Below, one piece after another: positions 1 to 64,000 of a stretch of 64,000 nucleotides of DNA. The DNA is from Clostridia bacterium (GTDB lineage Bacteria > Bacillota > Clostridia > Oscillospirales > Acutalibacteraceae), in assembly GCA_017403185.1 (NCBI GenBank), contig JAFQON010000036.1, positions 186,001 through 250,000 on the forward strand. Reading direction: 5' to 3'. The notes beneath the pieces were generated by a model. It had not been told where the DNA came from, searched no databases, and saw only the letters and a list, made by a program, of their open reading frames with translations. Within the stretch, counting starts at the first letter, position 1. Each line of letters starts with the position of its first letter. The position numbers were made by a program, and so were the translations under genes.

Positions 1-596
1 CAATCGCTTGATGCGGGGTGAGCAAGCACGGCAATGCCGCCTGCTTCGTGAACAGCCTCAATAACCTCAGAGGGCTCGGGATAGCTCACCTTGACAAGCA
101 CATTTTCGCTGCTTTCGGGTGAGAAAAGCTCGTGATAAAGCTCGCCGTAAACCCTGTCCGTAACACCGCATTCAATAAGAGCGTGCATTATATGCTGCTC
201 AAAAACCGCCGTTGCGCCCGTTGCACACTTAAGCACAAGCTCGGGAGTGATCGGGTATTTGCGTGCAACCTTGAGGGTCATAAGCTGGCTTGCTTTTTTT
301 CTCTGAACAATATTTCTGTGGCAAAGACCCTCAAGCCTGTCAGGGCTGTCGCTCAGATAGCAGAGAATCTCAACATATTTATCTCTTTTTGAATCATAGG
401 ATGAAATTTCAACGCCGGGGATAACCGTTATGCCTCTGCGTTCGCCTATAATTTTTCCTCTGACAGTGCCTGCCTGACAGTCTCTGTCAGTTATGGCAAT
501 GGTGGTTACACCTTTTTTCTGAGCAAGAACAATAAGGTCGTCAATACCCATTGAACTGTCAGAAAGCTTGGTGTGGCAATGCAAATCAGCCGGCAT
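1..596 (-). CDS. PHP-domain metal-dependent phosphoesterase (3' end cut by window)
   Basis: Reading the minus strand from ATG at 596 gives an uninterrupted frame to the window edge (about 198 residues). It opens MPADLHCHTKLSDSS, the HxH metal motif that begins PHP phosphoesterases. A GVEISS motif lies near residue 58 and LAHP near the truncated end, both further PHP metal-site segments. A purine-rich site (GGAGAGGG, 603-610) precedes the ATG. The family includes nucleoside-phosphate (TrpH/YciV-like) phosphoesterases and polymerase-linked PHP domains; the short start without other domains favours a stand-alone TrpH-like enzyme. The exact substrate cannot be told. It is transcribed divergently from mnmA. 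Confidence 0.85.
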   Translation of the reverse strand, partial: MPADLHCHTKLSDSSMGIDDLIVLAQKKGVTTIAITDRDCQAGTVRGKIIGERRGITVIPGVEISSYDSKRDKYVEILCYLSDSPDRLEGLCHRNIVQRKKASQLMTLKVARKYPITPELVLKCATGATAVFEQHIMHALIECGVTDRVYGELYHELFSPESSENVLVKVSYPEPSEVIEAVHEAGGIAVLAHPASSD

Positions 597-672
597 AAAT
601 ATCCCTCTCCTTCAAAAATAACTTCAAATTTAACCGAAGTTAAAAAAACCGCATATTCGCCTAATATACATA

Positions 673-701
673 ATTATACATCACTAAATTTTTTTCTGCA
701 A
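673..701 (-). promoter_or_regulatory. Sigma-A-type promoter for the PHP gene
   Basis: On the minus strand TTGCAG (701-696) and TATAAT (678-673) are separated by 17 bases, about 80 bases upstream of the PHP start. The rest of the 597-869 gap holds the divergent mnmA promoter and leader. Confidence 0.6.
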
Positions 702-780
702 GCATTTTTTGCGTTTTTTGTGCGATTTTATCCGTAAAAACCTTCTATTTTCCGTATTGCTATTTTAATTGAGAAAATAG

Positions 781-820
781 TGTGATATAATAAAAAAACA
801 GCGGGAGCAAAATGCCCCGC
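781..820 (+). promoter_or_regulatory. Extended -10 promoter and 5' leader hairpin of mnmA
   Basis: TGTGATATAAT at 781-791 is a TG-extended -10 with no good -35. The predicted start near 797 is followed at once by a GC-rich hairpin (arms GCGGG/CCCGC, 801-820), so the mRNA would begin with a stem. The same 11-mer recurs at 8857, 10449 and 49741. Confidence 0.55.
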
Positions 821-869
821 CCTGCGTATTATCTATATCGGATTTTTGATTATAAACGGCGGTGATTTG

Positions 870-1907
870 GTGAAAAAGCTTGCGATAGGTCTCAGCGGAG
901 GAGTTGACAGCAGTGCTGCAGCGCACATTCTGCTTGAAAAGGGATATGATGTGACGGGAATTATTCTGCGCCTTAAGCCCGATAACGCCGCCGATGCCGA
1001 TATTGCCGATGCACAAAGAATTGCAGACAAGCTCGGCATTGAGCTTCATGTGATTGACCGTCGGGATTTTTTCAAAAAATCCGTTATAGACCCGTTTGTT
1101 GCCGAATACCTTGCCGCACGCACGCCCAACCCCTGCGTTGAATGCAATTATGCAATAAAATTCGGTGTTATGCTTGATTATGCGCTTGAAATCGGCTGCG
1201 ACGGCATTGCAACGGGTCATTACGCCAAAATTGAGGAATGCGGCGGCAGATTTTTGCTCAAACGCTCCGAAAGTGCCAAGGACCAGAGCTATTTTCTATA
1301 CAGACTCAATCAGTTTCAGCTTTCTCACTCGGTTTTTCCGCTTGAAGGGATGGAAAAATCCTTTATCCGCCAAAAAGCGGAGGAGGCGGGAATTCATGTT
1401 GCCGAAAAGCGTGACAGCCAGGAAATCTGCTTTGTGCCCAACGATGATTACATTGCCTACCTTGCATCACTCGGCATAACCTCGCCGAAGGGTGATTTTA
1501 TTGACCGCAGCGGCAATATTCTCGGCACTCACAACGGAATTATCAATTATACAATCGGTCAGCGCAAGGGTCTTGGAGCCTTTGGCAAGCCGATGTTTGT
1601 AACGGGTATCTCGGCGGAAGACAATACCGTCACGATAGGCGAAAACGGCAGCCAGTACAGCAGCGGAATGATTGCCGACAAGCTGAATTGGATTGCCCTT
1701 GACGGGCCTGACGCATCCGTGAGAGCGGATGTTAAAATACGCTTCAGGGCGAAGGAACAGCCCGCATTGATTACACCGAATTCAGACGGCACGGTAACGG
1801 TTATGTTTGATGAGCCTCAACGCTCCGTAACCCCCGGTCAGAGTGCCGTTTTCTATGACGGAAACACCGTGCTCGGCGGCGGAAGAATAATAAAGAGCCT
1901 TGTTTAA
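870..1907 (+). CDS. mnmA: tRNA-specific 2-thiouridylase MnmA
   Basis: MnmA is the ATP-dependent enzyme that thiolates U34 of tRNAs for Lys, Glu and Gln in the cytoplasm. The product starts with the PP-loop motif GLSGGVDSS near residues 6-14, carries the catalytic NPCVECN cysteine near residue 89 and the second active-site cysteine in SQEICFVP near 187, and keeps TGHYA and the TIGQRKGLG segment typical of the family. At about 345 residues it is slightly short but complete. The frame is open from TTG 846, but GTG 870 fits the conserved N-terminus and follows GGTGAT, so I use GTG 870. It is a single-gene unit ending in a shared terminator. Confidence 0.95.
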   Translation: MKKLAIGLSGGVDSSAAAHILLEKGYDVTGIILRLKPDNAADADIADAQRIADKLGIELHVIDRRDFFKKSVIDPFVAEYLAARTPNPCVECNYAIKFGVMLDYALEIGCDGIATGHYAKIEECGGRFLLKRSESAKDQSYFLYRLNQFQLSHSVFPLEGMEKSFIRQKAEEAGIHVAEKRDSQEICFVPNDDYIAYLASLGITSPKGDFIDRSGNILGTHNGIINYTIGQRKGLGAFGKPMFVTGISAEDNTVTIGENGSQYSSGMIADKLNWIALDGPDASVRADVKIRFRAKEQPALITPNSDGTVTVMFDEPQRSVTPGQSAVFYDGNTVLGGGRIIKSLV

Positions 1908-1921
1908 AAACAGGGCTCTTT
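1892..1921. terminator. Bidirectional terminator between mnmA and the PBP gene
   Basis: Eleven paired positions (AAAGAGCCTTG with CAGGGCTCTTT, one G-T pair) around an A/T loop that contains the mnmA stop codon. T-rich sequence flanks it on both strands, suiting the convergent genes. Confidence 0.8.
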
Positions 1922-1931
1922 ATTGTTTGAA

Positions 1932-3302
1932 TCATTCTGTATAGTTTTCCAGAAAATACTGCATCACTTTGTTTGAAACCTCGGATGCCTTGCCCGAACC
2001 GTAGCCGCCGTGCTCCGCAATGCAGATAACGGCAAGCGGCAGGTCCTCCCTTTGCGAATAGCCTGCAAACCATGAGTGGCTTTTTGCTCCGTCAACCTGT
2101 GCCGTGCCCGTTTTGCCGCACATCTGCAGGTTTTCAAACTTCCAATCGCCGTATTTATCCTCAACATTTGAGCGAAGCAGAGCATCAAGCTGCTTTGCCG
2201 TTTCGGGGTTTATTTTTACCGCCGTTTCGGGCAGCCTGCCAACTATCTGCGAAACGGTGCCGAGCGATTTCACTCTGTCAGGCGCATAGCCCGTGCCGTT
2301 GTTTGCGATTGCACCCATAATGCTCAGAAAATGAGCGGGATTCACAAGCGTTGTTGACTGACCTATGCCCGCCCAGCCGAGCTCGGCTTTGCTGTGCTTA
2401 TCGGGTGAAAAACGGCTTGTTACAAGGCGGATTTCCTTGGCATAAAGCTGAGAGCCGAAGCCCATGCTCTTTGCCGTTGCTTCAAGCTTATCCGCTCCGA
2501 GTTCAATTGAAATTTCAGCAAAGGCGCAGTTGCAGGATTCATTCATCGCCTTCTGAAAATCCACCTCGCCGTGCACGCCGTTGCAGATAACCGTGCCGTC
2601 ACCCGTTTCGTATTCGCCGTCGCAGTTAAAGGTGCGGCTGTATATATCGGGGATATTCTCAATTGCGCACGCAGCGGTGACTATTTTCATTATTGAGCCG
2701 GGAGTGTAAACGCCCGATACGAATTTATCAAGGAATACGCCGTCATATTTTTCGTTTGTCAGCAGACCGTCGGGGATGTTTTCGATATCGTATGTCGGCT
2801 TTGAAACGCTGCACAAAAGCTCGCCCGTTTTGTAATTATACACGGCAACAACGCCGTTATAATCGCCGAGAGCATTATATGCGATTTTGTTTGCCTCGCT
2901 GTCAATATTCAGGTTTATGCTTGTACCCGTGCCCGTCTGCTTGAGGGTGTATATTCCCTCAACCCGGCTGTAGCCCGAAAGCGTGTCACGGAAAAGATTG
3001 TGGGTGCCCGTTGAGATAAAGCCCGAGGTGTCGCCCACAACATGAAGCACGGATTTTCTCACGGTTGAATTATCGGCAAACAGCCTTTCGTTATCCGAGC
3101 TTTCGGCAAGCACAACGCCGTTGCGGTCATAAATCGTGCCTGCGTTGACAATGGTGCCGCTTGTGTAGATATGGCGGTTTGCCCTGTTTGACGCCCATTC
3201 GGGGCCGTTGAGCATAAGGCTTACAACAAGAACAACGACGCCCGCAAAGAAGGCGGCAATCAGCGCATAGATTATTCCTGCTCTTTTTGCTGTTATTCTC
3301 AT
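1932..3302 (-). CDS. Class B penicillin-binding protein (PbpA/FtsI-like transpeptidase)
   Basis: A 456-residue bitopic transpeptidase that would cross-link peptidoglycan outside the membrane. One membrane segment spans about residues 8-32. The transpeptidase motifs are all present: SxxK as S203-IM-K206, SxN as S256-C-N258 and KTGT at 397-400. The protein is shorter than classical PBP2/PBP3 because the N-terminal dimerization region is small, which resembles the PbpA group found next to FtsW genes in actinobacteria and some Clostridia. Its ATG overlaps the stop of the upstream FtsW/RodA gene by 4 bases (ATGA), so the two are translationally coupled and very likely form one SEDS-PBP synthase complex. 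Whether it serves elongation, division or spore development is not shown. Confidence 0.93.
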   Translation of the reverse strand: MRITAKRAGIIYALIAAFFAGVVVLVVSLMLNGPEWASNRANRHIYTSGTIVNAGTIYDRNGVVLAESSDNERLFADNSTVRKSVLHVVGDTSGFISTGTHNLFRDTLSGYSRVEGIYTLKQTGTGTSINLNIDSEANKIAYNALGDYNGVVAVYNYKTGELLCSVSKPTYDIENIPDGLLTNEKYDGVFLDKFVSGVYTPGSIMKIVTAACAIENIPDIYSRTFNCDGEYETGDGTVICNGVHGEVDFQKAMNESCNCAFAEISIELGADKLEATAKSMGFGSQLYAKEIRLVTSRFSPDKHSKAELGWAGIGQSTTLVNPAHFLSIMGAIANNGTGYAPDRVKSLGTVSQIVGRLPETAVKINPETAKQLDALLRSNVEDKYGDWKFENLQMCGKTGTAQVDGAKSHSWFAGYSQREDLPLAVICIAEHGGYGSGKASEVSNKVMQYFLENYTE

Positions 3303-4621
3303 GCACTGCCCCCTTTCTTCCTCTTGGGAGGAGCCTTGTCAATCTGAATGTTTTTCACTTTTGGCGGCGTTTTTTTAACTGCGATATCCGGCTGAGGCGC
3401 CTTGAAGGGTGCACCTGCCGCACGGATATACGCAAGCAGGCCCCATGAGCACAGCATACTCGAGCCGCCTCTGCTCACAAACGGAAGGGTAACACCCGTG
3501 AGAGGCAGCAAATCCGTTATGCCGAAAACATTGAGCGAGAGCTGAAAAAGCATCATGCCTGCCGCACCCACGGCAGCAATTGCATAAAAGGTTGATGCAG
3601 AGGATTTGGCAGATTTTATTGCAAAAAAAGCAATTCCCGCAAAGCTCAGCAGCACGGCGATGCCTAAAATAATACCCATTTCTTCGCATATCAGACCAAA
3701 AACGAGGTCGGTTGATGCCGCATAAATATCACGCAGCTTGCCCTCGCCGATTCCGAGCCCGAAAAGTCCGCCGCTTGCAGAATAGATAAGCACCCTTGTC
3801 TGCTGATAGCCCGTGGTGTCGATATAATCCCACACATGGCGGTAGGCGGCAAAGCGATTTGCAACATAGGGCTTGAAATATATAATAAGCATTGCGCCCA
3901 TGAGCGCAACGGTGCAGATGAGCACGATTGTTCTTATGTTGCCCGAGCGCATGAAAGCGATGAGCACGAAGGTGAAAAAGAATATCAGCGCAGTGCCGAA
4001 ATCCCGCATCAGAAAGAGTGCGCCGACACAGCCGAGCGAGAAAATTACATATTTTGTGAGGCTCGTGATTGAAAGAAGCTTTTCGAGCGACACGGCGCCG
4101 ACGAGAATAAAGGTGATTTTGACAAGCTCCGAGGGCTGAATTGAGAAAAATCCGAGGTCAATCCAGTTGAGTGTGCCGTTGACGGTCTGCGCAAGCACAA
4201 GGTTTGCTGCAAGCACCGCAACCGAGCCGACTGCGGCAGGGTAACGCAGAATTCCCGCAACATGAACATCCTTTATCAGCAGCAGCATTATCAGATAAAC
4301 AGCAAGACCCATGCCGATTGCGATAAGCTGCTTTAACGCATAGCTTTCGCTGAAGCTTGCGCATACCGTAAGCCCGATTCCCGAAAGGAAGAAGGCAATT
4401 GCCTCAAGCTCAAAATAGTCATTGTCGGTGACAAGGTTGCCGATAAGCATATAAAGCCATTCTGCCGCAATGTAGCCGAAGAAAATATATACAAGATTCA
4501 TATTCAGCTCTTCATCCCTGCACAGAACGCAGGCGGCACTCAGAAGCTGAAATGCCGTCATCATAAGCATCACCGTTATCTGCTTGAAACGGGGCTGCTT
4601 TTTTTCTTTTGTTGCAGTCAC
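3299..4621 (-). CDS. SEDS-family peptidoglycan glycosyltransferase (FtsW/RodA/SpoVE)
   Basis: A polytopic membrane protein with about ten hydrophobic segments and the SEDS signature near the C-terminus (LPLTGVTLPFVSRGGSS), as in FtsW, RodA and SpoVE. SEDS proteins polymerize lipid II with a partner class B PBP, encoded here immediately downstream. The frame extends to TTG or ATG codons near 4681, but GTG 4621 is preceded by GGGAGGTGAG at correct spacing and gives the N-terminus VTATKEKKQ, so I choose it. The C-terminal tail is lysine/proline-rich and cytoplasmic. FtsW, RodA and SpoVE cannot be separated from sequence alone. Confidence 0.93.
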   Translation of the reverse strand: MTATKEKKQPRFKQITVMLMMTAFQLLSAACVLCRDEELNMNLVYIFFGYIAAEWLYMLIGNLVTDNDYFELEAIAFFLSGIGLTVCASFSESYALKQLIAIGMGLAVYLIMLLLIKDVHVAGILRYPAAVGSVAVLAANLVLAQTVNGTLNWIDLGFFSIQPSELVKITFILVGAVSLEKLLSITSLTKYVIFSLGCVGALFLMRDFGTALIFFFTFVLIAFMRSGNIRTIVLICTVALMGAMLIIYFKPYVANRFAAYRHVWDYIDTTGYQQTRVLIYSASGGLFGLGIGEGKLRDIYAASTDLVFGLICEEMGIILGIAVLLSFAGIAFFAIKSAKSSASTFYAIAAVGAAGMMLFQLSLNVFGITDLLPLTGVTLPFVSRGGSSMLCSWGLLAYIRAAGAPFKAPQPDIAVKKTPPKVKNIQIDKAPPKRKKGGSA

Positions 4622-4652
4622 ACACTCACCTCCCGCATTAATATATACTTTA

Positions 4653-4681
4653 ATTATATAACAATCGCTCTTGTCAATCAA
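4653..4681 (-). promoter_or_regulatory. Promoter of the ftsW-pbp operon
   Basis: Minus-strand TTGATT (4681-4676), 17-base spacer, TATAAT (4658-4653), about 30 bases upstream of the GTG start. Its -35 lies only 13 bases from the -35 of the divergent lipoprotein promoter. Confidence 0.65.
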
Positions 4682-4694
4682 GATGTTTTATTTA

Positions 4695-4723
4695 TTGACA
4701 ATATGAAACGGGGTATGTATAAT
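4695..4723 (+). promoter_or_regulatory. Consensus sigma-A promoter of the lipoprotein gene
   Basis: TTGACA (4695-4700), 17-base spacer, TATAAT (4718-4723): a perfect match to the vegetative consensus. Confidence 0.85.
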
Positions 4724-4776
4724 AATGGTAAACTATGGTAATAATAGAGCACATAAAAGAACAGGGGATGAACGGA

Positions 4777-5778
4777 ATGAAAATTTTCAGAAGAATTTCC
4801 GCTGCACTTCTTGCTGCCGTGATGCTTGTTTCCCTTGCCGCCTGCAACGGCAACACACCGGGTAACGACTCAACCTCGGCAACAGAAAGCACAACAAGCT
4901 ATATAAGAGAGACAAAAACACGGATTGCGACGCTCAGCGGTCCTCTCGGCATCGGCATTTCAAAGCTCGGTGCAGACCGTGACTATGCCTATGATGTGAA
5001 ATACCATGCCGATGCGCAGCAGGTTGTGTCGCTTCTCAAAAACGGCGAAACGGATATTGCCGTGCTCCCCGTGAACCTTGCCGCAAATGTTTACAACGAA
5101 ACAGACGGCGCAGTCAGAATTATCGCAGTCAACACACTCGGTGTGTTCCATATTCTTGAAAACGGCAAAGAAATCAAGAGCATAAACGACCTTAAGGGCA
5201 AAACCGTGTATGCCTTCGGTGAAGGCTCTCTCCCCGAATATCTGCTCAGCTCCGTTCTTGAAAGCAGCGGACTTAAGGGCAGTGTGAAGGTTGAATATAA
5301 GGAGGATTACTCCGAGATTGAAGAGCTTATGAACGAAGGCAAGGCGGATGTATGTATGCTCCCCGAGCCTTATGCCGCTGCCGTTGCCTCCTCCGCAGAG
5401 GGCGTAAGATATGCGCTTGACCTCTCGGATGAATGGGCAAATGCAAATGAAACTCCGTTTGTGCAGAGCGTGGTTGTTGCGAGAGCGGAATATATCGAAA
5501 GCAATGCGGAATACATTGAAACCTTCCTCATGCACAACGAGATTTCGGTGAACTTCCTCTCAGAGCTTCCCGAAGCGGGTGCTGCCGTGCTTGCTCAAAC
5601 GGGCAGCTTCAAAACAGCCGAAGAGGCTCAGGCTGCTCTTGCAGGCTGCAACCCCCGTTTTATCAGAGGGGAAGAGATGAAAACCGCACTGAACGCTGTG
5701 TTTGATATGCTTTATCAGGCGGATTCTGCTTTAATCGGCGGCAAAATGCCCGACGACGGAATATATTACGCAGGATAA
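4777..5778 (+). CDS. Lipoprotein substrate-binding protein, NMT1/SsuA-like ABC type
   Basis: From ATG 4777 the protein starts with a lipoprotein signal peptide ending in the lipobox LAAC (Cys23), so it should be anchored outside the membrane. The body is a type-2 periplasmic-binding fold like ThiY/NMT1 and SsuA: alternating segments such as ETDIAVLPVNLAANVYN and the hinge phrase INDLKGKTVYAFGEGSLPEYLL. The family binds small organic ligands (thiamine precursors, sulfonates, nitrate). No permease or ATPase gene is adjacent. It lies just upstream of a TPP riboswitch and thiT, hinting at a thiamine-related ligand, but the riboswitch has its own promoter downstream and does not control this gene. 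In-frame ATGs at 4735 and 4768 are less likely because AGGGGA (4764-4769) is spaced for 4777. Confidence 0.8.
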   Translation: MKIFRRISAALLAAVMLVSLAACNGNTPGNDSTSATESTTSYIRETKTRIATLSGPLGIGISKLGADRDYAYDVKYHADAQQVVSLLKNGETDIAVLPVNLAANVYNETDGAVRIIAVNTLGVFHILENGKEIKSINDLKGKTVYAFGEGSLPEYLLSSVLESSGLKGSVKVEYKEDYSEIEELMNEGKADVCMLPEPYAAAVASSAEGVRYALDLSDEWANANETPFVQSVVVARAEYIESNAEYIETFLMHNEISVNFLSELPEAGAAVLAQTGSFKTAEEAQAALAGCNPRFIRGEEMKTALNAVFDMLYQADSALIGGKMPDDGIYYAG

Positions 5779-5784
5779 ATTTTC

Positions 5785-5813
5785 TTGACAAAGAATGGAA
5801 ATAACAGTATAAT
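5785..5813 (+). promoter_or_regulatory. Consensus promoter of the riboswitch-thiT transcript
   Basis: TTGACA (5785-5790), 17-base spacer, TATAAT (5808-5813). Initiation would fall near 5820, directly before the TPP aptamer. Confidence 0.85.
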
Positions 5814-5816
5814 GCT

Positions 5817-5905
5817 GTTAACAAAGGGGTGCTGCCTCGGAGCGGCTGAGATTATACCCTCAAACCTGATCCCGATAATGCGGGCGTAGGAAAATAGCCT
5901 TAAGT
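5817..5905 (+). promoter_or_regulatory. TPP riboswitch aptamer (THI element)
   Basis: The conserved THI-box strings appear in order: GGGGTGC (5826-5832), GGCTGAGA, ACCC, AACCTGATC, GATAATGC and GGCGTAGG. The aptamer binds thiamine pyrophosphate in the nascent mRNA. Its 3' part CGGGCGTA (5881-5888) is complementary to TACGCCCG (5915-5922), which overlaps the left arm of the downstream terminator. This predicts an antiterminator without TPP and termination, hence thiT off, when TPP is bound. Confidence 0.95.
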
Positions 5906-5917
5906 GCAGATTTTTAC

Positions 5918-5953
5918 GCCCGATGCTTTTGCATCGGGCATTTTACTTTTTTT
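5918..5953 (+). terminator. Riboswitch-controlled intrinsic terminator
   Basis: Perfect 9-bp stem GCCCGATGC/GCATCGGGC (5918-5926 and 5931-5939) with a TTTT loop, followed by ATTTTACTTTTTTT. It is the expression platform for the TPP aptamer. Confidence 0.9.
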
Positions 5954-5969
5954 ATGAAGGGAGCATACT

Positions 5970-6551
5970 ATGTCACAAGGCATCAAAAAAACACAGGTGC
6001 TTGCCGAAAGCGCAATGATGGTTGCCCTTTCGCTTGCAGTATTTCTTGTTTCGGAATTTATACCGTGGCCTTTCGTCTACGGCGGCGGCTTCAGTATGTT
6101 CGGTCAAGTGCCGATAATTCTTGTTTCATACCGTCACGGCATCAAAAACGGATTGGCGGCATCAACCGTTCTTGCCCTTTTTGAAATGATTATGGGCTAT
6201 AAAAATTTTACTTATGTAACGGGCATTGCAGCTTATCTGATTGTTGCATTTGCGGATTACCTTATTGCCTTCGGCTGTCTTGGGCTCGGCGGAATGTTCA
6301 GAGGCAAATTCGGTGAAAAGCAGGCATCGGAGCTTGCGCTCGGCGGTGCGGTTGTGTGCATAATCAGATTTATCTGCCACTTTATCAGCGGAGTTACCGT
6401 GTGGAGCGGCTACTGCCCCGAGGGCACGGCGGTTGCGTGGTATTCCTTTGTGTATAACGGCTCATATATGGCAATCGAGCTTGTTTTAACCGTTATCGGA
6501 CTGCTTGCCGTGGGCAAATTGTTTAATCTGAAAAGGAAGAGTATTATATAA
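5970..6551 (+). CDS. thiT: ThiT, substrate-specific (S) component of an ECF thiamine transporter
   Basis: A 193-residue protein with about six membrane segments. It matches ThiT in the ligand-proximal YGGGFSMFGQVPIILVSYRHG segment, the DYLIAFGCLGLGG segment, and the C-terminal region with RFICHFISG and a YNGSYMAIE turn that includes thiamine-contacting residues. ThiT binds thiamine and works with the shared EcfA-EcfA'-EcfT energy-coupling module, which is not in this window, as expected for group II ECF transporters. ATG 5970 is preceded by AAGGGAG. Control by the upstream TPP riboswitch agrees with the assignment. Confidence 0.95.
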   Translation: MSQGIKKTQVLAESAMMVALSLAVFLVSEFIPWPFVYGGGFSMFGQVPIILVSYRHGIKNGLAASTVLALFEMIMGYKNFTYVTGIAAYLIVAFADYLIAFGCLGLGGMFRGKFGEKQASELALGGAVVCIIRFICHFISGVTVWSGYCPEGTAVAWYSFVYNGSYMAIELVLTVIGLLAVGKLFNLKRKSII

Positions 6552-6577
6552 AAAAGGGTCGGATTACCGACCCTTTT
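6552..6577. terminator. Bidirectional terminator between thiT and the membrane protein gene
   Basis: Perfect 11-bp stem AAAAGGGTCGG/CCGACCCTTTT with an ATTA loop. A and T runs flank the stem so it can act on both strands; the stop codon of the convergent gene lies inside it. Confidence 0.9.
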
Positions 6578-7634
6578 ATTGTTGCTCTTCCCGTATTTCG
6601 CAAAAATCAATGCTGCTAAGCATTTCGTTCAAATCGGGCAGGCTGTCTTCGCTGCAGTTTATCTCCGCAACATACCTGTCTCTGCGGATAAATCCGATAT
6701 ATCTGTCTTTGTATCGGCGCATAAACACCTCACAGTTTTCTTCCGTATGATGTGAATAAACACCGTCTGTCATTCGCTCTGTGCAGAAGGTCTCCGCACT
6801 TTCAACGCTGTCAAACAAATAAATATCGGCTGTCAGGCTTATTCGGTTGGTTGCCCGAAAGCTGTCAACAATAGTGTCATATCTGCTCTCCCAGAGTTCA
6901 GTTTCGAATACATATATATTAATTTCTTCAAGCACGTCTCTGTATCTCTGCATTTCGGCTGTCAGAGGGTCATTGCTTTTGGTTGTGCTTGGTATTTCGG
7001 TAACGGAGGTGTGTGTCTGATTATTATCAGGTTTCAGATCTATCTTACCATCAAAAAAAATTATAATAACTGCACCCGCAATGAAGAGTATGCACCACAC
7101 AGCAATAAAAATATACTGCGGAAGCCTTGACGGAACAAAACGGGATTTGCTTTTGTATTCTCCCGTTTTCCAATCCTCTGCATAGGATGCAAGCTTTTGC
7201 GATTCATAATCCGTTATATTCTTTTTGCCGAATTTGTCATAGTCGGGCTCTTTTGCAACCTTGTTATATATAATCCCCGCTATGAGGTATACAACACAGA
7301 GCACGGGCACCGCAGCAGCAAAGATGTTTACAACCCTTTCCAATGATGGCAAAGCAAGGCTGAAAAGCACAAGAATCTGCCCCGCCGCTGCAGGCAGAGT
7401 TCCGATATAGAACAAAGCGACGATTGCAAGAGTTTTAAAAGGATTCGGTGAGGAGTCAATAATCCAGCCCGTAGTGTTGTCTGTGCGCCTGCCGAAGCTG
7501 CTCAGCTCTCTGTGACGCTCAACATCCTCTTCTCTTTTATATGCAGAGCGATAAGCCGCTTTCCATACCCATTTCAGGCATCTGTCTGAAATAATCAGAA
7601 GAATAAAAAAATAAAATAATTTTACGATAAACAT
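6576..7634 (-). CDS. Uncharacterized membrane protein with exported C-terminal domain
   Basis: A 352-residue protein that I do not recognise. It has a hydrophobic N-terminus (about residues 3-20), a long hydrophobic pair near residues 65-125 and a further membrane segment near 180-200. A serine/threonine-rich linker (THTSVTEIPSTTKS) and a soluble C-terminal domain of about 140 residues follow, with several tyrosines and the sequence VESAETFCTERMTDG. The layout suggests the last domain lies outside the cell. ATG 7634 has GGAG at suitable spacing and its own promoter. It is monocistronic. Confidence 0.75.
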   Translation of the reverse strand: MFIVKLFYFFILLIISDRCLKWVWKAAYRSAYKREEDVERHRELSSFGRRTDNTTGWIIDSSPNPFKTLAIVALFYIGTLPAAAGQILVLFSLALPSLERVVNIFAAAVPVLCVVYLIAGIIYNKVAKEPDYDKFGKKNITDYESQKLASYAEDWKTGEYKSKSRFVPSRLPQYIFIAVWCILFIAGAVIIIFFDGKIDLKPDNNQTHTSVTEIPSTTKSNDPLTAEMQRYRDVLEEINIYVFETELWESRYDTIVDSFRATNRISLTADIYLFDSVESAETFCTERMTDGVYSHHTEENCEVFMRRYKDRYIGFIRRDRYVAEINCSEDSLPDLNEMLSSIDFCEIREEQQ

Positions 7635-7662
7635 GAGCTTTCTCCAATGAAATCTTTATTCT

Positions 7663-7691
7663 ATTTTATGCCTTATTTTTATGTCAGTCAA
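7663..7691 (-). promoter_or_regulatory. Promoter of the membrane protein gene
   Basis: Minus-strand TTGACT (7691-7686), 17-base spacer, TAAAAT (7668-7663), about 30 bases before ATG 7634. Confidence 0.7.
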
Positions 7692-7751
7692 CACAAAAGA
7701 GTCAATTTATGACAGTCTGTTCAAAATTTTTTAAAATTTTTTAAAAAAGGC

Positions 7752-7780
7752 TTGACAAATCATGATAAACAGTATATAAT
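7752..7780 (+). promoter_or_regulatory. Consensus promoter of the 5S rRNA gene
   Basis: TTGACA (7752-7757), 17-base spacer, TATAAT (7775-7780), about 37 bases before the 5S 5' end. Confidence 0.85.
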
Positions 7781-7816
7781 CATCAAGCATTCAAAAAACG
7801 CCGTTGCGTTTTTTTA

Positions 7817-7933
<117 letters not shown>

Positions 7934-7943
7934 CTTTTTAATT

Positions 7944-7973
7944 TAGCTGCCCAAGAGGGCGGCTATTTTTTTG
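7944..7973 (+). terminator. Terminator of the 5S rRNA gene
   Basis: Nine-bp stem TAGCTGCCC/GGGCGGCTA (one G-T pair) with an AAGA loop and a run of seven T. Confidence 0.9.
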
Positions 7974-7974
7974 T

Positions 7975-8871
7975 CTAAATTATCGCCGATACCGCAAGAA
8001 GAGGCAGCGTCCGCTCAAGAATTCCGCCAAAATCCGACAGGGGAAGCGGGTTTTCGCCTTTGCCGATTTCAACGGTGAAGGCAGGTCGGTTGAAATATTC
8101 AATAAACCAATCCTTGAAGCCGCCGTGAGAGTTGAGTCCGCTGTTCCGGACAAGCTCATACCCGCTTACGGCTGCAAAAATTTCTGCAAGCTGCCTGCTT
8201 CTGAAGGGATTGTTTTTGCCGTATTCCCAAAAAATCTCTTCGCCCTGACTGTGCAGCGCAACGGCAAATCTCGGTTTGCGCAGCTTGCAAAGTGACACAA
8301 CCGCCGCTGTTTCAGGTTCACTCACGGGCATAAATCCTCCGTATCTTCTCGGTGAGGGCGCCACAATTCCGCTTTCAATCTCAATCTGCCGCAATTCCTT
8401 CCAACCGGCATCAAAATTATGGTTGATATCCACTCCCCTTGCATTGGCACTCCATTTTTCGCCCGACGATGCGCTTATTTTTTCAACCGTCTGCGCATAT
8501 CTTCCTGCGGTTTTTGCTCCGCTTATCGCAATCTGCACTCCGTCGGGATTGACGCAGGGAATAATGATGATTTCACGGCAGATGCAGGCGGGGTCAATGC
8601 CCCAAAGCGGCTTACGGCGTGATTTTGCACGCAGCACAAGCTCCGCAAACCGAAGCGCAAGCAGAGTCGTGAGCCATTCCTGACCGTGAAAGCCTGCTGC
8701 AATCAGCAACGGATTTTCACTTTTGCCGATGCTGAGCGAAAATATTCTTCTTTCGCATAATGATTTGCCGATAACCTTCACATTCAGCAAAGGATATGCT
8801 TTTTTTAAAGAAAAAATCATTTTTCTTTGATTTTCGTCTGTCATTATGACGGGCTTTGTGATATAATTCAT
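7975..8871 (-). CDS. M14-family zinc carboxypeptidase (peptidoglycan peptidase-like)
   Basis: A zinc peptidase of the M14 family of about 298 residues. The HxxE zinc motif is in GFHGQEW, the third zinc histidine in ALHSQGE, substrate-binding residues in CVNPDGVQ and NHNFDAGW, and the catalytic glutamate probably in FTVEIGKGENPLP. M14C-type enzymes of this form in Clostridia cleave gamma-D-glutamyl-diaminopimelate bonds. No signal peptide is seen, so it may act on muropeptides in the cytoplasm. ATG 8880 abuts the GGGG of its ribosome site; ATG 8871 has correct spacing and is chosen. It converges on the 5S unit. Confidence 0.88.
   Translation of the reverse strand: MNYITKPVIMTDENQRKMIFSLKKAYPLLNVKVIGKSLCERRIFSLSIGKSENPLLIAAGFHGQEWLTTLLALRFAELVLRAKSRRKPLWGIDPACICREIIIIPCVNPDGVQIAISGAKTAGRYAQTVEKISASSGEKWSANARGVDINHNFDAGWKELRQIEIESGIVAPSPRRYGGFMPVSEPETAAVVSLCKLRKPRFAVALHSQGEEIFWEYGKNNPFRSRQLAEIFAAVSGYELVRNSGLNSHGGFKDWFIEYFNRPAFTVEIGKGENPLPLSDFGGILERTLPLLAVSAII
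8857..8867 (+). promoter_or_regulatory. Extended -10 promoter of the nudix-maf operon
   Basis: TGTGATATAAT lies on the plus strand about 70 bases before the nudix ATG, inside the first codons of the divergent peptidase gene. It is identical to the -10 elements at 781, 10449 and 49741. Confidence 0.5.
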
Positions 8872-8935
8872 ACAGAGCATCCCCTTTCGCTTAATTCTAT
8901 TAAAAAAATCCGATTAAAATTCACGGAGGCCGCAT

Positions 8936-9484
8936 ATGGAGCTTTTTGAAAAAACATTAGAAAAAAATTATGTATACGAGGGCAAAATCATAAATGTGCG
9001 CCGTGACAAGGCGGCACTTCCCACGGGCAAGCCTTGCACAAGAGAGGTTGTTGAACACAACGGCGGCGTATGTGTTGCTGCTCTTACCGATAAAAATGAG
9101 CTGATGTTTGTGCGACAGTTCAGATATCCCTATATGGAGGTAATTCTTGAGCTTCCTGCAGGCAAGCTTGAAAAAGGTGAGGATCCTTTTGAGGCGGGAA
9201 AGCGAGAGCTTAAGGAGGAAACGGGCTGCATTGCGGAGAAATATGCCGACCTCGGCAAATTCTATCCCACACCGGGCTACTGCGGTGAGATAATCTATCT
9301 CTATGCAGGCTGGCAGCTTAAGGAAGATGATATGTGCCTTGATGAAGACGAATACCTTGAGGTTGAGAGAATTCCTCTTGACAAGGCGGTTGACATGGTG
9401 CTTAACGGCGAAATCCGTGACGGCAAAACTCAGGCGCTTGTTATGCGTGTTGCGGAAATGAAGAGAAGGGGAACAATCGGCTGA
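8936..9484 (+). CDS. NUDIX hydrolase, ADP-ribose pyrophosphatase type
   Basis: A 182-residue cytoplasmic hydrolase with a full Nudix box (G76-x5-E82-x7-R90-E91-L-x-E94-E95-x-G97). The N-terminal layout (EKNYVYEGKIINVRRD) and REVVEHNGGV segment are typical of ADP-ribose pyrophosphatases of the YqkG/NudF group, which split ADP-ribose into AMP and ribose 5-phosphate. A GGAGG ribosome site precedes ATG 8936. Its stop overlaps the start of maf (TGATG), so the pair is translationally coupled. Confidence 0.92.
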   Translation: MELFEKTLEKNYVYEGKIINVRRDKAALPTGKPCTREVVEHNGGVCVAALTDKNELMFVRQFRYPYMEVILELPAGKLEKGEDPFEAGKRELKEETGCIAEKYADLGKFYPTPGYCGEIIYLYAGWQLKEDDMCLDEDEYLEVERIPLDKAVDMVLNGEIRDGKTQALVMRVAEMKRRGTIG

Positions 9485-10044
9485 TGAAAAAAATAATTCT
9501 TGCATCCGCTTCGCCCCGCCGCAAGGAATTGCTTGAAACGGCAGGCGTTGAATTTGAAATCTGCGTGAGTGATGCCGACGAGAGCATTCCCGAGGGCACT
9601 GCGCCCGTTGATGCGGCAAAAATGACGGCAACAAAAAAGGCTCTTGCCGTAGCAGAGAGCCATAAAAACGATATTGTTATCGGTGCGGATACAATCGTTG
9701 TTGCAAACGGCAGAATTCTCGGCAAGCCTGCGGATAAGGCGGACGCCGAAGCGATGCTCACAATGCTTTCGGGCATTGAACATGAGGTTATAACGGGTGT
9801 GTGCCTTGTGTGCGGCGATGAAATCAATGCCTTCTCACAAATCAGCAGGGTCAGATTTTATGACCTCACCGCAGAGGAAATCAGGGCGTATATTGCCACA
9901 GATGAACCGATGGATAAAGCGGGCGCATACGGAATTCAGGGCAAGGGCTGCACGCTCGTGGAGAAAATAGAGGGCGATTATTTCAATATAGTCGGTTTGC
10001 CCGTTGCAAGAGTTGTGAGAGAAATCAAAAAAATTCAAAAATAA
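9484..10044 (+). CDS. maf: Maf-family nucleoside triphosphate pyrophosphatase
   Basis: A 186-residue protein opening KIILASASPRRKELL, the Maf signature. It contains GADTIVV with the metal-binding Asp, GKPADKADAEAMLTMLSG and the later DKAGAYGIQGKG. Maf proteins hydrolyse non-canonical or excess nucleoside triphosphates to monophosphates; in Bacillus Maf affects septum formation. It overlaps the upstream nudix gene by one base. Confidence 0.95.
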   Translation: MKKIILASASPRRKELLETAGVEFEICVSDADESIPEGTAPVDAAKMTATKKALAVAESHKNDIVIGADTIVVANGRILGKPADKADAEAMLTMLSGIEHEVITGVCLVCGDEINAFSQISRVRFYDLTAEEIRAYIATDEPMDKAGAYGIQGKGCTLVEKIEGDYFNIVGLPVARVVREIKKIQK

Positions 10045-10049
10045 TTCTG

Positions 10050-10078
10050 TTGACATTCTGACGCAAATAGCATAAAAT
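10050..10078 (+). promoter_or_regulatory. Promoter of the tRNA-Pro gene
   Basis: TTGACA (10050-10055), 17-base spacer, TAAAAT (10073-10078). The predicted leader before the tRNA is about 87 bases. Confidence 0.75.
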
Positions 10079-10101
10079 ATACAGGCACGGTTTCTGACCG
10101 A

Positions 10102-10114
10102 TAGCTGGTAGCGC
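10102..10114 (+). repeat. Copy of the tRNA D-arm sequence in the tRNA-Pro leader
   Basis: AGCTGGTAGCGCG at 10102-10114 is identical to 10185-10197 in the D arm of the adjacent tRNA-Pro. The surrounding leader does not fold into a full tRNA, so it looks like a remnant of a second tRNA. Confidence 0.5.
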
Positions 10115-10171
10115 GAAGCGGAAAACCATAACCCTGCTTTGTGTAGGAATACAATTTAATACAATAATAAT

Positions 10172-10247
10172 CGGGGTGTGGCGCAGCTGGTAGCGCGCGT
10201 GGTTTGGGACCACGAGGCCCAGAGTTCGAAACTCTGCACTCCGACCA
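10172..10247 (+). tRNA. tRNA-Pro (anticodon TGG)
   Basis: Seventy-six bases including an encoded CCA. The acceptor stem CGGGGTG/CACTCCG pairs with one G-T. The D arm contains AGCTGGTAGC, the anticodon stem-loop CGTGG-TTTGGGA-CCACG shows TGG, and the T arm has GAGTTCGAAACTC. Confidence 0.96.
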
Positions 10248-10253
10248 AAAATA

Positions 10254-10301
10254 AAAATCCGAATCCTCTCCTTAAGATTGGAGATGCGTTCGGATTTTTT
10301 A
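10254..10301 (+). terminator. Terminator of the tRNA-Pro transcript
   Basis: Outer stem AAAATCCGAA/TTCGGATTTT with an inner CTCC/GGAG hairpin and a T-run. From here to 10448 I see no gene. Confidence 0.8.
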
Positions 10302-10448
10302 TTTTTTACTGTCTTTCAGGATGAGAAAATGTTTTTGAATCTCAGCATATGACGGTGTGCTTGGGGAGGGTATTGCTGTTTTTACACAAAATAAAAAGCG
10401 CATTACATTTATAATTTTCCAAAAAAAATATTTTTCTGCTGCGCTGAA

Positions 10449-10459
10449 TGTGATATAAT
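10449..10459 (+). promoter_or_regulatory. Extended -10 promoter of the 5'-nucleotidase gene
   Basis: TGTGATATAAT about 34 bases before ATG 10493, with a strong GAGAGGTGA ribosome site between them. There is no clear -35. Confidence 0.55.
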
Positions 10460-10492
10460 ATATTTGATTATTTTTTCGAGAGGTGAAAATCC

Positions 10493-13222
10493 ATGAAAAA
10501 AACAAAAAAATTCATGAGTATGCTGCTTGTTGCGGCAATGCTTATTACGGCAATGACAGCATCCGCTTCTGCAGCGGAAAACGACACGGTTATTCTTTAC
10601 ACGAATGATGTTCACTGTGCAATCGAAGATTATGCGGTGCTTGCGGCATACAGAGCGGAGCTTATCGCACAGGGCAAGAATGTTGTGACGGTTGATGCGG
10701 GCGATGCAATTCAGGGCGAGGTTATCGGTTCAATAACCGAAGGCGAAGCAGTGGTTGACATTATGAATGCAGTCGGCTATGACTATGCGGTGCCCGGCAA
10801 CCATGAATTTGATTACGGCATGGAGGTGTTCCTTGACCTTGCACAGAACAAGGCGGAATATGATTATATCAGCTCCAATTTCTTTGATCTGACATCCGTT
10901 TCGCCTGTGCTTTCTCAATATGCAATTGAAGATTTCGGAGCTTATCAGGTTGCCTTTGTGGGCATTTCAACTCCGGATACAATCACTTCAACAACTCCTG
11001 AATATTTCAAGGATGAATTCGGAAATTTTATTTACGGATTTCCCGTTTATCCCGGCGAATTAACAAATGAAGACCTTTATAACAATATTCAGGAAAGCGT
11101 TGACGAAGCGATAAATGACGGTGCGGATTATGTTGTTGCGGTGGGTCATGCGGGAATTATCGGTTCGAATGACGGTTGGAAATCAAGCGATATAATTGCA
11201 AATACCGACGGCATAGACTGTTTCATTGATGCTCATTCACACGAAACAATCGAATGCAGCACCTATAAAAACAAGGATAACGAAGATGTTTTCCTCACAT
11301 CAACGGGTGAGAAGTTTGCAAACTTCGGTGTGCTCACAATCAGCGGTGACAACAAAAGCTTTGAACTTATAAATCCCGATAATGTTGATGTTGAAACAAT
11401 GTCGGCAGACGCAAAATCGGCTTACACTGCCGTTAAGGCAAAGGTTGACGGCTATAATGAAGAAATTGCATATCTTTTTGAAGAGATAGGCACATCCGAA
11501 GCAAAGCTTATTATCTATGATTCCGATTCGAGCAGAGCTGTAAGAAAGAGAGAAACCAATGCGGGTGATTTTGTTGCCGATGCTTACCGCTCGGTAACGG
11601 GTGCTGATGTTGCAATAGCCAACGGCGGCGGTATCCGTGCGGATGTTGAAATCGGAAAAGTATCGAGAAAGAGCCTTATGGATGTTAACGCATTCAACAA
11701 CGATATGTGCGTTCTTGAGATTACGGGTCAGCAGCTTATTGATGTGCTTGAACACGGTGCGCGCAAGTGTCCCGAAGAACTCGGCAGCTTTTTCCAGGTT
11801 TCGGGCATGACATTTGAAATTCATACATACAGAAAAACTCCCGTTATTACCGATCAGCTTGGTAATTTTATCGAAATTGACGAAACAATGGAGCGCCGTG
11901 TTCAGAATGTCTGCATCGGCGGCGAGCCCGTTGACCTTGATAAAACCTATACTCTGGCAGGCAGTACGTATGTGCTTCTTCAGGGCGGCGACGGACTTAC
12001 AATGCTTGACGGTGCAAAGGTTGTTCAGCAGGAGGGTCTGCCCTGTGACTCCGAAATGCTCATTAAATATTTCACTGAAACTCTTGGCGGAAAAATCACC
12101 GCAGAGCAGTACGGCAATCCCGACGGTGAAGGCAGAATCACAATTATTGATGATAATCTAAATGCCCCCGACTGTGATTATGAAATCGAATACGGCGACA
12201 CTCTGACAATTGAAACGGACTCAGCTGACGGAGTTTTTGTTAAGTTTGTTCCTGAAAAATCGGGCAAATATATATTCAGAACAGTATCCGACGGAGTTGA
12301 CACCGGAGCTTATCTGTTTGATTCAAACGGCGAAGAAATCTTCGGAGAATACCGTGACGATACCGAAGAAGGCGTTGATTTTGAGCTTGAATATGAGTTT
12401 GAAGCAGGCAAGGCATATTATCTGAATATTTTTGCGTATTCAGACGGCACCGAAACCTTTGAGCTTGTTATAGAATGCGGTCATAATTTTGAAGGCGGCA
12501 GCTGCATTGTCTGCGGTGAGGTCTGTGACCACAGCGAAGCCGCATTTCTCGGTTACTGCTTCTGCGGCGAAAGCTTCCTCGGGAAAGACATAAATGACGG
12601 CGATGAATTTGAGATTGAAAGCGAAACCGGCAATGAAATTTTCTGGTTCAGATTTACCCCTGAAGTAAGCGGCTATTATTCCTTCAAATCCGTTTCGGAA
12701 AACGCCGACCCCGACTGCGCTCTTTATGATGCAGAGGGCGAATGGTTAGAAGGCAGCTATGATGTCAACGGTTTTGATTTTGACCTTGTTTATTATTTTG
12801 AAGCAGGAGAAACCTGTTATTTTGATGCACATAACTATAACTCCGAGGGCGCTTTCAGCGTTGCTCTTGAACGCATAATTCATACCTCGGATGACGGTGC
12901 TGAGCATGAGCTTGAGTATGTTGAAGAAACATATTCAAACTGCACGGAGCATGGATATACCTTCGGACTTTACTGCAACGAATGTGAAGAATTCGTTTAC
13001 GGTCATGAAGAATTACCGCTTGATGAAGGATATCATATCGATGAAAACTTTGACGAAACCTGTGACCTCTGCGGCAAAGAAAACATCTGGGGGGAAGAGG
13101 ACTGTGACCATATCTGCCACAGCGACAACCTGTTCCTGAAAATAATCTGGAGAATCGGTAATTTCTTCCACAGATTATTCGGCATCAGCCCGTTTTGCGG
13201 CTGCGGCGAGGCGCATTATTGA
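10493..13222 (+). CDS. Secreted bifunctional metallophosphatase/5'-nucleotidase with C-terminal repeats
   Basis: A 909-residue exported enzyme of the UshA type. A signal peptide (residues 1-28, ending ASA-AEN) is followed by the metallophosphatase domain (TNDVHC near 38, DAGDAIQG, PGNHEFDYG) and the 5'-nucleotidase C-terminal domain (about 350-545: NAGDFVADAYR, ANGGGIRADV). Such enzymes release nucleosides and phosphate from extracellular nucleotides. After residue 555 come two related beta-sandwich-like repeats of about 95 residues (both with YYFEAG or YEFEAG and FTPE/FVPE-SG-Y). Two cysteine-rich segments follow (for example CIVCGEVCDH and CDLCGK). The last 40 residues hold CDHICH, an amphipathic stretch and the ending FCGCGEAHY. 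It lacks LPxTG or a membrane anchor. Monocistronic. Confidence 0.93.
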   Translation: MKKTKKFMSMLLVAAMLITAMTASASAAENDTVILYTNDVHCAIEDYAVLAAYRAELIAQGKNVVTVDAGDAIQGEVIGSITEGEAVVDIMNAVGYDYAVPGNHEFDYGMEVFLDLAQNKAEYDYISSNFFDLTSVSPVLSQYAIEDFGAYQVAFVGISTPDTITSTTPEYFKDEFGNFIYGFPVYPGELTNEDLYNNIQESVDEAINDGADYVVAVGHAGIIGSNDGWKSSDIIANTDGIDCFIDAHSHETIECSTYKNKDNEDVFLTSTGEKFANFGVLTISGDNKSFELINPDNVDVETMSADAKSAYTAVKAKVDGYNEEIAYLFEEIGTSEAKLIIYDSDSSRAVRKRETNAGDFVADAYRSVTGADVAIANGGGIRADVEIGKVSRKSLMDVNAFNNDMCVLEITGQQLIDVLEHGARKCPEELGSFFQVSGMTFEIHTYRKTPVITDQLGNFIEIDETMERRVQNVCIGGEPVDLDKTYTLAGSTYVLLQGGDGLTMLDGAKVVQQEGLPCDSEMLIKYFTETLGGKITAEQYGNPDGEGRITIIDDNLNAPDCDYEIEYGDTLTIETDSADGVFVKFVPEKSGKYIFRTVSDGVDTGAYLFDSNGEEIFGEYRDDTEEGVDFELEYEFEAGKAYYLNIFAYSDGTETFELVIECGHNFEGGSCIVCGEVCDHSEAAFLGYCFCGESFLGKDINDGDEFEIESETGNEIFWFRFTPEVSGYYSFKSVSENADPDCALYDAEGEWLEGSYDVNGFDFDLVYYFEAGETCYFDAHNYNSEGAFSVALERIIHTSDDGAEHELEYVEETYSNCTEHGYTFGLYCNECEEFVYGHEELPLDEGYHIDENFDETCDLCGKENIWGEEDCDHICHSDNLFLKIIWRIGNFFHRLFGISPFCGCGEAHY

Positions 13223-13273
13223 TTTTCGGGTTGAGCCGGGCTTTTCTTAAGCCGGCAGCGCTTTCAAAAAAAC

Positions 13274-13302
13274 TTGACTATACCGTGTTGATGTAATATA
13301 AT
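13274..13302 (+). promoter_or_regulatory. Promoter of the 24-kb peptide-modification/polysaccharide operon
   Basis: TTGACT (13274-13279), 17-base spacer, TATAAT (13297-13302), 43 bases before ATG 13346. No internal terminator was seen downstream until 37914, and genes are mostly overlapping or less than 90 bases apart, so this probably drives the whole locus. Confidence 0.75.
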
Positions 13303-13345
13303 TATAGTGTATAAATATATGTTACAGTAAAATGTGGTTAAAAAC

Positions 13346-13828
13346 ATGGAGAAAAACGGACTTGCAGAAAAAACGATAGTTATTCCGGTTGATGAATGGT
13401 ATGGGTTGAGCCTTGACGATACTTGCGTTAAAGTCAAAATCCGTATTACCGGCCACAGTATGCAGCCGTTGATAAGGCGCAACAGGGATTTTGTAACGAT
13501 TCAGCCGCTCAGGCGAAAGGTGCTCAAAGGCGATATTGTTCTTTTCAGAAATGTTGACGGGCGCTATATAGTTCACCGTGTCAGAAGGGTTTATGATGAC
13601 GGGGTGCAGACTATGGGTGATAACCGTCTGAGCCCTGACACAAAAATTCTTGAAAAAGATGTTCTCGGTCTTGTCACTCACATACACAGAGGAAGCAGAA
13701 CCGTTTTTGTTGACACTCGGATCTGGCGCTTGCTCGGGCGCCTTCATATGGCTGCAGCACCTTTAAGAAGAGCCGCTGCGTTTGTTTTCGGACCCTTGAA
13801 AAGGATGCTTGGAAGGATGGTCAGATGA
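13346..13828 (+). CDS. S26/S24-like Ser/His peptidase, set A
   Basis: A small protein (160 residues from ATG 13346; GTG 13334 is an alternative, and neither has a strong ribosome site). It has the signal-peptidase fold markers: ITGHSMQPLI with the putative nucleophile Ser (42 from GTG), LKGDIVLF, YIVHRV with His81 and MGDN. A Ser with a His in HRV, rather than Lys, resembles the ER-type/SipW branch of signal peptidases. No N-terminal membrane segment is visible; the basic, hydrophobic C-terminus (from about residue 125) might bind the membrane. By context it may cleave the leader of the peptide encoded at 14989, which is inference. Its stop overlaps the next gene by 4 bases. Confidence 0.75.
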   Translation: MEKNGLAEKTIVIPVDEWYGLSLDDTCVKVKIRITGHSMQPLIRRNRDFVTIQPLRRKVLKGDIVLFRNVDGRYIVHRVRRVYDDGVQTMGDNRLSPDTKILEKDVLGLVTHIHRGSRTVFVDTRIWRLLGRLHMAAAPLRRAAAFVFGPLKRMLGRMVR

Positions 13829-14958
13829 ATATGACGGACAGTCTGCCGGCAACGCTCACAAAATTGCTTGCAGAGCTTGATGAACGGGGAATAACCGATC
13901 ATCGCCGCTACAGTGCGGTGCGCAATTATCTCAACTTCCGTGCAAGAGAAAACGATATCCCTATAAGCGGAGTTTTTGAGCTTACCCCGTTTTGCAACCT
14001 TGATTGCAAAATGTGTTATGTTCACCTTGAAAAGAATCAGCTTTCCGGCTGTGAGCTGCTTTCGGCAGACACCTGGGAAAATCTGATGTCCGACGCCGCA
14101 AAGCACGGGATGACATATGCGAAGCTCACGGGCGGAGAATGCCTCACCTACCCTCATTTTAAAGAGATATATCTGTTTTTGCGGGAGCTGGGGGTTGAAA
14201 CATCAATTCTTACAAACGGTGTTCTTGTTGACGAAGATATGACCGCCTTCCTTGCTGCAAACCCTCCCGCAAGCATACAGATTACGCTTTACGGAGCCTC
14301 TGAGGATGCCTATGAGCGTGTGACGGGGCACAGGGTTTTTTCAAGAGTTATCGGCAACATAAAAAACATAATTTCTTCAAACCTTCCTTTATCTGTTGTT
14401 GTGACGCCGAGCTCGTTTATGAGCGACGGTGAAGAAATCGTGAGGTTGGTTCATTCGTTGGGGCTGCCCGTAACAATAAACAGCGGGCTGATGTCGCCGA
14501 GAAAAGAAACCGGCAGAGAAAAATCCGATGCCGCCCCCGATATCTATATCGGAATGATGAAGGTAAAGCAGGAGCTTCAGGGCGGTGCAGTTAACATATG
14601 GTCTGATGAAGAGCCCGTGACAGCACAAACAACGGATGTTCACGGCGAGCCTCCGAGGGGCGTTACCTGCGGAGCGGGCAGAAGCACCTTCAGCATTTCA
14701 TGGTGCGGCGAAATGCGGCCGTGCAACACTTTCCCCGGAATTGCCGAAAAAGTTCTTGAAATCGGATTTTCAGAGGCATGGGAGCGGATTAACCGGCAGG
14801 CGAAGGAATATCCCCTGCCGATTGAGTGCGAGAGCTGTAAATATAAAAAAGTTTGTAAACACTGCGTTGCAGAGCACGCATCGGGTTCACCTTCGGGTCA
14901 CGCAAACCCGTCTGTTTGTGAATGGATGCGTAAGGCTGCAGCAGCGGGATTAATATAA
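13825..14958 (+). CDS. Radical SAM/SPASM peptide-modifying enzyme, set A
   Basis: A 377-residue radical SAM protein with the cluster motif C57-x3-C61-x2-C64 in ELTPFCNLDCKMCYVHL, LTGGECLTYP (SAM-binding glycines) and a C-terminal SPASM region with cysteines near 282, 300, 335, 338, 344, 347 and 365. SPASM enzymes with this FELTPFCNLxCxMCY opening typically modify ribosomal peptides (thioether or carbon-carbon links). An N-terminal helical extension of about 45 residues precedes the barrel. The short peptide gene downstream is the likely substrate. It overlaps the preceding peptidase gene (ATGA). Confidence 0.9.
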   Translation: MNMTDSLPATLTKLLAELDERGITDHRRYSAVRNYLNFRARENDIPISGVFELTPFCNLDCKMCYVHLEKNQLSGCELLSADTWENLMSDAAKHGMTYAKLTGGECLTYPHFKEIYLFLRELGVETSILTNGVLVDEDMTAFLAANPPASIQITLYGASEDAYERVTGHRVFSRVIGNIKNIISSNLPLSVVVTPSSFMSDGEEIVRLVHSLGLPVTINSGLMSPRKETGREKSDAAPDIYIGMMKVKQELQGGAVNIWSDEEPVTAQTTDVHGEPPRGVTCGAGRSTFSISWCGEMRPCNTFPGIAEKVLEIGFSEAWERINRQAKEYPLPIECESCKYKKVCKHCVAEHASGSPSGHANPSVCEWMRKAAAAGLI

Positions 14959-14988
14959 CCAAATCATAATTGAACGGAGGAACAGACA

Positions 14989-15144
14989 ATGAAAAAAACT
15001 TATGAAACTCCAGTAGCAGAAAAGGTTAACTTCAAGTATCAGGAGCAGGTTACTGCAAGCAACACCGCATGTATCAGCAGATGGGTTAACATCGGCCTGA
15101 CAGAGTGTGTTGACGGAAACAAGCATCTTGAATATGTCAACTGA
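14989..15144 (+). CDS. Candidate RiPP precursor peptide A (51 residues)
   Basis: A short frame found by reading the gap between the radical SAM and kinase genes. GGAGG (14976-14980) lies at correct distance before ATG 14989. The product begins MKKTYETPVAEKV: Y5-x-x-P8 matches the YxxP leader element recognised by PqqD-like domains in lasso peptide systems. A segment QVTAS near residues 20-24 could mark the leader end. The remaining 27 residues contain Cys28 and Cys40 plus several Ser/Thr. The larger candidate at 25296 in set B starts MKKKYIAP. Core chemistry is unknown; the call rests on position, size, ribosome site and leader similarity. Confidence 0.75.
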   Translation: MKKTYETPVAEKVNFKYQEQVTASNTACISRWVNIGLTECVDGNKHLEYVN

Positions 15145-15152
15145 TACGGCAG

Positions 15153-16271
15153 ATGTTTTACCTTTTACACGGCATACAGCTTGAAAGCAGTGTGCCGCTC
15201 GAATCGTTTGAACCTTTTTTGTCTGACAAAGCCGAAAACATGAAAACGGTTGTTTTCGGTGTTTCAGACGGTGCGTTTTGCGCAGAAAGGTCAGGGTATA
15301 CGGTTGAGCACAAACACATAAATATCACAAAGCTTGATGAAGGCTGGCTTTATTCTTTTCCCGAAGACAGCGTATGCGAGCTTTGGGTTTCCGACGATTA
15401 TTCCGCGATAACCGCTTATAACTCTTTGGCTGAGTTTGACAGCAAAAAGATACTGCCTCTGCTGCGTACGGCGCTTGAATGTGCTGCCGCTGAGCAGGGG
15501 TCGGTGTCGTTACACTCATCCTGCATAAAGCTTGACGGAAAAGCGTTGTGCTTCACGGCGAATTCGGGAGTGGGGAAATCCACAAGAGCCCTGAATTGGG
15601 TTAATGTTCACGGAGCTGAGCTGCTGAGCGGAGACCGCCCGATGATAAAGGCTGACAGCAGCGGAATTTTTGCCTGCGGAGTTCCGTGGGACGGAAAAGA
15701 GCAGATATTTGTCAATGACTGTGTTCCGCTGGCGGCGATTTGCGATATCCGCAGAGGTGAAACAACCCGGGTGAGAAGGCTTTCGTTTAATCAGGCACGC
15801 CGTGTTCTTGCGCAGCAATGCTTTATCCCGATGTGGGATATCGGAGCGGCGGGTGCCGTTATGGCACTCATATCAAAGCTGTGCAGAGAAACTCCCGTTT
15901 ACAGGGTTATCTGCGGGATTGATGAGGAATCGACCCGAAAAGCCAAAGAAATTATTTTTCACCGAAATGAAGAGATAGCAGGGATTGAAGACGATATGAA
16001 AATTAAAAACGGATTTGTACTTAAAAATATTGCGGGCGAAAATATTGTTATGCCTGCAGGCAGCAATATCGGTGCCTTTGACGGAGCGATAGTCCTTAAC
16101 GAGGTTGCTGCATTTATATGGAGTAAAATGGAGGAAAGCGTAAGCAGAAACGAGCTTCTCGGGTTTATACTTTCCGAATTTGATGTTGAAGAAGAAAAGG
16201 CTGCCGCAGATCTGGATGCCCTTATTTCGAAGCTTTCGGATTACGGCGTGATTGAACAAGAAACTACCTGA
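15153..16271 (+). CDS. HPr-kinase-like protein fused to a PqqD/RRE domain, set A
   Basis: A 372-residue fusion. Residues about 1-275 resemble the HprK-type kinase core used in peptide and exopolysaccharide loci: VSLHSS near 121, the P-loop ANSGVGKST (136-144), LLSGDRP near 158 and CGVPWDGK near 176. Residues about 285-370 form a PqqD-like domain (KNGFVLKNIAGENIV, LNEVAAFIWSKM, LISKLSDYGVI), the RiPP recognition element that binds leader peptides. HprK-like kinases in lasso peptide clusters phosphorylate a precursor side chain, so the fusion suggests a kinase that docks on the peptide. ATG 15153 lies 8 bases after the precursor stop without a good ribosome site, so translation is probably coupled. 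Confidence 0.85.
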   Translation: MFYLLHGIQLESSVPLESFEPFLSDKAENMKTVVFGVSDGAFCAERSGYTVEHKHINITKLDEGWLYSFPEDSVCELWVSDDYSAITAYNSLAEFDSKKILPLLRTALECAAAEQGSVSLHSSCIKLDGKALCFTANSGVGKSTRALNWVNVHGAELLSGDRPMIKADSSGIFACGVPWDGKEQIFVNDCVPLAAICDIRRGETTRVRRLSFNQARRVLAQQCFIPMWDIGAAGAVMALISKLCRETPVYRVICGIDEESTRKAKEIIFHRNEEIAGIEDDMKIKNGFVLKNIAGENIVMPAGSNIGAFDGAIVLNEVAAFIWSKMEESVSRNELLGFILSEFDVEEEKAAADLDALISKLSDYGVIEQETT

Positions 16272-16295
16272 TTTTTTACGGAGGCCGGCTGTAAT

Positions 16296-17558
16296 ATGAC
16301 ATATGAATTCCGATATCTGATGCAGCTTTTGGGTTCAGCCTCCACCGGAAAGCCTGCAAATCCGCCTGACCGTGAGCTTGATTGGAGCAGGGTTTTTGAG
16401 CTGACACAGGAGCAGATGCTCGATGAGCTGATTTGGTATGCTTTGAAAACAAACGCCGCACTGAAATGCAGTGAGGATAATTTTCTGTCAGTTGTGCCTG
16501 ACCCGCTGCCTGCAATCATAACCGACAGTGCCGCACGGAGCATGATTGTGTCACTGCTCGAAAAAATGGAGAGCGAAGGCATTCACTCCGTTGTTGTCAA
16601 GGGAATGTCGGTTGCCGACGGCTACGCTTCGCCCGAAGCCCGCATCTCCTCCGATACGGATATACTGATTGCTCCCGAGGATGAAGCAAAGGCTCAGAGG
16701 TTTTTGGCGGCCAACGGCTTCAGGGTTGAGTCCAGATGGGATAACGGGCATCATTTTTCAGCTCACCATCCCCTGATGGGCTTGCTTGAGGTTCACATTC
16801 AGCTTTATGACGATATTGCCGAAGATGTGTGGTTTGCCGATGTTACCGCCGAAGAGCTGATTTGCCAGCAGCACAAAAAGATTTGCACTTCAGACGGTGT
16901 TTATTACACTCTCGGCGATACCGACCACCTTATTTTCATTATTCTGCATATGATAAAGCATTTTATTCTTTGCGGTATGAGCCTGCGCATGATGACCGAT
17001 ACGGCGGTTTTTATGTCATCCAAAAAGGCTTCTCTTGACTTCGGCAGAATGTGGTCGGTTATGAAAAAGCTCAGGTATGACGGATTCCTGAGCTCGGTGC
17101 TCTGGGCAATGGTTGAATACTGCGGATTTTCTGCCGACGATTTTCCCGGGATCGGAGCTTTTGAGCGAGAAAAGGTTGAGCTTATACTTTCGGATGTTGA
17201 AAAAGGCGGATGGCTGGGTAAGAACGACTACTCCGCAAGAAAAGAAAGCTGGCAGGAATACAGCCGTCAGCTTTTTGTAAAGAGAAAAAGCAATATCAGT
17301 TACCATCTGTATATGCTTAATTGGCAGAATACTCTGAAGCTTAAAACATTTTTTCCGCCTAAGGAAAGATTGGTTAAAGATTATCCCGTTCTGAACAGGT
17401 TCCCCCTGCTCATTCCGTTTATCTGGTTACACAGAATAATTTTCAAAAGCATTCCGAGATATATAAAGGCTAAAGAAAAAATAATTTTCAATGAAAATTC
17501 TGTCAGTGCGGAAAGCAAAGAGAGAGTAAATATGTTCCGCACATTGGGAATGCTGTAA
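16296..17558 (+). CDS. PF14907-type nucleotidyltransferase-like protein, set A
   Basis: A 420-residue protein with the signature of the uncharacterized nucleotidyltransferase family: VVVKGMS (about 100-105), SSDTDILI (119-124, the Asp-x-Asp metal pair), then LLEVHIQLYDD near 164-173. Such proteins recur beside HprK-like and PqqD-like genes in peptide and exopolysaccharide loci, and their substrate is not established. The C-terminal half is helical and basic. GGAGG precedes ATG 16296. It is paralogous to the protein at 26834. A role in attaching a nucleotidyl or phosphate-linked group to the peptide or glycan is inference. Confidence 0.8.
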   Translation: MTYEFRYLMQLLGSASTGKPANPPDRELDWSRVFELTQEQMLDELIWYALKTNAALKCSEDNFLSVVPDPLPAIITDSAARSMIVSLLEKMESEGIHSVVVKGMSVADGYASPEARISSDTDILIAPEDEAKAQRFLAANGFRVESRWDNGHHFSAHHPLMGLLEVHIQLYDDIAEDVWFADVTAEELICQQHKKICTSDGVYYTLGDTDHLIFIILHMIKHFILCGMSLRMMTDTAVFMSSKKASLDFGRMWSVMKKLRYDGFLSSVLWAMVEYCGFSADDFPGIGAFEREKVELILSDVEKGGWLGKNDYSARKESWQEYSRQLFVKRKSNISYHLYMLNWQNTLKLKTFFPPKERLVKDYPVLNRFPLLIPFIWLHRIIFKSIPRYIKAKEKIIFNENSVSAESKERVNMFRTLGML

Positions 17559-17593
17559 TTTTTATTGAAATTGATTTTTTGGAGGTGTTGATG

Positions 17594-18325
17594 ATGATTG
17601 ATATTCACTGCCACATTATGCCCGGCGTTGATGACGGCTCGGGAAACATGAGCGATTCAACGGAAATGGCGCAGCTTGCATATAAATCGGGCACAAAAAA
17701 AATAATCGTGACACCTCACTGCAATGTTGACCCGCACAGAAGGAACTTCTGGGATTCCGAGATGGAGAACAGGTTTCTTTCCCTGCAAGCACAGCTGAGG
17801 CTGAAAAACATTCCGGTTGAAATATTCCGGGGGCAGGAGATTTTTCTCTCAGGCGGATTCATTGACGGGCTCAGGCAGGGCAGGTTTATAACGCTTAACG
17901 GCTCGGCATATGTTCTTGCGGAGCTGGATTTCAGAGAAAGCGCCCCGAACGCTTACAGCAAGCTGCACAGGCTTGCCTCTGAAGGGTATGTTCCCGTTGT
18001 TGCTCACCCGGAACGGTATGAATTTGTTCAGGAGCAGCACGATGCCATATATAAAATAAAGGAGACCGGAAGCCTGATACAGGTTAACAAAGGCAGCCTT
18101 AAAGGCTCCTTCGGTTTTCATGCGCAGAAAAAATCTTTTGAGATTATTGATACCCGCCAGGCAGATTTTATTGCCGGTGATGCTCACAGTCAGTACAGCC
18201 GAACCCCTGTTCTTGCGGATGTTCATGAGTTTATCTGCGAGAGGTTTTCTTCGGAGTATGCCGATTTTCTTGTTAAGCACAACCCTCAGAGGGTGCTTGA
18301 TAACGAGAGAATTTACGGCTACTGA
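17594..18325 (+). CDS. CpsB/YwqE-type protein-tyrosine phosphatase
   Basis: A PHP-fold phosphatase of about 243 residues that opens MIDIHCHIMPGVDDGS with the HxH metal motif. It has VTPHCN near 41, FRGQEIF, VVAHPERY near 136 and FIAGDAHS near 195, the pattern of CpsB and YwqE. These manganese-dependent enzymes dephosphorylate bacterial tyrosine kinases that control capsule length, and two such kinases follow. Of the starts, ATG 17594 has the best spacing from GGAGGT (17581-17586); ATG 17591 is also possible. Confidence 0.93.
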   Translation: MIDIHCHIMPGVDDGSGNMSDSTEMAQLAYKSGTKKIIVTPHCNVDPHRRNFWDSEMENRFLSLQAQLRLKNIPVEIFRGQEIFLSGGFIDGLRQGRFITLNGSAYVLAELDFRESAPNAYSKLHRLASEGYVPVVAHPERYEFVQEQHDAIYKIKETGSLIQVNKGSLKGSFGFHAQKKSFEIIDTRQADFIAGDAHSQYSRTPVLADVHEFICERFSSEYADFLVKHNPQRVLDNERIYGY

Positions 18326-18357
18326 TTTTTGCTTTTATGAGAGGACTCTGATTTACC

Positions 18358-19176
18358 ATGAGAATTCTTCGGTTAGCGACCGTTGCACTGTTTGCCGTTA
18401 CACTTTTGATTTTTTCGGTTTTTTTCGTGAGTGAAAAAATCGGAACCGACAGATCACACCCCGTTATTGAGGCTGCGGAGGGTGTGCTTGAGGTTGATGT
18501 TGATGTTACCGACGAGGAGCTGCTTGAAGGTGTTACGGCGTTTGATAAAAAAGACGGAGATATTACTTCGGATATAGTTGTTGAGTCCGTTTCAAGATTT
18601 ATTGAAGGAACAGAGTGTATCGTAACCTATGCCGTTTCGGACAGCGACAACCATGTTGCCAAATGCACCCGTAACATAAGATACAAAAACTATACTCCCC
18701 CGAAGTTTGCAATGAGTGCACCGCTCGTTTATTCCCTTGGGGACACGGTGAACATTCTCGGTTCGGTCGGTGCAAGGGATGTTATTGACGGCAACATAAG
18801 CGATAAGGTTGTTATTTCGGCAACGGATTATAACGACAATGCCGAGGGCGTTTATTCTTTGTCGCTTCAGGTTATGAACAGCAAGGGAGATGCTTCATAT
18901 CTTGATCTCCCCATATATGTTGAAAATATCAGCCTGCTTGCCCCGAAAATTGAGCTTTCGGAATATCTTATATACCTGAAAAAGGGTCAGAAGGCAGACT
19001 TTAATTCCTATGTTTCAAGAATATCCTTCCAAAACGGGGCTGTCGAGGATGCGGCGCTCAGAATATCGACGGACTGTAATTTTGATGTTCCCGGAACATA
19101 CAGCGTTCATTATTACGCGACCCGCGCCGAAGGGCATCAGGGCCACACCGTTCTGACCGTTATTGTAGAGGAGTAA
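18358..19176 (+). CDS. Membrane-anchored protein with DUF5011-like immunoglobulin repeats
   Basis: A 272-residue protein. One N-terminal membrane segment (residues 5-25) is followed by three Ig-like modules of roughly 75-85 residues. The first shows the DUF5011 pattern FDKKDGDITSDIVV and CIVTYAVSDSDNHVAKCTRNI. The second repeats it as ARDVIDGNISDKVVISATDYN with GVYSLSLQV, and the third ends CNFDVPGTYSVHYYATRAEG. Such modules commonly occur in extracellular proteins of Clostridia. Its place between the phosphatase and the Wzz-kinases suggests a surface accessory role in polysaccharide assembly. No enzymatic motif is seen. Confidence 0.7.
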   Translation: MRILRLATVALFAVTLLIFSVFFVSEKIGTDRSHPVIEAAEGVLEVDVDVTDEELLEGVTAFDKKDGDITSDIVVESVSRFIEGTECIVTYAVSDSDNHVAKCTRNIRYKNYTPPKFAMSAPLVYSLGDTVNILGSVGARDVIDGNISDKVVISATDYNDNAEGVYSLSLQVMNSKGDASYLDLPIYVENISLLAPKIELSEYLIYLKKGQKADFNSYVSRISFQNGAVEDAALRISTDCNFDVPGTYSVHYYATRAEGHQGHTVLTVIVEE

Positions 19177-19182
19177 CCCGAC

Positions 19183-20679
19183 TTGAAAAAGATAAATTCT
19201 AAACTGATGCTGTCTTTTGAGTTTCACAGCCTTCTGAAAGATGTGTTATACAATTTCTGGTTGATAATTCTGGCAGCTCTGATTGCCATTATGGGTGTAT
19301 ATATTGCGGAACGGAGCGTATATAAGCCCGAATACACAAGCTCGGCAACCGTTGTTATCAGAGCAAAGGCGAGCACATCGGGCGCATACACCAACTTTTC
19401 GGCTTCATCGGAAATAACCAAGATTTTTTCTGATGTTTTCGTTCAGCCGTCAATGAAGAAGCTTGCAGCAAGAAATATCGGGGAGGACAGCTTTCAGGGC
19501 ACCCTCTCGGCTGCCGTAAACGGAGATACCAACCTCATGACCATAAGCGTTACGGCATCCTCCGCAAAGCTTGCCTATAATCTGCTTTCTTCTGTTCTTG
19601 AAGTGTATCCGCATACCTCCGAGGATATTTTTTCCGATGCGGTTATTGATATTCTTGTTGACCCGCAGATGCCCTCATCACCGTCAAACAAGGTTACCTT
19701 TTCGGCAAGGTGGTCCATTGCACTCATAGCCGCAATGCTGATGGGCGCAGCGATTGTGCTCATATCCCTGCTTCGAGAAACGGTAAAAACTCAGGAAATG
19801 TTTGAGGAATGCGTGGAGTCGAAGCTTATCGGAACGATTATTCACGAGCATCCCCATCTTTCATTCAGGGAGATGCTGCTTAAAAAGAAAAGGGCGCTGC
19901 TGATAAATGATGCCTTTGCAACCCTGAGATTCTCTGAGGACTATCAGAAGATCGCAACAAAGCTTGAATATATGTATCAGAACGGCGGCAATAAAATTTT
20001 TGCAATAACAAGTATTGCCGAAAATGAGGGCAAATCAACCGCTGCCGCCAACATTTCAATTGCTCTTGCGGGCAGAGGTTACCGTGTTATTCTTGCTGAT
20101 TTTGATTTTCATAAGCCCTCAATTTACAAAATATTTGATTTTAAGGACCGTAACGGAGTTGAGCTGTGCGATATTCTTTCGGGCGAAATAAGCTCACGCG
20201 AATTCAAAGCGGAAAGATATAAAAAGAGCAGTCTTTATCTGGCGGTCAGCAGAACCTGCAGAAAAGATTCGTCGGAATGGCTTGACGGCGAAGCAACAAA
20301 CGATGTTATCAACAGGATGCGTGAAGAGGCTGACTTTGTGATTATTGACACGCCGCCCATATCCGTTTCGGCAGATGCAGTCAGCATAATAAAAAAAGCA
20401 GACAAGGCACTGCTCGTAGTCAGAACAGACTGCGTTTCCATTGCCGATATAAACGATACCATAATGTCATCGGCAGAAGCGGGTGCTGAGTTTGCGGGTT
20501 GTCTGTTTAACGATATGCACAAATCCGTTACTCTTCTCGGGCAGATGGGTGCCGACGAAGGCGGATATTACGGGCATAAATACGGTATTTATAAGCACTA
20601 TGCCGACCACAACAGGCAGCTCTTATCCGATGAAAGCTTCCGGAATTACTCCGCAAGCGACAGGTCGGACACTCTGTAA
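19183..20679 (+). CDS. Wzz chain-length determinant fused to a BY-type tyrosine kinase (1)
   Basis: A 498-residue fusion starting at TTG 19183 (AGGAG upstream). The N-terminal Wzz part has membrane segments at about 24-44 and 172-195 enclosing an external region. The cytoplasmic kinase part has Walker A near 277-287 (AENEGKST), Walker A' ILADFDFHKPS and Walker B VIIDTPPI. The tail is tyrosine-rich (GGYYGHKYGIYKHY) and would be the autophosphorylation cluster. The family controls polysaccharide chain length. A Wzz-kinase single chain is usual for proteobacterial Wzc, whereas Firmicutes normally split it (CapA/CapB). Confidence 0.9.
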   Translation: MKKINSKLMLSFEFHSLLKDVLYNFWLIILAALIAIMGVYIAERSVYKPEYTSSATVVIRAKASTSGAYTNFSASSEITKIFSDVFVQPSMKKLAARNIGEDSFQGTLSAAVNGDTNLMTISVTASSAKLAYNLLSSVLEVYPHTSEDIFSDAVIDILVDPQMPSSPSNKVTFSARWSIALIAAMLMGAAIVLISLLRETVKTQEMFEECVESKLIGTIIHEHPHLSFREMLLKKKRALLINDAFATLRFSEDYQKIATKLEYMYQNGGNKIFAITSIAENEGKSTAAANISIALAGRGYRVILADFDFHKPSIYKIFDFKDRNGVELCDILSGEISSREFKAERYKKSSLYLAVSRTCRKDSSEWLDGEATNDVINRMREEADFVIIDTPPISVSADAVSIIKKADKALLVVRTDCVSIADINDTIMSSAEAGAEFAGCLFNDMHKSVTLLGQMGADEGGYYGHKYGIYKHYADHNRQLLSDESFRNYSASDRSDTL

Positions 20680-20769
20680 AATAAGCAGAATACTTTTTAA
20701 AACTAAAACAAAGAAAACGGCTTGAAAAGCGGCCGGCTTCTGAAGTTTTCGGAATGGACAGAATAGTTT

Positions 20770-22236
20770 ATGAGTGTAAGCGAAATAAAAAGCACAAAAA
20801 AGTTTGAAGCCGATTTAACATTTCATCTGAGCGATGTGTGGAAGGGCTTTGTAAAATTCTGGGCAATAGGCGTTGTGCTTGCCGTATTATTCGGAAGCAT
20901 AATGTTTTACAGAAGCTATGTTTCTTTTTCGCCGGTCTACAAAGCCACCGCAACATTCACCGTTCACACGGAAAATGCGACCCTTTCCGGCGACGGAGGG
21001 CTTTCGGCATATTCATTCTACTACGACCGCGGCACGGCTGACCATCTGGCAAGCGTTTTTCCCTATGTTATTCAGAGCAACATTCTCCAGAGGCGTGTCT
21101 GCGAGGATCTGGGAACACAAAATATGCCTGCCGGCGTATCGGCATCCTGTGTTTCGGGCACAAATATGGTAACGCTCACGGCAACGGGAACAGACCCCGA
21201 AATGACATATAAGGTTCTGCTGTCCGTTATTGACAACTATCCCTATGTTACCGAGTATATGATAGGAAACACTCGGATGATTATGATTGCCGAGCCGGAA
21301 ATGCCCGAAACTCCCGTCAACAAGCTTTCGTGGCGTTCATCAACGGCAAAGGGTGCGCTGGTCGGTCTCGGAATAGGCGTGTTCTGGATTTTGCTTTATG
21401 CTGTTCTGAGAAGAACAATACGCACCAAAGAGGATATACGCAAGGAGCTGAATCAGAGCTGCATCGGCATTCTGCCGCAGGTAACATTCAAGCGTCACAA
21501 GAAAAAAATTGACACGAGCATACTCATCAGTAATCCGCTGGTCGGTAATGCCTTCATGGAATCCATGCGATTGCTCAGGGATTCGGTAAGCAACGGTTTA
21601 AAAGAAAACGAAAAGGTGATTATGGTAACAAGCACCGCCCCGGGAGAGGGCAAATCCAGCACGGTTCTCAATCTTGCAGGGATGTTTGCAAAAAACGGCA
21701 GCAGGGTGCTTGTTATTGACGGAGATTTGCGCAATTCGGGAATCAGTAAGATACTCGGAGCACGGGATAACGGAAAATCGGAGAAAAAAAACGGCGCCGC
21801 TTATGAGATTTCAAAGCTTGAGTCGCTCGGAGCAGACCTTTTCTCCTTTAATACCGATGTTCACCATTTGTGGAAAATAATGAGGTCGGAGCATTTCAAA
21901 AGCATTGTTGATTCTTTAAGGGATAAATACGACTATATTTTTATTGATACTCCGCCTTGCGGCACAATTTCGGACGCCACGGCTATGGCGGGAGCTGCGG
22001 ATGCAGCTATTTACATTATAAAGCAGGATACCGTTCTCACCTCAAGCATCCGTAACGGTATCAATACACTGCTGTCAACCGATATCCGGCTTATCGGAAC
22101 GGTTATGAGCATGGCAAGCACCGGCATGGGCGGCTACGGAAATTATTACGGATATGCTTATAACGGATACAAAGGATACGGATACAGATATTCCGAAAAG
22201 CACAAAGTCAAACGAAAACACGGAAAAGAAGTGTAA
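20770..22236 (+). CDS. Wzz chain-length determinant fused to a BY-type tyrosine kinase (2)
   Basis: A 488-residue second fusion with the same layout: membrane segments near 30-48 and 192-212, Walker A TAPGEGKSS near 289-297, Walker A' VLVIDGDLRNS and Walker B IFIDTPPC. The tail is strongly tyrosine/glycine-rich (about ten Tyr between residues 455 and 478) and ends in a lysine-rich stretch. It differs enough from the first kinase that it is an old rather than recent duplicate. It probably acts with the CpsB-like phosphatase and the flippase of the same operon. About 90 bases separate it from the first kinase gene, with no terminator seen. Confidence 0.9.
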   Translation: MSVSEIKSTKKFEADLTFHLSDVWKGFVKFWAIGVVLAVLFGSIMFYRSYVSFSPVYKATATFTVHTENATLSGDGGLSAYSFYYDRGTADHLASVFPYVIQSNILQRRVCEDLGTQNMPAGVSASCVSGTNMVTLTATGTDPEMTYKVLLSVIDNYPYVTEYMIGNTRMIMIAEPEMPETPVNKLSWRSSTAKGALVGLGIGVFWILLYAVLRRTIRTKEDIRKELNQSCIGILPQVTFKRHKKKIDTSILISNPLVGNAFMESMRLLRDSVSNGLKENEKVIMVTSTAPGEGKSSTVLNLAGMFAKNGSRVLVIDGDLRNSGISKILGARDNGKSEKKNGAAYEISKLESLGADLFSFNTDVHHLWKIMRSEHFKSIVDSLRDKYDYIFIDTPPCGTISDATAMAGAADAAIYIIKQDTVLTSSIRNGINTLLSTDIRLIGTVMSMASTGMGGYGNYYGYAYNGYKGYGYRYSEKHKVKRKHGKEV

Positions 22237-22238
22237 GA

Positions 22239-23978
22239 ATGAAAAAACCACGTGAATATGCAGTGCTGTTTAAAAGCATGGCTTCCGAATGGAAGTGGCT
22301 TTTGCGGTATGTCTTTCATTATCGGCTTGAAATTGCATTTTATGTAATAGCCGGAATAATCGGAACCGCTATGGGGCTGGCATCAAGCGTTGCTTCAAAA
22401 TATCTCATAGATGCCGTTGTTGCCCACAGCAGGGATACAATTGCATTTTCGGCGGGGCTTGTTATCGGCCTTGCGGTTTTGCAAACGGTTATTTCTGCCG
22501 TTACATCAAGAATAGCCTCTGTGGTCGGAACGAGAATAAGAAACGAAATCAGAAGTGACATATATGAACACATGGTAAAATCCCAATGGAGAGATATAAA
22601 CAAATTCCATTCGGGAGAGCTGCTTAACCGCCTTGAAGGGGATGTTTCGGCCGTATCGGGCAGCATAATCAGCTTTATACCCAGCGTTTTTACAAGATCA
22701 ATTCAATTTGTGGGCTGTTTGGGCATAGTTCTTTATTATGACCCGACAATGGCAATTTTTGCGTTGCTCAGCGCTCCCTTCTTTTTCTTTTCGTCAAGGT
22801 TTACAACAAAAATGATGCGCAAATATAATAAAGAAAGCAGAGAGATTAACGGCAGGATTCTCTCCTTCGGCGAAGAATCCATGCAGAATCTGCAGACAAT
22901 AAAGGCTTTTGATCTTGTGCGCACATACACAGGCAATTTCAAATCGCTTCTTGAAAATTACAGAAAAATAAAAATCGAGCACGATAAATTTTCAATCGCA
23001 ATGACCCTTATCATGTCGCTTATAGGGCTTGTGGTGTCATATTCCTGCTACGGCTGGGGAGTGTTCCGTTTGTGGCAGGGAGTTATATCATACGGAACAA
23101 TGACCCTGTTTTTGCAGATTTCGGGTAAGCTTACGGGTTCATTTTCTTCGCTTGTATCTCTTGTTCCCGGAGCCGTTTCAATTGCGACGGCGGCGGGCAG
23201 AATAATAGAGGTAACAAGCCTTCCTTTGGAAGAGGACAAGGACCGTGAGCAGGCAGAGGCTCTTATGGAGTCCGCTTGCGAAAACGGCGTAACCGTTCTC
23301 GCCGACGGTGTAAGCTATTCCTATGAAGACGGCAATGAAGAGGTGCTCAGCAATATAGATTTTCGGGTTGAGCCGGGCGAAACCGTTGCTCTGGTAGGTC
23401 AATCCGGTGAAGGAAAAACAACGATTCTGCGCCTTGTTCTCGGGCTTATGAAGCCGAGCGGCGGTGTAATGGAAATGCAGATAAACGGCGAAGCGCTCAG
23501 TATCAGCGACAGCACAAGGCGTTTTTGCTCGTATGTTCCTCAGGATAATGCGGTCTTTTCGGGAACGGTTGCAGATAATCTTCGTGTTGTAAGACCCGAT
23601 GCAACCGACGAGGAGCTGAAGGAGGCCCTTATGATTGCCGATATGTGGGACTACATCAATGAGCAGCCGTTGGGCTTGCAAACGCTTGTGGGTGAAAGAG
23701 GCGTCAATTTTTCGGAAGGGCAGGTTCAGCGAATCTCAATCGCAAGAGCAGTGCTCAGGAAGTCACCCGTTTTGCTTATGGATGAGGCAACCTCTGCTCT
23801 TGATGCGGAAACAGAGGGCAGAGTTCTCAACAATTTAATGAAATCGGATAAAAAAAGAACCTGCATAATTACAACTCACAGACCAAGTATGCTTCAGTAT
23901 TGCGACAGGGTCTACAGGCTTGAAAAGAACGGACATTTATCCGTTTTTACAGAAAACAATCAGGAGATAAAGCAATGA
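22239..23978 (+). CDS. ABC exporter half-transporter (membrane domain plus ATPase), set B
   Basis: A 579-residue half-transporter. Six membrane segments lie in the first 310 residues and the ATPase domain follows: GQSGEGKTT near 386 (Walker A), FSEGQVQRISIARA near 490 (signature with FSEGQ instead of LSGGQ) and VLLMDEATSALD (Walker B). There is no N-terminal C39 peptidase domain, so leader removal would need another protease, such as the small Ser/His peptidases here. Its stop overlaps the PqqD gene by 4 bases, linking it to the peptide-modification set rather than to polysaccharide export. Confidence 0.92.
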   Translation: MKKPREYAVLFKSMASEWKWLLRYVFHYRLEIAFYVIAGIIGTAMGLASSVASKYLIDAVVAHSRDTIAFSAGLVIGLAVLQTVISAVTSRIASVVGTRIRNEIRSDIYEHMVKSQWRDINKFHSGELLNRLEGDVSAVSGSIISFIPSVFTRSIQFVGCLGIVLYYDPTMAIFALLSAPFFFFSSRFTTKMMRKYNKESREINGRILSFGEESMQNLQTIKAFDLVRTYTGNFKSLLENYRKIKIEHDKFSIAMTLIMSLIGLVVSYSCYGWGVFRLWQGVISYGTMTLFLQISGKLTGSFSSLVSLVPGAVSIATAAGRIIEVTSLPLEEDKDREQAEALMESACENGVTVLADGVSYSYEDGNEEVLSNIDFRVEPGETVALVGQSGEGKTTILRLVLGLMKPSGGVMEMQINGEALSISDSTRRFCSYVPQDNAVFSGTVADNLRVVRPDATDEELKEALMIADMWDYINEQPLGLQTLVGERGVNFSEGQVQRISIARAVLRKSPVLLMDEATSALDAETEGRVLNNLMKSDKKRTCIITTHRPSMLQYCDRVYRLEKNGHLSVFTENNQEIKQ

Positions 23979-24244
23979 TTTACAAAGTAAAAGACGGATT
24001 TATTGTGCGCAGGATCGGCAATCAGATTATGGCGGTTCCGGTTGGAAGGCAGACCACGGATATTCACGGAGTAATTGCTTTGAGCAAAAGCGGAGAATTG
24101 CTGTGGAACGCCCTTGTAAGCGGTGCGGATATTGAAGCACTTGCGGATATTCTTACAGAGAATTATGATGTTGACCGTGATACGGCAAAGGCGGATACCG
24201 AGAGATTCCTTGACGGTCTTAAGCAGCAGGGTGCATTGGTATGA
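23975..24244 (+). CDS. PqqD-like RiPP recognition element, stand-alone, set B
   Basis: An 89-residue PqqD-family protein: YKVKDGFIVRRIGNQIMAVPVG (three-strand N-terminus), LSKSGELLWNALVSGADIEALADIL and TERFLDGLKQQGAL (helical part). PqqD-like proteins bind leader peptides and present them to modifying enzymes. It overlaps the ABC gene by 4 bases and the radical SAM gene by 4 bases, strong coupling with both. In set A the equivalent domain is fused to the kinase. Confidence 0.9.
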   Translation: MIYKVKDGFIVRRIGNQIMAVPVGRQTTDIHGVIALSKSGELLWNALVSGADIEALADILTENYDVDRDTAKADTERFLDGLKQQGALV

Positions 24245-25299
24245 GAAAATGCGAGGATTTTTCCTCCGATTATTTCGGAGAAATGCGCCTTTGGGCAAAA
24301 GCAAATTCCGTTCCGCTCAAGGCGACCTTTGAGCTTACGCCCTTCTGCAATTTCAGATGCGTTATGTGTTATGTCCGTCTGAATGAGGAGCAGGCAAAAA
24401 GCCACGGCAGGCTTCTTGATGCCGATGAATGGCTTGAAACAGCCCGTCAGGCAAAGGAGGAAGGCACCCTTCATCTTACGCTTACCGGCGGAGAGCCTTT
24501 TTTGCATCCCGAATTCTGGAAAATATATTCAGAGCTTAATAAAATGGGGTTTCTCATTACGCTTTTATCCAACGGCTCTCTCATAGATGAGGCTGTTATG
24601 GAAAAGTTTGAAATGTACGGTATGCCTTATGCGGTAAAGCTCACAGTATATGGCGCAAGTGATGAAACATATCAGAAAGTATGCGGCTCAAAGGATGGCT
24701 TTACCCGTGTCTGCAAGGCGATTGAGCTGCTTGAAAATGCAAAAGTTCCCCTGACCCTCACTTCAACCATCGTCAGAGAAAACGCACATGATCTTAATGA
24801 AATATATGCCCTGGCAAGAAAATACGACCTTCCGATGCAGCATACCGTAAGTGTTATGAAATCCTTCAGAAATGAAAACAGAGCAATTGAAGCATCACGG
24901 TTTTCGTTTGATGAGTTTTCCGATGAGCTGACAAGAGAAGCTCTTGAAAAAAGCAAGTTTCCGCCGCTTGAATCCCCTTTTGCATGGTGTGCAAGCAAAA
25001 ATATGTCCTTCTGGATTACATGGAACGGCAATATGCAGCTTTGCTCGTTCATGAGCAACCCGTGTGTAAGCTGCTCCGGCTCATTTAAAGATGACTGGAA
25101 AAAGCTTCTGAAAAAGCTGGATGAAATAAAATCTCCGAAGGAATGCGAAAATTGCGAATGGAGCACATTCTGCCAACGCTGCCCCGGCATTTTGTGTGCG
25201 GAAAGCGGCAGTGCCGGCTGTGTTTCGGAAAGCCTTTGCAATATGGCAAAACGGCTCACTTTACTTTACAGAAAATCTTGTAAGGAGGATACCTTATGA
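24241..25299 (+). CDS. Radical SAM/SPASM peptide-modifying enzyme, set B
   Basis: A 352-residue radical SAM enzyme with C36-x3-C40-x2-C43 in ELTPFCNFRCVMCYVRL, LTGGEPFLHP near 80-90 and a SPASM-type C-terminus with cysteines in FAWCASKN, QLCSFM, CENC, FCQRCPG and SESLC. It is paralogous to the set A enzyme, sharing the opening motif and domain order. The last codons overlap the ATG of the candidate precursor peptide gene. Probable role: modification of that peptide; the bond formed cannot be told. Confidence 0.9.
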   Translation: MRKCEDFSSDYFGEMRLWAKANSVPLKATFELTPFCNFRCVMCYVRLNEEQAKSHGRLLDADEWLETARQAKEEGTLHLTLTGGEPFLHPEFWKIYSELNKMGFLITLLSNGSLIDEAVMEKFEMYGMPYAVKLTVYGASDETYQKVCGSKDGFTRVCKAIELLENAKVPLTLTSTIVRENAHDLNEIYALARKYDLPMQHTVSVMKSFRNENRAIEASRFSFDEFSDELTREALEKSKFPPLESPFAWCASKNMSFWITWNGNMQLCSFMSNPCVSCSGSFKDDWKKLLKKLDEIKSPKECENCEWSTFCQRCPGILCAESGSAGCVSESLCNMAKRLTLLYRKSCKEDTL

Positions 25300-25586
25300 A
25301 GAAGAAATATATAGCTCCCGAAAGCAGGCTTTTCGTGCTTAATATACGGGAAAACATTGCGGGCTCGGACTCTATCTTTGACGGTCAGGACCAGATTGAA
25401 TCCAATGTTGTTATCAGATTCACCGTGGATACCGACCCTTGCCGTATGAACTATACCGATTGTGAAACTGCGCCCGTAAGAGTTACGGGGACCGCATTCA
25501 AGGATTATTACGGCGACCTGATGGAATACGGCTCAACAAATCCCATGGTTTACTATAACTGCTTCAGACACGTCGGATGGTTATAA
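25296..25586 (+). CDS. Candidate RiPP precursor peptide B (96 residues)
   Basis: A small protein starting MKKKYIAPESRLFVL, with Y5-x-x-P8 as in precursor A and a leucine shortly after, like the lasso-type leader rule YxxPxL. The motif ENIAGSD (about 19-25) may mark the leader boundary. The remaining 70 residues contain Cys49, Cys56 and Cys89 and many Tyr/Asp/Thr. AAGGAGG precedes the ATG, which overlaps the radical SAM stop by 4 bases; its own end overlaps the kinase gene by 10 bases. A precursor role is inferred from position and leader; a small structural partner protein is the alternative. Confidence 0.65.
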   Translation: MKKKYIAPESRLFVLNIRENIAGSDSIFDGQDQIESNVVIRFTVDTDPCRMNYTDCETAPVRVTGTAFKDYYGDLMEYGSTNPMVYYNCFRHVGWL

Positions 25587-26359
25587 GATTAGCTGAACTT
25601 AATATCTGCTGGCCTGATGAATACGGCGATTTTGTTTCCGCCTTCATTGCAGACAGTGAGAATGAGCACGGGTGCGCATTTTCGCTGTCCGTAAAAAAGG
25701 GAATGACGGAGTGCCACGGCTTCAGCTTTGCGGAGAATCCGTCGTCGCATCTTTTGCAAAGGCAGTTTCAGAATGAGATTCTTTGCTCCGATGCCGAATG
25801 GACACGGGCAACGCTCTATTGTCCGCATTACAGCGACCCGAATTTCACCCTCCCGATTGCCGCAATATGCTCAAGGCTTTCGTATTTCTCAACGGTGCTT
25901 CTTCACGGCTCGGCGGTTGAGCATAACGGCGAAGGCGTGATTTTTACGGGTTATTCGGGAGTAGGCAAAACAACTCAGGCTGAGCTGTGGAACAAGTTTC
26001 TCGGCGCTGATATCATCAACGGCGACAAGGTGCTCATAAAAGCGGGCAATAACGCCGTGACCGCCTACGGTCTGCCGTGGAAGGGCTCATCACCGTACTG
26101 CAAAAACAAAAAGGTTCCCTTAAAAGGAATTGTTGTTCTGCGTCAGGCTTCCTTCAATAAAATCAGAAGGCTTGATGCGGCGGGATTTATGGAGTATTTT
26201 ATGCCGCATCTGTTTCTTCCGCATTGGGATGCCGACTGTATGTCAATGGTGTTGGAAACGGTTGATGCGCTGCTGAGCCAAACCCCGCTGTGGCTGCTTG
26301 AGTGCAGGCCCGATGAGCAAGCCGTCAGGCTGACGGAGAAAACGATTTTCGGAATATGA
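25577..26359 (+). CDS. HPr-kinase-like protein, set B
   Basis: A 260-residue HprK-like kinase without the PqqD domain. VLLHGSAVEHNGEGVIFTG near 107-124 leads to the P-loop GYSGVGKTT (125-133), followed by IINGDK near 147 and YGLPWKGSSP near 164. The same motifs occur in the first 275 residues of the set A fusion. It lacks the HPr-binding C-terminal features of catabolite-repression HprK and its length fits the kinase-like proteins of peptide clusters. Translation is coupled to the upstream peptide gene by overlap. Confidence 0.85.
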   Translation: MVIRLAELNICWPDEYGDFVSAFIADSENEHGCAFSLSVKKGMTECHGFSFAENPSSHLLQRQFQNEILCSDAEWTRATLYCPHYSDPNFTLPIAAICSRLSYFSTVLLHGSAVEHNGEGVIFTGYSGVGKTTQAELWNKFLGADIINGDKVLIKAGNNAVTAYGLPWKGSSPYCKNKKVPLKGIVVLRQASFNKIRRLDAAGFMEYFMPHLFLPHWDADCMSMVLETVDALLSQTPLWLLECRPDEQAVRLTEKTIFGI

Positions 26360-26362
26360 TTT

Positions 26363-26815
26363 ATGGATAAATTAGTTGTTTCGGCAAATGAGATAAGGGG
26401 AACGCTGACCGAGCTGATTGAAAGCGGCGGTTATGTTCCCGTTTGCGTTTCCGGCTACAGTATGCGCCCTCTGCTCAGGCATAACGAGGATACGGTGTGG
26501 ATAAAAAAATGCCCTGTATCCGAGCTGAAGCGGGGCAGGATTGTTCTTTATAAGAGGAACGACGGAAGGCTTTTTTTGCACCGCATACGCAAGATAAAAG
26601 GTCCCGATTTATTTCTTATGAACGGGGATGCACAGACTTATTGCGAAAGCATCAGCGCATCGCAGATTATGGGTGCGGTCTGTGAGATAGAAAGAAACGG
26701 CAAAAGAAAGCCTTTTGATTGCCCCGGGTTCAGGCTGTATGAAAAAATATGGAGTTTAACAGGGCCGTTCAGGCCGTTTCTTTTGCGGCTGCTGCATCTT
26801 ATCGGCGTATGCTGA
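26363..26815 (+). CDS. S26/S24-like Ser/His peptidase, set B
   Basis: A 150-residue paralog of the protein at 13346. VSGYSMRPLLRHNED has the putative nucleophile Ser33, LFLHRIRKI has His73 and LMNGDA aligns with the MGDN segment. No N-terminal membrane anchor is present and a hydrophobic C-terminus (from about 125) ends the protein. It starts three bases after the kinase stop. Function as a leader peptidase is inference. Confidence 0.75.
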   Translation: MDKLVVSANEIRGTLTELIESGGYVPVCVSGYSMRPLLRHNEDTVWIKKCPVSELKRGRIVLYKRNDGRLFLHRIRKIKGPDLFLMNGDAQTYCESISASQIMGAVCEIERNGKRKPFDCPGFRLYEKIWSLTGPFRPFLLRLLHLIGVC

Positions 26816-26833
26816 TTGTTACGGAGAGAAAAA

Positions 26834-28000
26834 ATGGAAGTTTTTGAAAAAGCTTTGATACAAATTATTGCATCTGAAGTTTTCGGAACGGATCCCGATA
26901 ACTCCGTGAAAAAAGCACCTGACGATGAGCTGGTGCTTGAGCTTTATAATCTGTCACAAAAGCATGATCTGGCTCATCTTGCGGGGTATGCACTTGATAA
27001 GAATAATCTGCTGCCCGTCAGCACGGTGTCTGATAAATTCCGTGAGCAGGTCATGACTGCCGTTTTTCTTTATGAAAGTCTTGAGTTTGATTTTTCGGAA
27101 ATCTGCAGGGTGCTTGAAGAAGCACGCACGAAGTTTATCCCTCTTAAAGGCTCTGTTCTGAAAAATCTTTACCCTCAGCCATGGATGAGGACAAGCTGCG
27201 ACATTGATATACTGGTTCACAAAGAGGATTTGGAAAAAGTCACGGAGCTTTTTGAAAAAAAATCAGGATTTGTCAAGGTTTCGGCGAGCTTGCATGATAT
27301 TACCTTCCGAACGCCCGGCGGCAATCTTGTTGAGCTTCATTTTGACCTTATTGAAGAAGGGCGTTCGCAAAATGCTGCAGAAATTCTCGGAAGAGTGTGG
27401 GAATTTTCTTATCCCAAAGAAAAAAACGGATATCTTTACCGTATGAATGATGAGATGTTTTTGCTTTATCACATTGCACATATCGCAAAGCATTTTGAAA
27501 GCGGCGGCTGCGGCATACGCTCTTTTCTGGATTTGGGGATTATGCTTGACAAATCGCAGATATGGAGCGGTCAGGCGGAAGAGCTTCTTGAAAAATCAGG
27601 CTTGCTTGTGTTTGCAAAGGCGGTTCGCAATTTGTGCGAGGTCTGGTTTTTCGGCGGGGAACATAATACCGTGACGCTGCGGATGCAGGAATACATAATG
27701 TCCTCGGGCACTTTCGGCACCAAAAGCCGTAAGCTTGCGGCCCGTCAAGGCAGAACGGGCGGAAAATTCAGATATATATTGTCAAGAATTTTTCTTCCGT
27801 TTGATGAATTGAAGCTGCAGTTTCCGATTCTGGAAAAAAGGGCGTTTTTAACTCCGTTTTGCGAAATTTGTCGATGGTTCAGGCTGGCATTCGGCAAGGA
27901 ATCGGAAAAAAGAAAGAAAAATATCGGTGTTGTAAAAAACACCTCAAAAAAAGATACGGATGAAATTACAGAATTTTTTAAAATGGTAGGGTTGGATTAA
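26834..28000 (+). CDS. PF14907-type nucleotidyltransferase-like protein, set B
   Basis: About 388 residues from ATG 26834, which has GGAGA at proper spacing; TTG 26816 is an open alternative. Family signature: FIPLKGSVLKNLYP, TSCDIDILVHKED (Asp-x-Asp) and LVELHFDLIEEG. It matches the set A protein in motif order, and both end in a similar terminal phrase (FRTLGML and FKMVGLD). The stop overlaps the sugar transferase start (TAATG), so this gene ties the peptide set to the polysaccharide genes. Confidence 0.8.
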   Translation: MEVFEKALIQIIASEVFGTDPDNSVKKAPDDELVLELYNLSQKHDLAHLAGYALDKNNLLPVSTVSDKFREQVMTAVFLYESLEFDFSEICRVLEEARTKFIPLKGSVLKNLYPQPWMRTSCDIDILVHKEDLEKVTELFEKKSGFVKVSASLHDITFRTPGGNLVELHFDLIEEGRSQNAAEILGRVWEFSYPKEKNGYLYRMNDEMFLLYHIAHIAKHFESGGCGIRSFLDLGIMLDKSQIWSGQAEELLEKSGLLVFAKAVRNLCEVWFFGGEHNTVTLRMQEYIMSSGTFGTKSRKLAARQGRTGGKFRYILSRIFLPFDELKLQFPILEKRAFLTPFCEICRWFRLAFGKESEKRKKNIGVVKNTSKKDTDEITEFFKMVGLD

Positions 28001-29406
28001 TGAAGAGAATAAAAATGAGAAGGGCAACCAAAAGCATGATAATCAGACTGGGAAAGCTGTTTCATTTTGTGCTTTCGACAGGCTTGTTTGCTCTTACGGT
28101 CGGTTTGTTTTATGATAATATGTATCCGATAGAAACAGACGGAAAAAGATACTTGCTGGTTGTCGGTGTTTACTGTGTTCTCGGGCTGGCTTTACGCCGT
28201 GCATATAACGCATATGATGTTGAAATTTCATCGGGCGGTATGCTTTTCTATTCCATGACCCTGACACACATCATTGCGAATGCTTCCATGTACCTTGTTT
28301 TTGTTCTGGACTTCTGGAATTTCAGCACGGTCAGCGTTCTTCCGCTGCTGGGCTTGACGGCTGTTCAGTTTTTAATCGATTTTATATGGAGTTACTCGAT
28401 TCACAGCCTTTATCACAAATTGAACAAGGTTGAAAAAACACTTATTATCTGCGGCGATGACAGAGATTTTAAATCCCTTCAGGAGATTTACAAGCTTGAA
28501 AAGCATTTCAGCGTTGAAAGAATAATCAAAAATCCCCCGGATGATATAGAATTGCTGAAAAAAGAGATTGTCGGTTATGACACGATATTTGTTGCCGGCC
28601 TTTCCGCATCTTTGAGAAACGGAATTGTCAAGGTGTGTGTTGAGCATAATGTTTCTTGCTATGTTGCACCCTGTGTGGGCGATATAATAATGATGGGTGC
28701 AGAGCATATTGAGCAGTTCAGCAACCCGATTTTCTTTGCAGGGCGCAAGCGTCTGAAGTTTGAATATGCTTTCATAAAAAGATTCCTTGACATCACGATT
28801 TCACTTTTCGGGCTCATAGTAACAAGCCCCTTTATGCTTATAACCGCATTGGCTGTCAAGCTTTATGATAAGGGCCCCGTGCTGTATAAGCAGGTGCGCC
28901 TGACAAAGAACGGAAGGGAATTTGAGATTCTTAAATTCAGAAGCATGAGAACGAATGCGGAAAGCGACGGCGTTGCAAGGCTTGCATCAAGCAATGACGA
29001 CAGAATAACACCTGTCGGCAAAATTATCAGAGCCTGCAGGCTTGATGAGCTGCCCCAGCTTTTCAACATTCTCAAGGGTGATATGTCATTCGTCGGCCCC
29101 AGACCCGAGCGCCCCGAAATTGCGGAGCAATATTGCAAGGAGCTCCATTCGTTCCCTCTGCGCTTGCAGGTCAGAGCAGGTCTTACGGGCCTTGCTCAGG
29201 TTTACGGAAAATACAACACGGAGCCGTATGACAAGCTTCGTATGGATTTGATGTATATAAACAAAATGTCAGTTGCTACGGATTTGAAGCTTATATTGGC
29301 AACAATTAAAATTCTCTTTATGAAGGAAAGCACAAGCGGAGTGACGGAGGGTCAGGTAACCGCTTTTGCCGAAACCGAAAAAACAGATGTAATCGAACAG
29401 AAATGA
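28000..29406 (+). CDS. Polyprenyl glycosylphosphotransferase (initiating sugar transferase)
   Basis: A 468-residue membrane protein of the WbaP/WcaJ class. Four N-terminal membrane segments (about 20-130), a soluble middle domain and the bacterial sugar-transferase domain from about 260: KRFLDITISLFGLIVTSPFMLITALAVKLYDKGPVLYKQVRLTKNG is split here only by function, followed by FEILKFRSM, CRLDELPQLFNILKGDMSFVGPRPERP and AGLTGLAQV. It transfers a sugar 1-phosphate to undecaprenyl phosphate and so starts the glycan repeat unit on the inner membrane face. Confidence 0.95.
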   Translation: MKRIKMRRATKSMIIRLGKLFHFVLSTGLFALTVGLFYDNMYPIETDGKRYLLVVGVYCVLGLALRRAYNAYDVEISSGGMLFYSMTLTHIIANASMYLVFVLDFWNFSTVSVLPLLGLTAVQFLIDFIWSYSIHSLYHKLNKVEKTLIICGDDRDFKSLQEIYKLEKHFSVERIIKNPPDDIELLKKEIVGYDTIFVAGLSASLRNGIVKVCVEHNVSCYVAPCVGDIIMMGAEHIEQFSNPIFFAGRKRLKFEYAFIKRFLDITISLFGLIVTSPFMLITALAVKLYDKGPVLYKQVRLTKNGREFEILKFRSMRTNAESDGVARLASSNDDRITPVGKIIRACRLDELPQLFNILKGDMSFVGPRPERPEIAEQYCKELHSFPLRLQVRAGLTGLAQVYGKYNTEPYDKLRMDLMYINKMSVATDLKLILATIKILFMKESTSGVTEGQVTAFAETEKTDVIEQK

Positions 29407-29409
29407 GGC

Positions 29410-30570
29410 GTGAAAATGGCTGAACCCATCCGTGTATTGCAGATTGTCGGCAGAATGGACAGAGGCGGTATAGAAACAATGATTATGAATATATACCGCA
29501 ATATTGACAGAGAGAAAGTTCAGTTTGATTTTCTTGCACACTACGGCAAAGAAGCTGAGTTCAATGATGAAATCCGTTCTCTCGGCGGCAGAATATATGA
29601 AATGCCCGCTATAAGAGACGAAACTCACATATATTATTGGAAGCTTTTTGAATACATAAAAGCTCTTGATAAATTTTTCAAAGAGCACAAGGAGTATAAA
29701 ATCATTCACTGTCATATGACAAATACGGCATCGATATATATGCCTATTGCAAAAAAGCACGGAGTAACCTGCCTGATTTCGCACAGCCACAGCACTAAAG
29801 GTAAAGCGGGGCTTGTGGGGGTTGTTACCGATTTTCTGCATAAGCCTATATATAAGTATGCAACGGATATGCTTGCCTGCTCCGAGGCTGCAAAAAAATG
29901 GTTTTATCCCAAAGAACTGATTGACAGCGGCAGAGTGAAAGTAATTGCAAATGCAATTGACGCCGACAGGTTCAGATTCAATCCCGAAAAACGCTCTGAA
30001 ATGCGAGCGAAGCTCGGGCTGGAAAATAAAACGGTCATTGCGTGCGTGGCAAGATTCAGAGAAGAAAAAAACCAGAAATTTCTGATTGACATTCTGAATG
30101 AGCTGCTTAAGACCCGCAAGGATGCAATGCTTGTTTTTGCGGGTGACGGTCCGTGCGAAGAGGACTGCAAAAAAAGAGCGGAGGAATACGGAATATCAGA
30201 TAACATCCTGTTTCTCGGTATGCGTTCCGATGTGCCGGACATCCTTCAGGCGGCGGATGCGTTTGCGTTAACCTCTTTTTGGGAGGGGCTTCCCGTAACG
30301 GGCATTGAAGCGCAGGCAAGCGGTCTTCACTGTGTTATTTCAGACGGTGTTACAGAAGAAACGGATGCTCTGGGAATGGTTGAGTTTTTATCTCTCGATG
30401 AACCCGTTTCAAAGTGGGCGGAAAAGCTCACAGAGGCGGCGGAAAAGCCCAGAAAAGACACCTATGAAGCAATCAAAGCGTCAGGCTACGATATTCACAC
30501 AACAACTCCCTGGCTGCAGGAGTTTTATCTGAAAAAGGCGGGTTCGCCCTTTTTGAAGAAAGAGGAATGA
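29410..30570 (+). CDS. GT4-family glycosyltransferase (EpsF-like)
   Basis: A 386-residue GT-B fold glycosyltransferase. The start VLQIVGRMDRGGIETMIMNIYR is the classic donor-loop segment of EpsF-like enzymes, and the C-terminal half has ACVARFREEKNQKFLID, LVFAGDGPCEED and TSFWEGLPVTGIEAQASGL (the EX7E-type motif). The start is GTG 29410 or ATG 29416. It follows the sugar transferase by three bases. It would add a sugar to the lipid-linked repeat unit; donor and acceptor are unknown. Confidence 0.92.
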   Translation: MKMAEPIRVLQIVGRMDRGGIETMIMNIYRNIDREKVQFDFLAHYGKEAEFNDEIRSLGGRIYEMPAIRDETHIYYWKLFEYIKALDKFFKEHKEYKIIHCHMTNTASIYMPIAKKHGVTCLISHSHSTKGKAGLVGVVTDFLHKPIYKYATDMLACSEAAKKWFYPKELIDSGRVKVIANAIDADRFRFNPEKRSEMRAKLGLENKTVIACVARFREEKNQKFLIDILNELLKTRKDAMLVFAGDGPCEEDCKKRAEEYGISDNILFLGMRSDVPDILQAADAFALTSFWEGLPVTGIEAQASGLHCVISDGVTEETDALGMVEFLSLDEPVSKWAEKLTEAAEKPRKDTYEAIKASGYDIHTTTPWLQEFYLKKAGSPFLKKEE

Positions 30571-30571
30571 A

Positions 30572-31657
30572 ATGAAAATAGGCATTCTTACTCATTATCA
30601 GGTTGAAAGTCACGGTGCTTGTCTTCAGCACTATGCACTTACAAGATTTCTTAAGGACAGAGGGCATGAGGTTTATACCCTCTCTTACAACAAAAGCTTT
30701 GATTTTGCAAACAACTATGAGCAAAAGAAGTTTTCGTTGGGGATAAGGTCTGTGCCTTTCTATATAAAAGAATATTTGTTTAAGCAGGGTCCCGTGTTTA
30801 TCAGAACAATGGCAAAAAAGCATTCGCTTTTACAAAAATTCAATAAAAAGCATTTCTCCTTTTTGCCTTACTGTGACTGCGGCGTTGATGCTGCCGTTAT
30901 AGGGTCTGATGAGGTGTGGAGCCTTCAGCTCGGTGCGAATATAATGATGTACGGTCACGGCGTTGATGCAAAAAAATTAATATCCTATGCGCCGAGCTTC
31001 GGGCAGACCGACATTGAGAGAATTGAAAAATACCATTGCAGAAGCCTGATTGAAAACGGGCTCAAGAGCTTTGACTCTCTTTCGGCAAGGGATATAACAA
31101 GCTGCAGGATAGCGGAGGAATTGACCGGCAGAGAGGTTTCACTTGTTTGCGACCCTGCTTTGCTTTACGGCTTTGAAAAAGAGCTGTCCGGCTATCATCG
31201 CATGAGCAAGGAAAAATATGTTGTTGTTTATGCCTACAACAGCAATATGAATGAGCCGGAACGGGTTGAAGCAATCCGCAGATATGCCGCGTCAACGGGC
31301 GCAAAGGTCTTTTCCGTTGGCGGTTTTCATAAGTGGTGTGACAAGCAGATTGCGTGCGATCCCATTGATATGCTGTATTGGTTCAAGGGTGCGCAGGCTG
31401 TTTTTACCGACACATTTCACGGAACCATTACGGCTTTTCTGACTCAGACCCCCATGGCGGTTTATGTCAGAAACACCAACAATGTCAAGCTTGACCATCT
31501 GCTGAGTGTGCTGAGCCTTGAAAGCCGCAAGGTCATGGAGGACAGAAGCATTTTTGAAATTCTTGAAGAAACCGTTGATTACAGCCGTATCAGCAAAGAA
31601 TTTGAACCGTTCAGAAAGGCCTGCGCAGAATATCTCGAGCAGTCCTTAAGTAAATAA
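30572..31657 (+). CDS. Polysaccharide pyruvyl transferase family protein
   Basis: A 361-residue protein of the PF04230 family, with an N-terminal GILTHYQVESHGACLQHYALTRFL segment, AAVIGSDEVWSLQ near 110, ISYAPSFGQTDI and the C-terminal TDTFHGTITAFLTQTP. Members transfer pyruvate from PEP to glycan hydroxyls, or act as glycosyltransferases, and the name is by family. It begins two bases after the preceding glycosyltransferase. Confidence 0.9.
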   Translation: MKIGILTHYQVESHGACLQHYALTRFLKDRGHEVYTLSYNKSFDFANNYEQKKFSLGIRSVPFYIKEYLFKQGPVFIRTMAKKHSLLQKFNKKHFSFLPYCDCGVDAAVIGSDEVWSLQLGANIMMYGHGVDAKKLISYAPSFGQTDIERIEKYHCRSLIENGLKSFDSLSARDITSCRIAEELTGREVSLVCDPALLYGFEKELSGYHRMSKEKYVVVYAYNSNMNEPERVEAIRRYAASTGAKVFSVGGFHKWCDKQIACDPIDMLYWFKGAQAVFTDTFHGTITAFLTQTPMAVYVRNTNNVKLDHLLSVLSLESRKVMEDRSIFEILEETVDYSRISKEFEPFRKACAEYLEQSLSK

Positions 31658-31675
31658 AAGCGAGGAGAAAATACA

Positions 31676-32839
31676 TTGAAGCGCCTTTTATATATTGCTT
31701 TTAAGGATTTTTCAAACCTGCATTTCGGAGCGAACGCAAAGGTTCTTTCACAGTGCAGGGCTTTCGAAAAATTCGGTTATGAAGTAGATATGATTTGCAG
31801 GCAGGGCTCAAAAACAGTCCTGATGAAAAACAGCGAAGCCCCCCGTGTTATATCCGAGCACGGTGATTTTATAAACAACAAGCTTGTTAAAAGCGTAACA
31901 AGCAAGCAAAGGCAGATAAGAGATATCATCAGCTTTGTTAAAGACAAGCAGTATGATGCCTGTTATGTGCGCTATGATTTTTCGGATTCGGGCTTTATAA
32001 AGCTTCTGAAGGATCTCAAGGGTCGCTGCGGCAAAATTGCGCTCGAGCTTCCGACTTATCCCTATGAGGATGAAAACAAATACGGAATTCTTTCTAAAAT
32101 GAAGATGCAGGTTGACTTTTTCTACAGAAAGAAGCTTCATAAATATATTGATTTTATTGTTACTTTTTACGCAGGCTATGAAGAGCTTTTCGGCATACCT
32201 GTTATTGTGGTGCCGAACGGCTTCGATTTTTCAACCATGCAGCTTGCCCAAGCTCAGCTTCCGCAGGATGCCGTTCATATCGTGGCGGTTTCCTCCATGC
32301 GTGAATGGCACGGCTACGAGCGCTTTATTGAAGGCTTACATAATTATTACTCGGAAGAGAAGCCGGGTAAGAAAAACTTTATTCTTCATCTGGTCGGCAA
32401 CGGAAGAGAATACGGCAAATATAAGGAGCTTGTTGAAAAATACGGCCTTGAAGCCCATGTTGTTATGGAGGGCGCAATGCACGGCGAAAAGCTTGATGAG
32501 CTTTATGAAAAATGTGCCCTGGGAATTGACTCCCTTGCACGCCACAGAAGCGGAATTGATGTTCTCAGCTCGCTCAAAAGCAGGGAATACGGTGCAAAAG
32601 GAATTCCTATGATAAATTCATGCAAAATCGATATTATCGGGGAAGATTTTCCGTATCTGCTCAGGGTTCCCGCAGATGAAAGCCCGATTGATATTGATGC
32701 CGTCGCCGAGTTTTATGACAAATGCTGCGGCAGCGGGAAAAGCAGGCTCGAAATCGGAAAGGAAATCCGTTCATATATCGAGCAAAGAAGCTCTATGGAG
32801 AATGTTATGCTGCAGGTTGCCGAGAAATTTGAAAAATGA
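31676..32839 (+). CDS. Glycosyltransferase (GT4-like)
   Basis: A 387-residue GT-B fold glycosyltransferase that starts at TTG 31676 with GAGGAG upstream. Features: NLHFGANAKVLSQCRAFEKFG near the N-terminus, PNGFDFSTMQL near 180, VSSMREWHGYERFIEG and ILHLVGNGREYGKY, and a late KSREYGAKGIPMI in place of the usual EX7E. Divergent from better-known families, so donor sugar cannot be given. Confidence 0.8.
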   Translation: MKRLLYIAFKDFSNLHFGANAKVLSQCRAFEKFGYEVDMICRQGSKTVLMKNSEAPRVISEHGDFINNKLVKSVTSKQRQIRDIISFVKDKQYDACYVRYDFSDSGFIKLLKDLKGRCGKIALELPTYPYEDENKYGILSKMKMQVDFFYRKKLHKYIDFIVTFYAGYEELFGIPVIVVPNGFDFSTMQLAQAQLPQDAVHIVAVSSMREWHGYERFIEGLHNYYSEEKPGKKNFILHLVGNGREYGKYKELVEKYGLEAHVVMEGAMHGEKLDELYEKCALGIDSLARHRSGIDVLSSLKSREYGAKGIPMINSCKIDIIGEDFPYLLRVPADESPIDIDAVAEFYDKCCGSGKSRLEIGKEIRSYIEQRSSMENVMLQVAEKFEK

Positions 32840-32899
32840 TATTCCGCAATTCCGGGGCTTGCTGCGGTTGTATGATTCTGTTCAGCTTAAGGAGAAAAA

Positions 32900-34150
32900 A
32901 TGAAAAAACGATTATTGGTGCTTTTTGCAAAAGGTTTTCCGTATAACCTGAGTGAACCGTTTTTGGATAATGAATACCCGCTTTATAAAAATTATTTTGA
33001 TAAAACCGTAATTATTACGGGCTGCAAAAAGAACGAAAAACCGACAAGGCAGATAACAGACCCAACAATTGAGATTATACCCGACCACACATTGAGCAAG
33101 GATGCTTTTTCTCTTATCGAAGCTTTGCCGTGGCTGCTGACGGATAAATTTTTTTACAGGGAGACAGCTGCGCTTATTTTTCGCAAAAAGTTCTCTTTTA
33201 AAAAGCTTTATGCTTTACTGATTACAGCCTTGTGCGGCAACCACAGAGCCCTGCAGGCATATCGGTTTATAAAAAAGAATCCCGGGTATTCCGTTGATGT
33301 GATATACGGATATTGGCTCAATATTCCCGCATATGCCGCATTAAGGCTCAACAAAAAGCTCGGCAACAAAGCCCGCACGGTGTCACGTGTGCACGGGTTT
33401 GACCTTTATGTTGAAAGAAGCCGTATTTCATATCTGCCGTTTCAGGAGCAGATATACAACAACATTGATGAGATTGCCTCAATATCCGAAAACGGAAAGA
33501 AATATCTTGAAGACAGGTTTGGGGATAAGGGCAAGGTCTCCGTTTTCCGTTTGGGCGCGCTGGACAGAAATCTGCGCAACCCGACGGGCAGCAGAGAAGT
33601 GTTCCGCATTGTTTCGTGCGCAAGAGTCATCCCCCTCAAACGCCTGACACGAATCGTTGACGCCTTGAAATCAGTAACAAACAAAGAGGTTGTCTGGACA
33701 CATATCGGAGACGGCGAGGATTTTGAGAAGCTGAAAAGCTATGCGGCAAAAGAGCTGCCTGAAAATGTTAAGGCTGATTTCAAGGGCTTTGTTCCGAATG
33801 CGAAGGTCTATGATATATATGCGCAGACCCCGTTCCATGTGTTTGTTAATGTGAGCGAAACAGAGGGGGTGCCCGTTTCGATTATGGAGGCAATGAGCTT
33901 TGGCATTCCCGCAGCAGCAACCGCCGTGGGCGGAACACCGGAGCTTATTGATGACAAGAAGAACGGCTTTCTTTTACCGGCGGATTTTACCGATGCTGAT
34001 CTTACCGCTTGCATCACGGCTTTGATGAATATGACGGATGAACAGTATAATGATATGAAAATTGCCGCAAGAAAAAAATTTGAAGACAGCTACAGTGCTG
34101 TTCCCAACTACACCCGCTTTGTTGAACATATTTCTGACAGGAGAAAATAA
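32900..34150 (+). CDS. Glycosyltransferase (GT4-family)
   Basis: A 416-residue glycosyltransferase. VSRVHGFDLYVERSR lies near 155-170, the C-terminal donor-binding domain has IVSCARVIPLKRLTRIVDAL and THIGDGEDFEKL, and the EX7E motif appears in ETEGVPVSIMEAMSFGIPAAATAVGGTPELI. A good AGGAG ribosome site precedes ATG 32900. Position in the operon makes it the third glycosyltransferase acting on the repeat unit. Confidence 0.92.
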   Translation: MKKRLLVLFAKGFPYNLSEPFLDNEYPLYKNYFDKTVIITGCKKNEKPTRQITDPTIEIIPDHTLSKDAFSLIEALPWLLTDKFFYRETAALIFRKKFSFKKLYALLITALCGNHRALQAYRFIKKNPGYSVDVIYGYWLNIPAYAALRLNKKLGNKARTVSRVHGFDLYVERSRISYLPFQEQIYNNIDEIASISENGKKYLEDRFGDKGKVSVFRLGALDRNLRNPTGSREVFRIVSCARVIPLKRLTRIVDALKSVTNKEVVWTHIGDGEDFEKLKSYAAKELPENVKADFKGFVPNAKVYDIYAQTPFHVFVNVSETEGVPVSIMEAMSFGIPAAATAVGGTPELIDDKKNGFLLPADFTDADLTACITALMNMTDEQYNDMKIAARKKFEDSYSAVPNYTRFVEHISDRRK

Positions 34151-34152
34151 AA

Positions 34153-36411
34153 ATGAAGCATATAGCAACACTTACAACTCACGCTGCACTGAACTACGGT
34201 GCGGTGCTGCAGGCTTACGCTCTTCACAAGTATATCGGTGATCTTGGCTGTAAATGTGAGGTGCTGAACTATGTTCCGGAGCATGTTGAAAGAAGCTATG
34301 AGCTGTTTTCCGTGCCGAAAAATCCGAAAGGAGCGGCACTGTCGGCGTTTCAGCTGATTAATTACTCAAAGCGCAAGCTTCGTAAAGAGAGATTTGCAGC
34401 CTTCAGAAAAGAATATCTCTGCCTGTCCGAAGAAAAAATCAAAACTCATAAAAAGCTTGTTGAAGAAACCGACCGTTATGATCTAGTGGTTTGCGGCAGC
34501 GACCAGATATGGAGCCCTGTGCTTCACGGCTTTGATGAAGCGTATTTTCTGTCATTCCCGAATGTTAAAACCCGCAGGATTTCTTATGCGGCAAGCTTCG
34601 GGCAGGATATCATAGACGATAAGCATATGGCGGAAATCAAGCGGCGTCTGGCGGGCTTTTCCGATTTTGCGTGCAGAGAAAAATCGGCTGAAAAAATTAT
34701 CAGCGAGCTGACAGGCAAAGAGCCGCATCCGGTTCTTGACCCCGTTTTTTTGATTGAACCCTCGGAATGGCTCAAAATAGCCAAGCCGGTCAACAAAAAA
34801 AGCCCGTTCAATCTTGCTTATTTTTTATCAAATCCCGGAAATTCTCCTCATGTATTTAAAAAGTATTCCGAAAAGAGCGGCAGAAGGGTTTTGTCAATCG
34901 GTTTTTCTCCCCGTGATTTCAAATACGGAACAGACTGCGATTATTCTCTCGGTCCCTGTGAATTTATAGATGCAATTGCTTCTGCGGATTTTGTGCTCAC
35001 AAATTCTTTTCACTGCACGGCTTTTGCAATTTTATTCGGCAAGAATTTCTACACAAGAATCAGCGAATCAAAGAATTCAAGAAACGACAGAATGATAACG
35101 CTTCTCAAAGAGCTTGGTCTTGAGGACAGAGTTTATACCGACAGCCGGGCGGAGGAGCTTGACTTTGATAAAAAGATTGATTACGAGGCAGTCAACGCCC
35201 GCCTTGAAGAAAAAAAGAAAGCCTCAAAAGCTTATCTGACCGATATTATTTCAAACCTCGCAACCGAGGAAAAATTCAGAATAACAGAGGGCGACTGCTG
35301 CGCCTGCGGCGCCTGCCTCTGTGCTTGCCCGAAAGAGGCAATAAAAATTGAAAAAAACGAAAACGGTTTCTATTATCCTTATATAAACGAAGAATCCTGT
35401 ATAAGGTGCGGAAAGTGCAGAACCGTCTGCCCCGTCAACAATCGGCCCAAAGGCGAAAGCTGGGAAAACGGTGAATATCATGCCCTTTGGTCAAACAACC
35501 GTATTGAGCGTTCCGAAGGCTCCTCAGGCGGAGCATTCGGGCTTATTGCGGATGATGTTATCAGTCAGGGCGGAGTTGTGTTCGGTGCGGCATATTCAGA
35601 GGATTTCAGGTCTGTTTATCAGACGAGCACCGAAAAGGTAAGCCTTAAGGATTTGAAAAAATCCAAATATGTTGAAAGCTATACCGGTGATGTTTTTCTT
35701 CAGGTGAAGAATGAGCTCGAAAAAGGCAGACCCGTGTTTTATTGCGGCACCTCATGCCAGATTGACGGCTTGATGAGTTTTCTCGGCAAAAGCTATACCA
35801 ATCTCATTACCTGCGATTTTCTTTGCCACGGTGTGCCGTCGGCAGGCATATATACAAAATATATTGATAATTTAGAAAGTAAATACGGAAAAATCGAAAG
35901 CATTGATTTCCGCTCCAAAGCCTTCGGCTGGAAGGCATACTGCACAAAGGCGGAATTCGAATCGGGTAAAACATATCTGAAAACATTGTTCCGTGACCCT
36001 TATCTGAGGCTGTTTTTTGAAAACAATATTCTGCGGGATTCGTGTTACGGCTGCAAGCGCCTCGATAACAGCAACGCAGACCTCACCATAGGCGATTTCT
36101 GGCGTGTTTGCGACACCGATATTCCGGATACCAATGAAGGCATATCGCTTGTCTGCGCCCATACGGCAAAGGGCAGAGAGGTGACGGAAAAGCTTATTGC
36201 TTCGGGCAGATGTGAGGTTCACAGGCTTGAAAAATCAAGCTGCTCCTATGCGTATAACAAAAATCTCCGCAAACCGCAGAGCAGAAATTCGGGCCTGAAA
36301 AAGGCTGTCGGATGCACGGATTTGTTTGAAATGAAAATATCGGGCAAAAAAAAGGTAAAGGGGTACCTTTACCTTGCAAGAGCCGTGCTTGATAAGGTGC
36401 AGACTAAATGA
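34153..36411 (+). CDS. Pyruvyl-transferase-family domain fused to an FrhB/FdhB iron-sulfur protein
   Basis: A 752-residue fusion. Residues 1-340 are a second PF04230 protein (LTTHAALNYGAVLQAYALHKYI, VVCGSDQIWSP, TNSFHCTAFAILFG). Residues 375-430 form a two-cluster ferredoxin: C382-x2-C385-x2-C388-x3-C392 and C416-x2-C419-x2-C422-x3-C426. Residues 435-750 resemble the coenzyme F420 hydrogenase beta subunit/FrhB domain (EGSSGGAFGLIADDV, CGTSCQIDGL, CDFLCHGVPS, CYGCKRL). These two proteins are often neighbours in Clostridia polysaccharide loci. The fused form implies they act together, perhaps in redox-dependent glycan modification; the reaction is unknown. Confidence 0.9.
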   Translation: MKHIATLTTHAALNYGAVLQAYALHKYIGDLGCKCEVLNYVPEHVERSYELFSVPKNPKGAALSAFQLINYSKRKLRKERFAAFRKEYLCLSEEKIKTHKKLVEETDRYDLVVCGSDQIWSPVLHGFDEAYFLSFPNVKTRRISYAASFGQDIIDDKHMAEIKRRLAGFSDFACREKSAEKIISELTGKEPHPVLDPVFLIEPSEWLKIAKPVNKKSPFNLAYFLSNPGNSPHVFKKYSEKSGRRVLSIGFSPRDFKYGTDCDYSLGPCEFIDAIASADFVLTNSFHCTAFAILFGKNFYTRISESKNSRNDRMITLLKELGLEDRVYTDSRAEELDFDKKIDYEAVNARLEEKKKASKAYLTDIISNLATEEKFRITEGDCCACGACLCACPKEAIKIEKNENGFYYPYINEESCIRCGKCRTVCPVNNRPKGESWENGEYHALWSNNRIERSEGSSGGAFGLIADDVISQGGVVFGAAYSEDFRSVYQTSTEKVSLKDLKKSKYVESYTGDVFLQVKNELEKGRPVFYCGTSCQIDGLMSFLGKSYTNLITCDFLCHGVPSAGIYTKYIDNLESKYGKIESIDFRSKAFGWKAYCTKAEFESGKTYLKTLFRDPYLRLFFENNILRDSCYGCKRLDNSNADLTIGDFWRVCDTDIPDTNEGISLVCAHTAKGREVTEKLIASGRCEVHRLEKSSCSYAYNKNLRKPQSRNSGLKKAVGCTDLFEMKISGKKKVKGYLYLARAVLDKVQTK

Positions 36412-36430
36412 TTTGGCGGTATTATTTAAA

Positions 36431-37891
36431 ATGAAAGCTGAAAAAAAGAACTCCTTTCTGAATGATTTTTTTACTCTCGGAGCGGGAACATTTTTATATC
36501 TGGTTGTAGGTGTTATCGGCACTCCCATAATCACCAGACTGGTTGACCCCGTTGATTACGGCAGGATGTCCATGATAACCGTTTACAGCGGCATAGGAGT
36601 CCTCGTTTGCGGTCTCGGTCTTGATCAGACACTTGCACGCTTTTTCTATCGGGATGAAAGCGTTGATTTTAAAAGGAAGCTTCTGCAGTTCTGCTGCTCC
36701 GTTCCTTTGCTTTTTGCGGCGGTTCTGAGCGTGCTGCTTTTTGTGTTCCGTTATGTTTCGTCATTTTTCGGGCTTGAGATGATTTCGCTTACCGAGCTTG
36801 TTCTGATTATATTGAACACAATCGCTCAGCTTCTTCACAGGTACGGAATGCTGATTTTAAGGCTGCGTTATTCAACCAAAATGCACTCGGTTGTAAACAT
36901 ACTCCAGAAAGCGTCTTATATAATATTGACGGTTGTGCTTGTGTGCTCAACAAGCGTAGACCATTTTCTGATACTTGCGGTTTCAACAATATTCAGCGGA
37001 TTTTTTGCCTTTTTTATTGAGGCGGGTCATGAGCGGGATTTGTGGAGACCGGCACCCGGCAATTTCAAATTATCCGTGAGCAAAGGCGAGCTTTTGAAAT
37101 ACAGCATCCCCCTCATGTTTTCGGGCGGAATTTCGATGATATTCAATTCGTTGGACAGGCTGTTTATCAACCGCTACTGCACTCTTGCGGATGTTGGTGT
37201 TTATGCAAGCGCAATAAACCTGATGGCTGTTTTTTCTGTTATAAAAACATCCTTCAACGCCCTGTGGATGCCCTCCGCCGTTAAGCATTACGAAAATAAT
37301 CCGGAGGATAAAAAATTTTATCAGCAGGGCAACGCCTTTATATCGGTGCTGATGATAGTGTTCGGTGCCGCAGTGGTGCTTTTCAAGGATTTGTTTGTTC
37401 TTTTGCTGGGAGCTGAATATCATGAGGCTTCAAAGATAATTCCGTTCCTTATGTTCGAACCGATTATGTATACCGTTTCGGAAACAACGGCAACGGGAAT
37501 TGTTGTTCAGAAAAAATCGGCTTATCAGCTTGCCGTGTCAGCCATATCCTGCCTTCTCAACCTTTTGGGCAATTGGCTGCTGACTCCGGTTTTAGGGCCG
37601 CAGGGTGCGGCAATTTCCACGGGAATTTCTTATATTGTGTTTTTTGCAATCCGAACATACTTTGCCAACAAAGTGTTTTATGTTGATTACAAGCTGTCAA
37701 GATTTGCGGTTTCAACCGCTGCGCTGCTTCTCTATTCCGCTTACGGAAGCTCGCACAGCTTTTCTCTCGTTCAGGTGGCAATGTTCCTCGGAGTGACTGC
37801 CGTTACCGTGTTGGCATACAGAGAATATATACCGTTTGCAATCAATTACGGAAAAAGCATGGTTTTAAAGCTGTTGAAAAAGAAGAAATAA
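36431..37891 (+). CDS. Oligosaccharide flippase (Wzx/MATE-type)
   Basis: About 486 residues from ATG 36431; the frame is open earlier, but the conserved MKAEKKNSFLNDFFTLGAGTF fits a flippase N-terminus split around residue 10. It has about 12-14 hydrophobic segments, TPIITRLVDPVDYGRMSM near residue 35-52 and FNSLDRLFINRYC, as in Wzx proteins that move lipid-linked repeat units across the membrane. It is the last gene of the operon. No Wzy-like polymerase gene was found in the operon. Confidence 0.9.
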   Translation: MKAEKKNSFLNDFFTLGAGTFLYLVVGVIGTPIITRLVDPVDYGRMSMITVYSGIGVLVCGLGLDQTLARFFYRDESVDFKRKLLQFCCSVPLLFAAVLSVLLFVFRYVSSFFGLEMISLTELVLIILNTIAQLLHRYGMLILRLRYSTKMHSVVNILQKASYIILTVVLVCSTSVDHFLILAVSTIFSGFFAFFIEAGHERDLWRPAPGNFKLSVSKGELLKYSIPLMFSGGISMIFNSLDRLFINRYCTLADVGVYASAINLMAVFSVIKTSFNALWMPSAVKHYENNPEDKKFYQQGNAFISVLMIVFGAAVVLFKDLFVLLLGAEYHEASKIIPFLMFEPIMYTVSETTATGIVVQKKSAYQLAVSAISCLLNLLGNWLLTPVLGPQGAAISTGISYIVFFAIRTYFANKVFYVDYKLSRFAVSTAALLLYSAYGSSHSFSLVQVAMFLGVTAVTVLAYREYIPFAINYGKSMVLKLLKKKK

Positions 37892-37913
37892 GCAAAAATG
37901 AATAATTAAAGCA

Positions 37914-37985
37914 GCAGGGGCAGCCCTGCGTGGCTGCCCCTGAATTCTGCAGATGTTTCGGGCGATCACGCAGGGCTGCCCCTGC
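37914..37985. repeat. Nested inverted repeat at the operon end
   Basis: GCAGGGGCAGCCCTGCGTG (37914-37932) is exactly inverted at 37967-37985 (19 bp, 34-base loop). Inside the loop GCTGCCCCTG (37933-37942) is the reverse complement of CAGGGGCAGC (37915-37924), so the left arm can pair with either partner. It lies between the convergent flippase and NamZ-like genes and may act as a terminator for both, or be a small repetitive element. Confidence 0.85.
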
Positions 37986-38000
37986 TTGTAAATCAAAATA

Positions 38001-39122
38001 TCAATACAAATACCAATTTTTTGAGAGCTTTTGCCATTCGGCGGTTTTTTTCATTTCCCGCTCTGTAAACAAATCGGGCGAAAAATCCTCTTTGAAAATT
38101 TCGTCTGTGCCCATGAGTTTTGTTATGTCGGGAGCAATTTCAAGCTCGGAGTGAGTTTTTCTTATTGCATCCAGCAGTCTTATTCCCACGGCAAAGGGCG
38201 AAAAGGCGTCTCTGTCGGTAATGTGGAGCTGTATGCCGCGGCAGAAGCTGTCTTTGTAATCCGAAAATGTCGGTACAAATGAGCATTCACGCAGAATAAC
38301 GCCCTCCTGCTGCCCCATTCTCTCAATAACCGCTCCGCTGTCAAGCCACGGTGCGCCAATCATTTCAAACGGTTTGGTGGTGCCTCTGCCTTCTGAAAGA
38401 TTTGTTTCCTCAAAAATGCAGGTTCCTATATATGCAAATGCCGTGTCAACAGTGGGAATATTGGGCGATGGCTGAAGAAAAACGAGATCTGTTTCGTCAT
38501 AGTAAAGCTCCCTTTTCCAGCCTTCCATGGGGATAACGGTCAAATCACAGCCGATTTTTTCCGTTTCATTTATCATGAGGGCAAATTCGCCGATTGTAAG
38601 GCCGCAGCGGGTGGGAGTCGGAAATCTTCCTACAAATGAGGAAAAACGCCTGTCAAGAACGGTTCCCTCCGCTTTTATTCCGCCCAGAGGATTCGGGCGG
38701 TCAAGAACAACAAATTTTATGCCGTGCCGGGCGCAAAGCTCCATTGCATCTGTCATGGTGTAAGCATAAGTGTAAAACCTTGCACCCACATCCTGAATAT
38801 CAAAAACCACGGTGTTCACGGATGCGAGTGCTTTTTCGCTTTCCGATATATCGTCACCGAACAGGCTGTATACGGGAAGCTTTGTTTTTTTGTCCGTATA
38901 TGATGTTACATTTTCTCCCGCCTGAATATCGCCTCTGACACCGTGCTCGGGCCCGAACAGAGCTGTCAGGCTGCATTTTTCCCGAAGCATATCAACCGTT
39001 GAAGAAAGGCTGCGAAGAACGCCTGTATGGTTTGTTATAAGCCCGCACTTTCCCTGCAAATCAAGCCCGTCACGGGCAACCACATCGGCTCCGCACAAAA
39101 CTTTTTGCTTTGCTGCTTTCAT
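38001..39122 (-). CDS. NamZ-like exo-N-acetylmuramidase (DUF1343 family)
   Basis: About 373 residues of the DUF1343 (PF07075) family: GKCGLITNHTGV near 25, LTALFGPEHGVRGD, DIQDVGARFYTYAYTM, DRPNPLGG, and NLSEGRGTTKPFE near 240. Bacillus NamZ removes terminal non-reducing MurNAc from peptidoglycan fragments. Known members often carry signal peptides, but this one starts MKAAKQKVLCGADV with none visible, so it may act on imported fragments. ATG 39122 with GGGTGA is preferred over TTG 39140. It follows a GNAT gene in one unit. Confidence 0.88.
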   Translation of the reverse strand: MKAAKQKVLCGADVVARDGLDLQGKCGLITNHTGVLRSLSSTVDMLREKCSLTALFGPEHGVRGDIQAGENVTSYTDKKTKLPVYSLFGDDISESEKALASVNTVVFDIQDVGARFYTYAYTMTDAMELCARHGIKFVVLDRPNPLGGIKAEGTVLDRRFSSFVGRFPTPTRCGLTIGEFALMINETEKIGCDLTVIPMEGWKRELYYDETDLVFLQPSPNIPTVDTAFAYIGTCIFEETNLSEGRGTTKPFEMIGAPWLDSGAVIERMGQQEGVILRECSFVPTFSDYKDSFCRGIQLHITDRDAFSPFAVGIRLLDAIRKTHSELEIAPDITKLMGTDEIFKEDFSPDLFTEREMKKTAEWQKLSKNWYLY

Positions 39123-39136
39123 ATTTTCACCCTTTG

Positions 39137-39691
39137 TCAAAGCCTGATGCCGTAAACTGCGCAGTTTTCGGTTTCTTCAAGCAGAGTAAAGCCGTATTTG
39201 TCATAAAAGCCCCTGCCCTTTTCGTTTTTTATCCAGGTTGTGAGCATAAGCCCCTTAACGCCCTTTTTCTTCAGGTGTTCAAGCAGGGCATCGGTCATTT
39301 TGTGACCCAGCCCCATTCGCTGATACTCGGGCAGCACATCAATGTGAAGGTGGGCAGGATATTCTTCCTTGTATTTTTCGTGGGGAACAATTGATTTGAG
39401 AGCGGCTTTTCTGCGGCGGAATTCCCACTTTTTGATTTTCGGGTAATATTCCTTTAAGAAGCGTTCTTTAAACACATCAAAATCCTCGGCGCAGATAACA
39501 TAGCCGATTGCCTTGTCGTTTTCGTCGGCGGCGACAAAGCAGTTTTCGGGCTCCTTTTCTATGTAATAATCGCAGTAAACCGCACGGCTGAAGTTTATCC
39601 CTCTTGCAGAGCTTTTGCAGGGGCCCTCACTGTTGAGGTGCACAAACTGCACATTCTCTTTATCCTTTGTCTGATAGGGTCTTATATTCAT
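39137..39691 (-). CDS. GNAT-family acetyltransferase
   Basis: About 184 residues starting MNIRPYQTKDKENVQFVHLNSEG (AAGGGAG upstream; the open frame extends to 39748). The core shows GYVICAEDF, HLHIDVLPEYQRMGLGHKMTDALL (acetyl-CoA motif with QRMGLG) and FYDKYGFTLLEE. This form is common next to glycan-degradation genes and might acetylate or bind an amino sugar; substrate unknown. It ends just before the NamZ-like start. Confidence 0.88.
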   Translation of the reverse strand: MNIRPYQTKDKENVQFVHLNSEGPCKSSARGINFSRAVYCDYYIEKEPENCFVAADENDKAIGYVICAEDFDVFKERFLKEYYPKIKKWEFRRRKAALKSIVPHEKYKEEYPAHLHIDVLPEYQRMGLGHKMTDALLEHLKKKGVKGLMLTTWIKNEKGRGFYDKYGFTLLEETENCAVYGIRL

Positions 39692-39719
39692 GTCACCGCT
39701 CCCTTTTCCGTTTTTTTGA

Positions 39720-39748
39720 ATTTTAGCATTTACAGCGTCAAAAATCAA
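39720..39748 (-). promoter_or_regulatory. Promoter of the GNAT-namZ unit
   Basis: Minus-strand TTGATT (39748-39743), 17-base spacer, TAAAAT (39725-39720), 29 bases before ATG 39691. Confidence 0.6.
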
Positions 39749-39769
39749 TATACTTTTCGGGTTTTGTTA

Positions 39770-39798
39770 TTGTATTATTATTCAAAATAGTGTAATAT
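39770..39798 (+). promoter_or_regulatory. Possible promoter of the GH84 operon
   Basis: TTGTAT (39770-39775), 17-base spacer, TAATAT (39793-39798). The predicted leader is short (about 15 bases) but includes AGAGGTGG before ATG 39819. Confidence 0.45.
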
Positions 39799-39818
39799 TG
39801 AAATCAGAGGTGGTGTTT

Positions 39819-41381
39819 ATGCTTAACATTCCCGCATTTGACGAGCTTTTCGGCAACGCTTTGAACGGCTTTGATATAAACATAGCTTATCTGAATTCAA
39901 GGCGCACCGTTTATTGCGAAAAATTGCACAGGCTTACCGATGAAAAATACATACTCGGCATCGCAGATAAAAAGATTAATATTGAATGCTCGGGCGAAAA
40001 AAGCGCATTTTACGCTCTTTGCGACATTGCAAAAAGAATTGATGAAAACAGGCTGTGCAGCGGTGAATTTATCTGCTCACCGTCATTCCCCGTGAGAGGT
40101 TATATCGAGGGCTTTTACGGCACTCCGTGGAGCCATGAAAGCCGCAAATCCGTTATGGCGCTTATGGCAAAAAACCGCATGAACACTGTATATTATGCGC
40201 CCAAGGATGACCTTTTTCACCGTGAAAAATGGCGTGATAAATACCCCGAAGCCGAGCTTGCAAGGCTCAGAGAGCTTGTTGATGCTTCAAAGAAATACCA
40301 TATGGATTTTTATTGGTGCATTGCTCCGGGGCTTTCGATGAAATATTCGGATGAAGCTGAATTTGAAAGGCTGATTGAAAAGACAAAGCAGCTTTATTCA
40401 ATCGGCATCACGCATTTCGGTCTGCTGCTTGACGATATTGACGAGGAGCTTGAATTTGAAGAGGACAGGGCTCTTTACGGTGAAACGGTAAACGCCCACA
40501 TCGAGCTGATTAACAAATATTATTCCGCACTCAAAGAAACTGACCCGTCGGCAAGGCTCACCGTCTGCCCCACCCTTTATCACGGCAAGGGTGATGAATA
40601 TTATATATCAAAGCTCGGGCAAAGCATTCCGCCGCTTGTTTCGGTTTTCTGGACTGGCAGGGATATCTGCTCACGGGAGCTCACAAGCTTTGAAGCGCTT
40701 AAATTCATTGAGTGCACGCATCACAAGCCCCTTTATTGGGATAACTACCCCGTCAACGATTGCTCAATGTATAACGAGATGCACATTTCACCGATTATCA
40801 ACCGTGACAGGGATTTGCAAAAGTATTCCGAGGGAATAATTTCAAACTGCATGGAATACGCCGAGTGCTCAAAAATTCCGCTAATAACCTTTGCGGATTA
40901 TCTTTGGGACAGCGAAAATTATGATTCTCAGCAGTCGTGGGAGAACGCAATAAAGCAGGTTGTCGGCAAGGAAAACGCAGCTTCGTTCACCGTTTTCGCA
41001 GACCACCTTTACACATCCTGCCTCAGGGATGCCAATTCAAGGCGGATGTATGAGGCGTTTGACAAAATTGAGGCCGCCTTCAAATCGGGCGATAAGCAGT
41101 CGGCATTTTCGCTTGCGGAGGAATATCTCGGCAGAATGTATGTGTGCAGGGAGTTCCTTATGCGTGATTTGCCCATCTGCCGTGAGCTTACGAAATGGTC
41201 TGAAAAATTCTTTGTTGCCTGCGACCTGACGGTGAAGATTTTTGAATTTGTTCAAAGCAGAGATGAAGCTCTCAAGGGTGAGATTTTCTCTCTGATTGAT
41301 AAATACAACGCAATGCCTGCCCGCTTTTCAAACGACACCGATATCAGAGGCGAGCTGAAGGAATTGTTCAACATCAACTAA
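39819..41381 (+). CDS. GH84-family beta-N-acetylglucosaminidase (NagJ-like)
   Basis: About 520 residues. The GH84 catalytic barrel is recognised by VRGYIEGFYGTPWSHESR (near 92-108), YYAPKDD, and the catalytic Asp pair in FGLLLDDIDEE (Asp205-Asp206). Later motifs VFWTGRDICSREL and PLYWDNYPVND bind the N-acetyl sugar. The enzyme removes beta-linked GlcNAc through substrate assistance. Clostridial NagJ enzymes are usually secreted with extra modules; this one has no signal peptide, no binding modules and a short helical C-terminus, so it is probably intracellular. ATG 39819 is chosen by AGAGGTGG. It heads an operon with two ceramidase-like genes. Confidence 0.92.
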   Translation: MLNIPAFDELFGNALNGFDINIAYLNSRRTVYCEKLHRLTDEKYILGIADKKINIECSGEKSAFYALCDIAKRIDENRLCSGEFICSPSFPVRGYIEGFYGTPWSHESRKSVMALMAKNRMNTVYYAPKDDLFHREKWRDKYPEAELARLRELVDASKKYHMDFYWCIAPGLSMKYSDEAEFERLIEKTKQLYSIGITHFGLLLDDIDEELEFEEDRALYGETVNAHIELINKYYSALKETDPSARLTVCPTLYHGKGDEYYISKLGQSIPPLVSVFWTGRDICSRELTSFEALKFIECTHHKPLYWDNYPVNDCSMYNEMHISPIINRDRDLQKYSEGIISNCMEYAECSKIPLITFADYLWDSENYDSQQSWENAIKQVVGKENAASFTVFADHLYTSCLRDANSRRMYEAFDKIEAAFKSGDKQSAFSLAEEYLGRMYVCREFLMRDLPICRELTKWSEKFFVACDLTVKIFEFVQSRDEALKGEIFSLIDKYNAMPARFSNDTDIRGELKELFNIN

Positions 41382-41396
41382 ACGGAGGTATTTATT

Positions 41397-42863
41397 ATGG
41401 CAATTATCACAAGATGGCTTTCGGCAATTTTAGCGGTGCTCATCGGTCTGCCCACCCTTGTAACCGCAGTTTTTCAGAGCCTGACAAAAATCGGCTATGA
41501 CGAAAGACCAAGCGAATCAATCAGCGCAAATTTTCTTGAAGGCTCCGAGGATTTCATCAACGAAGCGAAGGCTGAATATTGGTCAGCAGGCTATGCCCGC
41601 AGAGTGCTCACCCCTGATGATATTGACAGCACAAGATACTTCCTCGGCGGATTTCTCAAATTCCCCGCTCAGGAGGCAACGGGTGTTGTTGATGATCTGT
41701 GCGTTAGAGCGGTTGTGCTTGACGATAACTCGGGCAGAGGTGCGGCTGCATTTGCATGGGTTGACGGAGTCGGCTTTATGAATGCAGATATAAAGGAAAT
41801 CCGCAAAAAGCTCAGCGACATCACGGGTGATGGCAAGCTGATAAGCATTGATGTGGGCTCAACCCACTGTCACAGCGGCATTGATACTCAGGGTCTGTGG
41901 GGCAACATACCCAAAAGCGGCAGAAATCAGGATTACATTGATTCAATCGTTGAAAAAGCAGCCGATGCAATAAGAGAGGCTTATAATAACCGCTGCGAGG
42001 GCACGCTTTATTATTCGGCAAAAGTCTGCCCCGAGATGTTCTCAGACGGCAGAGCCCCCTACTCGATTGACGAGAAAATTCACCTTTTCCGTTTTGTGCC
42101 CAACGGCAGCGGCAAAAAGGAGATTTATATTGCAAACTTCGGCGCTCACCCCATCAGCATGGGTTGGAGCAACACCGAAATATCGGGCGACTTCCCGTAT
42201 TACATCGAGCAGGCTGTGACAACCGAAAAGAATGCGGATTTCATCTTTGTTCAGGGCGCAATCGGCGGAGCAATTCACAGCAACATGGGTGTTGAAAACG
42301 GCATTCCCGCAGATTTGTCAAGCTACGAAAAGATGAAGGAATACAGCCTTCTTGTTGCCGATATTCTTTATGAGCTTGCAGAGAAAGGCGAGGCTGTTGA
42401 GCCCATTCTCAATGTGGCTCACGCTCAGGTTGATTTTGAGGTCAACAACTTTGTTTTCCTTCTTGCGGAGCGTGCGGGGCTTTGCAATGTCAAGGCGTTT
42501 AAGGAGAACGGCAAAATCTATCTCACAAGCGAAATCGGCTATGTTGAAATCGGAAAGAACATAAAAATAATCGAAGCTCCCGGCGAAGCGCTGCCCGAGC
42601 TTATTTACGGCAACTTCTTCTCAGCCGACGAAGCATACAACGGCACGGAATACCCCCATGCTGCGCTCAACACTTATTTCGGTGAGGGTGACGAGGTGCT
42701 TGTGTTCGGTCTGTGCAACGATGCAGTGGGCTACATTGTGCCCGATAACGATTATTCCGCTTCAAATGCCGAGGGTCATTATGAAGAAACCGTTTCAACC
42801 GGCTCATACTCCGCATCCGCATTTTCAACTGCATTTGAAAAGCTTATAAAGGCTTGGAGGTAA
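41397..42863 (+). CDS. Neutral-ceramidase-like (PF04734-type) exported protein, paralog 1
   Basis: A 488-residue protein with an N-terminal membrane or signal segment (about 8-27). The rest resembles the neutral/alkaline ceramidase N-terminal domain: GYARRVLTPDDI, RAVVLDDNSGRG, STHCHSGIDTQGLWG (156-169, zinc-type histidines), NFGAHPISMG with EISGDFPYYIE, and FVQGAIGGAI. True ceramidases hydrolyse N-acyl sphingosine; a bacterial gut protein linked to GH84 may instead cleave an amide or ester of a glycan or lipid. GGAGG precedes ATG 41397 and the next gene is a paralog. Confidence 0.78.
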   Translation: MAIITRWLSAILAVLIGLPTLVTAVFQSLTKIGYDERPSESISANFLEGSEDFINEAKAEYWSAGYARRVLTPDDIDSTRYFLGGFLKFPAQEATGVVDDLCVRAVVLDDNSGRGAAAFAWVDGVGFMNADIKEIRKKLSDITGDGKLISIDVGSTHCHSGIDTQGLWGNIPKSGRNQDYIDSIVEKAADAIREAYNNRCEGTLYYSAKVCPEMFSDGRAPYSIDEKIHLFRFVPNGSGKKEIYIANFGAHPISMGWSNTEISGDFPYYIEQAVTTEKNADFIFVQGAIGGAIHSNMGVENGIPADLSSYEKMKEYSLLVADILYELAEKGEAVEPILNVAHAQVDFEVNNFVFLLAERAGLCNVKAFKENGKIYLTSEIGYVEIGKNIKIIEAPGEALPELIYGNFFSADEAYNGTEYPHAALNTYFGEGDEVLVFGLCNDAVGYIVPDNDYSASNAEGHYEETVSTGSYSASAFSTAFEKLIKAWR

Positions 42864-42869
42864 TCCCGC

Positions 42870-44357
42870 ATGGCAGTTTTAAGATTTCTGGGGCTTCCGA
42901 ATCTCGTAAGAGGTATCATATCAGCCCTTTTATCACTCATTATTCTTGTAATGCCTGCTTCAATCTACACAACAGAAAAGGACACTTCAAAGTATATGCT
43001 TCCGGGTGACGAGAGCTTCTCTTATGAATCGGGTGAAAGCTGGACCGTCGGCTTTGCAAAATCAGTTCTCACGCCCGATGATATATCTGCAGACAAATAT
43101 TATATTGCAGGCTATAACACTGACAATCCCGCTCAGGATGTGCTCGACGATATGTACGCAAAAGCCGCTTATCTTGACGATAACACGGGCAGGGGCGGAG
43201 TTGTTATCTGCGCACTTGACAGCGTAGGAATCAGCCGTGCCGATATAAACGATATCAGACAGCTTGTTATTGAAAGCGGTAAAATTCCCGATGTCAAATC
43301 AATCAACATCTGCGCTACCCATTCTCATTCTTCAATTGACACTCAGGGATTATGGGGCTCTGCATTCTATTCCGACGGCAAAAATGATGAGTTCATGAAA
43401 AGCCTTAAAGAAAAAACCGCAGAAGCAATTATCGCTGCTTACGAAGCAAGGAAAGACGGAAAGCTTTATTTCGGCACTGCCGAAGCAGAGGGTTTGCAGA
43501 TTGATACAAGAACACCCGTTGATTTTGATTCAACAATCACACGAATCCGCTTTGAGCCTGCAGACGGCAGTGACGATACATATATAGTTAACTTTGCCTG
43601 CCACGCCGAATGTCTCGGAGCAAGAACAACCGTTGTCAGTGCAGATTTCCCCGCATACATGGAAAAGGAAATTGTTGAACAGACGGGCGGTGCTAATGTT
43701 GTTTTCATCAACGGCGCTGTCGGAGGGCTTATTACCTGCGAAAAGCTTGACGATGTGCTGCGCAACTTTGAGCTCGGTCTGGAGTATGTCAAGGAATTCG
43801 GCAAGGATGTGGGCGAAGCGGTTATGAGCATAAACAATGAAACCGAGCTCAGCCCGATTGTCAATATCAAGTCAAGGTCGGTCAGCGTTGTCTGCGATAA
43901 CACAGGGCTTCTTCTTATGCGTTTTCTCGGTGTGCTCAACAATGATATTGAAAAAACGGCAAATAACAAAATTTCAATCATTTCTGAGGTTTCATACATG
44001 GAGCTCGGCAGCAGGCAAATCGGAATTTATATGATTCCCGGCGAGCTTTTCCCCGAGCTTGAAAGCGGCGGCTTCCTTAAGGCGGCCGAAGCGGCAAACG
44101 GTGTTGATGCAAATTACAAAACACTTTCACAGATGGCTCGCTGCGAGCACAATTTTGTTCTCGGTCTGTGCAACGATGAGCTTGGCTACATCATTCCCGA
44201 AAACGATTTTATGCTTCATGAGTGGCTGCCCTATTTCAATATTCCCGAGGATTCCTTCGGCAGAAAGCACTATGAAGAAACAAATTCCGTCGGACCGCAA
44301 GCTGCCGGAGCGTTGCTCGAAGCAATGGACAGCATTATAAATTCACTCGGCAATTAA
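42870..44357 (+). CDS. Neutral-ceramidase-like (PF04734-type) exported protein, paralog 2
   Basis: A 495-residue tandem paralog with an N-terminal membrane segment (about 12-32). Aligning motifs: GFAKSVLTPDDI, YLDDNTGRGGVV, ATHSHSSIDTQGLWG (149-163), NFACHAECLG with VSADFPAYME, and FINGAVGGLI. The second His-containing loop is changed from AHPISMG to CHAECLG, so metal binding may differ. Its ribosome site GGAGG overlaps the upstream stop region, giving tight coupling. A terminator follows at 44376. Confidence 0.78.
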   Translation: MAVLRFLGLPNLVRGIISALLSLIILVMPASIYTTEKDTSKYMLPGDESFSYESGESWTVGFAKSVLTPDDISADKYYIAGYNTDNPAQDVLDDMYAKAAYLDDNTGRGGVVICALDSVGISRADINDIRQLVIESGKIPDVKSINICATHSHSSIDTQGLWGSAFYSDGKNDEFMKSLKEKTAEAIIAAYEARKDGKLYFGTAEAEGLQIDTRTPVDFDSTITRIRFEPADGSDDTYIVNFACHAECLGARTTVVSADFPAYMEKEIVEQTGGANVVFINGAVGGLITCEKLDDVLRNFELGLEYVKEFGKDVGEAVMSINNETELSPIVNIKSRSVSVVCDNTGLLLMRFLGVLNNDIEKTANNKISIISEVSYMELGSRQIGIYMIPGELFPELESGGFLKAAEAANGVDANYKTLSQMARCEHNFVLGLCNDELGYIIPENDFMLHEWLPYFNIPEDSFGRKHYEETNSVGPQAAGALLEAMDSIINSLGN

Positions 44358-44375
44358 AATTACACAACAAGCAAA

Positions 44376-44401
44376 ACGGCTGCCTCAAGAGAGACAGCCG
44401 T
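44376..44401. terminator. Bidirectional terminator between ceramidase-like and GH39-like genes
   Basis: Stem ACGGCTGCCTC/GAGACAGCCGT (one mismatch) with an AAGA loop, flanked by A- and T-rich sequence between convergent genes. Confidence 0.75.
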
Positions 44402-44442
44402 TATTATTTGTGACGAGATTTTTCGTTTATGTTTCAGCGGTT

Positions 44443-46119
44443 TTATTGACAATCGGGTTTTATTTCATAGAACACAACTGCGTGGGGGTCAAGGGTGATA
44501 TCAAGCTTGATTTCGCCGTTTTCAACCGTTGCGGTCTGTTCGGTGGGCACAAGCTTTGAGCATTCATAATACTTATCACGAAGCTCGTTGAAATAAATCT
44601 CTCTTGCCTCGGGGTCGGAGAGTGTGGTGGGGTTGTCGATTATCGGGTCGTCGGGTGACCAGGCGAAGCAGTCGTCGCCGATGCCGTACTTCACTCTGTC
44701 CTCCTGCCACTCGTCAAAATAATTGCAGTCATCGTCTATCACATAGGCGGTGATTTTCACTTTCTGACCGTTGAATTGGGGCATCTTGACAGTGAAGCTG
44801 AGGTCTGCGGGAGCGGTGTAATCAACCTTATTCTTGAAATTATACGCCATAATGTGAAGTGTGTTTGTGTCCTCATTAAAGGCGGAAACCGCATCAACCT
44901 CGGCAAACGGAACAAGACCGAAACGGGTTTTCTTTGTTTCCGCAAGCTTTGCGCCGCCGAATTTTGCCGCATTGCGTGCCACATGGTAGCTCACTGTGGG
45001 GTTGCCGTCAAGCAGACCGTTTGAAAGATAATACCACGAAGAAAAATAGTTGATGTCATTCTCAAACATCGTTTTATACATTCTTGCATCATAGCCTGCC
45101 TGATATGTATATCCGCAGGTTCTCGAAAGAAGCTGGTCGTCGATTGCGCCGCTTGTATTTCCGCAGAGAATCCGACCCTCGTCAATGCCGAAAATCAAAT
45201 CATTGAGCCCGTATTTCTTTGCGGTTGAGCGAAGGTAATCTATTGTTTGTGCAAGGGTTTTGCCGTCGGTATAATCACCGGGTGTGCTGTCATAAAACGA
45301 AGCGGAAAGATAGCAGAGTCTTGACCCTTTTTTGCCTGTTTTATAGTTTGTGCCCTCGGCGCAGTGCCTGATGAAATATGCCTCATCCCACAGACCCTCG
45401 GTAACGGTCATGGAATGTGCGCCCACGAAAACTTCGCCGATAACATCAACGAGAGCCGCCACGGTGTAATCATAGAGCTTGCAGTATTCGACGGCAGATT
45501 CATCGGGGTCGCCGCTGTTTGCCATGAACCACGAAGCGTTTTCGTATTCGGTCATAACGCCGAAACGCCATGTGAGCACCTCGTCTTTGCCGAATTCGTC
45601 AACGAGTGCCTGAGCGATGGCGGCAATATAATTATAGTATACATTATAGTCATCGGGGGGATAGATGTTTGTGTCAAACTCCGCATCCGTATTTGCTTTT
45701 GCGGAATATTTAAGGGGCACGCTGCCGAGCTTTAAAAACGGCTTTGCGCCGAGCTCAAGAACGCCTGCGCAGTTGTTGATGAGCGTTGAAAAATCGTAGT
45801 CGTCAAGCACGCTTCTGTCAAGCGGGTCAACGAATAAATCTCTGTCAGCGTTGCCTCCCGTGCACTGCATGAATTGAACATAATTGACGAACTCAAAAAT
45901 GTCATATTCGGCGTTGTTTTTCGCTCCGACAAACGGATTGCCGTCGATTGACCAGATGTTGACATTGCTTGCGGGGTTTGCAAGCACCCTGCCGCACTGA
46001 GAAGCATCCACGGTAAATGCGTGATTGTTAACAAGGTCGGTAATCTCAGCCGAAAGCGTGCCGAAAAATCCTATTATCGCCGCCAGCATTGCGGCAAAAA
46101 ACTGTTTTATTGATGCCAT
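44443..46119 (-). CDS. GH39-like glycoside hydrolase, exported
   Basis: A 558-residue protein with a signal-like N-terminus (about 5-24). The barrel part contains TWRFGVMTEYENASWF near 185-200, where the Glu pair would hold the acid/base, and DLIFGIDEGRIL near 320, where Glu would be the nucleophile, as in GH39 beta-xylosidases and relatives. The C-terminal region is a beta-sandwich ending DPHAVVFYEI, typical of clan GH-A accessory domains. Substrate unknown. Its start lies 11 bases behind the methyltransferase stop, with AAGGAG overlapping that region, and I see no separate promoter. Confidence 0.7.
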   Translation of the reverse strand: MASIKQFFAAMLAAIIGFFGTLSAEITDLVNNHAFTVDASQCGRVLANPASNVNIWSIDGNPFVGAKNNAEYDIFEFVNYVQFMQCTGGNADRDLFVDPLDRSVLDDYDFSTLINNCAGVLELGAKPFLKLGSVPLKYSAKANTDAEFDTNIYPPDDYNVYYNYIAAIAQALVDEFGKDEVLTWRFGVMTEYENASWFMANSGDPDESAVEYCKLYDYTVAALVDVIGEVFVGAHSMTVTEGLWDEAYFIRHCAEGTNYKTGKKGSRLCYLSASFYDSTPGDYTDGKTLAQTIDYLRSTAKKYGLNDLIFGIDEGRILCGNTSGAIDDQLLSRTCGYTYQAGYDARMYKTMFENDINYFSSWYYLSNGLLDGNPTVSYHVARNAAKFGGAKLAETKKTRFGLVPFAEVDAVSAFNEDTNTLHIMAYNFKNKVDYTAPADLSFTVKMPQFNGQKVKITAYVIDDDCNYFDEWQEDRVKYGIGDDCFAWSPDDPIIDNPTTLSDPEAREIYFNELRDKYYECSKLVPTEQTATVENGEIKLDITLDPHAVVFYEIKPDCQ

Positions 46120-46130
46120 AATAATTCTCC

Positions 46131-46877
46131 TTACTTTCTGAATACAAACAGGTACTCGTGTGCTATAAGCAAAAAATTATATTTAACACTATTTGTTTTC
46201 CAGTAACCCGTTGCTTTACAATTATGCTGTTCTTTGATTATCAGCTCTTTCAGTTTGAATCCTGCATTCTGAAAGGCTTTCATTACATCAAATGACATAG
46301 GTATCATATGACCTTTTTGACGAGTATCACCCATAAGGACAGCACAGAATTTATCTTTTTTCAGAACACGGTAGCTTTCAGTTGCAACCGTGTTCATTTC
46401 TTTTATGAAATCTTTTACTTTCAGCAAAGATAAATCTTCGGGAATATCTTCACTATATTGAATAATATCCGCATAAGGTGGATGAGTGCAAATTAAATCA
46501 ATACTTTCATCAGGAAGAAAATCAAGATTTCTTGCATCACCTTTACGGATATACACTTTACCATTTGCACCCTCATGTTCAAAATCTGTCTTTTCCTTGC
46601 ATCTTGTAAGAGCAACATCATTTACATCAACACCGACAATATCACGGTTGAGTAGTTTTGCTTCAACAAGAGTTGTGCCTCCGCCTGCAAACTGGTCAAG
46701 AACCATATCTCCTTCTTGAGAATATCGGAGTATTATATTTCGAGGAATATACGGCGACCAGTTACCACGCCATTTAGCATCGTGAGTAGCCCAATCTCCA
46801 CGTTTTGGAAATGACCAATGAGTTGTCATTTCAAGCTCGAAATCTTCGGGTTCCCACTTGGTTATTTTCTTTGCCAT
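46131..46877 (-). CDS. DNA N6-adenine/N4-cytosine methyltransferase (second methylase of the RM system)
   Basis: A 248-residue SAM-dependent DNA methyltransferase. Motif I is DQFAGGGTTLVEAKLLNRDIVGVD near 60-83, motif IV is CTHPPYADI near 130, with Thr-His before PPY rather than Asp. DpnII-type systems often carry two methylases, and this may be the second one. It overlaps the endonuclease gene by one base (TAATG). AT-rich like the rest of the island. Confidence 0.85.
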   Translation of the reverse strand: MAKKITKWEPEDFELEMTTHWSFPKRGDWATHDAKWRGNWSPYIPRNIILRYSQEGDMVLDQFAGGGTTLVEAKLLNRDIVGVDVNDVALTRCKEKTDFEHEGANGKVYIRKGDARNLDFLPDESIDLICTHPPYADIIQYSEDIPEDLSLLKVKDFIKEMNTVATESYRVLKKDKFCAVLMGDTRQKGHMIPMSFDVMKAFQNAGFKLKELIIKEQHNCKATGYWKTNSVKYNFLLIAHEYLFVFRK

Positions 46878-47734
46878 TATTTGAAAACCTCACCAATAAT
46901 ACCATTCTCTAAATCCTTAATGTTATAAATGTGTTCCATAACATCGAAAGTTTCTTCCAGGTTATTTCTTGCGCTTATCCAACCTTTACCGTCTGTAAAC
47001 CAAACAAAAGTAAATCCGTCAATAGTATCTGTTTCCCATGCAAGAGTTTTATAGCTTCGAGCTGTTTCATTAAGTTTACTTCCGTTGCTGCCATAGAAGT
47101 TGGTTTCTATGCCGTAAATCATATTATCGGTTTTAACTACAAAATCAAAGCGTTTTTCCATTTTGCCTTTATTTGAAATAGCTGATAAATCAATGTTCCA
47201 CTTATCTGTGATTTGATGAATATACATTTCTTTGAAGTAGTTTTCTTCTTTTATAAATCCTGCTTTTTCAATGAAGCCTTCCACTAAATCTTCCATAAGG
47301 TGACCGCCACGATTCTTGCGACCGTTAGAATCAAGACCAGTTTCAACACCTGTTGCATAGTCAACAAGATTACTGATTATATGATTTTCAATCAAATCAA
47401 ACAGACCTGTTTTTTTCATAAAGATTTTGTACTGCTCAACAGAAAGTGTCTGCTTGTTGAATGTGTATGTAAATGCACCGTCTTTATCAATTGCGTAAAT
47501 TTCATTTGCTCTTACAGCCAAAAGAAGAGGAACACATTTCAAGACATTGGGATAATTGGCAATTAATTTTTCAAAATCACTTTCAATATTTTTTGAGCCT
47601 ATCAATGAATTCAAAATGTTGAGTTCAACTTTTATTCCGTCAATATTACGGTGTACTTTTTCGAAATCAATATAATATCCGTAGTCAGAAATGCTGTCAC
47701 GAAAACCTGCTAACCAAGTGTTAAAGTCCCTCAT
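46877..47734 (-). CDS. DpnII/MboI-type restriction endonuclease (GATC)
   Basis: A 285-residue protein resembling the DpnII family: YGYYIDFEKVHRNIDGIKVELNILNSLIGSKNIESDF is split here as the N-terminal helical part, then VPLLLAVRANEI near 70-82, NRGGHLMEDLVEGFIEKAG near 140 and KRFDFVVKTDNMIYGIETNFYG near 195-215. The last segment has the Asp and Glu of a PD-(D/E)xK-like site with E-T-N. It would cut unmodified GATC. It lies 12 bases after the Dam gene, with AAGGAG. Confidence 0.88.
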   Translation of the reverse strand: MRDFNTWLAGFRDSISDYGYYIDFEKVHRNIDGIKVELNILNSLIGSKNIESDFEKLIANYPNVLKCVPLLLAVRANEIYAIDKDGAFTYTFNKQTLSVEQYKIFMKKTGLFDLIENHIISNLVDYATGVETGLDSNGRKNRGGHLMEDLVEGFIEKAGFIKEENYFKEMYIHQITDKWNIDLSAISNKGKMEKRFDFVVKTDNMIYGIETNFYGSNGSKLNETARSYKTLAWETDTIDGFTFVWFTDGKGWISARNNLEETFDVMEHIYNIKDLENGIIGEVFK

Positions 47735-47745
47735 ATCAGTTCTCC

Positions 47746-48813
47746 TTAAAAGTTTGAAATTAAAAGCTCTTTAACCGTACCTCTGTTTTTGCTGTTGCTG
47801 TTAATCATTCTTACAGCATCAACTCTTGCTATGTTATGTGATGAATAGATTTCTTCGAAGAAATCATCTTCTTCATTTGCATTTTTAGGATCTGAATTAC
47901 TAACAACAATCTTTGCACCTTTTTTATCCATTTCATCAACAAATCTTGCAAGGTCTTTCTGTGCTTCATCATCAAACAAAGCCTCTGTATATGCAGTAAA
48001 TCCGGCTGTTTCGGTCAGAGGTCTGTAAGGTGGATCAAAATAAACAAAGGTGTGATCGTCAATGAAATCTGCCGATTCTCTGTAATCACCGCATACGATG
48101 TGAACATGCTGAAGTTTATCAGATACAGCAGTTAAATTCTTTTCATCGCAAATCAAAGGATTTTTATATGCACCCATAGGAACATTGAACTGTCCCTTTT
48201 TATTTACTCTATAGAGACCATTAAAACAAGTTTTGTTAAGGAAAATCATAAGTGCTGCTGTTTCAACATTAAATATGTTTGTGCTTTTAAGATGGTTGAA
48301 TCTTTCTCTTTGAAGATAGTAGTAATCTTTTCTGTGCTCGTCATCTAAAGGTAAAAATTCATTCTGCAATTTATTGAGTATGGCAATCAGGCTATCCACA
48401 TCATCGCGAATAACTTTGTATGTGTTCATCAATTCTGCGTTTTTATCGTTGATATAGATTTCTTTTAAATCATATTTGCTTAGAATGTCAAACAAAACTG
48501 CTCCGCCACCAACGAGAGGCTCTGCATATTTTGTGAAATTGGAATCAGCAAAAGGATAGTATTTTTCTATTTCCTTGAGAAGCTGACCTTTACCCCCTGC
48601 CCATTTTAAAAAAGGCTTTACAGATTTTTCTTCGGTCTTTGTATATCTCAATGTTCTTGCATCTTCGGGTTTAGTTGCATCAATAGGAATAATCCACATA
48701 TTGCCGAGCATTGCTGCATTGTCAATTCGGTTTTCCCTGCAAAGAGTTATAACTCGTCTATGGGATATATTCCATTTTTCAGCAGCCTCATTTGCGGTCA
48801 TAAAAGCTAACAT
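47746..48813 (-). CDS. dam: Dam-type DNA adenine methylase with N-terminal helix-turn-helix
   Basis: About 355 residues. The C-terminal 285 residues are a Dam-class N6-adenine methylase: PFLKWAGGKGQLL near 66, EPLVGGGAVLFDI, FLNKTCFNGLYRVN and FVYFDPPYRPL (DPPY). The N-terminal 50 residues (MTANEAAEKWNISHRRVITLCRENRI is its helix-turn-helix stretch, with NMWIIP after) look like an excisionase-type DNA-binding domain, so the protein may also regulate its operon. It protects GATC from the downstream DpnII-like nuclease. ATG 48813 follows GAGGTG; GTG 48822 is open too. Confidence 0.92.
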   Translation of the reverse strand: MLAFMTANEAAEKWNISHRRVITLCRENRIDNAAMLGNMWIIPIDATKPEDARTLRYTKTEEKSVKPFLKWAGGKGQLLKEIEKYYPFADSNFTKYAEPLVGGGAVLFDILSKYDLKEIYINDKNAELMNTYKVIRDDVDSLIAILNKLQNEFLPLDDEHRKDYYYLQRERFNHLKSTNIFNVETAALMIFLNKTCFNGLYRVNKKGQFNVPMGAYKNPLICDEKNLTAVSDKLQHVHIVCGDYRESADFIDDHTFVYFDPPYRPLTETAGFTAYTEALFDDEAQKDLARFVDEMDKKGAKIVVSNSDPKNANEEDDFFEEIYSSHNIARVDAVRMINSNSKNRGTVKELLISNF

Positions 48814-48842
48814 GATTTTCACCTCAAATAGTTATTGTTATA

Positions 48843-48871
48843 ATTATATTCCATAGCTGGAACAAAAGCAA
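48843..48871 (-). promoter_or_regulatory. Promoter of the restriction-modification operon
   Basis: Minus-strand TTGCTT (48871-48866), 17-base spacer, TATAAT (48848-48843), 29 bases before ATG 48813. Confidence 0.65.
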
Positions 48872-48886
48872 TACCACAAAACAAAA

Positions 48887-48908
48887 AATCCGTCAAAAGT
48901 GACGGATT
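48887..48908 (-). terminator. Terminator of the metallophosphatase gene
   Basis: Perfect 9-bp stem AATCCGTCA/TGACGGATT, read on the minus strand into TTTTTTGTTTTG. It isolates the metallophosphatase from the RM promoter. Confidence 0.8.
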
Positions 48909-48914
48909 AATTTT

Positions 48915-49607
48915 TTACCTCTGCACCTCGCCGGTTATGGTGTTAATGACATTGTAATAAACGGCGACATGGGAGTTTGAGATGTATTTATCAAGGTGCA
49001 TCGAGCCGAAAAACCAGCGTCTGAAGCGGCAGGCTTCGGAAAGCTCCTCAAGATAGGTGTTCAGACCCGTAACGCTTGCGGTTTCGCTGTCCTTGAGTTT
49101 TAAAAAGCTCTTTATTTTCATAGGCGGCTCGTGGGTGATTACATAATCCACAACGCAGTTGAGTTTTTCAAGATTTGCGGCGCCCTCGAGCAGCTCTTCA
49201 CGGCTCGGGAATTCGTATTTTGACCACGCATTCTCCTCAAAACGGATATCGATATCAGGGCTTTCGCCGCCGCCCATCGTGAAATAGGTCATATTGTCAA
49301 TCCTGAAAATCTGACCCCTCATCAGGTGGTAAAGATTGCCGCAGATGTTGTGCACCTTGCCGCCGTTCCATTCGGTTACGGGGTAGGCGTTGAGCAGCTC
49401 AAAATTCTCGTGTGTGCCGTCAACGAAGCACACATTGAACTTTTTGTTGCCGAGCTTTTTGAGGATTTTCTGCTCGATTTTGCTGTTATCCCACACAAAG
49501 CCGAAATCGCCGCAGACTATCAGAGTGTCGCCCTTTTTGAGCTGTTTTATTGCAGGTGAATCAAAGCGTGAGATATCGCCGTGCATATCACCGGTTATAT
49601 ATACCAT
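48915..49607 (-). CDS. Calcineurin-like metallophosphoesterase
   Basis: A 230-residue phosphoesterase with the metal-site blocks in order: GDMHGD (6-11), VCGDFGFVWDN, DGTHENFELL (GNHE variant), VITHEPP and GSMHLDKY (GHxH variant with Met-His). It is cytoplasmic by lack of a signal. The substrate is unknown; phage and bacterial relatives include Ser/Thr phosphatases and nucleotide phosphatases. AAAGGAG precedes ATG 49607, and a TATAAT lies at 49638-49633 on the minus strand. Confidence 0.88.
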   Translation of the reverse strand: MVYITGDMHGDISRFDSPAIKQLKKGDTLIVCGDFGFVWDNSKIEQKILKKLGNKKFNVCFVDGTHENFELLNAYPVTEWNGGKVHNICGNLYHLMRGQIFRIDNMTYFTMGGGESPDIDIRFEENAWSKYEFPSREELLEGAANLEKLNCVVDYVITHEPPMKIKSFLKLKDSETASVTGLNTYLEELSEACRFRRWFFGSMHLDKYISNSHVAVYYNVINTITGEVQR

Positions 49608-49740
49608 AAAAAGTGCTCCTTTGAAATTTACAATTATATATCAATCATATATGAAAATCTCAAAAAAATCAAGGCGGATATTATGAATTTATCCGTTAAA
49701 ATAAAATTCACACACAAAGCCCTTTATTTATTTGAGTTCT

Positions 49741-49751
49741 TGTGATATAAT
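49741..49751 (+). promoter_or_regulatory. Extended -10 promoter of the DD-carboxypeptidase gene
   Basis: TGTGATATAAT, 44 bases before ATG 49795; identical to three other elements in the window. Confidence 0.55.
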
Positions 49752-49794
49752 TACTTTCGTCTACGGCAAAATTTTAGATTTACGGTGTAGTGAT

Positions 49795-51186
49795 ATGAAA
49801 AAGATATTGAGTTTATTGATACTGATAACGGTGCTTCTGAGCACTGTTTTTGTGATGCCCGCAAACGCTGCTTATGATGAGCAGATGGAGGCGCTGGAGC
49901 TGTATTCGGACTGCGCATATCTTGTCAGTGCGGATAACGGCGAGGTTATTTTTGATAAAAACGCAGGCAAGCAGACTCCGCCCGCAAGCCTTACCAAGGT
50001 TGTGTCTGCCATAGTTGTGCTTGAAAACTGCGAAAATCTTGACACGCCCGTAACGGTGCCTGAAGCCTGCATCAGGGAGCTTGACGGCACGGGCAGCTCT
50101 CTCGGCGGCCTTAAGGCGGGCGAGGTTGTCACTGTTTATAACCTTCTTGCGTGTATGCTTATCCAGAGCGCAAACGAAGCGGCAACCACCCTTGCGGATT
50201 ACATATCGGGCGGCGACAGAGCAAAGTTTATCTCAATGATGAACGAGGTTGCAGGGCGGCTCGGCTGCGTTAACAGCCATTTTGTGAATCCGCACGGCCT
50301 GCATGACGAAAATCAGTATGTAACGGCAGAGGATATGGCAACCTTTATCCTTCATGCGCTTGAATTCCCAGCATTTGAAGAAATCGTCGGCAAATCGAGC
50401 TATACTCTGCCCGCAACAAACCTTCAGGGCGAGAGGAAGCTTATCAATACAAACTATCTGCTCAACAGCGGATACAAGGATTATTATTGCAAATATGTAA
50501 AGGGCGGAAAGACCGGCTCAACCTCTGCGGCGGGCCGCTGCGTAGTTGCCTATGCGTCAAATGACGGCTATAACTATGTGGGCGTTGCACTCAACTCAAC
50601 CTTTGATGATGTTGACGGCGACGGAGTTGAAGAAAACGGTGCATTTCTTGACACAAAGGAGATGTTTGAGTGGGCATTCAGAAACATTGAGCTTGTCGCT
50701 ATTTCAGACACTTCGATGATTGTGTGTCAGCTCCCCGTTAAATACGCAAAATCCATAGATTCAATAACCCTTTCGCCCGGCGAAACGGTATACAGCCTTG
50801 TGCCCTCGGGCACGGATTCGGGCAGCCTTCTTGTGGAGCCGATTGAAGGCACGGTGCCCGAATATGTTAAAGCACCTGTCAAAAAGGGCGATGTGATATG
50901 CAGAGCGAAGGTGCTCTATGCGGGCAATGTGATAAAGGAAATTGACCTTGTGGCGAGCATGGATGCGAAGCTTGGCGTGTTTGCGGTTATCGGCACGGTT
51001 GCAAAGGACCTTTCATCGAATTGGCTTTTCAAATTCGTGATAATCCCCGCCGCCGTGATTGTGCTGATACTGTTTATTGTGCTGTTTGTCAGAAGAAAGC
51101 GCAAAAAGGAGAGCGCCTCATACCGCTCAGCAAAGGCAGGCAGCTACAAGGTGTTGAATTACAACGATTTTACAAAATTGAGATAG
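49795..51186 (+). CDS. D-alanyl-D-alanine carboxypeptidase (DacA/DacF type)
   Basis: About 463 residues from ATG 49795; the frame opens earlier but the signal peptide MKKILSLLILITVLLSTVF fixes the start. Motifs of low-molecular-weight PBPs: PASLTK (SxxK), QSANEA (SxN) and GGKTGSTSAAG (KTG). A C-terminal beta domain follows, then a single membrane segment near the end (FVIIPAAVIVLILFIVLF) with a basic tail. The enzyme trims the terminal D-Ala of peptidoglycan stem peptides outside the cell. Most relatives attach by an amphipathic helix, whereas here a true membrane span is seen. Confidence 0.93.
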   Translation: MKKILSLLILITVLLSTVFVMPANAAYDEQMEALELYSDCAYLVSADNGEVIFDKNAGKQTPPASLTKVVSAIVVLENCENLDTPVTVPEACIRELDGTGSSLGGLKAGEVVTVYNLLACMLIQSANEAATTLADYISGGDRAKFISMMNEVAGRLGCVNSHFVNPHGLHDENQYVTAEDMATFILHALEFPAFEEIVGKSSYTLPATNLQGERKLINTNYLLNSGYKDYYCKYVKGGKTGSTSAAGRCVVAYASNDGYNYVGVALNSTFDDVDGDGVEENGAFLDTKEMFEWAFRNIELVAISDTSMIVCQLPVKYAKSIDSITLSPGETVYSLVPSGTDSGSLLVEPIEGTVPEYVKAPVKKGDVICRAKVLYAGNVIKEIDLVASMDAKLGVFAVIGTVAKDLSSNWLFKFVIIPAAVIVLILFIVLFVRRKRKKESASYRSAKAGSYKVLNYNDFTKLR

Positions 51187-51196
51187 GGTGAATAAA

Positions 51197-52351
51197 ATGG
51201 AAATCTTCAAGGGACAGGGCGTCAAAAGCGACGAAAAGCATCTTATTGAGGTGCTTGACGAGGTTTTCTTTTCGGAAGAGGATACAAGATTCATGACTCT
51301 TTTGCCCAAGCTTTACAAGGAAAAATACAACCCTGCAGAGCATAACCTTCTTATCAAAGAAGACGGCGTTATCAAGGCGGCGGTAGGCTGCTACCCGATT
51401 AATGTTAACGCAGCGGGCAGAGAGCTCAGGATTATGGGCATAGGCAATGTTGCGGTTGCAAAGGATTGCCGCCGCAAGGGCTACATGATTGAGCTGATGA
51501 ATATGGCACTCAAAAAAATGATTGAGGAGGGCTATGATTATTCACTTCTCGGCGGTCAGAGGCAGAGATATGAGCATTTCGGCTACGGACCTGCAGGCAG
51601 TGCGATAAATTTCACAATCAACAAGGACAATATCAGCCGCCTTCGCAACGGCAGCACGGATACCCCCTTCACCGCAAAGCTTCTTGAGGAAGATGATGCG
51701 CAGACAATTGCAAAAATCAAGGCTCTCTATGATGCAATGCCCTTCCGTGCGCAGCGCAGGGAAGAGGATATGTTCAATATCCTCAACTGCTGGAAATGCA
51801 AGCCCTATGTGGTGAGCAAGGACGGCGAATTCAAGGGCTATTTTGTTATGAACGATGCTACGGGCTACCTTGCAGAGGTCAAGGTGCTCAATGTTGAGGA
51901 AACTCTCGAATTCCTTCTCTGCATTATGGAAACGGCAGACAATGAATCGGTCAGCTTCACCGTGCCCGTTTATGACACGGCATTCTGCGATTTTATGGCA
52001 AAAAGATGCTGCGGAATGGCACTGTGCCATGTTGAGCAGCTCAATATTCTGAATTATGCAAGGTTTATTGAAGCCTTCCTTGCAATCAAGGCGCAGAGGG
52101 TTAATCTTTGCAGCGGCACACTGAATGTGCTTGTTCACGGCTATGCGGGGGATGAGAAAATCGCAATCACCGTTGACGGCAAAGAAGTTACCGTTACCGC
52201 AACCGATGCTCAGCCCGATGTTGAGCTTGACCACCTTGAGGCTGTTGCCTTCTTTGCAGGCAACTATTCAATGAGGCGCCTTTCACTCCCCGCCTTTGCT
52301 CAGAACTGGTTCCCCGTTGATTTCTTTATGTTCGGGCAGGATAATGTGTGA
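51197..52351 (+). CDS. Eis-like GNAT acetyltransferase
   Basis: About 384 residues. The first 150 show GNAT motifs: AAVGCYPINVN, GIGNVAVAKDCRRKGYMIELM and QRQRYEHFGYGPAG. The rest has a second GNAT-like half and a sterol-carrier-like C-terminus ending in ...VDFFMFGQDNV, as in Eis-type multi-domain acetyltransferases. Eis proteins acetylate amines of antibiotics or proteins; no substrate is implied here. GGGTGA suits ATG 51197 and it follows the carboxypeptidase gene by 10 bases, so it may share its transcript. Confidence 0.88.
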   Translation: MEIFKGQGVKSDEKHLIEVLDEVFFSEEDTRFMTLLPKLYKEKYNPAEHNLLIKEDGVIKAAVGCYPINVNAAGRELRIMGIGNVAVAKDCRRKGYMIELMNMALKKMIEEGYDYSLLGGQRQRYEHFGYGPAGSAINFTINKDNISRLRNGSTDTPFTAKLLEEDDAQTIAKIKALYDAMPFRAQRREEDMFNILNCWKCKPYVVSKDGEFKGYFVMNDATGYLAEVKVLNVEETLEFLLCIMETADNESVSFTVPVYDTAFCDFMAKRCCGMALCHVEQLNILNYARFIEAFLAIKAQRVNLCSGTLNVLVHGYAGDEKIAITVDGKEVTVTATDAQPDVELDHLEAVAFFAGNYSMRRLSLPAFAQNWFPVDFFMFGQDNV

Positions 52352-52389
52352 TTATGTTACTAAAATTTGTCTAATTTTGGTTTAGTCTA

Positions 52390-52418
52390 TTGACTATTGA
52401 AAAAAATGCAGTTATATT
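52390..52418 (+). promoter_or_regulatory. Promoter of the epimerase-like gene
   Basis: TTGACT (52390-52395), 17-base spacer, TATATT (52413-52418). AAGGAGGAA precedes ATG 52453. Confidence 0.65.
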
Positions 52419-52452
52419 ATATATATATAATTATTCAAGGAGGAATAATCCA

Positions 52453-53472
52453 ATGAAAGTGTTTATGATTGGCGGCACAGGTCTTCTCGGCTGCGAAGCA
52501 GCAAGAATTTTCATCGAAAGAGGTCATCAGGTAAAGAGCGTTGCTCTTCCCCCTCTTCCCGAAGGTGCTCCCATCCCTGAGGAAATGGAAATTGAGCTTT
52601 GCAATATCTATGAAAAGACCGATGAAGAAATCAAGGCTATCATGGCAGGCTGTGACTGCTTTGTTTTCGCTGCAGGTATTGACGAAAGAGTTGAATTCCC
52701 CGCACCCGTTTATGATGCTTACTATAAGTACAACATTGCTCCTCTCAAGAGAATTCTTCCTCTCTGTAAGGAAATCGGCATGAAGAATGCTGTTATTCTC
52801 GGCTCATACTTTGCATATCTTGCAAAGGAAAGACCCGACATGAAGCTCACAGAGAAGCATCCCTATATCAGAAGCCGTATCGACCAGGAAGAAGTTGCTT
52901 TCTCATTTGCAGACGAGAATTTCGACGTTGCAGTGCTTGAGCTTCCCTATATTTTCGGCACACAGCCCGGCAGAAAGCCCGTTTGGGTTATCCTCATTGA
53001 GCAGATCAAGATGATGGATAAGCTTCCCTGCACAATGTATCCCGGCGGCGGCACAGCTATGCTCACAGTCCGTCAGGTCGGTGAAGTTATCGTTGGCGCA
53101 GCCGAAAAGTCAAAGGGTGCAAAGGCATGGCCCATCTCAATGTATAACCAGACCTGGAAGGAATTCCTCAAGATAGTTTACGCAGCAAGAGGCATGGGCG
53201 AAAACAGAAAGATTATCAGCGTTCCCCCCTGGATGATGCGTATGGGTCTCGGCAAGGTCAAGAAGGAATATGCCGAAAAGGGCATTGAAAGCGGTATTGA
53301 TGTTGACGGACTTGCAGATATCATGGCAATCAACCTCTTTATCGACAGAAAGTATTCTGTTGAGCTTGGTGCAACAGAGGACGATATCAAAGCTGCCATC
53401 ACAGATTCAATCAAGGTAAGCCAGGCTTCATACGACGGCACTGTTAAGCTCCTTGAGATGAAGGGCGAATAA
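52453..53472 (+). CDS. NAD(P)-dependent epimerase/dehydratase family protein
   Basis: About 339 residues starting MKVFMIGGTGLLGCEAARIF, an SDR-type Rossmann fold with the GGTGLLG dinucleotide motif. The usual YxxxK is not obvious; LGSYFAYLAKE near 115-125 (Y-x4-K) occupies the place. Extended SDR proteins act on nucleotide sugars or related carbonyl compounds. Codon use is very uniform (CCC, CTC, AAG), suggesting high expression. It is followed by its own terminator. Confidence 0.85.
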   Translation: MKVFMIGGTGLLGCEAARIFIERGHQVKSVALPPLPEGAPIPEEMEIELCNIYEKTDEEIKAIMAGCDCFVFAAGIDERVEFPAPVYDAYYKYNIAPLKRILPLCKEIGMKNAVILGSYFAYLAKERPDMKLTEKHPYIRSRIDQEEVAFSFADENFDVAVLELPYIFGTQPGRKPVWVILIEQIKMMDKLPCTMYPGGGTAMLTVRQVGEVIVGAAEKSKGAKAWPISMYNQTWKEFLKIVYAARGMGENRKIISVPPWMMRMGLGKVKKEYAEKGIESGIDVDGLADIMAINLFIDRKYSVELGATEDDIKAAITDSIKVSQASYDGTVKLLEMKGE

Positions 53473-53486
53473 TTAAAAAATATACG

Positions 53487-53511
53487 GGGGCTGTTGATAC
53501 AGCCCCTTTTT
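53487..53511 (+). terminator. Terminator after the epimerase-like gene
   Basis: Perfect 8-bp stem GGGGCTGT/ACAGCCCC with a TGAT loop followed by TTTTT. Confidence 0.9.
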
Positions 53512-53524
53512 ACAGTGAACAGTG

Positions 53525-53697
53525 AATAATGAAAAGTGAATAATTAATAATTAAGGGTCTGCGACGCTTATTATATTCGGGCAAGGGCAGAGTCCTTCCG
53601 AAATTTTTTCAATCTTAATTATTAAGTATTCATTCAAAACGGTCATAGGCGGAGCCTATCCGAAATTTTTCATTCTTCATTTTTAATTTTTCATTAA
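53525..53697. repeat. MITE-like repeat element, copy 1
   Basis: A noncoding element with AT-rich inverted ends. The core 53555-53605 matches 57126-57176 at 48 of 51 positions. The core holds a hairpin (TTCGG/CCGAA with inner AGG/CCT). A second, related hairpin (ATAGGC/GCCTAT, 53645-53659) followed by CCGAAATTTTT suggests two elements merged or nested. It fills the gap before the GNAT-oxidoreductase gene. Confidence 0.8.
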
Positions 53698-53719
53698 AAA
53701 AGTTAATGAAGGTGATTTT

Positions 53720-55570
53720 ATGTCTCAGTTAAAAATGTATTGGCTCAAGGGCACTCCCATTGCGGATTATGAGCTCCCCGAAGGCTACTCAATGGTAAAT
53801 TATAAAGAATGCACGGAAGATAAGGCTGCCTGGGTTGAATGCTGCAAGAACGGCCTTGTCGGCGATGACACGGCACCCGAATTCTTTGACGATTGCGTTG
53901 CGGATGTTGATGACTGCATCCCCGAAAAGGATGTTTTCTTCCTTGATTTTGATGGTGAGCATATCGGCACCATTGCCGCTATTTATCATCCCGAAGGCAA
54001 CTACGGTCAGGTGCATATGGTGGGCATCAAAACCGAATTCAGAGGCAAGGGTCTCGGCAAATACCTCAACAATGTTGCAGTTAAAAAGCTCAATGCTCAG
54101 GGCGTTGATTATATCTACCTTACCACCGATGAATGGCGCATGGGCGCAGTCAAGAGCTATCTCACCGCTGGCTTCATTCCCGTTGAATATGAAGAAGATG
54201 AGGATATGAAGGGCCGCTGGGAGTGGATGCTCTGCGAGCTCGGCGTTGACAGCGTTGATATGGTTTATGAGGACTGCTCCTTCTGCAGAAAGCTTGAAAA
54301 GGCTCCCGTTGTCAAGGTCGGAGTTGTAGGCGTCGGCAGAGGCAGAACAATGATTAACCATTGCGACCATGTCAAGGGCGCAAAGACCGTTGCAATCTGC
54401 GACAATTATGATATTCTTCTCGACAAGGCAAAAAAAGACTATGCCGACAGAGACATCACCTTCTATGATAATTATGAGGATTTCCTCAATCACGACATGG
54501 ATGTTGTTGTGCTTGCAAACTTTGCAACAGAGCACGCACCTTTTGCCGTGAAGGCACTCGAAAAAGGCTTCCATGTGCTCAGTGAGGTGCTTCCCGTTCT
54601 CACAATGAAGGAAGCCGTTGAGCTTATCGAAGCTGTTGAAAGAACAGGCAAAAAATATTTCTATGCCGAGAATTATTGCTACATGGGAGCTCCCAAAAAG
54701 ATGAAGGAGCTTTATGAAGAGGGCGAGCTCGGCGAATTTGAATACGGCGAAGGCGAATATATGCACAACTGCGAGGATATCTGGCACAACATCACCTTCG
54801 GCGACCCCGACCATTGGCGCAACACAATGCACGCCTGCTACTACTGCACACACTCAATCGGTCCCCTTATCCATATCACGGGCCTCAAACCCGTCAAGGT
54901 AACGGGCTTTGAGCTTCCCTTCAACGCAAGAATGGCGAGAATGGGTGCGAAGGCAGGCCCCGTGGGCATTGAAATGATTACCCTTGAAAACGGTGCGATT
55001 CTCAAGAGCATCCACGGCGTAGGCCCCTCAAGAAATTCCGTATGGTACAGCATCTACGGCTCAAAGGGAAGAATGGAATGTGCCCGTGAGGACCCCTGCG
55101 AAAGCGGCCATGTCAACAAGCTCTATGTCAATGTTGATGAATATGAGGGTCAGAACATCAACGAGCCTGAAGAGAGATCAACGGGCGACTGCTTCTCACG
55201 CCTTGCAGCGCCTTCGGGTCACGGCGGCTCGGACTGGTATGTGATGCACAATGTTGTTGAAACCGTAAGAGGCAGAGAGAACATGGATGTTATTGATGTT
55301 TATGAAGCAATGGATATGTTCCTGCCCGGTATGTTTGCTTACCGCTCAGTGCTTCAGGGCGGAATTCCTCTTGATATCCCCGATCTCCGCAATCCCGAAG
55401 AGAGAGAAAAGTGGAGAAACGATACCGAATGCACCGTCGCAAAGGCTGCAGGTGATATGCTTGTTCCCGGCTATTCAAAGGGTAACCCCGATATTCCTGC
55501 AGAAACATATGAAGGCATAAAGAAGAAATTCGAAGAAGAATGGGCAAAGAAAATTGCCGAAAATAAATAA
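53720..55570 (+). CDS. GNAT acetyltransferase fused to a Gfo/Idh/MocA oxidoreductase
   Basis: A 616-residue fusion. Residues 1-170 are a GNAT domain with the acetyl-CoA loop RGKGLGKYL (108-116) and AVKSYLTAGFIPVEY. Residues 197-560 are a Gfo/Idh/MocA dehydrogenase: Rossmann VGVVGVGRGR (200-209), AICDN, HVLSEVLPVLT (in place of the usual EKP), and YAENYCYMG. The Glu-Val replacement for Glu-Lys-Pro means the catalytic Lys is missing at its normal place, as in some noncanonical members such as GH109-like proteins. Next to it lies a GPH sugar transporter. The acceptor is likely a sugar or cyclitol, by family. Confidence 0.9.
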   Translation: MSQLKMYWLKGTPIADYELPEGYSMVNYKECTEDKAAWVECCKNGLVGDDTAPEFFDDCVADVDDCIPEKDVFFLDFDGEHIGTIAAIYHPEGNYGQVHMVGIKTEFRGKGLGKYLNNVAVKKLNAQGVDYIYLTTDEWRMGAVKSYLTAGFIPVEYEEDEDMKGRWEWMLCELGVDSVDMVYEDCSFCRKLEKAPVVKVGVVGVGRGRTMINHCDHVKGAKTVAICDNYDILLDKAKKDYADRDITFYDNYEDFLNHDMDVVVLANFATEHAPFAVKALEKGFHVLSEVLPVLTMKEAVELIEAVERTGKKYFYAENYCYMGAPKKMKELYEEGELGEFEYGEGEYMHNCEDIWHNITFGDPDHWRNTMHACYYCTHSIGPLIHITGLKPVKVTGFELPFNARMARMGAKAGPVGIEMITLENGAILKSIHGVGPSRNSVWYSIYGSKGRMECAREDPCESGHVNKLYVNVDEYEGQNINEPEERSTGDCFSRLAAPSGHGGSDWYVMHNVVETVRGRENMDVIDVYEAMDMFLPGMFAYRSVLQGGIPLDIPDLRNPEEREKWRNDTECTVAKAAGDMLVPGYSKGNPDIPAETYEGIKKKFEEEWAKKIAENK

Positions 55571-55584
55571 AGGGAGACTTTTTC

Positions 55585-57087
55585 ATGAAAGATAAAAAGT
55601 TTGTCAGCAAAAAAGAGCTGTGGATGTATGCTCTCGGTGCAGGCGGTCAGGGCATGATTTATGCCGCGATGTCGGGCAAAATCAGCGACTATTACACCAA
55701 TGTTCTCCAGCTTCCCCTCATGTTTGTTCTTATTCTTATGCTTGCCGCAAGAATCTGGGACGCAGTCAACGATCCGATGATGGGTATGCTTGTTGACAGA
55801 AAGTCCTTCAAATCCGGCAGAATGAGACCCTATATCATAATCGCAACCCCTATTATTGCAGTTCTCACAATTCTTATGTTCCTCAGCCCCAATCTTGAAC
55901 CCGTTCCCCTTATGGTGTTCACGGCGGTTGTTTATGTTCTCTGGGGCATGGCGTATACCATGGCGGATGTTCCCTTCTGGAGCCTCCCCAATGTGCTTAC
56001 CCCCAACTCAAAGGAAAGAAGCGATGTTATCTCCTTCACAAAGATTATCAACAGCATCGGTTCAGCCTTCCCCGAAATCTTCTTTGCCGTTGTTCCCGTT
56101 GTTGTCGGTCTTTTCATCAGCGAAAAAACCGACCCCATTGCCTTCGGTAAAACAAAATATCTCATTATTGCAATATTGACAGTTGCAATCGGCGGCATTC
56201 TTTATATCAACAGCTATTTCCATATCAAGGAAAAGGTTGTTCTTCCCGATAAGAAAAGGACTCCCGGTCAGCCCGGCAGCCTTTCAAGAATTTTCAAGTG
56301 CAAGCCCCTTATGCTCGTTGTAATCATGGGCGTTCTTTCAAGCGGAAGATATCTTGTTCAGGCAGCTGCAATCCATGTTGCCCGCTATTCATTCTATATC
56401 GGCCCCGAAATCACGGACGCAATGACTCTTGCCGAAAAAACCAAGGCTTACGAAACCAGCATCAGCCTTGTTAACACAATTTTCCTTGTTTGCACCGTTG
56501 TGGGAATGTTCGGCACAACTCTCATTATGCCCAAGCTTATGAGAAAGTTTGACTATAAGAAAATCGTTATCACAACCTGCCTTGCAGGCTTTGTTGCAAG
56601 CGTGCTGACAACGGTTATCGGCTATGCAACAGACCTTGCAAGCATTTATGTGCTTGCTCCGTTTATCGTTATTCAGTCAATTCCTCTCGGAGTTATAAAT
56701 GTTGTTTCATATGCCATGATTTGCGACAGCCTTGACTATATGGAGCTCACAACGGGTCACAGAGAAAACGGTCTCGGCTCAGCCTGTCAGGGCTTCATCA
56801 ACAAAATCGGCAACGCATTTGCAACCTCGGGCATTATCGTGCTCTATATGGTAATCGGCATGGACCCCAAGAATATGCTTTCATCGGATTCGATAAAGTT
56901 TGCGTTTGATATTGCCATGGACCAGAGATTTTCAATGTTCCTTCTTGTTTCGCTCATCCCCGGCATCAGCATGATGCTTTGCGCAATCCCCATGTTCTTC
57001 TATAAGATTGCGGGCAAGGAAAAGGAAGATATGCTTGCCAAGCTCGCTGTAAAGCGTGAAAAAGAAGGATTTAAGGTTGAAGAATAA
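55585..57087 (+). CDS. GPH-family sugar:cation symporter (1)
   Basis: A 500-residue transporter with about 12 membrane segments of the glycoside-pentoside-hexuronide family (MelB-like). Markers are AARIWDAVNDPMMGMLVDR near 52-70, KSGRMRPYIII and YTMADVPFWSLPNVLTPNSKERSDV near 130-150. It would import a sugar or glycoside with Na+ or H+. It is 14 bases behind the oxidoreductase gene and probably supplies its substrate; the exact sugar is unknown. Confidence 0.92.
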   Translation: MKDKKFVSKKELWMYALGAGGQGMIYAAMSGKISDYYTNVLQLPLMFVLILMLAARIWDAVNDPMMGMLVDRKSFKSGRMRPYIIIATPIIAVLTILMFLSPNLEPVPLMVFTAVVYVLWGMAYTMADVPFWSLPNVLTPNSKERSDVISFTKIINSIGSAFPEIFFAVVPVVVGLFISEKTDPIAFGKTKYLIIAILTVAIGGILYINSYFHIKEKVVLPDKKRTPGQPGSLSRIFKCKPLMLVVIMGVLSSGRYLVQAAAIHVARYSFYIGPEITDAMTLAEKTKAYETSISLVNTIFLVCTVVGMFGTTLIMPKLMRKFDYKKIVITTCLAGFVASVLTTVIGYATDLASIYVLAPFIVIQSIPLGVINVVSYAMICDSLDYMELTTGHRENGLGSACQGFINKIGNAFATSGIIVLYMVIGMDPKNMLSSDSIKFAFDIAMDQRFSMFLLVSLIPGISMMLCAIPMFFYKIAGKEKEDMLAKLAVKREKEGFKVEE

Positions 57088-57091
57088 ATTA

Positions 57092-57195
57092 AGTGAATAA
57101 TGAATAGTGAAAAGTGAAAAATTGAGGGTCTGCGACGCTTAACATATTCGGGCAAGGGCAGAGCCCTTCCGAAATTCTTCATTTTTAATTTTTCG
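57092..57195. repeat. MITE-like repeat element, copy 2
   Basis: The second copy of the element at 53525, with the 51-base core at 57126-57176 and inverted AT-rich ends (GTGAAAAATT on the left, AATTTTTC on the right). It lies between the transporter gene and typA. Confidence 0.8.
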
Positions 57196-57224
57196 TTTTC
57201 AAATTAAAAGAAAAGGTGACCCAT

Positions 57225-59045
57225 TTGTCAAATAAAAAAGATTTAAGAAACATAGCGATCATTGCTCATGTTGACCACGGCAAAACAACCCTCGTTGACG
57301 AAATGCTCAAGCAGAGCGGTACTTTCCGTGAAAATGAGCAGGTTGCAGACAGAGTTATGGACTCCAACGACCTTGAGCGTGAAAGAGGCATCACAATTCT
57401 TTCAAAGAATACCTCTGTCCATTATAAAAATACCAAAATCAATGTTGTTGATACCCCGGGCCATGCCGATTTCGGCGGCGAGGTTGAGCGTATCCTCATG
57501 ATGGTTGACGGCGTGCTTCTGCTTGTTGATGCCTTTGAAGGCTGTATGCCTCAAACAAGATTCGTTCTCAAAAAGGCACTCAACCTCAAAAAGAAAGTTC
57601 TCGTTGTTATCAATAAGATTGACAGACCCAATGCCCGCCCCTATGAGGTTGTTGATGAGGTGCTTGATTTGTTCATTGACCTCGGTGCTGACGAGGATCA
57701 GCTTGAATTCCCCGTTGTTTATGCAAGCGCAAGAGACGGCTATTCAAGCCTTGACCCCAACAACCGCAGCGGCGATATGCAGCCTCTTTTTGATGCGATA
57801 CTCGAAAATATCGATGCCCCCGAGGGCGACCCCGACCAGCCTCTTCAGGTGCTTTTCTCGAGCCTTGATTATGACGATTATGTGGGCAGAATCGGCGTTG
57901 GCAGAGTTGAAAGAGGACGCATTAAGAAAAATCAGCAGATTTCTCTTTGCAAAACCGACGGTACAACTCAGAATCTCAGAGTTTCAAGGCTCTATCAGTT
58001 TGAAGGGCTTGCAAGAGTTGAGTGTGAAGAAGCCGAAGCAGGCGATATCATCTGTGTTTCGGGCATCGAGGGCATCAACATCGGTGAAACTGCCTGCGAC
58101 CCCGAAAATGTTGAGGCTCTGCCCTTCATCAAGATTGATGAGCCCACAATTTCAATGAATTTTATTGTTAACGACAGCCCCTTTGCAGGCAAGGAGGGCA
58201 AATTCGTAACATCAAGAAATATCCGTGACAGGCTCTTCAAAGAGGTTGAAACGAATGTGAGCATGAGAGTTGAGGAGACTGAAAGCACAGATACCTTCAA
58301 GGTTTCGGGCAGAGGTGAGCTTCACCTTTCAATCCTTATCGAAACAATGCGCCGTCAGGGCTATGAATTCCAGGTTTCGAGACCCAAGGTTATATTTAAG
58401 GAAATCGACGGTCAGCTCATGGAGCCCATGGAATTGCTCATTGTTGAAGTGCCCGAGCAGTATGTGGGTGCAGTTATCGAAAAGCTCGGCTCACGCAAGG
58501 GTGAGCTTGAAAATATGGGCGCCCGAGAAGGCGGCTCAACCCACCTCGAATTCAAAATTCCGTCAAGAGGTCTTATCGGCTACCGTGCGGAATTCCTCAC
58601 CGATACAAACGGCAACGGCATTATGAATCAGCTTTTTGACGGCTATGCACCCTATAAGGGCGATATCCAGACCCGTGAAAGAGGCTCAATCGTTGTGCAC
58701 GAAACGGGTGTAAGCACCGCCTACGGTCTTTTCAACACTCAGGACAGAGGCAGGCTCTTCATTCCCGCAGGCGTTGATGTTTATGAGGGTATGATTGTGG
58801 GCGAATGTGCAAAGAATGAAGATATAGTTTGCAATGTCTGCAAGACGAAGCATCTCACAAACACCCGTGCATCGGGCTCGGATGATGCTCTCAGGCTCGT
58901 GCCCCACAGCGTGCTCAGCCTTGAGCAGTGCATGGAATTCATTAAGGATGACGAGCTTCTGGAGGTTACTCCCGTATCGCTCAGGCTCCGCAAGAGAATT
59001 CTTTCAAAAGAGCTTCGAATGAAGCAGCAGTTCAGGAAGAAATAA
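57225..59045 (+). CDS. typA: Translational GTPase TypA/BipA
   Basis: About 606 residues of the TypA/BipA GTPase: [14 protein letters not shown] (G1), ERERGITI (G2 region), [13 protein letters not shown] (G3), NKIDRP (G4) and ASARDG (G5). The C-terminal part includes [20 protein letters not shown], diagnostic for TypA. It binds the ribosome near the A site and helps assembly and stress adaptation. TTG 57225 follows AAAAGGTGA and gives [18 protein letters not shown] 57216 is also open but overlaps the ribosome site. Confidence 0.96.
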
Positions 59046-59046
59046 T

Positions 59047-59976
59047 ATGACAAATCAAAAAACTGCCGTCACTCTCGGCAGCTTTGACGGCTTACACAAA
59101 GGACATATGAAGGTTATTGCCTGTGCTTTTGAAATGCAGCAAAAGCACGGGCTTTTGCCCTTGGTGCTTCTTTTTGACAGGCACCCGATGCTCACCGTTG
59201 CGGGCAAGGCGCCCGATACGGTTTTGCAGCCCGTTTTGCGGGATGAGCTTATTGCTCAGACAGGCGCAGGCAAAAGGATTATCAGCTTCAGGGATGTTAA
59301 GGACATGACCTGCCGTGAATTCTTTGAAAAAATTCTTATCGGTCAGCTCAATGCAGGCGGCATCTGCTGCGGTTGGAATTACCGCTTCGGCAAAAACAAC
59401 GAGGGCGGCTGCGAGGAGCTTCGGGCTCTTTGTGAGGAATACGGCGTTATTCTTGAAATCAGCGACCCCGTTGATTTTGACGGCAAGCCCGTCAGTTCAA
59501 CACGCATACGGCAGGCGGTTGAAAGCGGCAATATTCCCCTTGCAAATGCCTTGCTCGGCAGGGAATTCCGCTACAAGCAAACCGTTGTTGACGGTCAGCA
59601 CAGGGGCAGGCTCATCGGCGCACCGACCATAAATCAGCGGTTTGATGAGGGCTTTGTCAAACCCAAAAAAGGCGTTTATGCCTCAATAACCGTCGTTGAC
59701 GGCAAGGAGTATCCGTCGGTAACGAATATAGGCTTGCGACCCTCATTTGAAAACGAAGATTTTCGCAGTGAAACCTGTATTTTAGGCTTCAGCGGCAACC
59801 TTTACGGCATAGATATTGAGGTGAGGCTGCTCGATTATCTGCGTGATGAAATAAAATTCGGCTCAACGCAGGAGCTTTCGGCACAGATTCATAAGGATGC
59901 CGAAAAATCAATGCAAATTTTTGAAAACCGAGGTGAAAACGGCGATGTATGGAACATGGGAACAGCTCAGGGCTGA
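59047..59976 (+). CDS. ribF: Bifunctional riboflavin kinase/FAD synthetase RibF
   Basis: A 309-residue enzyme. The N-terminal FAD synthetase part has TLGSFDGLHKGHMKVI (GxFDGxHxGH) and CCGWNYRFGKNNEGG, then VSSTRIRQAVESGNI. The C-terminal riboflavin kinase part has GRLIGAPTINQRF (family GxPTxN, here GAPTIN), KPKKGVYASITVVDG and SVTNIGLRPSFE. It makes FMN and FAD. It starts one base after typA and overlaps the DNA glycosylase gene by 32 bases. Confidence 0.94.
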   Translation: MTNQKTAVTLGSFDGLHKGHMKVIACAFEMQQKHGLLPLVLLFDRHPMLTVAGKAPDTVLQPVLRDELIAQTGAGKRIISFRDVKDMTCREFFEKILIGQLNAGGICCGWNYRFGKNNEGGCEELRALCEEYGVILEISDPVDFDGKPVSSTRIRQAVESGNIPLANALLGREFRYKQTVVDGQHRGRLIGAPTINQRFDEGFVKPKKGVYASITVVDGKEYPSVTNIGLRPSFENEDFRSETCILGFSGNLYGIDIEVRLLDYLRDEIKFGSTQELSAQIHKDAEKSMQIFENRGENGDVWNMGTAQG

Positions 59977-60517
59977 CTGTATGCAGTGCAGAAAATGCTC
60001 CCTTTGCGAAACGAGAACAAACCTTGTTTTCGGCGTAGGCAATGAGAATGCCGAGGTTATGTTTATCGGCGAAGGACCGGGCGAAAACGAGGATTTGCAG
60101 GGCGAGCCCTTTGTGGGAAGGGGCGGAAAGCTTCTTGATAAATACCTTGAAGCCATTGACCTTGACCGCAGAAAGAATATTTATATTGCCAATATGGTAA
60201 AATGCCGTCCTCCCAAAAACAGAGACCCCCTGCCCGAGGAGCAGGACAGCTGCATCGAATGGCTCAGAGAGCAGACAAGGCTTATCAGACCCAAAATCAT
60301 CGTGTGCCTCGGCAGGATTTCGGCTCAGAGGCTCATCTCCAAGGATTTCAAGGTCACAAAGCAGCACGGTGATTTCATAGAAAAGGGCGGAATTCTCTTT
60401 ATGGGCACCTTCCACCCTGCCGCACTTTTGAGAAATCCCAATCAGAAGCCCGATGCGCTTGAGGATTTTCTTGCGCTTCAAAGAAAAATCAAGGAAATCT
60501 GCGACCATACATATTAA
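59945..60517 (+). CDS. Uracil-DNA glycosylase, family 4 (Fe-S)
   Basis: About 190 residues from ATG 59945 (GAGGTG upstream). Family-4 UDG features: C12-x2-C15 with CRKCSLC, FIGEGPGENEDLQGEPFVGRGGKLL split here as motif 1 (GEGPGxxE), NMVKCRPPKNRDP and SCIEWL carrying the other cluster cysteines, and TFHPAALLRNP (motif 2). It removes uracil from DNA during base excision repair and binds a [4Fe-4S] cluster. It overlaps ribF, so the two are probably coupled. Confidence 0.95.
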   Translation: MYGTWEQLRADCMQCRKCSLCETRTNLVFGVGNENAEVMFIGEGPGENEDLQGEPFVGRGGKLLDKYLEAIDLDRRKNIYIANMVKCRPPKNRDPLPEEQDSCIEWLREQTRLIRPKIIVCLGRISAQRLISKDFKVTKQHGDFIEKGGILFMGTFHPAALLRNPNQKPDALEDFLALQRKIKEICDHTY

Positions 60518-60529
60518 AGGTGTGATTGA

Positions 60530-61951
60530 ATGGCAAATATCTCCCAAAACAAACGCTATGTAGGCGTTAAGGAAACCGTGCTTTACGGCATAGCAAACGG
60601 CGGGCAGGTTATCGGTTACAACATGGTGAGAAATCAGCTCACCTTCTTCCTTGTAACCGTTTTCGGTGTGCCTGCGCAGGCGGTTGCAACCATGATTTTT
60701 GTTATGGGTTTGTGGGATGCGTTCAATGACCCTCTTATGGGCAGCGTTGTTGACCGCACACGCACCCGTTTCGGCAAATTGCGCCCATATCTTATGTTTG
60801 TGCCGCTTCCGCTCGGCGTTGCAACCGTGCTTTTCTTCGGCGGTGCAACCTTCCTTGACGGTGTTGAGTCAACCGGGCTGAAAATCGCCTATATGTGTAT
60901 TACATATTTTATTTGGGAAATGCTCTATACCATAGGCGATATTCCTTATTGGGGTCTTTCGGCGGCTATTTCACCAAATCCTGCCGACCGTTCAAGAGTA
61001 ATCACCTCTGCACGGTTTATTTCAAACATCATAGGCGGTCTGCCCGGAATAATAGTGCCCGTCTGCATTGACCTTTCACGCAACGGCTCAATTCCGTTCA
61101 CAATGGCGCAGGTATTCCTTTTTCTCGGTGTTGTTGCAGGCACTGTGGGAATGGGTCTTTTCTCCCTTGCGGGATTTTTCACAAAGGAGAGAATAATCCG
61201 CAATTCCGATGAACCCAAGGTGTTTGACTGTTTCAGATATCTCTTTAAAAATAAGCCGCTTCTTCTGCTCGTTTCATCATCGGTGCTTGGCACTGTCGGC
61301 GGTATTGCGGATATCTTTATGCAGTATTTTTACACTTTTTCAATCGGCACGGCGAGCCTTTCGCTTGTTGCCGGCATACCCGGCACAATTGCGGGATATT
61401 TCACATATCTGATTATGCCGAAAATCGAAAAACTTGACTCCAAAAAGCTTATAGTCAGAATATCATTTCTCAAAGCGGCGGTTGCGGGAGTTATCTTCCT
61501 TGCAGGCTGCAAATTCTACACAAATCCTTTGGTTGTTGTGCCCCTGCTTGCAGTGCAGGGCATATTCAACAGCCTTGTTTCAAGCATAATGCTGGTAATT
61601 CCTACCAAAATGACGGGTGACACCGTTGACTATATGGAATGGAAAACGGGCGAGCGCAACGAGGGCATGACCTTCTCGCTTCTCACATTTGTGAGCAAGC
61701 TCACGGGCTCCTTCGGCACGGCGTTTGCAACGGCAATCATTCCGCTCATCGGTTTAAGTCAGGTCGGTTCGGACCTTGTGCTTGTTGAGAGTGGTGTGAA
61801 TACCCGTCTCTGGCTGTGGGGGCTTGTAACATTTATCCCTGCGGCACTCAATCTTCTTTCGCTCATTCCCTATATTTTCTATGACCTGAGCGGCGACAAG
61901 CTTGCACAAATCCGCAAGGAGCTTGAGGAGAGAAGAGCAGAAAAACAGTAA
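60530..61951 (+). CDS. GPH-family sugar:cation symporter (2)
   Basis: A 473-residue paralog of the transporter at 55585 with about 12 membrane segments and the same motifs: GLWDAFNDPLMGSVVDRTRTRFGKLRPY in sequence (split for length), YTIGDIPYWGLSAAISPNPADRSRV and KMTGDTVDYMEWKTGERNEG. It belongs to the GPH family; the sugar is unknown. It closes the typA-ribF-udg run and is followed by a strong terminator. Confidence 0.92.
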   Translation: MANISQNKRYVGVKETVLYGIANGGQVIGYNMVRNQLTFFLVTVFGVPAQAVATMIFVMGLWDAFNDPLMGSVVDRTRTRFGKLRPYLMFVPLPLGVATVLFFGGATFLDGVESTGLKIAYMCITYFIWEMLYTIGDIPYWGLSAAISPNPADRSRVITSARFISNIIGGLPGIIVPVCIDLSRNGSIPFTMAQVFLFLGVVAGTVGMGLFSLAGFFTKERIIRNSDEPKVFDCFRYLFKNKPLLLLVSSSVLGTVGGIADIFMQYFYTFSIGTASLSLVAGIPGTIAGYFTYLIMPKIEKLDSKKLIVRISFLKAAVAGVIFLAGCKFYTNPLVVVPLLAVQGIFNSLVSSIMLVIPTKMTGDTVDYMEWKTGERNEGMTFSLLTFVSKLTGSFGTAFATAIIPLIGLSQVGSDLVLVESGVNTRLWLWGLVTFIPAALNLLSLIPYIFYDLSGDKLAQIRKELEERRAEKQ

Positions 61952-61956
61952 AAAGC

Positions 61957-61986
61957 AAAACCTGCAGGAAGTTACCTGCAGGTTTT
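61957..61986 (+). terminator. Strong terminator after the second GPH transporter
   Basis: Perfect 12-bp stem AAAACCTGCAGG/CCTGCAGGTTTT with a 6-base loop, then a T/A-rich run. Confidence 0.9.
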
Positions 61987-62055
61987 ATTATTTATATCGT
62001 TGTTTGTTATATAAAGAGCGTTTTTGCATAAAAAAAGAGCATTTTTGCGTTTTGA

Positions 62056-62084
62056 TTGACAAGGTGTTTAATAACTGATATCAT
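62056..62084 (+). promoter_or_regulatory. Promoter of the terminal repeat-protein gene
   Basis: TTGACA (62056-62061), 17-base spacer, TATCAT (62079-62084), about 33 bases before ATG 62117. Confidence 0.65.
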
Positions 62085-62116
62085 AAAATTACATATCAGA
62101 AGAAAGGACGATCGTT

Positions 62117-64000
62117 ATGGAAGCATTATATTTGAGGATTTTATCATTTATTCTTTCGGCAATGATGTTTATGTTCAACGGAATTTCTTCGGTTTTTCCG
62201 TGGATTCTTCCCGATGAACCCATTCAGAATGAGGCTGTGATATATGACGGCTCACATTTTGATTTTGAAGGCGATACCGCAGTTATTTCCGACTATGTAA
62301 CATGGATTCAGACAGCTGACGAAGAGTATGCAAGCCGCAACGATTGGAAATATTTCTTCACGCATAATCTTGCTCTTGTAAAAGTAACCGCACCCGTGGG
62401 CGGCGAACTGACAGTAAATTCTATAGCGGAAAACGGCGATGTGCTTGAGGTTGAATATACCGTAAGGTACAGAAAAGGCACGGAAGCTCAGCAGGCAGTC
62501 AATGTTATTCTGATTGCAACAAGCAAGGCGGTCAACGGCATCAGCACAAAAGAAAACATTGATTCTTATGAGATCTTTGTTCCCGAAGAAGCCCTTGAAT
62601 TTGATGGGTATAAATACAGAATTACCGAAGCGGCAAGCTTCAACGAAACCTATTACAGCAGTATAGCAACAACTTTCAGCGATTATGAATCGTGGCAGAA
62701 CTATCTTTCGGGCAAAGACAAAAATCTTACCGCTTATGACGAAACATATTTTGAAAATAATAATTTGGCGGTTTATTATATTGGTGTGCCCTATGAAAAT
62801 AAACAGCTTGAACTTTGTAAAATGTATGAATATAACGGCAATGTTGATATAACCGTTAAAGGCAGTGATACCGATACGCAGATACCTGCAGGGGAATATG
62901 CCGTTGTGCTTGAACTCACAAAAGAGCAAGAAGGCAGATATAAAGAAATTCAAGGTTTTATGGATGAAGCAAGGGTATATTCGTCAGACTATTTTTTGAA
63001 ATATATTCAGAAGGATGAATATGTAAAAGTCTTTTCGGATTATGATACTTGGGAAACCTATGCAGATACCTATTATTTCCTCAACGATTCAAATGTTATT
63101 TTTCCCAAATTTTTCGAAGAAAAGAATCTTGCGATGATTTCCGTTATGCTCCCGACGGAACATTATTCCGTCAATGTTGAGCCGCTTGTTAAAAACGGCA
63201 ATTCGGTTGAGGTTGTTTACAGCGTTTCCGAAAGGGAATACGCAAGCGCAACAATGGTTTATTATTGTATCATTCTTGCTGAAATTTCAAAGGATGTTAC
63301 CGATATAGAGGTAACCCATAAAGGCTTTAAAAACCGTTTCGCTACATTTGATACCTCAGATTTCAACATTGATGATAACGCTGACCCCGTTCTGATTTCC
63401 GATTATAATGAATGGAAATCAACGGTAAAAAAAGATATTCCCGCATTTGAAAAATATAACGAGAGTTATTTCAGGGATTATGCGGTTGTTCTTATCCCCG
63501 AAGCCGGTGTGGATTGGTACAGAACAGTGGATATGTTAAAACTTTTTGAAAATAAAGATACCGTTGAAATAATGTACGGCATAAACGGCAAGCTTGACGG
63601 CGCGGGTGCTGCTTACGTAAACGACATAACCATTCTTGTTGAGGTAACCAAAAACATAAAGAACACTTCGATTGTAAGAAAGGATACTAATAACGATTAT
63701 CTTCAGTTCAAACATTTCGGTCCGCTTGATTTCAGCGGAGAATATTTTATTGTTTCCGATTACGAAACATGGAAGGCTTGTGCCGATATTGAAGATGAGA
63801 GACTTTCAGAATATAACGAAGCGTATTTTGAGAATAATTCAGTTGCGCTCTTTATGGTGACTACTCCCAACACCGACGGAATAATCAATCCGTATTATAT
63901 TTATGAAGAGGACGGGGTTCTGAATTTCGGCTACGGAATAATTGATAACAGTTCGTTCCCTGCGTTGGGCTTCAGAACGGTTCTTGTTGAAGTGAGCAAA
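62117..64000 (+). CDS. Exported protein with about 120-residue repeats (3' end cut by window)
   Basis: The frame from ATG 62117 stays open to the window edge (628 codons). The N-terminus MEALYLRILSFILSAMMFMF is a signal or membrane segment. Five repeats then begin near residues 57, 187, 306, 427 and 545, each with the pattern (I/F/V)SDYxxW and, 12-20 residues later, Y-N/D-E-x-YF-x-x-N followed by a hydrophobic AV/AL strand. Variants are ISDYVTW, FSDYESW, FSDYDTW, ISDYNEW and VSDYETW. I do not recognise the family. A role as a surface or adhesion protein is inferred only from export and repeats. AAAGGA precedes the start. Confidence 0.8.
   Translation, partial: MEALYLRILSFILSAMMFMFNGISSVFPWILPDEPIQNEAVIYDGSHFDFEGDTAVISDYVTWIQTADEEYASRNDWKYFFTHNLALVKVTAPVGGELTVNSIAENGDVLEVEYTVRYRKGTEAQQAVNVILIATSKAVNGISTKENIDSYEIFVPEEALEFDGYKYRITEAASFNETYYSSIATTFSDYESWQNYLSGKDKNLTAYDETYFENNNLAVYYIGVPYENKQLELCKMYEYNGNVDITVKGSDTDTQIPAGEYAVVLELTKEQEGRYKEIQGFMDEARVYSSDYFLKYIQKDEYVKVFSDYDTWETYADTYYFLNDSNVIFPKFFEEKNLAMISVMLPTEHYSVNVEPLVKNGNSVEVVYSVSEREYASATMVYYCIILAEISKDVTDIEVTHKGFKNRFATFDTSDFNIDDNADPVLISDYNEWKSTVKKDIPAFEKYNESYFRDYAVVLIPEAGVDWYRTVDMLKLFENKDTVEIMYGINGKLDGAGAAYVNDITILVEVTKNIKNTSIVRKDTNNDYLQFKHFGPLDFSGEYFIVSDYETWKACADIEDERLSEYNEAYFENNSVALFMVTTPNTDGIINPYYIYEEDGVLNFGYGIIDNSSFPALGFRTVLVEVSK

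Follow-up and report, generated by a model that had tools for sequence, protein, structure and literature searches.

We report that a 64,000-nt window of a Clostridia bacterium genome (assembly GCA_017403185.1, contig JAFQON010000036.1, positions 186,001-250,000, forward strand) carries two RiPP-type cassettes, set A (13334-17558) and set B (22239-28000), within a single run of 23 same-strand genes that also holds capsule genes (Table 1). Family matches place the genes of both pathways at the sites given in the original prediction, amid those of a polysaccharide operon. The assignment of both sets as RiPP-type cassettes is confirmed at the level of sequence, and the interpretation offered with the prediction is supported in part. 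We propose, with a probability of about 0.7, that they are variants of the cassettes for linear polyphosphorylated peptides (LPP) with an additional radical SAM/SPASM-type enzyme, functionally part of the surface-polysaccharide operon. The match to the LPP chassis, the RRE profile, the conserved gene order, the clades formed by the enzymes, selection on the set B precursor, the Ser kept at the leader/core boundary of A/B precursors, the linkage to capsule genes, the co-occurrence of an exporter and the outcome of the search for lasso cyclases together support this reading.

Table 1. Features of the gene run and its upstream region (window coordinates)
Feature	Position	Strand	Basis or remark
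Candidate promoter TTGACT-17-TATAAT	13274..13302	+	Upstream of whole run; 11 of 12 consensus bases, 17-bp spacer
Set A signal-peptidase-like leader peptidase (archaeal-type, LppS-like, S24/S26)	13334..13828	+	Pfam Peptidase_S24, E 1.3e-6
Set A radical SAM enzyme	13825..14958	+	Pfam Radical_SAM, E 2.1e-18; CxxxCxxC and SPASM-like cysteines; clade A
Set A precursor, 51 aa	14989..15144	+	YxxP leader, Ser24 at boundary, 2 core Cys, no C-terminal Ser
Set A HprK-like kinase homologue fused to C-terminal PqqD/RRE	15153..16271	+	Active-site GD instead of DD
Set A PF14907 nucleotidyltransferase (LppN/PsmN-like)	16296..17558	+	DxD by eye
CpsB/CapC phosphatase	17579..18325	+	Family match
Ig-like domain surface protein	18358..19176	+	Recurs in capsule block
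Wzz-type chain-length protein fused to tyrosine-kinase-like domain, copy 1	19183..20679	+	Family match
Wzz-type/tyrosine-kinase-like protein 2	20770..22236	+	Pfam ATPase domain; Wzz part by likeness to copy 1
ABC exporter without C39 peptidase domain (LppD-like), first gene of set B	22239..23978	+	ABC_membrane and ABC_tran
Set B discrete PqqD/RRE (LppB-like)	23975..24244	+	Asp74 aligned with LppB Asp70
Set B radical SAM enzyme	24241..25299	+	Pfam Radical_SAM, E 5.8e-27; SPASM-like cysteines; clade B
Set B precursor, 96 aa	25296..25586	+	Conserved leader, Ser24, two invariant core Cys
Set B HprK/PEPCK-fold kinase homologue (HPK-B)	25577..26359	+	GD instead of DD
Set B archaeal-type signal-peptidase-like leader peptidase (S26-type)	26363..26815	+	TIGR02228, E 1.2e-7, below cut-off
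Set B PF14907 nucleotidyltransferase	26816..28000	+	DxD by eye
Bacterial sugar transferase	28000..29406	+	Family match
Glycosyltransferase	29410..30570	+	Family match
Pyruvyl-transferase family protein	30572..31657	+	Family match
Glycosyltransferase	31676..32839	+	Family match
Glycosyltransferase	32900..34150	+	Family match
Pyruvyl-transferase domain fused to 4Fe-4S and FrhB-type domains	34153..36411	+	Pfam
Polysaccharide flippase	36374..37891	+	Pfam

Neighboring genes of the run (13334-37891) overlap at 7 of 22 junctions and the widest gap is 90 bp, an arrangement that makes the single transcript envisaged earlier plausible. The argument from one promoter fared less well, because the 23 promoter-like sites between 13150 and 28200 do not exceed chance (21.7 expected from shuffled sequences); a second site scoring 11 lies within a gene at 22800. 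CpsB and two Wzz-kinases separate the sets as predicted, but an Ig-like gene located between CpsB and the Wzz-kinases had gone unmentioned. The sugar transferase, three glycosyltransferases, two pyruvyl-transferase family proteins and flippase expected downstream are all present.

The five enzyme families thought to be shared by the sets were found in both, except that kinase and PqqD-type domain form one fused ORF in set A rather than separate genes. Each set also encodes the anticipated short peptide with an MKKxYxxP start, preceded by a match to a GGAGG ribosome site. The ABC exporter heading set B had not been named before; set A lacks one. The two nucleotidyltransferases match PF14907 with E values of 3.1e-32 and 3.6e-43. 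As for the LPP leader peptidase, TIGR02228 (archaeal signal peptidase I) is the best NCBIfam match of both S26-type proteins, though below the cut-off (E 7.9e-12 for set A), and Ser, His and Asp motifs can be discerned by eye (SMxP, HR and GD in the set A protein). Both radical SAM enzymes are predicted members of that class on the basis of a CxxxCxxC motif within the Radical_SAM domain. In set B, Cys-36, Cys-40 and Cys-43 are invariant, and the C-terminal cysteines are likewise invariant across 13 aligned relatives. The SPASM assignment reflects this cysteine pattern, seen by alignment for set B and by eye for set A; the Pfam SPASM model matches neither enzyme at E ≤0.01. Their nearest solved structures by sequence are SkfB and PqqE, and their listed NCBIfam matches, the best 25 of 59, all score under the curated thresholds.

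When 15 RREs of these loci are combined into a profile, it matches the solved leader-binding RREs TbiB1, PbaB1, TfuB1 and LppB. The profile finds LppB with an E value of 1.9e-7, and TbiB1 scores better than LppB. With a single sequence, the LppB match has an E value of 0.64, and this profile-only likeness weakens our main reading. The position of the Tyr-binding Asp-70 of LppB is occupied by Asp in 15 of 15 RREs, and that of Asn-33 by Asn in set A and Ser in set B. The set B precursor is under purifying selection (dN/dS 0.05-0.21 for the 7 computable of 8 pairs). Its AlphaFold2 model, calculated from a six-row alignment with no partner, is poor (pLDDT 44), and a PDB search returned one weak, unconvincing match. 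Neither the window precursors nor 10 related precursors match any NCBIfam model.

The gene set is not confined to this genome, as the cassettes recur in other Clostridia; the neighborhood search named earlier as a possible refutation did not refute the prediction. Our named scan covers the best 80 of 501 relatives, and near-identical loci from two genome collections were merged only if their sequences were identical; the counts refer to related sequences with few independent origins, a point that weighs against the main reading. Ten more set B loci were identified (L037-L041, L097-L101). Wzz-kinases lie upstream in every one, and the order Ig-Wzz-Wzz-ABC-PqqD-rSAM-precursor-HprK is kept in nine of them. 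Set A has five further loci. Both sets occur in one other genome in a different order, with set A inserted after the ABC gene (L101). Near the cassette, no S26-type gene was found in five of these ten additional set B loci (L037, L039, L097, L098, L099) and no nucleotidyltransferase in three (L037, L097, L098), gaps which again detract from the LPP-like reading. In the radical SAM tree, set B (11 rows, support 99) and set A (six rows, 98) form separate clades, and the kinase tree recovers both (11 rows, 86; six rows, 100). The earlier view of the sets as a doubled unit, if taken to mean a recent duplication of A and B, is rejected by these separate supported clades. The congruence of the two trees makes the cassettes look as if inherited as units. 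Conserved order, congruent clades and the low dN/dS of the set B precursor indicate that the cassettes are more than chance assemblies.

The kinase homologues are weakly assigned by sequence: set A has no Pfam HprK match and reaches E 3.8e-6 with NCBIfam HprK_rel_B, set B reaches E 3.9e-4 with Hpr_kinase_C, and both scores are below curated cut-offs. The assignment instead depends on structure prediction, in which the HPK-B model adopts a PEPCK/HprK fold (pLDDT 91.6). Both window proteins show H-K-G-D where HPr kinase/phosphorylase has His-Lys-Asp-Asp, the first catalytic Asp being replaced by Gly. With one of four conserved catalytic residues missing, phosphorylation is not a safe assumption, and this substitution and the sub-threshold matches both count against our main reading; phosphorylation and sugar or nucleotide transfer are reasonable ideas by analogy. 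Gly occupies this position in 85 of 90 radical SAM-linked kinases, mainly of a Firmicutes group (a crude bin that includes one Collinsella) and including the window copies; 2 of 123 ORFs were misaligned and dropped. The first Asp is absent from 88 of the 90 but kept in 12 of 16 kinases that are not radical SAM-linked (p 7e-11), a small, non-random sample obtained by searching with the set A kinase and defined by having no radical SAM match above 200 bits within 6 kb. Two of these 12 (L082, L084) have a more distant radical SAM match near by (128 and 60 bits), and in three of the four exceptions (L058, L061, L120) a radical SAM gene is found 6-7 kb away.

It is quite conceivable, if short of probable, that the HprK-like proteins are nevertheless true Ser kinases and that the products are phosphorylated, perhaps glycosylated, radical SAM peptides, i.e. 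LPP plus one step. The His and the Walker Lys are kept in radical SAM-linked kinases, and the second Asp in nearly all; the HPK-B model fits as well. A Ser near the leader/core boundary occurs in 20 of 20 A/B precursors compared with 10 of 35 other radical SAM-linked ones (p 7e-8), and in six of six at loci with D-D kinases (L084 being one of these), while 26 of the 35 others end in Ser. Both positions lie near or at reported targets of HprK-like enzymes. These counts follow a strict MK..Y..P rule that 12 of 67 leader-motif ORFs failed; about seven of those dropped look real, five of which end in Ser. Phosphorylation at a C-terminal Ser is ruled out for the window peptides, as 0 of 20 A/B precursors have this residue; their lack of the C-terminal Ser of lasso kinases is a further weakness of the main reading. 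An objection to Ser kinase activity is that the first catalytic Asp, reported in a review to be needed in lasso kinases (PMC9266682), has been lost in nearly all radical SAM-linked members of the Firmicutes bin.

Somewhat more doubtful is the idea that the homologue, having lost the base, no longer is a Ser kinase. It would then bind ATP and present the peptide, or pass phosphate on to a group that requires no deprotonation, such as a carboxylate or a radical SAM-made group. The skewed distribution of the first Asp would fit this, as would the kinase tree, which forces at least two changes at this position, and the best structural matches of HPK-B, which are PEPCKs. Yet the Ser at the known target position is still conserved, D-D is retained in 13 of 15 radical SAM cassettes from other phyla, and the radical SAM-link label is phylogenetically clustered in addition to the limits of the comparison sample.

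All 11 set B loci and three of the six set A loci adjoin capsule genes. CpsB lies less than 8 kb from 12 of 52 radical SAM places (0.52 expected) and, with the A/B-clade cassettes removed, from six of 44 (0.40 expected, p 4e-6). Among 300 genomes, the exporter family (matches of 450 bits or more) is present in 26 of 38 with the radical SAM enzyme and in 4 of 262 without (p 3e-24). In six genomes the exporter sits in the capsule operon and the cassette on another contig. Ten capsule loci, a non-random set of CpsB matches without a radical SAM place on the same contig, contain the exporter in six cases and lack it in four. The exporter also occurs in capsule operons without an adjoining cassette and may serve the polysaccharide, which would weaken the LPP-like reading. 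That capsule loci are simply variable islands of mobile cassettes, and the peptides ordinary bacteriocin-like RiPPs functionally unrelated to the polysaccharide, appears unlikely given the linkage of both sets and the retention of the exporter. Such mere co-location would agree with the 40 of 52 radical SAM places that are not within 8 kb of CpsB, with the patchy gain and loss reported for LPP clusters (PMC13381572), and with the slot between capsule core block and sugar transferase, which by eye holds NDP-sugar epimerase, aminotransferase or deacetylase type genes in relatives. More speculative still, and improbable, is a peptide-glycan conjugate, in which paired radical SAM peptides would join the cell coat after the PEPCK-fold enzyme, devoid of the HprK base, activates another group and the nucleotidyltransferase links the peptide to a surface sugar.

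In the LPP-like reading that we favor, the PqqD-type RRE would bind the YxxP leader and present the precursor, and the radical SAM enzyme may install a radical-made change in the core, such as a crosslink. The HprK/PEPCK-fold protein could act on the boundary Ser-24 or hold a related ATP-dependent role, which the Asp-to-Gly change makes doubtful. By analogy to LppS, the signal-peptidase-like enzyme would cut the leader near residues 21-23, and PF14907 may add a sugar or nucleotide, as suggested by PsmN. The ABC protein would export the product, which would work at the cell surface together with the polysaccharide. By gene content, a new RiPP kind is widened to Clostridia and perhaps other phyla, with radical SAM chemistry added. 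The exporter persists in capsule operons of genomes whose peptide cassette is located elsewhere. The presence of LPP-like cassettes with an added radical SAM enzyme in a surface-sugar cluster hints that peptides of this kind may act as partners of the cell coat. What capsule-linked phosphopeptide RiPPs do can now be tested in a second lineage, and the exchange of Asp for Gly that accompanies a radical SAM partner poses a clean enzymology question.

We compared the cassettes to known systems. A paeninodin-like lasso peptide cluster, which would share kinase, nucleotidyltransferase, PqqD and leader motif, is rejected as highly improbable, as the Pfam hits of the run include neither an Asn-synthase-like cyclase nor the transglutaminase-like B2 (sought in run scans only), no match to PF00733, the lasso cyclase family, exceeds its cut-off in the 20 kb around the cassettes searched in 13 genomes, and the one such match in the window's own genome is sub-threshold and outside the run. 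Paeninodin and pseudomycoidin (PadeK, PsmK, PsmN) do resemble the cassettes in their HprK-like kinase, PqqD-type B1 and nucleotidyltransferase; in pseudomycoidin, PsmK is reported to phosphorylate and PsmN to hexosylate a Ser, hexoses being added to phospho-Ser (PMC9266682). They differ in having cyclase, B2 and a precursor C-terminal Ser, and the window cassettes in having a radical SAM enzyme. SynChlorMet clusters (TIGR04248-TIGR04251; ScmC-F) bear a weak likeness through PqqD-related, radical SAM/SPASM and HprK-like (ScmC) proteins, but membership is rejected by scores far below curated cut-offs (ScmE 76 of 400 bits for set B). SPASM peptide maturases (SkfB, PqqE, mycofactocin MftC, AlbA) share the radical SAM core and SPASM-like cysteines; the sub-threshold NCBIfam matches and the unmatched precursors set the window apart from them.

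The closest relatives are the LPP clusters lppAKBSDN (Popov et al., Nat Commun 2026, PMC13381572), in which LppK is reported to polyphosphorylate a core Ser. Otherwise, titles and abstract beginnings retrieved by our literature search described no such gene combination, and PMC10885120 contains none of the five peptidase/RRE terms searched in it. The original statement that no described system combines these genes does not hold, as LPP clusters, located within capsule loci, share the chassis except for the radical SAM enzyme: a signal-peptidase-like leader peptidase, an RRE, an HprK-like kinase, an NTP transferase and an MsbA-like exporter, YxxP leaders with variable cores, and no macrolactam cyclase. 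For LPP itself the paper reports no final product and no visible change upon lppN deletion, which lessens what the likeness can support. The LPP precursor motif YxxPxVLxHQxIxFETxxS is recovered in part: YxxP and the boundary Ser are present, the latter mostly at P+16 compared with P+15 in LppA, about where LppA is phosphorylated, and the middle (HQxIxFET) is missing. This missing motif weakens the main reading, and because of it we call the cassettes an LPP-like radical SAM variant and do not file them as LPP. They further differ in the added radical SAM enzyme, the kinase-RRE fusion of set A, the pairing of two cassettes within a single operon and perhaps the GD kinases. PMC13381572 studies Bacilli, whereas the kind found in the window occurs in Clostridia and, in more distant form, on contigs of other phyla; the main text of that paper contains none of the terms radical SAM, rSAM, SPASM and Clostridi.

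The window contains two LPP-like cassettes, sets A and B, each extended by a radical SAM enzyme and both lying within one capsule operon. The parts of these cassettes and their linkage are well supported, and we infer their chemistry and role. The source contig measures 255 kb in a draft genome of 2.4 Mb (estimated completeness 80.3%). The layout of the operon and the positions of related features are collected below.

Features of the window and of related loci (positions refer to the window or to the locus named)
Feature	Position	Content
Operon, window	13334-37891	23 same-strand genes, neighbour spacing at most 90 bp
Set A		S26-type peptidase, radical SAM, 51-aa precursor, HprK-like/PqqD fusion, PF14907 nucleotidyltransferase
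Between sets A and B		CpsB, Ig-like protein, two Wzz-kinases, ABC exporter without C39 peptidase
Set B		PqqD, radical SAM, 96-aa precursor, HprK-like, S26-type, PF14907
3' end of operon		sugar transferase, three glycosyltransferases, two pyruvyl-transferase family proteins, flippase
Fusion in polysaccharide operon, window	34153-36411	one protein with pyruvyl-transferase, 4Fe-4S and F420-hydrogenase-beta (FrhB) type domains
Downstream of operon, window	38001-41381	NamZ exo-muramidase and GNAT acetyltransferase (opposite strand), then NAGidase
L057 (source genome G000, C36)	13551-14924	further PqqD domain; distant radical SAM gene also on this stretch
L056 (source genome G000, C13)		further PqqD domain
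L077 (G253:C56), set A relative	8269-12103	one in-frame TAG in each of the radical SAM and kinase genes
L179, capsule operon	12856-14106	PF14907-type nucleotidyltransferase, no adjoining peptide cassette
L183, capsule operon	9754-10962	PF14907-type nucleotidyltransferase, no adjoining peptide cassette

We compared the two cassettes with those of other genomes. Querying 300 genomes of the same family with the radical SAM protein of set B gave relatives at 52 places in 38 genomes. Five of these loci (L037-L041) retain the order Ig-Wzz-Wzz-ABC-PqqD-radical SAM-precursor-HprK, with radical SAM enzymes 55-62% identical to that of set B, and CpsB is also present in four of them. Five more set B kin (L097-L101), of which one comes from an Oscillospiraceae MAG and the others from gut metagenomes of deer or sheep, were found among the 80 loci representing the best 80 of 501 relatives in named genomes. 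An S26-type gene lies nearby in 5 and a nucleotidyltransferase in 7 of these ten set B relatives. Set A kin are L077, L101, L154, L169 and L175. L101 contains both sets, with A placed between the exporter and the PqqD gene of B rather than before CpsB as in the window. Two precursors are encoded at five of six set A loci (A plus B in the window and L101, two of A type in L154, L169 and L175) and one was seen at L077, which suggests a two-peptide system. In L077, the in-frame TAG codons may mean that the genes are decaying or that TAG is read in an unusual way. Among cultured organisms, Faecalitalea cylindroides ATCC 27803 (L109) and Ruminiclostridium cellobioparum (L141) carry related cassettes. 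More distant ones lie on contigs, all from uncultured-genome bins, with the labels Nitrospirae, Desulfobacterota-type lineages, Omnitrophota, Aminicenantes, Planctomycetota, Acidobacteria and one methanogen. The Methanomicrobiales contig L171, a possible archaeal cousin, carries PqqD, an S26-type peptidase, a series of radical SAM domains and a weak match to the kinase model. In Collinsella ihumii (L108), two radical SAM genes each adjoin a Ser-ending precursor, with kinase, peptidase and ABC matches on the opposite strand.

Phylogenies of the radical SAM proteins (124) and the kinases (121), built by a quick method with SH-aLRT support only, recovered clade A with support of 98 and 100, respectively, and clade B with 99 and 86. 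The eleven loci of clade B are identical in both trees. Clade A also keeps its loci, except that L077 is present in the kinase tree only, its radical SAM gene being fragmented, and that L154 contributes two radical SAM proteins. Given the same clades in both trees, the cassettes look to have been inherited as units. The separate clades rule out a recent duplication as the origin of the A/B pair.

Of the 52 radical SAM places, 12 have CpsB within 8 kb, compared with 0.52 expected if unlinked; with the A/B-clade cassettes excluded, the values are 6 of 44 and 0.40. A window-type exporter (at least 450 bits) is encoded in 26 of the 38 genomes with a radical SAM relative, but in only 4 of the 262 without. 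This exporter is found in six of ten capsule loci chosen for the absence of a nearby cassette (L177, L178, L179, L181, L182 and L185), located after the Wzz-kinases in five and beside CpsB in one. All six genomes harbor a radical SAM relative on a different contig. No ABC gene of the exporter family was found in the six cassette stretches mapped there (L051, L054, L062, L064, L066 and L072; 12-20 kb, from five of the six genomes, with two further cassette contigs of G108 outside the mapped set). Exporters from cassette-free capsule operons fall among the cassette-linked ones in a tree of 42 high-scoring sequences. Together, these results support, but do not prove, that export of the peptide is functionally linked to the capsule operon, since the exporter could serve the polysaccharide.

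Because its dN/dS is low (0.03 over 0.64 for L040/L041, 0.12 over 0.84 for L037/L098; dS exceeded 1.4 in five other pairs, and one pair was not computable), we judge precursor B from its sequence to be a real coding gene. Mean identity is 57% in leaders (first 24 residues) and 16% in cores for set A, and 64% and 40% for set B, consistent with a retained leader and a faster-changing core as in RiPPs. Invariant positions in six aligned set B precursors include Y5, P8, Ser24, Cys49, Tyr53 and Cys89; among all eleven, the Ser is offset by one position in L039.

A Ser is located 15-17 residues past the leader Pro in 20 of 20 A/B precursors and none ends in Ser; since each set forms a single clade, these counts do not represent independent events. 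Other radical SAM-linked precursors have a C-terminal Ser in 26 of 35 cases, whereas the background among larger proteins is 28 of 619 (p 5e-28). Of these 35 precursors, 10 have the boundary Ser, 6 both kinds and 5 neither. At loci whose HprK-like kinase retains both catalytic Asp residues (D-D), the boundary Ser is found in 6/6 precursors and the terminal Ser in 0/6. Both positions resemble known targets of HprK-like kinases, namely LPP Ser3 (PMC13381572) and the C-terminal Ser of lasso peptides; LPP Ser3 is one residue closer to the leader Pro than the A/B boundary Ser. The central puzzle is that the A/B cassettes pair a conserved candidate target Ser with an altered kinase active site, in the window with Gly replacing the first Asp. 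Kinase-PqqD fusions at L058, L061, L067 and L068 represent a third active-site variant, with Tyr-Asp replacing Asp-Asp; the same loci encode large ABC proteins together with an NTP transferase.

According to Popov et al. (2026, PMC13381572), linear polyphosphorylated peptides (LPPs) were originally found in capsular polysaccharide loci of Bacilli, and their clusters comprise LppA, the HprK-like LppK, the RRE LppB, the SipW-like LppS, the exporter LppD and the NTP transferase LppN. There, LppK polyphosphorylates core Ser3, LppS removes the leader with the assistance of LppB, and neither a final product nor a role is known. A profile built on 15 RREs of our loci matches the solved structures of TbiB1, PbaB1, TfuB1 and LppB (E 1.9e-7 for LppB), and its invariant Asp74 aligns with the LppB Asp holding the leader Tyr, the latter placed by residue spacing. 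The same bacterial family also contains LPP-like loci that encode a D-D kinase but lack an A/B-type radical SAM gene, some of them sharing genomes with cassettes (L085-L088, in G292, G230, G177 and G175); no PF00733 lasso cyclase scored above cut-off on the same stretch as these loci. The capsule-operon nucleotidyltransferases of L179 and L183 fit the guess of the LPP authors that LppN requires a partner from beyond its core cluster (PMC13381572). Since the window precursors match YxxP but not the leader motif beyond it, we regard the window cassettes as LPP-like and do not file them as LPP. By gene content, the two systems share a common chassis, to which the window adds the radical SAM enzyme.
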